Below are positions 1 through 40,350 of a stretch of DNA of 40,350 nt, in pieces (position 1 is the stretch's first letter; every line of letters begins with the position of its first letter). The notes beneath the pieces are model-generated. The model did no database searches and had not been told where the DNA came from. It saw only the letters and a program-made list of their open reading frames with translations. The position numbers and the translations under genes were made by a program. This stretch comes from Candidatus Abzuiibacterium crystallinum. Its GTDB lineage: Bacteria > Omnitrophota > Omnitrophia > Omnitrophales > Abzuiibacteriaceae. The DNA lies in contig PCVY01000045.1 of assembly GCA_002787155.1 (NCBI GenBank), positions 1 to 40,350 on the forward strand, read 5' to 3'.

Positions 1-53
1 TTACAAGTTTTCAAAATTAAGTCATTCACCTTGACACAACGTTTTCATAGGAG

Positions 54-161
54 GATGAGCCAGCGGGGATTGATTCCGCCCAAGGCCGGATCCGTTCTCC
101 CGCCAAAGGCGAGGCTCGCCACAGGCGGCTGGCGGAAAGATTAACTCCCCGATGGCTCATC
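54..161. repeat. Long imperfect palindrome / hairpin element
   Basis: The outer arms GATGAGCCA (54-62) and TGGCTCATC (153-161) are perfect reverse complements. After a 2-nt internal loop, GGGGA (65-69) pairs with TCCCC (146-150). Inside are a 13-bp palindrome, GGCGAGGCTCGCC (108-120), and several CGCC/GGCG blocks. The element is much more GC-rich than its surroundings. There is no T-run after it, so it is not an ordinary terminator, and I cannot fit it to a tRNA or a riboswitch I know. A dispersed REP/MITE-like repeat or a structured RNA are the two options I favour. Confidence 0.6.
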
Positions 162-202
162 TATCTCTTCACAATAGATTATTTATCTCGCCACAATAGA
201 TT
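162..202. repeat. Two-copy direct repeat, 22-bp period
   Basis: TATCTCTTCACAATAGATT (162-180) is repeated as TATCTCGCCACAATAGATT (184-202), 17 of 19 bases identical. The copies start 22 bp apart, about two helical turns, so both would lie on the same DNA face. This is the usual geometry of a tandem regulator site, but it lies about 190 bp upstream of the predicted promoter of the giant gene. It could equally be a local duplication next to the palindrome. Confidence 0.55.
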
Positions 203-390
203 TCTTGAAATTACTTTCTATTTGCATTGAAATGTCAGTTTTTTTGTGTGAATAATTTTAATGAGGATAAATTCCGGAAATTTGTGAATTTAGACCGAAT
301 ATAATAATCCTGTTTAAACAAAAATTTTGGTGATTTTGTAAGTCATTTATTATGAATAACTTAAGAACTAAACATTTTAAGGTGCTGGGA
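203..390. other. AT-rich non-coding stretch
   Basis: Very AT-rich sequence between the direct repeat and the promoter of the giant gene. I see no gene, tRNA or terminator here. Such AT-rich upstream DNA could act as an UP-element or as a binding region for nucleoid proteins, but no specific site can be named. Confidence 0.5.
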
Positions 391-419
391 TTGAATTTTA
401 TCTATTATTCAGATATAAT
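391..419 (+). promoter_or_regulatory. Sigma70-like promoter of the giant gene
   Basis: TTGAAT (391-396), a 17-bp spacer, then TATAAT (414-419). The -10 box is exact and the -35 box matches 4 of 6 bases. Transcription would start near 426, leaving a leader of about 80 nt. AAAAGG (494-499), 8 nt before the ATG at 508, serves as the ribosome binding site. Confidence 0.55.
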
Positions 420-507
420 TTTAATACTTTTATAAGAGTTTTAATAATAGTCATTCATCCCGGGGTCATATCTGCTAAAGATAAGGAAGCGATAAAAGGC
501 CAATTTT

Positions 508-3500
508 ATGACTATCTGGCAACAGGGAAAATATTTTAAAGTGTTGCGAGTCATTGCATTTGCCGTTGCGATCGTGTTTACACTTAACACAATCGCTTGG
601 GCAGACGGCCAGGGCAATCTGCTCAGTTCACTTCAGCAATTAAATCAACAAGTTTTATCTGATCCTAATCTGAACCCCACCTCGCTTTCCAAAACCGTTT
701 TTGATACGTCGCTCATTCCGGAAAAAATGGGGACCGTGAAGAGCCGCTTTCAAGGTAAAAAAGACGAGCTCGTGATTCACATCCAAGATGCCCATGTGAA
801 CTATGATGCGCAAATGAATATTGCCCGTATCATTGAAACTGTGGCCAAAGCGCAGAAGGTTGATTTGATTAATGTCGAGGGCGCTTCGGGCAAACTGAAC
901 CATGAAGTATTAGCCGCGTATCCCGATCAGGCCGTCAGAAAAGCGGTAAGTGATTACTTTGTCCGCGAAGGACGCTTGAGCGGTCCTGAATACGCCGTGA
1001 TTGCCAATCTTCCAAAGGCAGAAATTTATGGCGTGGAAGAAGAAACGCTTTATGAAGCAAACCGGCAAGCTTTTTTAAAAGCACTTGACCTCAAGCATGA
1101 TGACCGGGACCTTCTGGAATCCCTCGCCCGGGGATTGGATCACCTTAATCGATATATCTTCTCGGACGACCTCCGTGATTTAAAGCATCACCGGGATGCG
1201 TTTCAATCAGGCTCGCTTGCCATGAACGCTTATATTCGTTACCTGGCAGAAACCGCTCGGAAACACAGCATCAGCCTTTATCCTTATACGCAAATTGATG
1301 CGTTTAGAAAACTCTTGGCTTACGAAAAAGACATTGATGCGGCCAGTGCCGAATCAGCCGTCGATATCTTGATCCTGGATTTAAAAAATCATTTGGCGCC
1401 GCTCGATATGGCTAAATTTGTGGCCACCACTGTCTCTTACCGGCGAAATCAAATCGGACAGAAGAAATATTTTGAGTATCTGGACACATTAATTCAACGG
1501 ACACCGGTTGATCTCCAAAAACATCAAACCGCCCTTGAATATATCACCTACATGAATTTATATCACACGCTGGGGATCGGGCTCTTTGACGAAATGAGCT
1601 CCTTGGAAGAAGACCTGAAGAACAAGCTTTTCCGCAACGAAAAAGAAGTGAAGCTGGATAGGTTTTATCGATTGCTTGAGATTTATGAGAACATTTTCTC
1701 TTTTTCACTCACCAAAAAAGACGCTCAGTTCTTTTATGCATACCGAGACGAATTTGATACGCACCGCTTTACGGATTGGATGCAACAGGAAGCCAAGGCA
1801 TTAGGCATTCACGCGGAGCTTTCAAGCGGGCTCGAACGAATTGATGAAGATTTAAAACAAATCGAGCGCTTCTACGAGATTGCCCTAAAGCGAGACCATG
1901 TTTTGATTGAGCGCAGTGTTGAGCGCATGGAAGCCACCCGCCGCCGCGTTTCTGTGATTGTGACCGGCGGATTTCACACACCGGGTATCGAAGCTTATCT
2001 CAGGGCGCGGGATATTTCCTATGTGGTGATCGCACCGCGCATTGAAAAAATTGATGAAACAGAAGACAGCCAGCGCTATGAAGCTGCCATGCGCAATGAA
2101 ATTTCAAATGTAGAGACCTTGCTGAGCGAAATGTATTTTGCGCCCAAATCACCCATGGTTAACGACCCGCACTTTCAATTAGCAGCACATAAATTGCTGC
2201 TGCCCGAAGGTGTTTCTGCCGCAGAACTCGAGCGTTTATTTGTCCAAAAAGATCCCCGCGTTCTTTTTAACACAGTTTTCGCCGATATGATCCTCGGTTT
2301 TGTGATCGCCGGTTTTCCGCCGGAAAAAATACCGGCGGCGGGTCATGCAAAACTAAGTGAACTGATTGATCTCAGCCAGGTGCTGGCAGGATCTGCCGCG
2401 GCAGCGTTTGTTTACACGCACACGTTGGGCAATGCAGAAGTTTATTTCAGGCCGCATGGGATTGTGTATATCGTCGGCGAAGCCCAACTTCAGCCGGAGA
2501 CGGGACAATCTAATCGCATGGTCATGGCAGTTTGGCACGAGAAAGATGATCGTTGGGCCAATGCGGAATTAAAAACAGCCACCCGTGCTCGGATTATTAA
2601 ATTACCCAACATGAAGAGCGAAATACGCATGAGCATGAGTAATTTATCGCCTTTTGAATGGGAATCGCTTAAGACCGTGATCGGCATCGCCAATGAAAAT
2701 GCACCAGAAACACCGCTCAGAGAACCGGAATCAGCTCGTGCTGAACTGAGAGAAAGCACGGAAGGCTCTGAAGATGAAACACCGCCATCGATTTTTGATC
2801 GCACTCCCGAGCAACTTGCCAAGTTAGCCCAAGAGATCACCGCCCAAGAAACACCTATTACGACACCTGAGCCCGTGACGACGACGGATGCAGATCTTAA
2901 AGTAGCAAGCGATCGTTTTAGCAACATTGTTTTTACACAATTGGTTCAAGAAGACTCATCCATCCAATCAGAGGCGGATGCGTTTCGTGAAGCAGTGAAC
3001 GCAGAGGCAGTTCAGGCGGCGGATGACGTTGTCCGGCTTTTGATTGAAAGTCTCAAACGAATAGCCGATCGTTATTTGGCGCAAATAGCAGACCTTTCTG
3101 AACAACTGAGTCAAGATGGCGTTAGTGTTGAATGGTTTAACCAACTCAAAGTATTAGAAAAGCATGTGGGTGGTGTTCAAACCGTTCTGTATGGTCGTCT
3201 GATTATTAAACGTGGGGATCACACTGGTGAACCGCAGGTGACAGGTGCCTCAGAACAGGCCATTAACTCTTTAAGCGTTACGCTGGCCCGTTTCGCCGAT
3301 TTAAAAACGCAGATTGAAACAAAAAATCGTGAGGGCAAGCAAGTCATTGAATCTTACGTGTCTGTTATGAGCGATCATATCAAGGGGATGGAATCAGCTG
3401 ATCCTGCGGTTTGGGCTGCTCTTACCGACGGAGAGCGTTTAGCCATTTTAGATTTCACCATTCAGAATTTTAGCAAACCGGGACTCCAATACAATACATT

Positions 3501-6500
3501 GCTGGATGGTAAAACCGTTTGGCGGTTAATGGCAGATCGATTGGGTATATCACTCAGTGAAAGTGGCATTACTTATACAGCCAGGGTGGTTAAAGCCCTG
3601 TATGCGTTAAACGAACACCGACCAATTCGTGTGATTGTCTCAGATTTTGGCGACATGACGGAAACCGGCGAAAATTATTTTAGAGAAGTGATTGCGTTCT
3701 TGCACGAATTTGCTTTGAACGAAGAAGGACAAGCCCGCAGCGCCCAGCTGCGTTCATTGGATCATATTTTACGTCAACTTTCTCAAGATCGTCCCCATTT
3801 AGTCAACATGGAAGTGTGGACACGGATTTCTGATGCCTTGGAAGAAAGCGCTCGTGATGAAGAATTGGTAGAACCGATTCCATCAACCGAAGAAGTGCAG
3901 CCGGCTGTTGCAGTCAAGCCCGTGCAAGAAACCAAGCCAGCATTGCCGCTTTCATTAAATGGGCTTACCGAAACGCTTGAAGCGATCAAAGCCAAACACA
4001 CTTCGTCTCAGTATGCGGTGAACCGTTTATCACCCAGTGCTTCTCTTCAAGAGATTCGAACATGGATCACTAAAAATTTTGGTTATGACGGTGAAGATTT
4101 CAATGCGTTGGCGCGCGCGTTGGGCGTTTCCATTGATGACATGAATGTTGATGCATGGCGTTATGTTGCGCGCGAGCTTGACCGTGCTCTGGAAAAGAAA
4201 AATGCGATCCATCAGAAAGTGCACACACCCGTGACAGGCAGCTTGATGGAACGCATCAAACAACGCCTCGTCAATGCTTATACATGGCTTGTTTCGCTTC
4301 GATCTATTAAAGCGGTCGTGATGGCAGGCCCGCATTTGCTTTATGTCTTTTTCTTTGGATATTTTCTGCGTAAGTGGCATTTTTATCTTCTGCCTAATGG
4401 CATCAAGATGCCTTTTAATTTGGGCAATGTGGTGAAGCCCATCAAAACACTTACCGTTAACGAATCAATCGATATTCTGGCGGGCGCTTTAATTAACGCG
4501 CATCAAGAAAATTTTGGCGTGGAATTTATGGAATGGCAGAAAGGCAATTATTTCCGCCGCGGGATTTATCATGCGGTTTTACGGTGGCCGCCTGTTCAAG
4601 CGGCAATTTCACGTCTGCAATTCAGCCGCTGGTATTTGTGGGTTGAGCGGTTGATTTTACAGCCATTGGTTATTCCAACCCTTCAATTTTTAGAAAATCG
4701 ATGGAAGCTTGCCGTCTTTGGTGCGCTGGGATTTGGCGTTATCACAGTCGCCGTTCCCGGAAGTGTCGGCGCATTAGGAATTGGCAATATTCCGATTTTT
4801 TCAAATCTTTTACATTTCAGTGCAGACATTCCTGTCATTGGCGTTGCTGCAAAGGCACTGGCGCAAGCTTTCACGATACACGGTTTACTCAATACGGGTT
4901 TGCTGGCTTTTCTGCTGACCTTGCCGAAATTTGCGGCGCAATTTGCCCACATGAAGCACGATCAAATTATTTTAGGCAAGGGAGTTAAAAGAGGATTAAA
5001 TTCGCTGCAATCCCTTGGCCGCCTGGCATATCCGGATGTTCGGTATGTGATTGACACTGTTATAAAAAGTGAAAAGCCTCTCGGCGAGAAGCTTTCCGTT
5101 TTACAGGATTTAACAGCTGTCATTTCGCAGGTGCGGTACAACACGGAATCCGAAAAAACATTTTTACAGCACTTGGCAGCACGGTCTATTTATGAATTAG
5201 AATTGGCACTAGGCAGAGAATCCAGAGCGCCGCCGCATCCTGCCATCACAGTTCATTGGCTACAATCTCTTTTTATCTTTCCGGCTTATGGGATCGCTCG
5301 TTCACTCTTCCACGCCGCTTTCTTAAGCGCCTTTATTTCAACTTTTTTTATGATGACAACCGTCGGCGCCGAAATTGCGCTGCTGGCCGGCGGTCATTCG
5401 CCTCAAGAAATGGGCGTTTCTCAATATGCCGACAAGTTTATTTCAGACGCCGTCTCGCGCGTTCTTCGCACGCCGGTTAATTTATCGATTGTCTCAACGC
5501 CAGTCACTTTTGTGGAGCACAATGCGATTAATTGGGGGCATTGGTCCTTAGATTGGCTTCAACAGCAATCCGGCGTTCATTTAAGTTCAATCACCATGGA
5601 AGCCAGCGCTCATTTGTTGGGTGCCCTTGGCATTCATACGGAAGTGGGTGATTTGGCGGCGGCCGGTTGGCAGTCGTCCGAAATCCAAGAAATGCAATTT
5701 GCTGAGAGTACACTGAAGCATTTCACCCAGCAAACGGGACATCGCGCGGATCTCGCCGATCGAACATTAAGCGCCTTAAAATCGAATACGTTTAAAACAC
5801 CTCAAGCCCGAAGCAGAGAATTTGAACGCATCAGTCTGAGTTTGGCGCTCGAACAAATTGCTCAACAGGTTGTTCCGTTTGATGTGAGCGGCCAATATGA
5901 TACAGGTGAATTGCACGCAGCAATAGACGCATTCGAAAAGAATTTGCAAGACCCCGAGTTACCGATTCGAGGTGCTCAAGCGGGGCGCATCTTACAGTCC
6001 ATCGCGCAGCAAATTCAGATTCTTAACCTGCTTCCGCCGGTTACCAAAACACAAGCAGAATCTTCGGCTGCTGAAATCAAGCCCGAACAGGAGGCCGCGC
6101 CGACACCCGTGAGCGTCACGGACGAAACAACACCGCTTGAAAAGGAACAAGAGGAAGCTGTTGTTAGAGCAAAGGTGCTTCAGCTTCAAGGCCTCACCAG
6201 CCTCGCAGGAACTTTTACTTCGCGTTGGCTCAGGGATTGGGAGAGTCGCATCAAAGATGTTCGGCAAGAAACGGCGAGAAAACAGACATACCTGGCAGAG
6301 CAAAATGCGGACGCACAGTCAAAATTTGTTAACTTGGTGCGGGAAGATTTAGCGAGTGAAATTCAACAAGCGATCCAAAACGGTGCTTTACTGACCAATA
6401 ATGATATCTTGCGCGCGGTAGCTGATTCACCGGATTTCTCCGAGGTATTTGCGAATGTGATGGTTGGTTATTTAAACGAACTCACAGAACAAGCACCGTG

Positions 6501-9500
6501 GAAAGCAACGCCTGATCAATTTGCCGAAGCTTTCAATGCTGCGCTTGACGACTCAATAACCAAAGACCGTTTTCCGATTAAAGCCGTTTCGCTCTCAGAC
6601 GGCAGTTCGATTGCTTCCAGTGAAGTGATTTGGCATATTCAAAATGTGTTAGCAAAAGCATTGGAAATCCGCTTTGTGCCAAGCAAAACAACTGCCGCTG
6701 TTAAAGAAGAGTTGGATGCCCATGCTGCTTTAGGAATCCTTTCGGATAAAGCGGCATCAGGCTTGCGTCAGCTCGAACTTCATCCGACATTGCAAAATTT
6801 GACATTCGATCAAATTGTAGAAAATGCAGTGATCATACATTTGAAGCAAGCGCTTCGGACGGAAGCTGTTCAAACCGGCAATGCCAATTTATTGCGTGCT
6901 TTGAATGATCCCACTTTTGATTTGATTTTACAGGCGCGCGTGTCTGAGCGCGGCGTGAGCGTTGGCGCAGGATTTGAATTTACCTTCTATATCAAAGATG
7001 CATCGCGTCAGGAACGGCTGGCATTGGCCAATGCCATAGAAGAACAAGCTCATTTAATAAAACAACGCGACGTCGTTCAAATTGCTTCAGAGGCTTCGCG
7101 GTTAACGAATGACTATATGCGCGCGATTGCCGAGCGCGACAATCTTCAGAAAATAATTCAAGATGTCAATGCCCGCGTCGCCCGTCAAGCAAAGGAACGA
7201 ACGCATGCGCGCTTGGATATGGATTCCGATTACATTGTTCAGCAATTGCTGCTACGGCGTCTTGAAAGACACGCGCAAGGCGTTGAACAGTTTATTTCCG
7301 ATACCGAAGCGCGCATCGGACTTCTGTTGGGGGTAACCGATAAGCGTATCAGTTTAGACGATACTTTGTCTGACCCGGCGATTTACACGGATGTGGAGGC
7401 AAAAGACAAATTGATTCGGGAATCTTACCAGAAAGCTTTGGCGACATTTGGGATTAGCCCGAGTGATGACGGCGCCACTTTGGATGAGCAAATTATCAAG
7501 GCACAATATGAACTCACAGAAATGGAAAATATTTATCGCCGTGCGAAAGAAAAATTCTCAGTTCTTTTTGACCTCCGGATCATTTTTGGCGCCAACGGGA
7601 GCTTGGATTGGTTTTTCCCTGTCCAATTTCAGCACGCCGATAAACTTCCGCCGCGTATTTACCAGCTCAGGTCAATGCGCAATACATACCAATACATGAT
7701 GGCCATTGATCGGTTGAATGCGGGTATGATTGATGCGCGTACGCGCGTCGAAGAATCAATTGAACGTTTGCAGAATGCCCAAGGCGAATATGACGCGGCA
7801 CAAGAGATGCTCAATGCACAAAAAGCTCGTTTCAACGAAGGCGGACCCACCAGCGATTTGCAGGCAGCATTTGAACGGTATTTGCGAGCTGATTTGACGC
7901 TAGAAGATGCCCGACACGAACATGAACGCGTTCGAATTCGATTACGTGAATTAACTCAAGGTGTCAAAAGTGATGTTAACTTTTTGGAGGCGGAGGATGA
8001 AGCGGGGCGTTTTGAGCGCAGATATTATGATGCGCTCATTGGCCCGCAGCCGTCTCATCAGCGCGAAGGGATAGACCGTGAGAGTAAGGGCTGGGTGAGC
8101 GATATTCAGAAGGGGCGCAATTGGCACAATGAAATCGAGAACATTAACATACAGGAAGCCCGTGAGCAGTTAGCAGATCTATTGCTCAAAGAAGACAGCA
8201 ACTGGTTTATTGTGAGTTTTCAAGGTGACCTCACTAAGAAATTAGGGGAGATAGCGGACCGCCAGAACCGTGTGCTGAAGAAAATCCGCGATAATGGCGC
8301 AAAGTTAATAAATGCCGGCCAAGCCAGCAGCCAATTTGATGAATTGATAAAAGAACGCGACCGTTTACTGGAAGAAGCTGATCAACTTCAAGCTCAAAAA
8401 GACAGAGAACTAGATCATGTGCTTGAGCGAGCGATGTTGTCAATTTGGCGCGAACAAGCCGAATTAATCAAGCGAACCCTTGCGCAAGGAAATTTGGACG
8501 CTGAAGATCAAAGAATTTATGAAAAACGTCTCGATATGCTTGAAAGCCAAATCAAAGATGTGAGCGGGATAGAAAATTTGGGATTCACGCCTAAGGGTCA
8601 ATTAGCATCGGTGAGTCTTGAAGCAAGCGGTGCAAAACAGTACGACACAAGTTTAGGTCCCAAGTTTAGTTTTAATATTGGCAAAACTTATCGAGGGCAA
8701 ATTGAGTTACTTTATCATGTCATCAATAAAGAAAAAGCCTTTGTCGATGCCCGCAATATAGACTTTGCTGTGAATGCGGCAAAAGCTTACATCACACTTC
8801 AGCAAATTAATGCACGTCTTGCCAATTTCACTGACCGCGAAACTGCCTTAACAAAACAAATCGAGACGCTTCGCGGTGAGTTGATTCGCACGGCACCTCA
8901 AGGCGGCCGGTTGGCTGAACAACTTAAACAATTGGACAAAAATCGAGAGCGTTTCCCTATACTCAAAGATGATTATGATCAAAAAATAAAAGCTGTTGAA
9001 AATCAACTGGTTGCCGCCAGCCCGAAAGGCATTGAATTATATGCTCAAATTACCTCCGCTCAGGTTGAATTGGCAGATACGCGTGAGGGCATTCGGTCCT
9101 TAACCGCTGAGAAAGTGCGAGCGGCACGAGCGTATTTGGTGACGTTAGGTTATTCGCCGAACGACGGGCTGGATATTCAGTTTGACGATTCAGAACGATT
9201 TAATCATGTCATAAGCTCTGAGGAGTTCGCCGCGGCTTTGAGGGAAGCTGTGCCCAACTTTGATCCCGATGCGCTTGCCAAAGCAGTGGAAGAAGATTTA
9301 TGGATTCAATGGGCTTTATTTGATATTGCCCACCAAGCCAAAGGTGTTCGTGCTGATATTCTTTTGCAATATGTTAACAGTAGTTTGCTCGCTGACAGCG
9401 GAGAGAACGGCGGGGTTGGCAGCGGGGTTGGTTTTTTTGGGGATGTTCATTTAGCCAACTTGAACCAAGACCGTTCCATTCAAATTGATAGAGCAGAAGC

Positions 9501-12500
9501 GCTTCATAATATTCATAAAGCCTGGTATACGTTGCTAACGCACAACAATAACCAAAAAGGCAGCGATACCCGCTTGCTTTTGACGCAAGAGAACACAGCC
9601 GATCAGTTGATGCTCAGCGGACAACTCTTGGGTGAAATTGAATCTGATATGTCGCGTCTCAATTCGCAGATGTCGGCAGCAGCCGTGACCAGTCCGGAGG
9701 AAGGGGAAAGCGTCCATGCTGCTTCAGAAGTAGACCGAATTGCTGCCGGTGATATTGTTTTACTTCGCCTTTTGGATCACAACCTGATCAATCTGCAGTT
9801 GGCGGCACGCGCCGGGGCTCAAAGAGCAAAGGAAGAATCTGTCTTTACAGATGAGAATTTGCGGTTGGAGCGAATGGGGCTGAAAAATGGTACGCTGACG
9901 CTAACCAATGAGGTGCGCCAAAAAATTGCTGATGAAGTGTTTAATGTCACGAGTCATTTGAACACTGATATTGCGGCTGCCGTTGCCCATATCGAAAATC
10001 GTTACCAATATTGGCGCTATTTAACGGTAAACGGACTTTTGATAGCACACCCGTTCAGCCAGATTTCCCGAACCTATGTGATTCAAGGGCCAGTTCTGGT
10101 GCCTCAAGATAGCAGCAGCCAAGCGTATCAATTAACGCTGGGGCCTGATATTGCTTACTCTTATTTGGAACCGATTTACAATCGGGAGCGCGAGATAGCG
10201 CAATTACGTGAGAGTCAATTGAAAGAGGATCAGCAGTTTGCGGATGCGCAATTACGCACGGTGGTGGATTTGTCTTCGCATGATTTGGTGCGGACGCATC
10301 AATTTGTTCTGGTGCGCGAACGGCAGTTGAAAGAAATCAAAGATTTGTTGACGCATATCGAAGCCATCTTGACGGCAGTGGGTGACGATGAACCATTCCG
10401 AGAATTGTTAAAACAGCGCCGGACAGAACTCGAAACCGAAAAACAGGCATATCAAATTCAGGCCACCGTTTTTAAATTACTGGCAAATATTCCTTCCTAT
10501 ATTGACGTCCAGCCCTCGCCGGAAAATACATTAAGCCAGAACTTAAGCCTGGAGTCAAATGTCACGGAAGATCAAGTCATTCAGGCCATTGAGAACCACC
10601 CGACGCTGCAGGCTTTTCGAATCAACCTGGATATCTCGGAGCTCAAGCAAAATCAGCTCAAGTGGGAACGATGGATTTCTTCGCGCGCCGATCTTTTTGC
10701 CGGTCTGTCGACGGGGACTGATCAACTTGGCAAACAGTCAATCGCTGATCAATCGGTATGGAGCGCGGGCGCAGAAGCCAGGATCCATTTATTGGCATCA
10801 CTACGCCAGCAGGAGGTTCTTCTTGAGGGAGCCATGTCAGCATTGGCTGAAAGCCAAATTCCCGATGTTGAAGATAAAGTATCTTTTCAGATTTTGAGTG
10901 AATATTACGCCTTTGTACGTGCCAAGCGCCTTTTGGTCGAAAAAACGGAAGACTATTTGGATGCCAGCGAGCGATTTCGAAATATTCAGGACGACTATCG
11001 AAAAGGCCGCAGCCGCAACGATCTTTTTGCTGCTCTCACCCAAAAACACAACGCAGAGTTAGCAGTGGTTGATGCGAATTATGAATTCTTAAAAACAGTT
11101 ACCAATTTAAAGAGCTCACTCGGCTTGATTGGACTCGAGTCCGGCACCGTATCCGGCGAGGTTTCGGCTTCGCGCCAAATGATTCATTTACCAAGCGAAA
11201 AAACAGCCGAGCATTTACAAGCAGAAAATGCATTGCGTGCCAAAATTGAGGCAGCGCAATCGGAACAAGAAAGAATCCAGGCGCAGCCAAAATCACCGCA
11301 AAATGTCGAAAAAACGATCGGCCGATTGGCGGATGTGATTGAGCGAGGCGCGCGTTTGATTAATCCAGAGCGGGATGATGTCAGGACAATGGAAGAAAAA
11401 GTTCTTTTTGAGAAATTACAAGATTCGCAAACAGTTGAATTCAACCGGCGCTTGGAAGCGCCTGAATCACCAACAGAGTTATCCCAGACAAGCCGCGTTT
11501 ACTACGAGGATGACGCGAAAGCCATTGCGGAATCACTTTTTAAAATTCATCAGTTTGAAGAACCTGAATACGAATATATCCGTAAACCTGGCGCTCAAGA
11601 TGATCAGCATGCGGTACGGCATTTACGTAATGTGGTAACCCTCCCGGTGTTTGTTGATGATTTATTCGGCAAAACAGCCCGTGCACGTGATTTGACTTTG
11701 CCATATGAAGAACGCTTGCGTTTGAAACTGATCCGGCGTTTGGCAGGCGATGATTATGTGGGCGGTTATTTAAAATCAATGGATGGTTTGATTCAAAAGT
11801 TACCGAAAGACCACCCCTTGGTTCTCAGGTGGGAGGAACCGCTTGAAAGCGGGTTAACCATTGAGCAGCGTATTCGGATGAGTTTGAGCGAAGCTTCCAA
11901 GAACGATCAAAAACTTGATCTCCGCATCTTAGGACTGTTGGATTATTATGCGATGCGTTTGCTTCCATATAAACCATCTAACGAAGACGTCTTTGGCCAT
12001 ACCATTGATGAAATTGCCGACAAAATATTGGCAGATAAAAGCGATATCCGCGACGTGATTCATAAAGATATGATTTTCTTGCGGTTAGGTTTAGAGGAAC
12101 TTGAAACAAGTGTGTTTAAACTGGACGACGCCGATATCGAATTTCTGACCCGGCCCGGTGTCATTAGTTCCGACATTTGGGAAGGCGAAGAACTTCTAGA
12201 TTACCCGGAATACAAAACGGTTCATTTTCAGGCCTTTTACGCTGAATACCGACATGACCATTATGATGATTGGCGAAAGGCTCATGCCGAGGATCCTGAA
12301 AGCATCTTTGAATCGTTAGCTGAAGAAGCTTTCCGGACACAATTTGTCAGGGAGATTTTTGCGCGATGGCTTGTCACCAAAGGCATTGATATTACCAAAC
12401 GTGCCTACTTTAAATTTTACCGCGATGAAAATGACACCGAATCACTGATAGCCATTCGAAATCTTCTAAAACCCCTTTACGGCAACCTGGCAATCTACGG

Positions 12501-15500
12501 CGATGTAGAAGATGCCGCCAAAATCACTTCCTGGTTATTTTTAGCGCGCTCGGGTGATTTTTATGATTCCGACCCGGCGGCAGGACACGCACGCTTGGCG
12601 AAAATCGTTGAGCTGGTCGCGCGGATGAAGGCAAATAAATTTAATCTGTATGACCGCATGTATGCCCCTCTGAATGAAGATGATCTTGTTAAGATGCCGG
12701 GATCTAATTTATTGCGTATGTTGATTAAAGATCGTGACGCGCGGACTCTTTCTGGCGCGGAACGCAAAGCCAGAGATGAGCAGATAGACCGTCAAAAAGA
12801 AAACATTGCCGAAGGGACTTACTTTGGCGAGACGATCTTCACAGCGCAGTATTTTATGGCGAAATACGTGGAAGAAAAAACCAAGGAAATGAAGGCGAAC
12901 GAAATTCTCGCAGAATTTACGTTGGACGATTTGACCGATCGGGATATGGACATTATTTATGCACGTATTGAGGATTATTATTCACGGGCACCGAAAATCC
13001 GGGAGCTGCTCGATTCGAGCGGCCTTTACAAAAATAATCCTATGGATCCGGATTTGGACATACAAAGAAGCAAGGGTGTTGTGGACGGATGGTACGAATT
13101 TGTTCAGCGTTACAACTTGAGTAACGATGAGTTAAAACTCGTTCTAGGCGTTGCAAAGCAACTTAAAAAGATAGTGATTGATTTTAAACGAGAGGCCGCC
13201 ATACAAGAGGGTTTTCCCGAGGATTCACCTGAAGCTACATTTGACATTTACCGCTCACGTGATGCGGGTAACTTGCTCAGTCATGTCGGCGCCGTTTTAG
13301 GATATGTGGGTTGGGATGAAGTTTCTGAAGAAGACAGGGCGCTTTGGTACACGAACGATCTCCAAAATCGAATTGATAAAACCATTCGATGGCTTGAGAT
13401 GTCTATTAACCTTAATAAAGCCATCGGACACCCCCTACACACCGATCAAGGCGGGAGATATATCGGTCAATTACTAGCAATTGCGAGTGAAATTGATTCA
13501 GGCGAAGGCGGCTGGCATGAATTCTTTGATAAAAATGGACAGGCCACCTATCCAATTCGCGTGAAAGCCGTTTTTGAATTGATTAAACAGCAAGAAGAGA
13601 AAGCGGGTGAGGGCGAGGTTAAGCCAAAGGCAGTCGAAGAGGATGAGGTGGTCGAACCGGATGCCACCGAGGGTGCTTATCAAAACGATATTGATTCATA
13701 CTTGCAAGAAACAGATAAAACAGGCATTCAATCGACTAAGAACTTAAAACAACGAAAGGGTGATTGGATTGCGGTTGCCAAAGAGGCGGTACTAGCTGCG
13801 GAAGAAGAATTGAAGGATGCTTCAAACTGGAGTCAATTAAGCGAACAGGAAAAGATGGAAGCAATTTTGAAAAAGACGCTTGAAGTGCTTAATAGAAGAA
13901 AAAATATTTTTCAAGTGGCAAATGAGAAAGGGGTAGCCATTAATCGCAGTGCACTTGATTTTGAGGACAGGAATTTGCGGGACCTCCAACAAATCCTGCC
14001 GGACTTGACAGCCGAGAGTTATTATGGATGGATTGCGGAATCATTTAAGACCCAGAAAACTGTCGGCAATAAGATTTTAGATGAGATGGGTGTTGCTAAA
14101 GATCGAAAAAAGGCAGAGCCCTCGCAGAAGAGATTTTGGATGCATGACGTGGAATATAAGAGATTTATTGTGCATATCCAAGGCGATGGCAAGCGCTTTG
14201 TTGGCCTCATGAATGAACCTGAAGATGCGATGGCAGTCCGAGCTATTGTTGACCAGTTAATCAAAACTGGAAAACTGTCCACAGCTGAGGATGTAGGCGA
14301 CAAAGTTTGGGCGAGAGTTCGTTTTAAAGCTGAAGTTGAAATGATCTTGCAGGCTGCGAATATGCTTTACGATACGGAGCGGAATGGTAATGACGATATC
14401 TCAAGAAAGCTTTCGTCTGGAGATTTGTCAGCAAAAGCAAATTCCGTCATGAATGCTTATGATGAAAAAGTCAGTGACGGAGAGCTGACGGATCGAGAAA
14501 GGGAAGAATTGTGGAAATTGATTGACATGGAAGCGCAGAAACTGAAATTAAAAGGGATTCTTCAAACAGCTTTCAGCGGAAGAAAGGTTCCGGATCTTCC
14601 TTACAATGATTACAAGGAATTTGATTTTATTTCAGCGTTAGAGACGTGGTTTAAGCACGTAAAAGAGACCTCAAAAGAACCGGTTGGCCAAGAACTTGCT
14701 AAAGATCGTAAGTGGATTGAAAAATATATGCGCCCAATGAGTCCCGAGAAAGCAGAAGGTGTCATCTCGCGTATTTTAGACATGCAAGCATGGAAACATC
14801 CTGATTTACCGGAAGATGACAAGGCTGGCGTAGATATGCTCTACCGGTGGCTGGATGACATGGCTTTCCTCTCGGCGGCAAATTTTAAGAATTACGGCTA
14901 TTTCCCGACGTACGAAACGTTAAATGGTCAGCTCAAGTATTTTCGCAAAGGCGAACCAACCATACCAACTGCTCTGAAAAGCGATTTTAGGATACTCCTT
15001 CTCTATCATCCTGGGGAATCATTAGTGGATCGAGAATTGCGAACGAATTTAAGATTTGACGCTGATTTTCGAGAGCTTGACACCTTTGGACGACTTTCAA
15101 ATGGTACAGGAATAAATGGTAACACAGTTCGTGATATCGCAGTTGCCTACAAAAGTGTGTTTGGAGAGAATTTATTAGGGGCTGCCACATCATTAACCAG
15201 TCAAGAAAATCCGCTTGAAATGATGTGGTGGTTGGCTAAATTTGATGAAATTCAAGACAAATTTCAAGATACTTGGCAAGTGTTAAACGAAGCGGACGTA
15301 GATGGCCGCACTGAAGTATACGAAGCGCAAGGTGACTTTATGGCATCAGCGAAAAAGGCGCGAAGCACTTTCTTAAATGCGCTTTTTTATAAGCAATTTG
15401 ATGTTGGCGATGCTTTATCAAGTCAGGAAACGCAACAAGCGATTAATCAATTTTTGAACGAGTGGTCAACTGAATATATCAAGAATTATTGGGAAGAAAA

Positions 15501-18500
15501 GACCCGCAAGGAACGTCTCAAATCACTGGCCGTCAGCGATCGCGATCAGGCATTTAAAATAAGCTCTAAGAAATTCAGGGAAGACCGCGCGAAAAGACTT
15601 CAGGATTTGAATGCAGCCGTAAAAACAGGTGCGGCCTCGTACGATTCGCAAATCACGAAAAACATAAGCCAAATAGACGCTTCTGTGACGACTTTTCGTG
15701 CCGATGTTGAAAAACTGAAACTTGATGAAATGCTTAAAAGTACATTGAGTAGAAATGATGGCACTGGCCTGCCGGCAGATTTAATTGAAAGATTAAGCGC
15801 TTTCTTCTCTGTAGAAAATGTGGATGCCAAAACAAAACGTGTCTATGCGGGTGAAATGATTCAGGAAGGTTACTCGGCTGAAGAGATTGTTCTCTTAAGG
15901 GTTTATATAAGACCCGCCATTATCGCGATGAAAGAGGCTGTATCGGGAGAAAAAGTTGATACTTCGGATGCGAAATTACTTGCACGCATTGACCAGTATG
16001 CCATAAACGTCTTGGATCGAGCGGGAAGTGCGGATGATTTAAGCAGGCTGATCGGGGCGCTTGACGATTTTTGGAAAATTGAAAGCAATAGACAGATGTT
16101 CACGAAGAAGTTTGAAGCTTACCCGGATTATTTTAAAGATGAAAAGGCAAAAGAATCCGAAATCAATCGACTGGCGAACGATGTCTACAATCGTAAAATT
16201 AAATCTACCGTCATTAATTCGTGGTTCAAGTTGGCGGCGGACTTAAGGGCGGCAAGTCAAAAACAGATGACGCTTCAGCGCGCGCTGTGGGAAGCAGACA
16301 GATTGATGGGATTAGGAATTGCTGCCACCGTGCTGCCTGAAGAAACTGACCAAAATACGGCGGCTAACGTCCATTCTCTTGTGTCAAACGCTTTTGGCTG
16401 GGTTTTTCAAGAACAAGAATCAAATCAAAAGGCGACAAGTTCTCAGATTAACCCTTATGATAAGGATGGAGCGTTTACCCTTGAGGAAATTCAAGGCAAT
16501 GACACGTTCGAAAAATACTTGAGCGAACGATGGGCGAAATCGCCTAAGTTGAAAGAGCAGATGAGAAAGGCGCTTGAAGAGAGAATCATATCATTAATGT
16601 CTGGGGAAGATGGCCGCTTAAGTTCAGCGGATTTGTATGACTTTATGGCCCGATTTAAAAGAAACTGGGACTTGTACGTAAATCATTACAAACAGGGGAA
16701 AGATGAAACGTTTCAAGAGGAGGACTTGCCTAGGCCGAATTTTGTATCACCTCTGGCAGTCCTGTTGATGAGTGACCTCCAGTTGCAAGATCCCACAAAA
16801 CGAATTAACTTAATGAACATCCTTTTGCGGGAGGAGGTAGAAGGAAAAGATCTTCTCCGCTATGACGAAGCTGTTAACAACGCTTACGCAGCAGTGTCCC
16901 GCCGGTTGATGGCGCAGTTTACAAATCAATATTCACCTGTGCCTGATCGCGAAAGAAGCGTTTTTAATCGAATTCTACGCTCGCCTGATCCCAAAAGACC
17001 ATTCAGCGGTGTCGTATCAGTTACGGTTTTGATCACAAGTGTTCTTTTGTTATTAAGACTTGTTCGGAATGTTTTCTTAATCCCAATTCATCGGTTTAGT
17101 GAGAGATATAGTGAGTTATCGGCTGACCAAACACTACAGTATAAGGAGAAAACACTTGCAAACACCAGGATGGCACTTTGGAAATTTATGACGGAATTTA
17201 TCAGCATCTTTGGAGTCGGATGGATGCTGCTTACGGCAAATCCGTGGGGGGCTGCTATCACTGTTAGTTTTACACTTGTCTTAATGCTTTTTCATAAAGC
17301 CTTATTCTCCAATTTGGCGTACTTACCGGTTGCTATGCTGACCGCTCGATGGAAAGGCGCTCTCGTGCTTTTAGGTTTTGGTTCTGCTGTTACGCTAGGG
17401 TTTGATCTTGTAACAAAGACCGTTATCGTAAAAACCGTTATCGGCATAACCGCCGGAGTATTTAGCGCATACCCATTTCTATTGATGCCGGCGGTGGTTT
17501 GGTTAATTATCATGATTTCCGGCTCTCCCCTTGTCGTTAAGAAAAGTAGTCTTGTCAAATTAGACAAGCGGTATGATGGTTTTCCTGAAAAAACAGAAGA
17601 TGAAATTGATGCAATCGACAAACGAATCCGCGAGCTTTATGAAGAATTGAAAAGTATCGAGCAATACAGAAAAGACCATGGCAAAGATGAAAAGTATCGT
17701 CAAGATTTGGCAGCTTACAAGACACGAAAGACCGCTTTGGTGAGTAAGCTTGAATTTAGAGACGTCAATGAGTTTGTTTCGGAAGAGCCGATTACTTTTG
17801 GGGAGAATGAAACGGTTACCGATTGGCAGCAAAGAAATCCAACGGCTATTGTTGAAGAGCGGAACGGGCAGTATTATAAAAAATATGCCAATCGGGATGA
17901 AGTGTTTGTTTCTGTGTCACCGTGGGTGCCCGACCCTGACACTTTGGATGCGGGAGTTCGTGCGCTTGCGCGTCAAATTATTGGAAATTTGTTGAAACAA
18001 CAACGCGTGGTTTTGCTTGCCAATTCACGGGATATTACAAACATGAACAAAGGCCCTAAAGAAAAACAGAAAGCCGAAGATCTTTTTGAGAAAATACGAA
18101 AAGAATTAATGCCTTATTGGGAAGTCTTGTCTTATCAGGATTCCAATGGGCGAGAAGTTCGCGGTGATGAAATTGTCCAAGTTTTTTACGCACCGGGCGG
18201 AAGAAAGCCTGAGCATAATGTGATTAAGTGGAGCGCTTTTACGGGTTTTGGGGAGGATGGGACTCCGGGGTATGAACTTGGACGCCTTTCAGGAGGTGAA
18301 TTGATTACGCCGAAGGTAGTGACCATATTTGGGCATACCATTCTCATCGGTCCGAAATATGTAACGGATTTATATATTAGCGGTCAAAAACAATTTGGAG
18401 ATCACCATAAGCAAGACCAGATTAATGATGCAAGAACCGACGGGATGTTGCGGCAGCTTTCTATGCCGTTTGCCCACACCAACTTTTTTGCCGGAATTGC

Positions 18501-21500
18501 GACGATGGATAACGATTTTGTTCCCTGGGCGGATGCTAAGGAAATGTCATTAGTTAGTCAGTATCGTCCGACATTCAACGATACAGAAATTCGGCTCGGA
18601 AGAAATGAAACGATTCAAGATTGGCAAAAGCGAAACCCGAAAGCGATTGTTGTTCTAGAGGAGCGAGATAATCTTTTTTCCAATGGACAAGAGGATATTT
18701 ATTATCAGCGTGAGTTTATACGGAAGGTGAAATGGTCGGTTACGACGGATGGAGGAAATGCGATTACGTCAGGTTCTGCTCGGTATTTTGCAGACATGAA
18801 TCAAAAAAGGCCGGACATTGGCTTGTCACAAGCGAGTACGGGGTATCGAGAAGATAGAACAACCATGCATTGGGAATCAGGGACTTTTGCACATTGGACC
18901 CTTTCACCGCTTCAGGAAGCTGACGCTTATGTTGCCATGGCTAAGCGCGCCGGTGGAAAATATTATGTTACAACGGAGGCAGGTTCTCAAATGGCAAGGC
19001 CAACCAATGAACTGCCTTTTAATCCGTATTACACAAGAACGGTTTTGCTGTCCGGTCTGGCATTTCGGGAGCTTGCCAGACGAATGAGAGGGTTGGGAAA
19101 CTTCGCGGTCGGACAAAATGACATCGACGGCTGGATGGATCCGGTAACAGGCATCCCCACCATGTTTAACGGAGAAGATGAAATTGTGAGCATGACGGCG
19201 GAAGATACATTCGCGATTTATGACTTGATGCGATCACGATGGAAAAGATTTTGGGTCACCACGTATAAGAATTTGCAGGCACGTTCTGAGTTACGCGGAA
19301 TTATTGGAGCAACGGTAAAAAGGATTCTGCTTGGGGTTATTTGGCACGCAGCAATCAACCAATGGTGGATTGGAAGACAGTCTCCCATGAGTCGTAGGTC
19401 ACTGAATGAATTTGAGAAAGATTACCTGTTAAGCCTTGGTGAGATGAACCCGCCTCTACAAGGTGTCAATACGGCAATGTTATTGCGTAAAGACGGCAAA
19501 TACATGGTGACCGATGACCGCAACATGAACATTATTGAAGAAGAGCGCAAAGCTGAATTTAAGTGGAAATGGGTTAACGACCTCCCAACTCTTGTTCTGC
19601 GATTCATTGGAAAAAGCGTCTTTCTGACCTTGCCGGGAAAATATTACGACGATTTCCCAACATTCGGTATGTTCATTACTAATATTTGGGTGGCATCACT
19701 TTTGATGATGCTCTTAACGGCCATTTTCCCAGGATTTTTCGGTACTACCGCGGTCTATTCCGCGATGGTTTTTACTTTTACAATCCTTTCGATTGTGATT
19801 GGAATCCCGCTGGTAGGGGCTCTGCTCAATCGCTTGGAGTCGCCACGTTATTTACTCAAGACAAAGCCAGGTGATAACGGGCTCTTGAGAATAGCAGATG
19901 CCGTTCTTTCAAGGATGGCGGAGATTGTCATTTGGGCTTTTGTTGATACGGTTAAATGGTATGCTGAAAAAGGCATTTCTTCGGTTTCTTACCTTTCCCG
20001 CATTACCGGTGTTTGGTCCATGGTAGAACTCCCTATTAAATGGGTTTGGTTCGTTCGCCATGGACGAGTTGCACCCGCTCCGCCCGCTCCCTTGAAAGAG
20101 AAGACGGAAAAGCTTTCGCGCTATTTTGGAGAAATGGCAAGTTATCGGCGGGGGTTAACGCTAACTTCATCCGCTGCAATGATTGTTATCGCTAAAGTGC
20201 TTCTTGGAGCGCTTACACCATCGCTTCCTTTTATCGGTTCGTTTGTAATTCCTTGGGCTGTTATCGGTTTAGTCATTGGTCTGTTTTTGATGAGTACCGG
20301 ATTTTTTTCTGAAGATTACCAAGGCCCCAAAGGTGTTTTTGCAGGTGCTTATAAAGATATTGGGTTCAAGGGGGTAGCAGATCGTTTGAAAAAGCGGCAT
20401 TTGGTAAATGTTAAATCTCCTTCTGCATTTTTAACGCCGGTTTACGCTTTTCCGGCAGGTATCGGCATAACGATTCTTTGGGGGTATTCGGTTTATAGAA
20501 GCATTAAAGCAGTTTTTCAAAAAGGGAAACCGTTCGACGTCCTTCATTTCAGGACGTACGTCACGCATTTGATGGCTCCCGTTTTCTTCCTTGGATTAGT
20601 CGGATTCTTTATGCCCATCATGATGCTTATTCCTTACCATTGGTTTATGTTGGCCGGAACCATTCTGAGCTTAATGATTGTTGCTCCAATCGGAAGTTTT
20701 CTCTTTGGGTATCAGGCAAATACAAAAAGATTTTATGGGAAGTTATGGAGATTACTGAGAATAGAAGGTAAACCGGTCCGTATAGCATCTCTGATGAATT
20801 ATGCTTACGGGGTCGGTTCCATTGGCACAACCGCTTTATTACTTATCTCCACAAGAGTTTTCCCGCATTCATGGTTTGGAGTTTTCTTTGAAGAACTTCT
20901 TCATGATTCTTTTTTTGCGGCAGCAGCCAGCCTGCCAATGGCGGATGGCGGTGGCACTATGTTTGGAATTGTTTTACAAGGGCTGTCACCTCTCTTCATG
21001 TTTTGGCTGATCATGATTATTGGCGCAGCTATCACGGCTTTTGCGGCAGGAATTGTCTGGTGGGTTTTGCATCGATTAGGAATTGGGAAACTTTCATGGT
21101 TTGCTGAAATACAAACTCACCAGTTCGACAGAATCGCTAAAAAGTACGCTTCCCAACTCCGTGAGGTAAGGAGTCTTGCGAGCAAGAATGACCCCACCGC
21201 TCAAGCTAGAAAAAATTCATTAACTGATGATCTGTGGGGTGCTATTTCCAGGAAAGAACGTGAGGTACTTCAAGATGCCAATAACGGCAATCTCCGCTCA
21301 GCCAAACGCGATCTTTACAGTCAAGTTCGTGATCAGCTAGACGGCCGACTTGATCAAGCAAGCCCGCGCCCTAGATTACGCAGGGAAAGAACGCGCCTGA
21401 AGAAGGTTGCGGTGTTAGCATTGCTTGCAACGACAGTGGGCGGCGCATCCGTCTTGGTCAAACATTTTTTTTCTAACCAAAGTGAGCCTGTTAACCCCAA

Positions 21501-23217
21501 CGTTCCTGTTGAAGTTGTGCCCACGGAAGAGGGAATGCTGCCGGATGAGCAGATTGCGCAAGTTGAGGAACCCTTCGTTGGAGAAGAGCAAGCAGAGGAG
21601 GTTAAAGTTGTTCAGCCAGAAACCCAGCCAGCCACACAAAAGGCTGCGGAAGAGAAAGCCGCCTGGCCTGTATTGGCGGCCGGCGAGGTTTCCATTATCG
21701 AGAATGCCGAATGGCGCGTGATTGGAACGAGTGATACAGGGCCGGAAGCACGCCAAGTTCAGTTGCTCGATCAAAATAAGGGCTTTACAGAAGTCAAAAT
21801 AATGCATCGAGCCAAAGCTGGAGCGGCCGCAAGTCAAATTTTCTCCATGAAAGGAAATGGCTATTTGCGATCCACTTTGCCTGGTTTAGATTGGGGAACA
21901 AGCTTTGTGACGCCGGGCTACTGGGTGAACGGCGAATATCTTCATAACGCCAAAATCACACAGGGCACGTTTGAATTTGGAGAGGACGGAAAACCTGTTT
22001 TTCGAGGCAGGCTGGTGGATGACAAAGCTAACTTTGAGGCTAGAGATTTCACTATAGTTTTTGACGTGCTTAACGAAACAACCGCCGAAATGCACGTATC
22101 GATGACACTCAAAGCGCTCAAAAGCTTCACGCTTGACAGGAATCGAGTCCTTGAGCATCAAGCATTCCGAATTGGTCAGTTCAGTTCCAACGACGTAGAG
22201 TCTACTCATGATGCCACTGCCGCTAAATATGTGAACTCAGAAGGTCGAGCAGTCAAATCCAGCACTAAAAAGAATGACCAATTCATTTTTAATAGGCTGC
22301 AGTCATTGGGCAAAGATGGAACCATCTATCTTGAGAACGCGCGGCCATTGCCGGGGCGAAATGCACCCACGACCTATATCCGTTTGGGTAATGGAATGAA
22401 TCCGGCTGATTTCACGCCGCAAGGCTGGGTTGCTCGCTCCGACGATCCGGATGCGGACAATGTGGGTCTATGGCTCAATGATGATCGTGCGGAAAGTTTT
22501 AAGGCCGGTGATGACATTGGGCGTTATGAGTTCACATTAGGCGCAACAAGCAAGGGGTCAGAATTGCGAAGTGAGCTGAGAAGGATTGTGCCCAGTGAGC
22601 AAGAGCGTTTGATTGAGGCAATTGAGGCAACTGAAGCCATGAAGGGCGCCATGCGGCTGCAAAGATTTGTAAATGAGAATGGCATAGCTGCTTTGGGTAA
22701 TCATTTAGATATTGGCAGAACCATTGTTCCGATAACGCAGCCTGCGCATGTGGTGGTGGATTGGTATGAGGGACTGACGGTTCAAGGTTTAGCTTCGCTA
22801 ATAAATGACTTGCCGGACAGTGTCGATTTGACCATTAGAATACCGGAAGGCCAGTCTGCCGTGATGTCTGCGCTTCATGCTGAACGGATAGCACTCGGTC
22901 TATCACGATCGAAACTTAAGATGAGCACAGGCGAACTAAGCACCGTTGTTCTGATGACCCTGGTTTCAATTGGCGCACCGCTTGAAGCGGATTCTGTATC
23001 ACAGTTTGTACCGGATACAGGCACCGAAGCTTACCGCGAGGCGATTGTGAGAGGCGTAGCATTAAATGCTCAGGCGGGTGAAGTGAGCGTGGTTTCTCGC
23101 GATCCGATCACCATCGGTGGCGAACAGGTGGATTACCGTCTCATTACCGTCAGCGACTTAATCGATGCGATGGAGCGTGCTGAAGCAACGAATGAACTTG
23201 TTGGCCGAATGGCATAA
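508..23217 (+). CDS. Giant 7,569-aa exported multidomain membrane protein (TraB/Tiki-like, TolC-like repeats, GT-like)
   Basis: One open frame of 7,569 codons without interruption. Residues 1-32 form a classical signal peptide (basic start, hydrophobic core about 12-30, cleavage expected after Ala-Trp-Ala32). Then follow a TraB/Tiki-like domain (about 80-520), an uncharacterised region ending in ARAELR (743-748), a hydrophobic block (1265-1630), TolC-like half-repeats (about 2110-3545), a long helical and charged region (3560-5490), membrane helices plus a GT-A/GT2-like region (5495-6440), further membrane helices to about 6855, a single anchor (6967-6985), a Glu/Pro-rich linker, a beta-rich domain (about 7050-7350) and a C-terminal module after SELRSELR (7351-7358). 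The start is supported by AAAAGG 8 nt upstream. Signal peptide, outer-membrane-type repeats and many inner-membrane helices in one chain suggest an envelope-spanning machine. The domain calls are by eye; the overall function, glycan synthesis and export, is inferred. Confidence 0.9.
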   Translation: MTIWQQGKYFKVLRVIAFAVAIVFTLNTIAWADGQGNLLSSLQQLNQQVLSDPNLNPTSLSKTVFDTSLIPEKMGTVKSRFQGKKDELVIHIQDAHVNYDAQMNIARIIETVAKAQKVDLINVEGASGKLNHEVLAAYPDQAVRKAVSDYFVREGRLSGPEYAVIANLPKAEIYGVEEETLYEANRQAFLKALDLKHDDRDLLESLARGLDHLNRYIFSDDLRDLKHHRDAFQSGSLAMNAYIRYLAETARKHSISLYPYTQIDAFRKLLAYEKDIDAASAESAVDILILDLKNHLAPLDMAKFVATTVSYRRNQIGQKKYFEYLDTLIQRTPVDLQKHQTALEYITYMNLYHTLGIGLFDEMSSLEEDLKNKLFRNEKEVKLDRFYRLLEIYENIFSFSLTKKDAQFFYAYRDEFDTHRFTDWMQQEAKALGIHAELSSGLERIDEDLKQIERFYEIALKRDHVLIERSVERMEATRRRVSVIVTGGFHTPGIEAYLRARDISYVVIAPRIEKIDETEDSQRYEAAMRNEISNVETLLSEMYFAPKSPMVNDPHFQLAAHKLLLPEGVSAAELERLFVQKDPRVLFNTVFADMILGFVIAGFPPEKIPAAGHAKLSELIDLSQVLAGSAAAAFVYTHTLGNAEVYFRPHGIVYIVGEAQLQPETGQSNRMVMAVWHEKDDRWANAELKTATRARIIKLPNMKSEIRMSMSNLSPFEWESLKTVIGIANENAPETPLREPESARAELRESTEGSEDETPPSIFDRTPEQLAKLAQEITAQETPITTPEPVTTTDADLKVASDRFSNIVFTQLVQEDSSIQSEADAFREAVNAEAVQAADDVVRLLIESLKRIADRYLAQIADLSEQLSQDGVSVEWFNQLKVLEKHVGGVQTVLYGRLIIKRGDHTGEPQVTGASEQAINSLSVTLARFADLKTQIETKNREGKQVIESYVSVMSDHIKGMESADPAVWAALTDGERLAILDFTIQNFSKPGLQYNTLLDGKTVWRLMADRLGISLSESGITYTARVVKALYALNEHRPIRVIVSDFGDMTETGENYFREVIAFLHEFALNEEGQARSAQLRSLDHILRQLSQDRPHLVNMEVWTRISDALEESARDEELVEPIPSTEEVQPAVAVKPVQETKPALPLSLNGLTETLEAIKAKHTSSQYAVNRLSPSASLQEIRTWITKNFGYDGEDFNALARALGVSIDDMNVDAWRYVARELDRALEKKNAIHQKVHTPVTGSLMERIKQRLVNAYTWLVSLRSIKAVVMAGPHLLYVFFFGYFLRKWHFYLLPNGIKMPFNLGNVVKPIKTLTVNESIDILAGALINAHQENFGVEFMEWQKGNYFRRGIYHAVLRWPPVQAAISRLQFSRWYLWVERLILQPLVIPTLQFLENRWKLAVFGALGFGVITVAVPGSVGALGIGNIPIFSNLLHFSADIPVIGVAAKALAQAFTIHGLLNTGLLAFLLTLPKFAAQFAHMKHDQIILGKGVKRGLNSLQSLGRLAYPDVRYVIDTVIKSEKPLGEKLSVLQDLTAVISQVRYNTESEKTFLQHLAARSIYELELALGRESRAPPHPAITVHWLQSLFIFPAYGIARSLFHAAFLSAFISTFFMMTTVGAEIALLAGGHSPQEMGVSQYADKFISDAVSRVLRTPVNLSIVSTPVTFVEHNAINWGHWSLDWLQQQSGVHLSSITMEASAHLLGALGIHTEVGDLAAAGWQSSEIQEMQFAESTLKHFTQQTGHRADLADRTLSALKSNTFKTPQARSREFERISLSLALEQIAQQVVPFDVSGQYDTGELHAAIDAFEKNLQDPELPIRGAQAGRILQSIAQQIQILNLLPPVTKTQAESSAAEIKPEQEAAPTPVSVTDETTPLEKEQEEAVVRAKVLQLQGLTSLAGTFTSRWLRDWESRIKDVRQETARKQTYLAEQNADAQSKFVNLVREDLASEIQQAIQNGALLTNNDILRAVADSPDFSEVFANVMVGYLNELTEQAPWKATPDQFAEAFNAALDDSITKDRFPIKAVSLSDGSSIASSEVIWHIQNVLAKALEIRFVPSKTTAAVKEELDAHAALGILSDKAASGLRQLELHPTLQNLTFDQIVENAVIIHLKQALRTEAVQTGNANLLRALNDPTFDLILQARVSERGVSVGAGFEFTFYIKDASRQERLALANAIEEQAHLIKQRDVVQIASEASRLTNDYMRAIAERDNLQKIIQDVNARVARQAKERTHARLDMDSDYIVQQLLLRRLERHAQGVEQFISDTEARIGLLLGVTDKRISLDDTLSDPAIYTDVEAKDKLIRESYQKALATFGISPSDDGATLDEQIIKAQYELTEMENIYRRAKEKFSVLFDLRIIFGANGSLDWFFPVQFQHADKLPPRIYQLRSMRNTYQYMMAIDRLNAGMIDARTRVEESIERLQNAQGEYDAAQEMLNAQKARFNEGGPTSDLQAAFERYLRADLTLEDARHEHERVRIRLRELTQGVKSDVNFLEAEDEAGRFERRYYDALIGPQPSHQREGIDRESKGWVSDIQKGRNWHNEIENINIQEAREQLADLLLKEDSNWFIVSFQGDLTKKLGEIADRQNRVLKKIRDNGAKLINAGQASSQFDELIKERDRLLEEADQLQAQKDRELDHVLERAMLSIWREQAELIKRTLAQGNLDAEDQRIYEKRLDMLESQIKDVSGIENLGFTPKGQLASVSLEASGAKQYDTSLGPKFSFNIGKTYRGQIELLYHVINKEKAFVDARNIDFAVNAAKAYITLQQINARLANFTDRETALTKQIETLRGELIRTAPQGGRLAEQLKQLDKNRERFPILKDDYDQKIKAVENQLVAASPKGIELYAQITSAQVELADTREGIRSLTAEKVRAARAYLVTLGYSPNDGLDIQFDDSERFNHVISSEEFAAALREAVPNFDPDALAKAVEEDLWIQWALFDIAHQAKGVRADILLQYVNSSLLADSGENGGVGSGVGFFGDVHLANLNQDRSIQIDRAEALHNIHKAWYTLLTHNNNQKGSDTRLLLTQENTADQLMLSGQLLGEIESDMSRLNSQMSAAAVTSPEEGESVHAASEVDRIAAGDIVLLRLLDHNLINLQLAARAGAQRAKEESVFTDENLRLERMGLKNGTLTLTNEVRQKIADEVFNVTSHLNTDIAAAVAHIENRYQYWRYLTVNGLLIAHPFSQISRTYVIQGPVLVPQDSSSQAYQLTLGPDIAYSYLEPIYNREREIAQLRESQLKEDQQFADAQLRTVVDLSSHDLVRTHQFVLVRERQLKEIKDLLTHIEAILTAVGDDEPFRELLKQRRTELETEKQAYQIQATVFKLLANIPSYIDVQPSPENTLSQNLSLESNVTEDQVIQAIENHPTLQAFRINLDISELKQNQLKWERWISSRADLFAGLSTGTDQLGKQSIADQSVWSAGAEARIHLLASLRQQEVLLEGAMSALAESQIPDVEDKVSFQILSEYYAFVRAKRLLVEKTEDYLDASERFRNIQDDYRKGRSRNDLFAALTQKHNAELAVVDANYEFLKTVTNLKSSLGLIGLESGTVSGEVSASRQMIHLPSEKTAEHLQAENALRAKIEAAQSEQERIQAQPKSPQNVEKTIGRLADVIERGARLINPERDDVRTMEEKVLFEKLQDSQTVEFNRRLEAPESPTELSQTSRVYYEDDAKAIAESLFKIHQFEEPEYEYIRKPGAQDDQHAVRHLRNVVTLPVFVDDLFGKTARARDLTLPYEERLRLKLIRRLAGDDYVGGYLKSMDGLIQKLPKDHPLVLRWEEPLESGLTIEQRIRMSLSEASKNDQKLDLRILGLLDYYAMRLLPYKPSNEDVFGHTIDEIADKILADKSDIRDVIHKDMIFLRLGLEELETSVFKLDDADIEFLTRPGVISSDIWEGEELLDYPEYKTVHFQAFYAEYRHDHYDDWRKAHAEDPESIFESLAEEAFRTQFVREIFARWLVTKGIDITKRAYFKFYRDENDTESLIAIRNLLKPLYGNLAIYGDVEDAAKITSWLFLARSGDFYDSDPAAGHARLAKIVELVARMKANKFNLYDRMYAPLNEDDLVKMPGSNLLRMLIKDRDARTLSGAERKARDEQIDRQKENIAEGTYFGETIFTAQYFMAKYVEEKTKEMKANEILAEFTLDDLTDRDMDIIYARIEDYYSRAPKIRELLDSSGLYKNNPMDPDLDIQRSKGVVDGWYEFVQRYNLSNDELKLVLGVAKQLKKIVIDFKREAAIQEGFPEDSPEATFDIYRSRDAGNLLSHVGAVLGYVGWDEVSEEDRALWYTNDLQNRIDKTIRWLEMSINLNKAIGHPLHTDQGGRYIGQLLAIASEIDSGEGGWHEFFDKNGQATYPIRVKAVFELIKQQEEKAGEGEVKPKAVEEDEVVEPDATEGAYQNDIDSYLQETDKTGIQSTKNLKQRKGDWIAVAKEAVLAAEEELKDASNWSQLSEQEKMEAILKKTLEVLNRRKNIFQVANEKGVAINRSALDFEDRNLRDLQQILPDLTAESYYGWIAESFKTQKTVGNKILDEMGVAKDRKKAEPSQKRFWMHDVEYKRFIVHIQGDGKRFVGLMNEPEDAMAVRAIVDQLIKTGKLSTAEDVGDKVWARVRFKAEVEMILQAANMLYDTERNGNDDISRKLSSGDLSAKANSVMNAYDEKVSDGELTDREREELWKLIDMEAQKLKLKGILQTAFSGRKVPDLPYNDYKEFDFISALETWFKHVKETSKEPVGQELAKDRKWIEKYMRPMSPEKAEGVISRILDMQAWKHPDLPEDDKAGVDMLYRWLDDMAFLSAANFKNYGYFPTYETLNGQLKYFRKGEPTIPTALKSDFRILLLYHPGESLVDRELRTNLRFDADFRELDTFGRLSNGTGINGNTVRDIAVAYKSVFGENLLGAATSLTSQENPLEMMWWLAKFDEIQDKFQDTWQVLNEADVDGRTEVYEAQGDFMASAKKARSTFLNALFYKQFDVGDALSSQETQQAINQFLNEWSTEYIKNYWEEKTRKERLKSLAVSDRDQAFKISSKKFREDRAKRLQDLNAAVKTGAASYDSQITKNISQIDASVTTFRADVEKLKLDEMLKSTLSRNDGTGLPADLIERLSAFFSVENVDAKTKRVYAGEMIQEGYSAEEIVLLRVYIRPAIIAMKEAVSGEKVDTSDAKLLARIDQYAINVLDRAGSADDLSRLIGALDDFWKIESNRQMFTKKFEAYPDYFKDEKAKESEINRLANDVYNRKIKSTVINSWFKLAADLRAASQKQMTLQRALWEADRLMGLGIAATVLPEETDQNTAANVHSLVSNAFGWVFQEQESNQKATSSQINPYDKDGAFTLEEIQGNDTFEKYLSERWAKSPKLKEQMRKALEERIISLMSGEDGRLSSADLYDFMARFKRNWDLYVNHYKQGKDETFQEEDLPRPNFVSPLAVLLMSDLQLQDPTKRINLMNILLREEVEGKDLLRYDEAVNNAYAAVSRRLMAQFTNQYSPVPDRERSVFNRILRSPDPKRPFSGVVSVTVLITSVLLLLRLVRNVFLIPIHRFSERYSELSADQTLQYKEKTLANTRMALWKFMTEFISIFGVGWMLLTANPWGAAITVSFTLVLMLFHKALFSNLAYLPVAMLTARWKGALVLLGFGSAVTLGFDLVTKTVIVKTVIGITAGVFSAYPFLLMPAVVWLIIMISGSPLVVKKSSLVKLDKRYDGFPEKTEDEIDAIDKRIRELYEELKSIEQYRKDHGKDEKYRQDLAAYKTRKTALVSKLEFRDVNEFVSEEPITFGENETVTDWQQRNPTAIVEERNGQYYKKYANRDEVFVSVSPWVPDPDTLDAGVRALARQIIGNLLKQQRVVLLANSRDITNMNKGPKEKQKAEDLFEKIRKELMPYWEVLSYQDSNGREVRGDEIVQVFYAPGGRKPEHNVIKWSAFTGFGEDGTPGYELGRLSGGELITPKVVTIFGHTILIGPKYVTDLYISGQKQFGDHHKQDQINDARTDGMLRQLSMPFAHTNFFAGIATMDNDFVPWADAKEMSLVSQYRPTFNDTEIRLGRNETIQDWQKRNPKAIVVLEERDNLFSNGQEDIYYQREFIRKVKWSVTTDGGNAITSGSARYFADMNQKRPDIGLSQASTGYREDRTTMHWESGTFAHWTLSPLQEADAYVAMAKRAGGKYYVTTEAGSQMARPTNELPFNPYYTRTVLLSGLAFRELARRMRGLGNFAVGQNDIDGWMDPVTGIPTMFNGEDEIVSMTAEDTFAIYDLMRSRWKRFWVTTYKNLQARSELRGIIGATVKRILLGVIWHAAINQWWIGRQSPMSRRSLNEFEKDYLLSLGEMNPPLQGVNTAMLLRKDGKYMVTDDRNMNIIEEERKAEFKWKWVNDLPTLVLRFIGKSVFLTLPGKYYDDFPTFGMFITNIWVASLLMMLLTAIFPGFFGTTAVYSAMVFTFTILSIVIGIPLVGALLNRLESPRYLLKTKPGDNGLLRIADAVLSRMAEIVIWAFVDTVKWYAEKGISSVSYLSRITGVWSMVELPIKWVWFVRHGRVAPAPPAPLKEKTEKLSRYFGEMASYRRGLTLTSSAAMIVIAKVLLGALTPSLPFIGSFVIPWAVIGLVIGLFLMSTGFFSEDYQGPKGVFAGAYKDIGFKGVADRLKKRHLVNVKSPSAFLTPVYAFPAGIGITILWGYSVYRSIKAVFQKGKPFDVLHFRTYVTHLMAPVFFLGLVGFFMPIMMLIPYHWFMLAGTILSLMIVAPIGSFLFGYQANTKRFYGKLWRLLRIEGKPVRIASLMNYAYGVGSIGTTALLLISTRVFPHSWFGVFFEELLHDSFFAAAASLPMADGGGTMFGIVLQGLSPLFMFWLIMIIGAAITAFAAGIVWWVLHRLGIGKLSWFAEIQTHQFDRIAKKYASQLREVRSLASKNDPTAQARKNSLTDDLWGAISRKEREVLQDANNGNLRSAKRDLYSQVRDQLDGRLDQASPRPRLRRERTRLKKVAVLALLATTVGGASVLVKHFFSNQSEPVNPNVPVEVVPTEEGMLPDEQIAQVEEPFVGEEQAEEVKVVQPETQPATQKAAEEKAAWPVLAAGEVSIIENAEWRVIGTSDTGPEARQVQLLDQNKGFTEVKIMHRAKAGAAASQIFSMKGNGYLRSTLPGLDWGTSFVTPGYWVNGEYLHNAKITQGTFEFGEDGKPVFRGRLVDDKANFEARDFTIVFDVLNETTAEMHVSMTLKALKSFTLDRNRVLEHQAFRIGQFSSNDVESTHDATAAKYVNSEGRAVKSSTKKNDQFIFNRLQSLGKDGTIYLENARPLPGRNAPTTYIRLGNGMNPADFTPQGWVARSDDPDADNVGLWLNDDRAESFKAGDDIGRYEFTLGATSKGSELRSELRRIVPSEQERLIEAIEATEAMKGAMRLQRFVNENGIAALGNHLDIGRTIVPITQPAHVVVDWYEGLTVQGLASLINDLPDSVDLTIRIPEGQSAVMSALHAERIALGLSRSKLKMSTGELSTVVLMTLVSIGAPLEADSVSQFVPDTGTEAYREAIVRGVALNAQAGEVSVVSRDPITIGGEQVDYRLITVSDLIDAMERAEATNELVGRMA
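745..2067 (+). other. Domain: TraB/Tiki/EreA-superfamily-like (residues ~80-520 of giant protein)
   Basis: Three signatures of the TraB/PrgY/Tiki/EreA superfamily appear in order: a beta strand ending IQDAHVN (His96, like the GTAHVS strand of TraB), a second strand with Glu124 in LINVEG, and the late GxxH motif GGFHTPGIEAYL (Gly487, His490), like GAGHLPGI in TraB. A long helical insertion separates the second and third motifs. Members include metal-dependent peptidases (Tiki), esterases (EreA) and haem-binding ChaN. The domain lies directly after the signal peptide, so it should be periplasmic. The activity cannot be predicted. Confidence 0.55.
4300..5397 (+). other. Domain: first hydrophobic block of giant protein (residues ~1265-1630)
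   Basis: Several hydrophobic segments of membrane-spanning length occur here, at about 1267-1287, 1400-1420, 1452-1472, 1584-1600 and 1605-1628. Amphipathic, Gly/Ala-rich stretches separate them. I recognise no transporter family. Because it sits between a periplasmic TraB-like domain and an outer-membrane-type repeat region, the number of crossings fixes the topology of the whole chain, and I cannot settle that by eye. Confidence 0.5.
6835..11142 (+). other. Domain: six tandem TolC/OMF-like half-repeats (residues ~2110-3545)
   Basis: Six units follow the outer-membrane efflux factor plan of two amphipathic beta strands followed by long coiled helices. Approximate residues are 2110-2278, 2320-2490, 2660-2800, 2915-3060, 3150-3310 and 3352-3545. 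The last is the most canonical: an IENHPTLQAFR start, a strand pair (ADLFAGLSTG, WSAGAEARIHLL), a SEYYAFVRAKRLL helix and a closing LKSSLGL. The second shows the typical late-helix pattern ARFNEGGPTSDLQAAFERY. Ordinary TolC monomers have two such units and work as trimers, six in all. An extra degenerate piece may lie between units 2 and 3. The family resemblance is fairly clear; the exact count is by eye. Confidence 0.55.
11185..16977 (+). other. Domain: ~1,900-residue helical, charged region (residues ~3560-5490)
   Basis: Long, highly charged, helix-predicted sequence with no hydrophobic segments and no family I recognise. It sits between the TolC-like block and the GT-like membrane block. 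That place would suit a periplasm-spanning scaffold, as TPR proteins are in alginate and cellulose export. A loop at 5316-5327 (NPYDKDGAFTLEE) resembles an EF-hand or dockerin calcium loop but lacks the first Asp. A weaker one follows near 5360 (GEDGRLS). Codon use shifts towards AGA and AT-rich codons in the second half. Confidence 0.4.
16990..19827 (+). other. Domain: membrane-embedded GT-A/GT2-like region (residues ~5495-6440)
   Basis: Hydrophobic segments at about 5499-5690 precede a soluble region of some 550 residues, and membrane helices resume at 6385. In the soluble part, GIATMDNDFVPWADA gives a DxD-type motif (Asp6001, Asp6003). FNGEDE and TAEDTFAIYDLMRSRWKRFW (about 6220-6249) resemble the acceptor-side ED motif and following RW of processive GT2 synthases such as BcsA, Alg8 and NdvB. 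The sequence is very divergent and the classical first GT2 strand is not obvious. Two copies of a NETxxDWQxRNPxAIV element (5761-5792 and 6028-6060) lie in the domain. RSELR (6259-6263) ends the soluble part just before the next hydrophobic helix. Glycosyltransferase activity is inferred. Confidence 0.4.
21640..23214 (+). other. Domain: beta-rich domain and C-terminal module of giant protein (residues ~7045-7569)
   Basis: After a single hydrophobic anchor (6967-6985) and a Glu/Pro/Gln linker, residues about 7050-7350 form an alternating beta-type domain that recalls carbohydrate-binding or mutarotase-like sandwiches. It ends in SELRSELR (7351-7358). The last 210 residues are an alpha/beta module of unknown function (HVVVDWYEGLTVQGLASLI). 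Modules of comparable size also close the two downstream genes after an RSELR, but I cannot show homology between them by eye. Confidence 0.4.
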
Positions 23218-23302
23218 CGACTTTTGCAGGCGTTCAATGCCTCAATCCAGAAAAATTTAGCGTAAGCGCTTATTGAACTGTGGGGGTGCCAATCTTATTT
23301 AG

Positions 23303-23316
23303 TAGTACTGAATAGT
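23303..23316. promoter_or_regulatory. Motif TAGTACTGAATAGT, shared with the next gene's upstream region
   Basis: TAGTACTGAATAGT lies 41 bp upstream of the -35 box of the gene at 23426. The same motif with one mismatch (TAGTACTGTATAGT, 28091-28104) lies 40 bp upstream of the -35 box of the gene at 28216. The near-identical sequence and spacing suggest a common regulator site. Confidence 0.4.
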
Positions 23317-23357
23317 TCAATATTATACATTAAAAACTTATATTATATCTTTACATC

Positions 23358-23387
23358 TTGACTAATGTAAAAACTGAGTTTTATAAT
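23358..23387 (+). promoter_or_regulatory. Sigma70-like promoter upstream of 23426
   Basis: TTGACT (23358-23363), an 18-bp spacer, then TATAAT (23382-23387). Both boxes are near consensus in an AT-rich gap of 208 bp. Transcription would start about 30 nt before the ATG. There is no clear intrinsic terminator for the giant gene in this gap, so read-through may also occur. Confidence 0.6.
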
Positions 23388-23425
23388 TTTAGATACGTTG
23401 CTAATTAATAGAAAGAGGGCAATCC

Positions 23426-26400
23426 ATGCTTATGCGTTCAAAGCAATTTTTCTTTAAGGCAATTTCACTGGTCGCAGTTCTCTCCTTTACTTTTACCTCT
23501 ACCGCAGCTTATTCCGATATCACTTTCCGCGATTTAGACCTTGATCAAGATTTAATTTCACACATGCGTCCAATGTCCATTGAAAACACGGGTCCGGCAT
23601 GGTTAGAAGGACTGTTGCCACGTACGACGACAGTCACAAATCGCAAGCCGCAAGTGACAAGAAGTTCTTTATCTGATGAAGGTGCCAAGAAAGATCTTGC
23701 AACTCAGAAGTTACTCAATCGTTCTGAGTTACGGACGCAACGAGGCGTGAGTTGGCGGGATTTGTTATTGCTTGGCATGACGGGTGCTATCGGGTTTTTT
23801 CCGTTAGCGTGCAAAAAAAAGGCTGAAGAAAATCATCAGGCGGCTACATCAAAAGAATCGGCTGAATCCGTTGTAACAGAAACACCTGCCGAGATTCCTA
23901 CAGCGTCCGCCGAAACTCCCGCAGCACCTTCGTCCTATCGGTTTGCGCCAAAGTACTCTCTCAAAAGTCTGGTAAGCGACACATCGCTTCGGGATGCTTT
24001 CTTAAAAGAGTTTCTTTATTGGGATGGGAAATTCCACCAGGCAGGGGTTGCGTACAATGAAAAGTCAGGCATTACCTATGACGGTTATATGTTTGACATT
24101 GAAACGGGGCAATTGGTTGGCGGCCCTCACAATTGGAGCGCTGCGTCAAAAGAGTCTTTACACGTCGCGATTTTAGCAATGGCCATTTCCGGGAACGAAC
24201 AAGCTAAAATGTTTGTTTCTCCGGATAATCCCGGGAAAGCGGAAGAAATTGCCCTCGATCTTTTAACCAAGAAGATAGCAAGTTATGAAAAATTTAATCG
24301 GGAGTACCCGGGTTTTGGAGGTTTTTTGCCTTGGTTTTTGGTGTTTGATGAAGGTTTAAAACCTACTGAAAATCCGAAAAAGGCGGAGTACGACTGGAGC
24401 CATCGTGTGCCTTCGCTGGATAATGGTGAATGGGTTTGGTCGCTTTATCTAGCCTATCACACATTAGCTTCAGCAGGTTACCAGGCGCTTAGCGTACAGT
24501 ACAAAGATTATTTTGATTTGCTTGCAAAAAATGTGGTTACAGTCTTTTATGAAGGTGATGGAAAAGTACGCGCCGAAACAACACTCGTCGATAATCAAGC
24601 AACACCGCGCCCCCGCAATTATGGGAACGAAAAATCATCGTATTATTTAGATGATCCGTATGAGGGGGAGTTGATGGTGTTTTTTATGACCCTGTTTGGG
24701 CAATGGAGCAATTCAAACGACATCGACCGGATGTGGGAATTGAAAAGAAAGAAATTAGTCTCGGCTTCGTACAAAACCCCGGAAGGCCATTTGACTATTC
24801 AGCGCGGGCATTGGTTTTCAGCTCATGAACAGTGGAAATATTTGGTCCTGCCTTATACCTCCATTCCGATCGCCAGAGACATTTTTTTAAATGGAGAAAA
24901 AGCACGGACATGGTATTCGCACACGCATAATATTCCGGGGCTATTTGCTTCAACGTATAATGTCGTAACAGATCATTCTGCACCGCTTTATTTGTCCGCA
25001 TTAGGCATACCTGAGTTGGCAGCCCAGGCGAAAGTGCAGCAAAATGTAGTAGCGCCGTACGCATCATTTCCGGTCATTTTAGCAGCCAGGGAAAGTGGAG
25101 CAGTTGGTATCGGGGAGGCATGGTTAGCCTTAATGCTGCAAGGGCCAAGGATGCAAAATAGTTACGGCAGTACCGAATCGATTAGTGTGCAGGGTACGGC
25201 CATTTCGCCTATTATCACATGGGATACAAAGGGACTGGTCGCACTGGCTTTAATGGGCGGTATTTCAGAACCGATTCAAAAGGCCCTTCAAGAGGATGGA
25301 AAGTTTGATGCCTTTTCGCAGATTGTTGAGCGCGAACATCGCCTAGCGTTTCCGCGGGTCGAAGGAGAGGAAATTGGTTTTGCGGAACCCGCAAGCACCA
25401 TTCCGCACCGCCTGAGAGAGTTTGATGCGAGCGCAGGCACGAGCAAAGTCGATGTTCTTCTCGGAACGAATTTTGACGGTGAAGGCTGGCTGCAAATGGA
25501 ACATCGTTTCGTCAGAGGAAAATCACTATCATTACCGAAAGGGCCCGGGTATGTCTGGAACCGAATTACCAACGTTAATTTGCAGGAAAATCCCATACTT
25601 GACTTTGAAGTCAAATCTGACCGGGAGAGGGGGTGGTTTTTTCTCGAAGTGAAGAATACGGACGATCAGTCAATAACGGCTTTACCGATTGTTATTTACT
25701 TAAAAGGGACAAATGGCGCAGTGAAGCATTTTTCCATTGATTTGCGCGAGCAAGGTTTTGCCAGAGAAAATTTAAAAGGCGCCTTTGTCTCCTTTGCGGA
25801 TCCAACGAGCAGTTTAGAATTCCGTTTTATGCGTTTTATGCCGTCACGCCCCAGGGGCAGAGTGGGTGTGTTATCTTTTGACGGCCGGCGTTTCATTGAA
25901 GGCGGCAAGAATCAGTTCGATAGCAGCAATTTACTGACACAAATTAATTTTAGGATTGGGGATCTTTCTGAGTTCTCACACGATCGCAACCTTCAGGTAG
26001 AGGGTTGGCATGGCTGGGTGTGGGCAAGCACACCTCCTATTGACATTGGTAAGAAGCACTACTTAATCTTAAAAGTACGTACCAATGCGCAGATTTCTTC
26101 ATTTATGGAGTTCAAAAATCAAAAGTCAAAACCGATCATAGGCGGTGCGAATCTAGGCGGGATTAAAATGCCCCTTAATATTCCAAACACCCATGGCAGC
26201 ACCAAAACGCTTGTGATCGATTTGTCGAATCACTTCATGGAAGTGGCAGACAAAACAGCTACGATCATTGCGTTTTCAAATTTCAGCAGCTTGCTAGAAA
26301 TCGAATCCATTCAATTCTCGGAAATAAAACCAAAATCAGAGCTTCGTTCGGTAGCGTATACAACTTCAAGTTTTTCAGACCAAGACTCACCGGTAAAATT

Positions 26401-27970
26401 GGCGACATTTTCTGAAGAACTGAGGCGGGAATGGGAACGATTGGCTGATGAAGGCAAAACGACGCGTTGGCCTGATTTTCAGAATCCGATCAAGATTGGT
26501 AAGTTTGAAGCGGTTATTAATCCCCACGGCTTTGCGGAAGCCCCAAAATGGAAAGGTCTAAAACCTGTCCGGGAAATTCGTGTGGAGGACTTTAATTTTT
26601 ACAAGATAAAAGGCCTTGTTAAGATCTTTGAGCGGCTGCATTTTTTTGGTTCCGACTACTTCGTGATGCCGGATAAAAATCCAACTATGAGGCATCATTC
26701 ATTAATGGTTTCAAGCGAAGTAAGGCCCAACACCCTGACGCAGGGTGATATTCAAACCGCGTTATTGATAACGGCACATCATCCAGATCTGAAATTTCTT
26801 CAAAACACAGAAGCATACACCGCTAATCATTTTCACATGCACATCACCACCCAGGAATTCCCATTTGAGAGATTGGGTCAAGTTAGAGAAAAAGTTCTCG
26901 GAATTAAGAATGGGGTCACGGTCTCAACTTTATCAGAGTGGCCGCTCACCAACGTCAATTTTCGAGGAGATGATCTGAATCGAGTCACGGAAGAAGCCTC
27001 GCAGCTGATTGATGTCTTGAAAGCGGAAAAAGTAATTCCCCATTGGACTTTTGTTCGGAATGGGCAAGTAACTGTTTTTATTGGCAATCAAACACCTCAG
27101 CCAATTGCTGAAGTGGGTGACGTTTTGGGACAATATCACACATTTCACGCGCTTGGAACGGTAGGCGTATTGATGCTTGAAGCGGAAAAGAATGAAGGTG
27201 GTCAAACAAGGGAAAATGAAAAGATTAAGGAGATTCTAGGCAAGCTGACGGAGCGTAATATTGAACAAGCATTTCAATTGAAAAGCCTGAGTGATGAGGC
27301 GTTTGCGACGTTACTTCAGAAAATCGGTCTCCCGTCAACGCCACGTTCGGAATTACGGACCCAAGGTTTTATTGATTCTCTTAATCCAGCATTCGCTTCT
27401 GCTGCAAGCGTAGCAGATGAAGTAGTGCTTGCTTCATCGGTAACGGGCGCAGTGGAATCGCTTGTTAACCCGGGAGCCCGCTCAGAACTGAGAAAGTTCT
27501 TTGCTGTTGATCAGTCAGTTCCTGCCGAAGGCACACGCTTTTCAGTCTTTGGACATTCGCTTTTTAATCAAGCACTTCCGGCGATGGCGGCTTACGCCAT
27601 TGACCAGAATCAGCCGATGGCAGTGGTCTATGCGACTCGATCTGAGCTGCGTGAGATTGAGCGATTGAATGCGCAAGTGGGAGTTCTGGCCTTACCAAAT
27701 GGGCTTCAAGTCGATCCTCTTATTCCCGCTGCTAGTCCGCGTGAAGCGGTTCAAAAACTCAGGCGTTTGACAGCGCGCGCGGGTATTTTAGCGCGTTACA
27801 TTTATTACACTTTACTTGAAAAAGATGCTGATAGAGTCAAAGATGCTTTTCAAGAAGTGAGAGTGTTCTCGCGTCAAGAGTTCGATACCTTTATTCATAG
27901 CGTGGCCGGGCTAGCCAAGCATCTTCACAGTTTTCAAAAAACCCTCAACCGGATTGCCGAAGCTGCTTAG
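23426..27970 (+). CDS. Exported multidomain protein: glycoamylase/GH144-like region, beta-sandwiches, HIT/GalT-like domain
   Basis: 1,514 residues, with AGAGGG 6 nt before the ATG. Residues 1-30 are a signal peptide ending Ala-Tyr-Ser. A linker leads to RSELR (99-103), directly followed by a second signal-like stretch, SWRDLLLLGMTGAIGFFPLAC (109-129), whose Cys129 sits as in a lipoprotein. After a Ser/Ala/Glu/Pro linker, residues about 170-620 resemble alpha-toroid glycoamylase/GH144-type domains (GYMFDIETG, a SKESLHVAILAM helix, GGFLPWF, VPSLDNGEWVWSLY at 328-341). Residues 640-960 look like one or two beta-sandwiches. KSELR (970-974) opens a HIT/GalT-superfamily domain (about 990-1290) with NHFHMHI (His1135, 1137, 1139), closest to GDP-hexose phosphorylases (VTC2/GDPGP). 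RSELR at 1307-1311, 1352-1356 and 1405-1409 marks the C-terminal modules. The HIT motif is clear; the GH family is tentative. Likely role: periplasmic glycan trimming beside the upstream synthase-like giant. Confidence 0.85.
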   Translation: MLMRSKQFFFKAISLVAVLSFTFTSTAAYSDITFRDLDLDQDLISHMRPMSIENTGPAWLEGLLPRTTTVTNRKPQVTRSSLSDEGAKKDLATQKLLNRSELRTQRGVSWRDLLLLGMTGAIGFFPLACKKKAEENHQAATSKESAESVVTETPAEIPTASAETPAAPSSYRFAPKYSLKSLVSDTSLRDAFLKEFLYWDGKFHQAGVAYNEKSGITYDGYMFDIETGQLVGGPHNWSAASKESLHVAILAMAISGNEQAKMFVSPDNPGKAEEIALDLLTKKIASYEKFNREYPGFGGFLPWFLVFDEGLKPTENPKKAEYDWSHRVPSLDNGEWVWSLYLAYHTLASAGYQALSVQYKDYFDLLAKNVVTVFYEGDGKVRAETTLVDNQATPRPRNYGNEKSSYYLDDPYEGELMVFFMTLFGQWSNSNDIDRMWELKRKKLVSASYKTPEGHLTIQRGHWFSAHEQWKYLVLPYTSIPIARDIFLNGEKARTWYSHTHNIPGLFASTYNVVTDHSAPLYLSALGIPELAAQAKVQQNVVAPYASFPVILAARESGAVGIGEAWLALMLQGPRMQNSYGSTESISVQGTAISPIITWDTKGLVALALMGGISEPIQKALQEDGKFDAFSQIVEREHRLAFPRVEGEEIGFAEPASTIPHRLREFDASAGTSKVDVLLGTNFDGEGWLQMEHRFVRGKSLSLPKGPGYVWNRITNVNLQENPILDFEVKSDRERGWFFLEVKNTDDQSITALPIVIYLKGTNGAVKHFSIDLREQGFARENLKGAFVSFADPTSSLEFRFMRFMPSRPRGRVGVLSFDGRRFIEGGKNQFDSSNLLTQINFRIGDLSEFSHDRNLQVEGWHGWVWASTPPIDIGKKHYLILKVRTNAQISSFMEFKNQKSKPIIGGANLGGIKMPLNIPNTHGSTKTLVIDLSNHFMEVADKTATIIAFSNFSSLLEIESIQFSEIKPKSELRSVAYTTSSFSDQDSPVKLATFSEELRREWERLADEGKTTRWPDFQNPIKIGKFEAVINPHGFAEAPKWKGLKPVREIRVEDFNFYKIKGLVKIFERLHFFGSDYFVMPDKNPTMRHHSLMVSSEVRPNTLTQGDIQTALLITAHHPDLKFLQNTEAYTANHFHMHITTQEFPFERLGQVREKVLGIKNGVTVSTLSEWPLTNVNFRGDDLNRVTEEASQLIDVLKAEKVIPHWTFVRNGQVTVFIGNQTPQPIAEVGDVLGQYHTFHALGTVGVLMLEAEKNEGGQTRENEKIKEILGKLTERNIEQAFQLKSLSDEAFATLLQKIGLPSTPRSELRTQGFIDSLNPAFASAASVADEVVLASSVTGAVESLVNPGARSELRKFFAVDQSVPAEGTRFSVFGHSLFNQALPAMAAYAIDQNQPMAVVYATRSELREIERLNAQVGVLALPNGLQVDPLIPAASPREAVQKLRRLTARAGILARYIYYTLLEKDADRVKDAFQEVRVFSRQEFDTFIHSVAGLAKHLHSFQKTLNRIAEAA

Positions 27971-28042
27971 TATGGGTTTTAAGGATAGAGTTGTGGTGAT
28001 GACCAATTAAAACCTCCGCGTGTATATTTCTAATTTGAATCG

Positions 28043-28093
28043 ATGATCCAAACGGTTCGTTCCGAACTTCGTTTGCCTACTATTCAATTATAG
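28043..28093 (+). other. 16-codon mini-ORF encoding an isolated RSELR motif
   Basis: In the gap between two large genes, ATG at 28043 opens MIQTVRSELRLPTIQL and stops at 28091-28093. RSELR is encoded by 28058-28072. There is no Shine-Dalgarno sequence upstream, so translation is doubtful. It may be a remnant of a deleted C-terminal RSELR module, a very short peptide, or a trace of how the motif spreads. Chance occurrence in this gap is unlikely, about 1 in 1,000 if all codons are equally likely. Confidence 0.45.
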
Positions 28094-28114
28094 TACTGTA
28101 TAGTACTATATAGT
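28089..28114. promoter_or_regulatory. TATAGTACTR tandem repeats containing the shared TAGTACTGTATAGT motif
   Basis: TATAGTACTG (28089-28098) and TATAGTACTA (28099-28108) are tandem 10-bp repeats, followed by a partial third copy, TATAGT. Bases 28091-28104 (TAGTACTGTATAGT) match 13 of 14 bases of the motif at 23303-23316. The 10-bp period equals one helical turn, as in repeated regulator half-sites. Confidence 0.45.
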
Positions 28115-28144
28115 TATTTTTATACATATTTATAAACCTTTTAT

Positions 28145-28173
28145 TTGCAAAACAGCGGATTGGATGCTATATT
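28145..28173 (+). promoter_or_regulatory. Sigma70-like promoter upstream of 28216
   Basis: TTGCAA (28145-28150), a 17-bp spacer, then TATATT (28168-28173). Transcription would begin near 28180, about 35 nt before the ATG. GAGGAG (28197-28202) lies within the leader. Confidence 0.5.
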
Positions 28174-28215
28174 CTTTCCTATATAAGGAAGTTGACGAGG
28201 AGTACAAAAAATTCC

Positions 28216-31200
28216 ATGCGTTTAAATGTTCTAACCAATAAAATTATAGCGCTGGTGTCCGTTAGTACCTTGGTTTGGACGAATATGCTTGCTTATTCTG
28301 AGATAAACACCAGCCAAATGCCCGCCGATTTAACAGCTAACACCAGGACCAAATCAGTTTATTCGGCAGGCTTAGCGTCCTTATACCTTGGCGTGCATGC
28401 CCCTGACGCAGCATTAAGCACAGAAGTTGCGCACTCAGAACTTCGATCTTCCCGCTCAAGCCACAGAATTCCTGTTTTTAACGCAGTGCAGCTTCAATTG
28501 ATCGAAGACTCCCTTAATTTATTACCCCATCGAAAAGAAGATGACTACGTCGTTGATGTCAGAGACATTCCGATTATAAAAGAGGTTTTGAAAGTGCACA
28601 AATGGGGTGAGGTTCAAAGAGAATTAGATCCATTGTTTTTAGAGCTAGGTTTTGTGCCGTCTACGGATCCTTATCGCTATCGCCGAAGTCAAAAAGAAGA
28701 TACGCCGGGAGTGCTTATTTTGGGCTTGGACGAAACTGCTTTAGGAATCATGGAAGCCCACCGAATAAAAGGTGCAAACGTGGTTGGCTATGATTCCAGT
28801 CCTGAGAACATGCGGGCGTTGGAACAACTATGGCAAACCAGGGCGCGTCCTATCACAGAAGGAATCGAGTTTTCAAGCACATCAACAACTCTTTTTAGTT
28901 TATTGAACTGGAAAGGTAAAAATGGAAATCTCACCAGAGCTGTGATTCAGAGTGATGTCATTATTTTAAATTTAGATCCCGCTAAATTTAACTCGGTGAC
29001 TCAATATGAGGAGCGTGTTTGGGAAATGGTCGCACAGTTGGCGCAGGCGCTTACGGCGGCACAGGAAAAAGGTCACAACGAATTCAAAACCATTATATTT
29101 AAAAGTATTGTACCGCTGAAAGATGAGAAAACGGCTTTCATCCGGCATATTGATAATCGTCTGCGCATTGCATACAAAGAATTTGAAGTTATTTACCAAT
29201 TATCCATCACGCCTCGCGAACCCTCGACCGATCAAATGAAAGATGAAAAAGTTATTTTTGGCACTTTAGACGGGAAGCCGCCGGGCGGCCGGTGGGCGCT
29301 TGAATCTCTTTACGATTTTTCTAAAGCAACCATCACACAGGCTAGAGATGTTGAAGCAGCTCAATATTTTATTTTGCTGTATTTGGCCGGCAAAATGTCA
29401 GCTTTTAATTCGTTGGAACAGCTGGCAGTTCAAATCGGCGCAGATGCAAATGCTTACCGATTGGGCGCGGGTTTAGACAGCAGACATAAAACCAACCATA
29501 CACGCGGCAGTCTCGGTTTCAGCGGCTGGCCGCTTCGGGTCGCTAAAGAATTTTTAGCACGGGCGGAAGAAGCTCAAGTTGAACAAAAGGATAGCGAGGG
29601 GAGATTTGCGTTTGAACAACTGCAAAAAATCATTCAAAGCATCTTAAGCGTTAACGAAACACAAGTGAGACGGATGCAGGACCTTATCCGCCGGCACATG
29701 CCGCGTTTTACAGTTCATACCCAGCGTCCTCTAGAAGGCCGGCATGTTGTCATTCTTGGTGTGGCCAATAAGCCAGACGGTAAATACGTCACAGATTCTC
29801 CCGTGCTTGAAATGATTAAATTTTTCAAAAGAGAAGGCGTGCGGGAGCTCACTATTTTTGACCCCCACGTTGACCAAGAGAGTTTTACAGCCTGGTATGA
29901 AGCTCAAAAGCAGTTAGATCGCAGTTATGAGGGGATGTTAAAAAGTGTTCGATTCATTAGAGACTCCGGCAGATTAAACAGGCAATTAGGACGAGCCTCT
30001 ATGGTATTAATTGGGATGGCGCACCCGGAAATTGAAGCGCTTAACCCAGAATTTCTTGCAAACACTCTCAAGCGGACTAACGGACCATCCGCTCCTGTTT
30101 TTGACGGGTGGAATATTTATGGTGTTCAGCCTGATGGCAGACGGCCCGATGAGAAGACGCTCTTTTCGCTGAAAGCTGTTCAAGAATCCGAACTGAACTA
30201 TATTCCCTTAAGCCGCCAACCGGTGGGCCCCGCATTTCAAAGCGAAACGTCATTTTTTACCAGGCTTTACGAAAGTGCCAGTGAAGTCAAGCAGGTCATC
30301 CAGGGTGATCAAGCTGATGCGGACAGCGTTTTGAGGCCTGCAGAATTTCTAAAACCTTCTTTGCGGGTGGCGGTCATCGGCGGCGGCTATGTGGGATTGG
30401 TTCAGGCGCTTAAGTTTGCAGAAGACGGACATCAGGTAACGGTAGCGGATATTTCATCCGAGAAAATAGAGGCGCTTAACCGAGGTGAAGTGCCCATTTA
30501 TGAACCGGGACTCGATGAATTATTGAGGAAACATCGCGGCAAAAACATCTCTTTTACGACTGATATAAAAGCCGCCATGCGCAATGCCCAAGGAATTTTT
30601 GTTGCAGTCGGCACGCCTTCGGATTCGGACGGTTCGATTGATCTCAAATACATCGTAGGTGATAATTCAGATGGGCGTTTGCAGGTTTCGCAAAACCACA
30701 GGGTCAATTCGGTCATTCGAGATGTTGGAGAATTAATTACTCAGCTCAAGGCGGAACAGGGAGCATTGAAACCCGATGATAAGAAGATTGTTGTGATCAA
30801 ATCAACAGTAACGCCGGATGTGTTTGACAAAGCGAAAAGAGTTTTATCATCATCATTTAATTTGGAGCCCGGTGTTGATTATTATTTTGGTAGTAATCCC
30901 GAATTTTTAAAAGAAGGTTCAGCCTTGGAAGATGTGTTATATCCGGATCGCATTGTTTATGGGGTTGACCCGGCCATGAGCCCGGAAGCCATTCAGCACG
31001 TGGAAAGTTTTTTACTAAGCCTCAGTTATCCGCATTTGGAAAATTTAGACCGTGAACGAAAAGCAAACTTAAGATCAGTGCCGCCGGTGCGCGTGCTGGT
31101 GACAGATATCCGATCGGCACCGCTTGCCAAATACATGGCAAACGGTAAATTGGCATTTGATATTTCATTGGCAAATATTTTAGCCCCCGTTGCGGCGTTT

Positions 31201-32586
31201 TACGGCGCTTCTTATGTCGAGATTTCTAAAATCATGCGTGCGCATCCGCGTATTTCGGCCAAAACCTTTCTGGAAGAGGGCTGCGGTTATGGCGGCTCCT
31301 GTTTCCCGAAGGATCAGAGAGCCATCACCAGTTTTATGAGAAAAAATGGCGTCAATCCCGAATTATTGGAATCTGCTGACACGATTAATGAGTACGTCAA
31401 AAGCCATGCTTTCGTTGGTTTTGCTGTGGAATCCATTACCGGCCGCCGATGGAACCGCACATTAACTGCCAAACCGCTTGATGATATGCAAATTGCAGTT
31501 TGGGGACTTGCTTTTAAATCCGAAACGGATGATGTCCGCGAATCGCCCGCTTTTAGCGTGATTCATGGCCTCATCAAAGCCGGCGCACGCGTGATTGCGC
31601 ACGACCCAAATCATGGCGCTCGGAAAAACTTTGTGCAATCAATTGGCCGCTGGAAAAGCGAAGTCGATCAACATAAACGAGAAGTGCTGCAGGCGCTCGA
31701 AGAAGCTTCAGAGACTCAAAAATTGGTCATTGTGGAAAATCCTCATGAAGCAACGCGCGGAAGTGATGCATTGGTCATATTGACCGATTGGAAGCAATAT
31801 CAAGTCAGACACGAAACAGCCAGACCAGACGGCATTGATTATAAGCGTGTTTACGACGACTTGACTCCTCGGCCAGACGGAGTACCGATTGTAGCAGGTA
31901 GGCGTATTCAGCGTTTGATTCATCCGTCTGAGTTAGCCGAAATAGGTTTTGATGTTTTTATGGTGGGGCAGCCAACCGTCAGAGCAAGGCGTTCCGAATT
32001 GCGGTTTCATATGTTAACAATTCCACCGCCGGCCAATTTAGCAGCCATGGGTGTTTTGATGGATCTCGCTCATCAAACCGGAGAACAAGTTCCTGCCGGG
32101 AAAGCGAGAGAAACGATGAATCAAATTTTTGGATTGGTCAATACAACAGATACGACAGGTGTGCTAGTGACTTATCAGGCATTGACAGCTGGTTCCGGCA
32201 TCCATGTCACCACACCTGTCTTATTAGCCTTGAGACGCTTTGCCGAAGTTTCGGGTCATCGGATTGCTGTTTTGATATCAGATGATAATATTTTAGGGCG
32301 TTTGATTGACGAAAACGTGAATGCACACTTACCGCCCGAAAAACAAGTCATTAAAGCCAAAGGCTATGAGGCGGCCAAAACAGAATTACACGCCGAGGGT
32401 GTAAGCGCTGTCCATGTGATTGCTTCACAAGATGAAAGTCATGGACCGCAAAATGCACTGCTTAGACGAATCGGGGATTCCGTTCAATTTATCAGTACAC
32501 AAGACGGTTTGTTCAGCGCATTGGGTATTACCAGGGAACTCGCCGACTCGTTTCGCTCAGAGCTTAAACTCGCTTATTCAGCGTAA
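28216..32586 (+). CDS. Tandem UDP-glucose/GDP-mannose dehydrogenase family protein with export-type N-terminus
   Basis: 1,456 residues from the ATG. A TTG at 28192 would add 8 residues, but its AGGA lies only 2 nt away, whereas GAGGAG precedes the ATG by 13 nt. Residues about 5-28 form a signal-peptide-like helix ending Leu-Ala-Tyr-Ser. HSELR (73-77) opens the enzyme part. Unit 1 (about 165-630) keeps the fold's landmarks (LGLDETALGI, FKSIVPL, a late LGVANKPDGKYVTDSPVLEM) but has GFSGWPLRV (434-442) where the catalytic Cys and Lys should be, so it is probably inactive. Unit 2 (about 715-1245) has GGGYVG (722-727), GTPSDSDGS, KSTV, NPEFLKEGSA, GYGGSCFPKD with Cys1029, and LAFKSETDDVRESPA. It should make UDP-glucuronate or a similar sugar acid with NAD. 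RSELR (1259-1263) starts a C-terminal alpha/beta module, and the chain ends with RSELK near the C-terminus. An export signal on an NAD enzyme is odd. Confidence 0.88.
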   Translation: MRLNVLTNKIIALVSVSTLVWTNMLAYSEINTSQMPADLTANTRTKSVYSAGLASLYLGVHAPDAALSTEVAHSELRSSRSSHRIPVFNAVQLQLIEDSLNLLPHRKEDDYVVDVRDIPIIKEVLKVHKWGEVQRELDPLFLELGFVPSTDPYRYRRSQKEDTPGVLILGLDETALGIMEAHRIKGANVVGYDSSPENMRALEQLWQTRARPITEGIEFSSTSTTLFSLLNWKGKNGNLTRAVIQSDVIILNLDPAKFNSVTQYEERVWEMVAQLAQALTAAQEKGHNEFKTIIFKSIVPLKDEKTAFIRHIDNRLRIAYKEFEVIYQLSITPREPSTDQMKDEKVIFGTLDGKPPGGRWALESLYDFSKATITQARDVEAAQYFILLYLAGKMSAFNSLEQLAVQIGADANAYRLGAGLDSRHKTNHTRGSLGFSGWPLRVAKEFLARAEEAQVEQKDSEGRFAFEQLQKIIQSILSVNETQVRRMQDLIRRHMPRFTVHTQRPLEGRHVVILGVANKPDGKYVTDSPVLEMIKFFKREGVRELTIFDPHVDQESFTAWYEAQKQLDRSYEGMLKSVRFIRDSGRLNRQLGRASMVLIGMAHPEIEALNPEFLANTLKRTNGPSAPVFDGWNIYGVQPDGRRPDEKTLFSLKAVQESELNYIPLSRQPVGPAFQSETSFFTRLYESASEVKQVIQGDQADADSVLRPAEFLKPSLRVAVIGGGYVGLVQALKFAEDGHQVTVADISSEKIEALNRGEVPIYEPGLDELLRKHRGKNISFTTDIKAAMRNAQGIFVAVGTPSDSDGSIDLKYIVGDNSDGRLQVSQNHRVNSVIRDVGELITQLKAEQGALKPDDKKIVVIKSTVTPDVFDKAKRVLSSSFNLEPGVDYYFGSNPEFLKEGSALEDVLYPDRIVYGVDPAMSPEAIQHVESFLLSLSYPHLENLDRERKANLRSVPPVRVLVTDIRSAPLAKYMANGKLAFDISLANILAPVAAFYGASYVEISKIMRAHPRISAKTFLEEGCGYGGSCFPKDQRAITSFMRKNGVNPELLESADTINEYVKSHAFVGFAVESITGRRWNRTLTAKPLDDMQIAVWGLAFKSETDDVRESPAFSVIHGLIKAGARVIAHDPNHGARKNFVQSIGRWKSEVDQHKREVLQALEEASETQKLVIVENPHEATRGSDALVILTDWKQYQVRHETARPDGIDYKRVYDDLTPRPDGVPIVAGRRIQRLIHPSELAEIGFDVFMVGQPTVRARRSELRFHMLTIPPPANLAAMGVLMDLAHQTGEQVPAGKARETMNQIFGLVNTTDTTGVLVTYQALTAGSGIHVTTPVLLALRRFAEVSGHRIAVLISDDNILGRLIDENVNAHLPPEKQVIKAKGYEAAKTELHAEGVSAVHVIASQDESHGPQNALLRRIGDSVQFISTQDGLFSALGITRELADSFRSELKLAYSA

Positions 32587-32686
32587 TATCAAATGGCGTT
32601 TTCTTGACCGCTCGGAAAAGGTTTGATACCGCTTAATCTTTTTCTTCCGTAGTCGATAAAAGGTATGGTAAACTAAAAAGGTCACC

Positions 32687-33271
32687 ATGACGCAGCCCGA
32701 CTCAAAAATCAAACCGTTGTCCGAACGTCGTTCAGTCAAAAATATTATCATTCACCGCCCGATGCAGCGTGAGTTTACACTCATTGCGATTGCGCTGATG
32801 ATGATTTCTGCAGTCATGGTTAATTTTCTCATTCAATATACGCTGAACGAAGTTATCTCAAATAATATCAGCGGATTTGGGAGAGTGGGTGGCTACAACA
32901 TTCTTTCGGATGTCAGTTTTGATTTAATTGTCCGCGTCACTCTTGTCATGTTTGTTACCATTCTGACAGTTGCCCTGTTTGGTATTTTCTTCCTTCATCG
33001 TGTCGCAGGCCCTGTATATCGGTTTCATCAGATTTTCTTGCAAATGAGCCGGAGAGGTGAAATCCCGCAAGATGTTGCCCTTCGCCAAAAAGATTTCTTT
33101 AAAGATACGGCGACAGAACTGAACTCAGTTTTCAAAACCCTTCGCCAACGCCGTTCCGTTATCCGGCAGGCCGAAGAGCAGATGGAAGCGTTATCCCGCA
33201 TTCAAAACCCCGCCGAAATACAACAACGCATTAAAGAAATTCAAAAGATTTTACGCGAAGCCAGTCTTTAA
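32687..33271 (+). CDS. Two-helix membrane protein with HAMP-like segment
   Basis: 194 residues, start supported by AAAAGG 5 nt before the ATG. Membrane helices at about 30-53 and 84-107 flank a short external loop of about 30 residues. After helix 2, HRVAGPVYRFHQIFLQM begins a HAMP-like linker with the HRxAGPxYR signature seen in small HAMP proteins of many Gram-negative bacteria. A coiled coil rich in Gln/Glu ends the protein. There is no kinase, methyl-accepting or cyclase output domain, so it probably acts by interaction, as a small sensor or membrane-stress partner. It stands between the giant-protein locus and the nusA operon, with no clear tie to either. A weak -10 (TATGGT, 32664-32669) lies just upstream. 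Confidence 0.8.
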   Translation: MTQPDSKIKPLSERRSVKNIIIHRPMQREFTLIAIALMMISAVMVNFLIQYTLNEVISNNISGFGRVGGYNILSDVSFDLIVRVTLVMFVTILTVALFGIFFLHRVAGPVYRFHQIFLQMSRRGEIPQDVALRQKDFFKDTATELNSVFKTLRQRRSVIRQAEEQMEALSRIQNPAEIQQRIKEIQKILREASL

Positions 33272-33317
33272 AAAACCAACGGAGCAATCCTGTGATGTAC
33301 TGACATGGAATTTAACT

Positions 33318-33332
33318 GTGCCAATTTGGCAC
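33318..33332. promoter_or_regulatory. Perfect 15-bp inverted repeat, operator-like
   Basis: GTGCCAATTTGGCAC is a 7-bp inverted repeat around one central base. It lies about 60 bp upstream of the -35 box of the nusA operon and about 45 bp after the HAMP-like gene. There is no T-run, so a terminator role is unlikely; a dimeric regulator site is possible. Confidence 0.35.
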
Positions 33333-33391
33333 GAATTTAGTAGGTCTCATCGGTCATAAAAAACCTGCCATCTAAAAACTGATCATGCTAG

Positions 33392-33419
33392 TTGACTAAA
33401 GAAGTAAAGCGAGTATAAT
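33392..33419 (+). promoter_or_regulatory. Strong sigma70-like promoter of the nusA operon
   Basis: TTGACT (33392-33397), a 16-bp spacer, then exact TATAAT (33414-33419). This is the best promoter match in the window. The start point near 33426 gives a leader of about 80 nt before nusA, including the hairpin at 33444-33473. Confidence 0.7.
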
Positions 33420-33443
33420 AATACTACATTTTTGGAATTGCTT

Positions 33444-33473
33444 AAAAAGTGGGCTTTGTGCCCACTTTTTTTT
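33444..33473 (+). terminator. Rho-independent terminator / attenuator in the nusA leader
   Basis: AAAAAGTGGGC (33444-33454), loop TTTGT, then GCCCACTTTTT (33460-33470) running into three more Ts. The stem is a perfect 11 bp. It lies between the predicted start of transcription (about 33426) and the nusA ATG (33507), so most transcripts would end after about 45 nt unless the hairpin is bypassed. NusA binds RNA polymerase at such hairpins, so autoregulation by attenuation is likely. It may also stop read-through from upstream. Confidence 0.75.
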
Positions 33474-33506
33474 GTTTCGAATGCTAAGCAGGGAGATAGA
33501 GATCAT

Positions 33507-34643
33507 ATGAACCAAGAATTAATAGGTATATTAGAGTCGATCGAAAAGGATAAAGGGATTCCGCGTGAAACCCTTTTTGAAGCCCTGAAATCCGCACTCC
33601 AGTCGGCTTGCCGTAAGACTTTCCCGGACAGCGAAAACATCGAAGTCGATATCAACTTACAAACAGGCGCCATTAAGGTTTTACAGAACGGCAAAGAAGT
33701 TTTTCACCCTGATTTTGGACGGATCGCGGCTCAAACAGCCAAACAAGTCATTATTCAGAAAATCCGAGAAGCTGAACGCACGACCATTTTTGATGATTTT
33801 TCTAAGAAATTAAATGACATTGTTGTTGGTCACGTTCACCGGGTCGAGAGCCGCGCCATCATTGTAAGCTTGGGGCGCACGGAAGGTATTTTGCCGGCAC
33901 GCGAACAATCGCCTAACGATGGTTACCGGCAAGGCGATGTGATCCGCGCTTATGTCATTGAAGTCAAAAAGACGCCGCGGGGACCGGAAATTATTTTGTC
34001 GCGGTCACATGACAATTTGGTAAAGCGTTTATTTGAAATGGAAGTGCCCGAAATTCACGAAGGCATCGTGGAAATTAAAGGGATTGCCCGGGAAGCAGGC
34101 TCGCGGACCAAAATCGCCGTCTTCTCGCGCGATGAAAAAATTGACAGTGTCGGCTCTTGTGTCGGGATGCGCGGCCAGCGTGTCAAGAATATTGTCCGCG
34201 AAATCGGCGGCGAAAAAATTGACATTGTCAGATGGCATGAAGATTTGGATACATTTATCCGTAACGCCCTAAGCCCGGCCGAACTAGCTGAAATTAAAAT
34301 GAACAAAAGTAGAAAGTCCGCAGAAATTCTTGTGAATGATGATCAATTGTCGCTTGCCATCGGCAAAAAGGGGCAGAATGTGCGCTTGGCTTCCAAACTT
34401 ACCGGATGGGAGCTCGATGTGAGATCCCTGACGCAGCGCATTCCGCTTAATCAACTGGATGGTATCGGAGAAAAAACAGAAGAATTGCTACGGGCGTCGG
34501 GAATTAACTCCATCAAAGATATTCTAAAGGCCGGCAAAGAATCTCTTCAAAAGATCGAAGGGATTGGCGAAAAAACAGCTGAAAAAATCATTGCAGCAGC
34601 TCATGAAGCCATATTACAAGGCAAAGGGAAAAGCGATACATGA
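33507..34643 (+). CDS. nusA: Transcription termination/antitermination factor NusA
   Basis: 378 residues from ATG 33507. An in-frame ATG at 33432 would add 25 residues, but it lies over the terminator hairpin and has no NusA-like sequence, while AGGGAG lies 10 nt before 33507. Order of parts: RNA polymerase-binding N-terminal domain (MNQELIGILESIEKDKGI), S1 domain (about 110-175, VGHVHRVESRAIIVSLG), KH1 with GMRGQRVKNIVREIGGE, KH2 with LAIGKKGQNVRLASKL, and a C-terminal pair of helix-hairpin-helix motifs (LDGIGEKTEELL, IEGIGEKTAEKII). NusA controls pausing, termination and antitermination in the cytoplasm. It is the first gene of the operon and overlaps infB by 4 nt (ATGA). Confidence 0.97.
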   Translation: MNQELIGILESIEKDKGIPRETLFEALKSALQSACRKTFPDSENIEVDINLQTGAIKVLQNGKEVFHPDFGRIAAQTAKQVIIQKIREAERTTIFDDFSKKLNDIVVGHVHRVESRAIIVSLGRTEGILPAREQSPNDGYRQGDVIRAYVIEVKKTPRGPEIILSRSHDNLVKRLFEMEVPEIHEGIVEIKGIAREAGSRTKIAVFSRDEKIDSVGSCVGMRGQRVKNIVREIGGEKIDIVRWHEDLDTFIRNALSPAELAEIKMNKSRKSAEILVNDDQLSLAIGKKGQNVRLASKLTGWELDVRSLTQRIPLNQLDGIGEKTEELLRASGINSIKDILKAGKESLQKIEGIGEKTAEKIIAAAHEAILQGKGKSDT

Positions 34644-36787
34644 CCGCTGAGAAGAAAAGTAAGGAAAAAAAAGCGAAAGCCAAGCCGGCAGCCAAAACCG
34701 TTTCAAAGAAGAAAAAACCGGCTTTGACAGCAAAAAAAGAACCCGCAACGGAAAAGAAAACATCCGCCAAGAAAAAAATCAGCGCTAAAAAAGAAATAGT
34801 CGTCACAGCACCGGCAAAGAAAAGTACCCCCTCCGCTGAAAGCACGGCGCCACCCGTCAAATCTCACGAACCTAAAGTGACGATTTCAACCGCTGTGCCT
34901 GCTCCTAAAAGTACGCCCGAGCCGAAACCCAAGAAAGAAAAGGTTCCGGTAAAACTTTCCACTGAAGAAGAATTGCTGTTAAAGCAGATGGAAGAAGAGG
35001 AAGATCGGAAGCGGAAAGCGGAAGCGGCTAAGATCAAAGTTAAAATTCCCATTACTGTTGGTGCTTTGGCAGAACTGTTTGGCATGAAGCCGGGCGAGCT
35101 TATTTCGCAGCTCATTCAATTGGGTGTTTTTGCCAACATTAACCAGCTCTTAAGTGATGAGGTGGTTTTTAAAGTGGCTGCCAAATTGAGCAAGGTGATT
35201 GAAAAAGAAAAAGATGAAGCAGAGAAAGTATTTAGTACAGATGAGGGCGAAGATAAGACTACCCTTAAACTAAGACCGCCTGTTGTTACCTTGATGGGCC
35301 ATGTCGATCATGGTAAAACGTCCTTATTGGATGCCATTCGTCAATCCAATGTGGCAGGTGGTGAGGCCGGAAAAATTACTCAGCACATCGGTGCTTACAT
35401 GGTGGACATACCGAATAAAGGTCACGTGACTTTCTTGGATACGCCAGGCCATGAGGCATTTACTGCTATTCGGGCGCGAGGCGCTAATGTAACGGATGTG
35501 GTGGTATTGGTGGTGGCAGCCGATGATGGCGTCATGCCCCAAACGGTAGAGGCCATTAATCATGCGCGCGATGCCAGTTGTCCGATTGTGGTTGCAGTGA
35601 ATAAATCAGACCTTCCAACGGCTAATCCACAGCGGGTGATGCAGCAGTTACAGCAGTATGAATTGGTGCCGGAAGAATGGGGCGGGAAAACTATTTTTGT
35701 CAATGTTTCTGCTAAAACAGGCGCGGGCATTGATAAATTGCTTGAGTTACTTATTTTAGAAGCTGAAATGTTAGATTTAAAGGCCAACCCGGATACACAT
35801 GCCAAAGGCACAATTTTAGAAGCCAAATTGACAAAAGGTCAAGGCGCGGTTTCGACTGTTTTAGTTCAGCGCGGCACTTTACGTATTGGCGACATGGTGG
35901 TAGCAGGACCTTACTATGGCCGTGTTCGCGCCATGAAAAATGACCGCGGTAAGAATATCAAGGAAGCCAGCGTATCGCACGCGGTTGAAATGCATGGACT
36001 GCCCGGCGTGTGTGAGGCAGGCGAGCTTTTCTCCGTTGTTGAATCTGAAGCATTAGCGCGTCAGATTGCTGAGAAACGGGAATTAGAAAATCGGGAAAAA
36101 GAAATGCACGGCGCTCAAGCCAAACATTTTTCTTTGCAGCAGCTGCATAGCAAATTACAGGAAGGACAACTCAAAGAATTAAAATTGATCATCAAAGCGG
36201 ATGCGCAAGGGTCGCTTGAAGGGTTGACGCGCACTTTAACACAAGCGGTGTCGGATAAGATCTCGGTTCGCGTGATTCACGGCGGAATTGGCGGGGTGAA
36301 TGAGTCCGATGTTATGCTGGCCATGGCAAGCGACGCTGTCATTATCGGATTTCACGTTAAAGCGGATGTCAGGGCGCAAACCTTAATTGAAAAAGAAGGG
36401 ATTGATGCACGTTTTTATCGAATCATTTATGAAGCAGCTGAAGATGTTCTTAAGGCCATGGAAGGTTTGTTGGAACCCGCTGAAAAAGAAGTGGTTGAAG
36501 GACGTGTCGAAGTGAGGCAGGTTTTTAAATCATCCAAAATCGGCAATATTGGAGGCGCTATTGTTACCAAAGGCCGTGTGGCACGCAGCCATCATGTGCG
36601 GCTTATTCGTGACAACATTGTCGTTTTTGACGGCAAATTAGCGTCTTTAAAACGATTTAAAGATGATGCAAGAGAAGTGCAAGAAGGGTATGAATGCGGC
36701 ATTGTTCTGGCAGGTTTTGACGATCTGCAGCCGGGCGATATTGTGGAAGCTTACCGTTTGGAAAAGGTAGCATCAAAACTTATCTAA
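34640..36787 (+). CDS. infB: Translation initiation factor IF-2
   Basis: 715 residues; the ATG overlaps the nusA stop. The N-terminal 130 residues are a Lys/Ala/Pro-rich flexible arm, followed by a single IF2-N-type helical domain (about 138-185). The GTPase domain shows GHVDHGKT (220-227), DTPGHEAF (267-274) and NKSD (321-324). Domains II, III and IV complete the protein, with the fMet-tRNA-binding C-terminal barrel near [18 protein letters not shown]. The length is moderate for the family, shorter than E. coli's 890. It delivers initiator tRNA to the 30S subunit. Neighbour order nusA-infB-ylxP-rbfA is the widespread bacterial arrangement. Confidence 0.98.
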
Positions 36788-36791
36788 AAGT

Positions 36792-37073
36792 ATGACGATA
36801 GGTCTTTTGCAGCTGAAAGTGCATTTCCCAAATCCTCAGTCATTAAAAGAAAAAAGATCCATTCTCAAACGCCTTCATGCAAAGTTTAGACGCGAATTTA
36901 ATGCAGCTTTAAGTGAGATCGGTGATATGAATTTGTGGCAATCTTCCGTTTTAGCATCCGTATGCGTAGCGAGAGAGCGTCAGGAAGCCGAGAAACAGTT
37001 GCACCGGATTATGAATTTTTTTGATCAAGAAAGACAGTTGGAAGTGATTGCACAACAGACGGAGTTATTATAA
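36792..37073 (+). CDS. ylxP: DUF503/YlxP family protein
   Basis: 93 residues. Matches the family pattern: SLKEKRSILKRL, then FNAALSEIGDMNLWQSSVLASVCVA and a C-terminal amphipathic helix. B. subtilis YlxP occupies the same place between infB and rbfA, and the family is tied to ribosome assembly by this conserved context. It starts 4 nt after the infB stop and ends 2 nt before rbfA, so it is translationally coupled to both. No catalytic residues are evident; RNA binding is the usual inference. Confidence 0.92.
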   Translation: MTIGLLQLKVHFPNPQSLKEKRSILKRLHAKFRREFNAALSEIGDMNLWQSSVLASVCVARERQEAEKQLHRIMNFFDQERQLEVIAQQTELL

Positions 37074-37075
37074 TC

Positions 37076-37483
37076 ATGCAAGGAAAACGAGAAGACAGGA
37101 TATCGGAATTAATTCGTTTGGAACTCGGAAAGGTGATGGCGACCCGCTTACGCGATCCGCGTATTGGATTTGTCACGATCACCCGCGTTGAAGTAAGCCC
37201 CGATATGCAGCATGCCAAAGTTTTTTACAGTGTCATGACCAACGTTAAACAAGGCGAGAATACCAGCCATCAAGTGTCTGAGCGTGAGCAAACCCAAACG
37301 GCGCTGGAACACGCACGCGGATTTTTACAGCGGGAGATTGCAACAACAGTTAATTTACGTTATACACCTCATTTAGATTTTTATTACGACGAATCGCTTA
37401 ATCATTCTTTAGAGATTGATCAAATTCTTAAAAAAATTCACCAGGAAGAAAAGAAAGACCTCTCAAATAATGAGCCCGATTAA
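37076..37483 (+). CDS. rbfA: 30S ribosome-binding factor A
   Basis: 135 residues, of normal length. Starts REDRISELIRLELGKVM, then the DPRIGFVTITRVEVSPDMQHAKVFYSVM core of the KH-type RbfA fold and the PHLDFYYDESLNHS end. RbfA helps mature the 16S rRNA 5' region on the 30S subunit. Its last 14 nt overlap the start of the next gene. An insertion of about 15 charged residues (KQGENTSHQVSEREQ) in the loop after the third strand is longer than usual. Confidence 0.96.
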   Translation: MQGKREDRISELIRLELGKVMATRLRDPRIGFVTITRVEVSPDMQHAKVFYSVMTNVKQGENTSHQVSEREQTQTALEHARGFLQREIATTVNLRYTPHLDFYYDESLNHSLEIDQILKKIHQEEKKDLSNNEPD

Positions 37484-38462
37484 AAATCCTGTCCAATATT
37501 TTTGCCAAGGACTCAAGACTAAGAATGATTTCTTGCTTGCTTCACACGTCAATCCGGAAGGGGATGCGGTGGCGTGTTTGTTGGCTGTCGATTCGCTTTT
37601 AAGACGGTTGGGTAAAAAAAGCACCATTGCGTGCGAAGATGCATTTCCGTCACGTTTAAAAGCGCTCCCTTCGCATCGATGGAATCAAGTCAAACACATT
37701 AAACGAACGGCACGCTTCGGCGCTTTACTGGTGGCAGATTGTGCCACGCTGGAAAGAATCGGTAAAACGATTGAGCTGGTGAAGCGCCGCATGAGCATCT
37801 TTAACATCGATCATCATGTCACCAATCAGATGTTCGGTAATTATAATCTAGTCATGCCAAAGGCAGCAGCCTCCGGTGAAGTTGTTTATGATATTTTTAA
37901 ATATTTTAAGTTACCTTTTACCAAGGAAGAAGCAACAGCCCTTTATGTTTCTATCGCAACGGATACAGGGTCTTTTCGCTATGGTAATACGACGATTAGA
38001 ACGCATAAGATCGCTGCTGAACTAATGGGCGCGGGCATTGACACCGCGAGAATTAATGACGACCTTTATTCTGTTTTCACTCTTCCCAAAATCAAACTCT
38101 ACAGCATTTTGATGGATAAAATCAAACTCGAGCACAAAGGTCAAATTGCATGGGCGGTGGTTTCACGCAAAGACCTCAAATCAAGCGGAGCAACTTACGA
38201 AGATATTGAAGGGTTTATAGATTTCTTAAAGTATATTCAGGGTATTAAATTTGCTTTCTTAATGACCGAATTACCTGCGCCTAAAAACTTACGCATTTCT
38301 TTTCGTTCAATGGGCCACTATGATGCCAGCCAGATTGCCGCTTGTTTTGGAGGCGGAGGACACCGAAAAGCGGCGGGATGTACCATGGCCGGTACGAGCG
38401 ACGGAGCTGTCAATTTAATTTTGGCTGAAATGGCTCATGAGTTAGAATCGAAAGGAAACTAA
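37470..38462 (+). CDS. nrnA: DHH-family phosphoesterase, NrnA-like (nanoRNase/pAp phosphatase)
   Basis: 330 residues from ATG 37470. A further in-frame ATG at 37416 would lie deep inside rbfA and add 18 Lys-rich residues, so I prefer 37470. Motifs: [10 protein letters not shown] (26-35), [19 protein letters not shown] (the DHH box), GSFRYGNTT and the DHHA1 signature [11 protein letters not shown] near the end. The family uses Mn to degrade 2-5 nt RNAs and to dephosphorylate pAp. The first Asp of the usual PDGDA motif is Glu30 here, a conservative change at a metal ligand. The gene lies between rbfA and truB, its common place in Firmicutes and related phyla. Confidence 0.93.
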
Positions 38463-39161
38463 GTGGACGGGATTTTAGTCGTTGATAAAGAAAAAGGGTG
38501 GACGTCGCACGATGTCTGCGCCTTTATTCGTTCTCGATTCCGATTAAAGAAAGTGGGGCATGCAGGCACACTTGACCCATTGGCGACCGGCGTTTTGATT
38601 GTTTTATTGGGACGCGCGACAAAGATGTTCGATCATTTTTCCGCAAGCGATAAAAAATATGAAGGCACCATGCAGCTGGGCATCGAAACTGATTCACACG
38701 ATATTGAGGGAAAAACGATAGCTGAAGTGCCTTGGCAGCATGTGACAGCAGAGCAAATTCAACAAGCTGTTCAGAATTTCAGAGGTGAACTTTTGCAGGA
38801 GCCGCCCATGGTATCCGCCCTCAAACATAAAGGTGCGCGCCTTTACCAGTTGGCCAGACGGGGTCAGGTGGTTGAGCGAACAAAACGGCCGATTACCGTG
38901 TATCAATTTGATATCAAGTCAATCGAACTTCCATTGATTCATTTCTCAACCCATGTTTCAAAAGGGACTTATGTCCGCACGCTAGCGCACGATTTGGGTA
39001 AGCATTTATCAACCGCCGGCGTTTTAAAAAACTTGAGGCGGACTTGTTGCGGAGAATTTTCGGTTGAGGAAGCGGTTTCGATTCAAATGCTTAAAACAAT
39101 GGATCCGCACGAATTAGGCAAATGGGTTCGGCAGAGCTCGCTTTCAATGGTGGGTAAATGA
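38463..39161 (+). CDS. truB: tRNA pseudouridine(55) synthase TruB, short form
   Basis: 232 residues with a GTG start placed directly after the nrnA stop. Motifs: [26 protein letters not shown] with the catalytic Asp38, [38 protein letters not shown] and [13 protein letters not shown]. The protein ends about 70 residues before full-length TruB, so it lacks the C-terminal PUA-type RNA-binding domain. The catalytic core is complete, and short TruB forms exist in several phyla. It makes pseudouridine 55 in the tRNA T-loop. The last 4 nt overlap ribF. Confidence 0.96.
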
Positions 39162-40219
39162 AGGTTATTACGCAGCTTGATGTATTCGCTGCTCACCCCG
39201 GAAAACCTTTGGTGGTTGCACTTGGCAATTTTGACGGGGTTCACCTGGGCCATCAACGTATTCTGGATTTGATTAAATTGAAGGCGAAAGAATTTAATTG
39301 CGAACCAGCAGTGATTACCTTTCGTGAACACCCGCAGCAAATTCTGCATCGCAAGGGGAAAGCGCTTCTTTTAACGTCGACCTATCAAAAATTAGGACTG
39401 TTGGAGGAGGCAGGCATGCCTTTTTGTTTTGTATTGGAATTCACGGAACAATTCTCGATGCAATCACCTGAAGTGTTTGTAAAACAAGTCTTGGTCGATC
39501 AATTGCATGCGAAAGGAGTTTGCATGGGATTTAATGCGCGTTTTGGTCACGATCGTGAAGGGACAGCGCAGACCATGGATGTCTTGGCGCGCCAAAATGG
39601 TTTTGAGTTTTTGTCGATGCCGGCGATCTCGCATGGTGAAAAGCCGGTAAGCAGTACTCGTATTCGCGAGTTAATATATGCAGGCGATCTGGATGAAGTG
39701 AGATGCTTGCTGGGACGTTATTTTTCTCTGTTTGGAACAGTTGTTAAAGGTGCCGGTCTGGGAACACACATAGGCGTTCCGACAGCCAATCTGGATCCGC
39801 ATAGTGAGGTTTTCCCGCCGCAAGGTGTTTATAGTGTTTTGGTGGATGTTGTCGAAAAAGAAATCACAGATGAAAACTCTGAGGGGTTCGAGTTTCATTT
39901 GAATAAGAGCCAAGAGAAGTTGCCGGGGGTCCTTAACTTTGGGTTAAGGCCGACAGTGGCCTCAAGCAGTGCTTCGGTTCAGCCGACCATGGAAGTGCAC
40001 TTGATGGACTCCAAAGCCGGCTATCAGGGCAAGGTTTTGGATGTCAAATTCATTAAAAAAATAAGGAATGAGGAGAAATTTTCAAGCGTTGATGCTTTGC
40101 GTGATCAGATTAAACGTGATATGATAACAGCCAAGCAGCACATCCAGGAAGTGCTTCAAAATGACGCTTCGCACGATCATCTGCGCAATTCAAGCGATTC
40201 ATTTTCAATGATTCACTGA
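39158..40219 (+). CDS. ribF: Bifunctional riboflavin kinase / FAD synthetase
   Basis: 353 residues, somewhat longer than the usual 310. The N-terminal nucleotidyltransferase domain has GNFDGVHLGHQ (23-33), FNARFGHDREGT and SSTRIRELI. The C-terminal flavokinase domain has VVKGAGLGTHIGVPTANL with the PTAN motif, PPQGVYSV and the final EVHLMD strand with its downstream helix. It converts riboflavin to FMN and FAD. An acidic insertion (EKEITDENSEGFEFHLNK) and a C-terminal extension of about 20 residues (DASHDHLRNSSDSFSM) account for the extra length. Overlap with truB shows translational coupling; it is the last recognisable gene of the operon here. Confidence 0.96.
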   Translation: MKVITQLDVFAAHPGKPLVVALGNFDGVHLGHQRILDLIKLKAKEFNCEPAVITFREHPQQILHRKGKALLLTSTYQKLGLLEEAGMPFCFVLEFTEQFSMQSPEVFVKQVLVDQLHAKGVCMGFNARFGHDREGTAQTMDVLARQNGFEFLSMPAISHGEKPVSSTRIRELIYAGDLDEVRCLLGRYFSLFGTVVKGAGLGTHIGVPTANLDPHSEVFPPQGVYSVLVDVVEKEITDENSEGFEFHLNKSQEKLPGVLNFGLRPTVASSSASVQPTMEVHLMDSKAGYQGKVLDVKFIKKIRNEEKFSSVDALRDQIKRDMITAKQHIQEVLQNDASHDHLRNSSDSFSMIH

Positions 40220-40275
40220 TCACGTTATTCTGTAAGATAGCTATCATTAAATTAATAGGAATTAGAGGAGATTCT

Positions 40276-40296
40276 ATGAATAAGCCCCCTGCGTAA
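40276..40296 (+). other. Six-codon ORF with a strong ribosome binding site
   Basis: AGAGGAG (40264-40270) stands 5 nt before ATG 40276, an ideal start site, but the frame (MNKPPA) closes at TAA 40294-40296. It may be a leader peptide for the next gene outside the window, a frameshifted gene start, or a coincidence. Downstream, CCCC (40286-40289) can pair with GGGG (40300-40303), overlapping the stop codon, which is typical of a leader that couples translation to RNA folding. Confidence 0.35.
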
Positions 40297-40350
40297 GTTG
40301 GGGTTGACGATCAGACCGAGTTGCCCGATCGTTATGTTGGGAAACCAACA
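40297..40350 (+). ncRNA. Hairpin-forming sequence, partial; possible leader or start of a structured RNA
   Basis: ACGATC (40307-40312) pairs with GATCGT (40327-40332), and TGTTGG (40335-40340) pairs with CCAACA (40345-40350) around a GAAA tetraloop with one flanking base. The next gene after ribF is often rpsO, whose leader is structured in several bacteria. The GAGTTGCCCGATCG segment also faintly recalls the 5' part of RNase P RNA. The window ends too soon to decide. Confidence 0.25.

Follow-up and report, generated by a model that had tools for sequence, protein, structure and literature searches.

A short peptide, RSELR, recurs in three adjacent genes of the window (the whole 40,350-nucleotide stretch analysed here), and we consider it probable that it is an endoproteolytic processing site of exported polyproteins. 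Judged on sequence, the three products belong to an order-wide class of Omnitrophota proteins, dozens of giant, nearly cysteine-free, modular and predicted-exported products sharing a peptide at their junctions. The features concerned are as follows.

508..23217, forward strand: gene 1, a 7569-aa predicted exported megaprotein with a QDAH domain, an OEP-like stretch, motifs and a C-terminal ..GRMA
508..606, forward strand: gene 1 signal peptide (hydrophobic N-terminus, boundary by eye)
517..2103, forward strand: gene 1 N-terminal QDAH domain (profile match E 2e-151, signal peptide included; alignments)
2737..2751, forward strand: RAELR variant after the QDAH domain
10582..11124, forward strand: outer membrane efflux protein (OEP) stretch, PF02321 (E 1.8e-10)
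19282..19296, forward strand: RSELR in gene 1
22555..22581, forward strand: overlapping double motif GSELRSELR (GSELR 22555-22569, RSELR 22567-22581)
23426..27970, forward strand: gene 2, a 1514-aa predicted exported protein with a single Cys in a lipobox-like position
23426..23515, forward strand: gene 2 signal peptide, ending ..AYS (boundary by eye)
23720..23734, forward strand: RSELR, 68 aa after the gene 2 signal peptide
23756..23812, forward strand: lipoprotein-signal-like segment LLLLGMTGAIGFFPLAC, directly after RSELR (from the sequence)
26333..26347, forward strand: KSELR variant in gene 2
27344..27358, forward strand: RSELR in gene 2
27479..27493, forward strand: RSELR near the start of the gene 2 C-terminal domain
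27497..27967, forward strand: gene 2 C-terminal alpha/beta domain, ending ..RIAEAA (phmmer and alignment)
27638..27652, forward strand: RSELR inside the gene 2 C-terminal domain region (by alignment, no linker)
28192..32586, forward strand: gene 3, a 1464-aa predicted exported protein carrying UDP-glucose dehydrogenase in two copies
28192..28299, forward strand: gene 3 signal peptide, ending ..AYS (boundary by eye)
28432..28446, forward strand: HSELR variant after the gene 3 signal peptide
30364..31806, forward strand: second UDP-glucose dehydrogenase copy, catalytic motif GGSCFPKD kept
31990..32004, forward strand: RSELR in the linker before the gene 3 C-terminal domain (pLDDT < 50)
32152..32583, forward strand: gene 3 C-terminal Rossmann-like domain, ending ..LAYSA (AlphaFold pLDDT > 90 over most of it)
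32554..32568, forward strand: RSELK variant, 10 aa short of the C-terminus and within the last helix, no linker (AlphaFold)

The seven exact copies given in a preliminary description of this DNA lie in frame at the positions above, within the open reading frames 508-23217, 23426-27970 and 28192-32586, and its near matches ARAELR, GSELR, KSELR, HSELR and RSELK are likewise in frame, RAELR itself occupying 2737-2751. The excess that it had estimated against about 0.02 expected copies was reproduced: when the 10,547 residues of the three proteins were shuffled locally in 50-aa windows, 3000 shuffles gave a mean of 0.025 copies and a maximum of 2, while in the real proteins the 59 remaining anagrams of RSELR reach 0.03 copies apiece on average. 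The remaining ORFs of the window have zero copies, as it had said.

Counts against shuffled controls in the source genome and its relatives, which the preliminary description had proposed, extend the excess genome-wide. Genomes were sampled as stretches, with control ORFs taken from the same stretches. RSELR is the commonest pentapeptide of large ORFs in the first own-genome sample (68 seen, 0.16 expected) and is absent from 39 kaa of other ORFs there. Sampled regions of the own genome and four relatives together hold 432 motif copies in 102 ORFs, against about two copies of each anagram in the same proteins, and a reverse-pattern control in the own genome found 3 sites versus 58. A single chance hit, in a 464-aa sugar-transferase-like protein, is included among the 102 ORFs. 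Chance or composition, for which we found no supporting point, is thus contradicted by the shuffles, the five-genome counts and the anagram counts; the shuffles and anagrams refute it, and we put its probability at practically nil. In the own genome, ORFs whose 5' end is resolved carry 77 copies in 77 distinct 15-base spellings, and therefore the conserved entity is the peptide and not the DNA, as had been proposed.

Apart from the chance hit, the motif ORFs form one class, with a Sec-type signal peptide, a roughly 20-fold depletion of cysteine and a C-terminal Ala; the expected enrichment in signal-peptide proteins holds. The terminal Ala is found in 62/70 motif ORFs versus 24/274 other ORFs, and the 70 C-termini examined mostly end A-x-[ASM]-A. 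Modules within these proteins are mostly unrelated to one another, only the L010/L011 protein being strongly repetitive inside.

Motif copies sit in disorder-like linkers with a median spacing of 396 residues, after the N-terminal, putatively Tiki/EreA-like QDAH domain and before the alpha/beta C-terminal domain, which bears out the junction claim and the domain-boundary test proposed with it. Pfam matches contain 0 of 80 copies (7.2 expected), and conserved blocks contain 7/408, where 12.2% would be expected. This avoidance test replaced one on BLAST alignment ends, which showed no significant enrichment near motif positions over random. Neither of the outcomes named beforehand as telling against the motif, a frequency set by composition or burial in conserved folds, was observed. 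Two window copies or variants are exceptions to the linker position, lying in a C-terminal helix or inside a C-terminal domain. As in a polyprotein, a short conserved peptide separates independently folding modules. Some modules after the motif start with Met or retain an old Tat- or lipoprotein-like signal: Met directly after the motif is enriched (16 vs 7.6), as are TM segments after it (33 vs 17), and TM segments before it are without enrichment (16 vs 18). A passive gene-fusion relic or structural linker, which caps a helix or forms a hinge and is read by nothing in trans, would likewise mark former gene starts and sit in linkers. The 77 differing spellings argue against a copied DNA joint, however, and a structural linker would not need an invariant Glu or a genome-specific position 4, so that we regard this as very unlikely.

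Relatives have the same architecture with other spellings, namely RSEVR, RSEMR, RAEVR, LSDSR and AxSLG, with LSDSR or AxSLG at the same architectural places in other lineages. Position 4 drifts in concert by genome, being L, V, M or A (chi-square 837, 65 df), and the Glu of the motif is invariant. Such concerted drift points to a co-evolving recognition factor, and since AxSLG is without Arg, one Arg-specific enzyme would be insufficient for all lineages. In a NusA search the nearest named relative was Omnitrophota Go_SlDig_bin_476 (64%).

The residues that follow the motif are also constrained. S/T/A occupies +1 in 187/432 copies (background 20%) versus 112/432 at -1, Asn and Gly are likewise favoured after the last Arg, and D/E is found at +2 in 116/432 (background 14%). 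Pro is scarce at +1 (7/432 and 2/242), yet enriched at -2 and +3. A favoured small residue and avoided Pro at +1 are as expected for cleavage after Arg. The preliminary description had offered a processing site, a sorting or anchoring tag and a mark of modular fusion as possible readings; its proposal stands in part, with the protease reading the best supported of these because of the preferences after the last Arg and the lineage-wide drift. A Sec signal peptide would take the precursor out of the cytoplasm, and a dedicated protease would recognise the pentapeptide in flexible linkers and cut between the last Arg, as P1, and a small residue. This would free the N-terminal QDAH domain, the individual modules, be they enzyme-like or structural, and the C-terminal domain ending in A-x-[ASM]-A.

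The main competitor, which we think possible but distinctly less probable, is that RSELR is a docking or anchoring motif. The pentapeptide in the linkers would then be bound by a receptor or scaffold, located on the cell surface or inside a compartment, and uncut megaproteins would be strung along the envelope as in arrays of short linear motifs that serve binding. Exposed linkers, many copies per protein, concerted drift and the invariant Glu fit docking equally well, and the megaproteins of relatives have been proposed as coats or adhesins (PMC10066038). The strong +1/+2 preferences could also stem from binding, if the motif bound extends beyond five residues. Against this, adjacency to domain starts with fused signal peptides, the small +1 residues and the avoidance of Pro fit cleavage better, and no candidate receptor was identified.

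No protease family that we tested occurs in all motif-rich genomes. C11 proteases are absent in 58 genomes, C14 is present among motif-rich genomes only in G021, and S8, S1 and S41 are patchy and not in all of them. A PorU-type C25 peptidase had no match in 18 genomes, the control genomes also being without one. A4, a small periplasmic S1 family without PDZ, is widespread in the order, but motif-rich G030 and G032 do not have it and by eye its position 189 is not a constant Asp, so that as a candidate for the cleaving enzyme it is a weak lead only.

Among known systems, the light-harvesting (LHC) polyproteins of dinoflagellates, reportedly cut between modules at the Arg of SPLR (PMC3480386), by analogy offer a precedent for RSELR cleavage: both would be targeted polyproteins with a short peptide ending Leu-Arg between modules. 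The SPLR system is eukaryotic, plastid-directed and built of related modules, whereas the Omnitrophota modules are mostly unrelated to one another and the motif has several spellings across about 100 sampled bacterial ORFs. PEXEL of Plasmodium, RxLxE/Q/D near the N-terminus, is cleaved by plasmepsin V (PMC10900883), and RSELR resembles it as a pentameric motif behind the signal peptide (20-80 aa behind it in many proteins) common to many otherwise unrelated exported proteins. A PEXEL-like maturation or export signal could license modules for transfer into another cell, a partner or prey, in which enzymes of cytosolic type (UDP-glucose dehydrogenase, CsrA, HTH, HPr) could work. The cytoplasmic-type modules, the catalytic Cys kept by the dehydrogenase though Cys is otherwise purged (the only two Cys of gene 3 lie within the GGSCFPKD stretch of the second copy) and the host-dependent traits reported for the phylum (PMC10066038) would suit this. 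Unlike PEXEL, however, RSELR and its variants are without RxL and recur along the whole protein, no translocation machinery was identified and many modules have no recognisable active site; we consider this reading improbable. Type IX cargo also has a signal peptide and an unstructured linker before a C-terminal domain, but there the domain is an Ig-like beta-sandwich and PorU cleavage is sequence-independent (PMC4804311), whereas here the domain is predicted to be alpha/beta with an A-x-[ASM]-A end. The 70 C-termini showed no hydrophobic helix plus basic tail of the LPXTG/sortase or PEP-CTERM kind.

A literature search found no paper on RSELR in this context, only ones on alginate lyases. To our knowledge, and after such searches, no counterpart has been described in bacteria, in which one junction peptide recurs inside proteins across a genome. 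Giant Omnitrophota ORFs, like ours very long, poorly annotated and probably exported, are discussed mainly as adhesins or coats, and the available portions of the two sources do not mention a junction motif, Cys purge, C-terminal Ala or order-wide architecture (PMC10066038; PMC12057145). Each has been interpreted as one huge adhesin or coat, of unclear integrity (PMC12057145). Should they prove to be polyproteins whose junctions are set by sequence, interest would shift to the identity and destination of the released modules. We tentatively entertain, as somewhat less than evenly likely, an order-wide polyprotein economy in which tens of former stand-alone proteins were fused into Cys-purged megaproteins that are exported via one signal peptide; a protease co-evolving with its sites would cut them at the pentapeptide of each lineage, and a new A-x-[ASM]-A C-terminal domain would sort them, possibly for action inside partner or prey cells. 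The motif is also a ready-made parser for splitting megaproteins into modules for annotation and folding, and its concerted drift between families would serve as a natural experiment in the search for a protease or receptor that co-evolves with it.

As to the modules, the C-terminal domain of gene 3 is modelled as alternating alpha/beta and has no PDB match at E<=0.001 in a fold search. Weak sequence evidence suggests that the QDAH domain may be Tiki/EreA/ChaN-like: its matches to ChaN (E 0.02), DUF5694 and DUF5682 are all weak, a fold search gave only weak EreC and HopBA1 matches (E 0.6-2.4), and comparison with PDB sequences found nothing useful. AH, EG and GxE are invariant in its alignment and GGFH nearly so. 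The HIT domain and glycosyltransferase-like region of the preliminary description were not recovered, the window proteins having no such Pfam match at E<=0.01. By eye, HFHMHIT in gene 2 is HIT-like.

The preliminary description had reported seven copies of RSELR, with several near matches, in the proteins of genes 1-3 (7569, 1514 and 1464 aa), and all were found in place; local shuffles give 0.025 exact copies, and other anagrams of RSELR occur there once or not at all. The excess extends to the 2.48-Mb assembly of the source genome, in which the window is contig C49 and whose NusA has its nearest match in Candidatus Omnitrophota isolates (64%). A degenerate DNA pattern for RSELR hits 58 sites in this assembly versus 3 for the reversed pattern, and in our first sample from it RSELR was the top pentapeptide, with 68 copies found versus 0.16 expected, while the neighbouring ORFs (39 kaa) lacked it. 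Variants in that sample follow a simple pattern: the first residue is R or else H or K, the second S or else A or T, the third always E, and the last two are L and R, rarely replaced by F and K respectively. Around pattern sites, in this genome plus four relatives, we counted 432 copies in 102 ORFs; the genomes are MAGs sampled around motif sites, and the counts are not unbiased genome totals. That the peptide is kept and not the DNA was borne out, all 77 own-genome copies with resolved frames differing as DNA. An RSELR-coding 15-mer between genes 2 and 3 (28058-28072), in the gene 2 frame behind the gene 2 stop codon, is either chance or a remnant.

RSELR carriers are alike in five ways, the exception being one 464-aa sugar-transferase-like ORF. 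Enrichment in signal-peptide proteins held, with signal-peptide-like N-termini, scored by a simple hydropathy rule and not a trained predictor, in 61 of 67 carriers versus 102 of 308 other ORFs; these controls come from the same stretches and ORF calls were mechanical. The signal peptide is followed either by a motif at residue about 55-130, or by the QDAH domain (about 520 aa) and a motif at about 490-1050. Cysteine makes up 0.03-0.11% of carriers versus about 0.7-1.3% of other ORFs from the same stretches of five genomes. Some retained Cys look functional: the only two in gene 3 are those of the UDP-glucose dehydrogenase (UGDH) stretch CGYGGSCFPKD, one G021 protein retains the matching stretch, and the sole Cys of gene 2 is at a lipobox-like position. 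Carriers close with a domain of about 150-240 aa, often with a motif or variant at its front, and end in Ala in 62 of 70 cases versus 24 of 274 other ORFs (Fisher p about 3e-39). Position -4 is also Ala in 38 of 70, -2 is Ala, Ser or Met, and -8 shows a preference for Tyr. This A-x-[ASM]-A consensus (e.g., 32569-32583 and 27953-27967) resembles to some degree a tail-specific protease or ssrA-type tail and is possibly a sorting or recognition tag.

Most copies had been placed at module junctions, and this stood in the main. No motif fell within a Pfam match (0/80 versus 7.2 expected, own-genome proteins with Pfam matches), conserved blocks span 7 of 408 motifs where random positions give 12.2 +- 1.4%, and the flanks on both sides tend to disorder (z about 9 each), with a median of 396 residues from copy to copy. 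When the C-terminus of gene 3 is modelled with AlphaFold, RSELR falls in a stretch of pLDDT < 50, followed by an alpha/beta domain of high confidence. The junction placement failed for the gene 3 RSELK, modelled in the last helix, and the gene 2 copy at 27638, within the C-terminal domain region. Transmembrane segments reach twice the expected frequency within 60 residues behind the motif and are not enriched ahead of it. Right behind the motif, several modules open with Met, a lipoprotein-like signal or a Tat-like one (RSELR-MDDDSRLTRRDFLKVVSLGAISYFG); judged by sequence, they look like once-independent precursors fused there. Internal lipoprotein-like or Tat-like signals directly behind the motif were seen in three sampled stretches (L069, residues about 2320-2370; L049, residue 2012; L084, residue 1902).

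The motif drifts between lineages, as unbiased k-mer counts in the megaproteins of relatives demonstrate.

Spellings in relatives (G-numbers are genomes)
G014: RSEVR/RSEMR/RSEIR
G018: RSEVR/RAEVR/RAEAR
G005, G023, G039: RSEMR
G027: RSEVR
G020: LSDSR
G015, G007, G013: AxSLG

The residue at position 4 varies by genome (chi-square 837, 65 df; within-genome copies are not fully independent and p is only indicative). Megaproteins with other spellings are likewise low in Cys throughout, their complete C-termini mostly end in Ala, and AxSLG sits where RSELR does, behind QDAH and about 240-320 aa ahead of the C-terminus. The motif changes in concert across many proteins, which speaks for a single trans-acting reader in each lineage.

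The residues around the motif are asymmetric. After the last Arg of the 432 copies, Ser (+9.2 sigma), Thr (+7.7) and Ala (+3.7) are favoured and Pro (-2.8) and Arg (-3.7) avoided; Asp (+6.3) and Glu (+4.2) are enriched at +2, and Pro (+6.2) at -2. Relatives with other spellings prefer Asn, Ser, Gly and Thr at +1, with Pro in 2 of 242. By established knowledge of proteases, Pro being avoided at +1 within linkers rich in Pro is as predicted for cleavage after Arg. These preferences are not proof of cleavage, as a longer binding motif could give the same; the main rival reading, a docking motif, we consider rather unlikely. We favour, as the probable reading, that a dedicated envelope protease processes the carriers at the motif; export, cleavage and function of the carriers we infer from sequence.

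None of the peptidase families tested was detected in all motif-rich genomes, and QDAH is the sole enzyme-like element seen in all of them. It is a family without a name (517-2103 in the window), found in 54 of 58 relatives, some of which have little RSELR, with as many as 34 copies in a genome. Membership of the Tiki/EreA/ChaN superfamily, some members of which are thought to be proteases, is suggested by the invariant His/Glu residues of QDAH and by its weak resemblance to ChaN, EreC and HopBA1. QDAH as the junction-cutting enzyme is a lead, not a result. One periplasmic family of small trypsin-fold proteases that lack PDZ (alignment A4; L275:1328-2095) is common in the order, and its distribution does not fully follow that of the motif.

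RSELR would work much as SPLR does in dinoflagellate LHC polyproteins, whose junctions are cut at the Arg (PMC3480386), but organisms, modules and motif all differ and it is not a member of that type. Carriers depart from T9SS cargo, LPXTG/PEP-CTERM and PEXEL proteins in features that define those groups, and such a motif is absent from the retrieved passages of published accounts of megaproteins in Omnitrophota.

Pfam modules in carriers are mostly of cytoplasmic type: UGDH, NUDIX, HTH (x4), CsrA (x4), cyclic-nucleotide-binding (x3), HPr, Glu dehydrogenase, phosphoglucomutase, pseudouridine synthase, asparaginase and HEAT. An NAD-dependent enzyme behind the gene 3 signal peptide is odd. Individual proteins include:

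28192-32586 (window): gene 3, two UGDH copies, catalytic GGSCFPKD kept in the second, Cys gone from the first
L015:6718-16317: exported-looking 3199-aa protein, four CsrA stretches, weak NUDIX match
L009: protein with four HTH domains
L010 and L011 (G000:C6:38529-71945): one protein of about 11,100 aa, many diverged internal repeats

The last shares about 50% identity with a protein of G030 across about 2600 aa.
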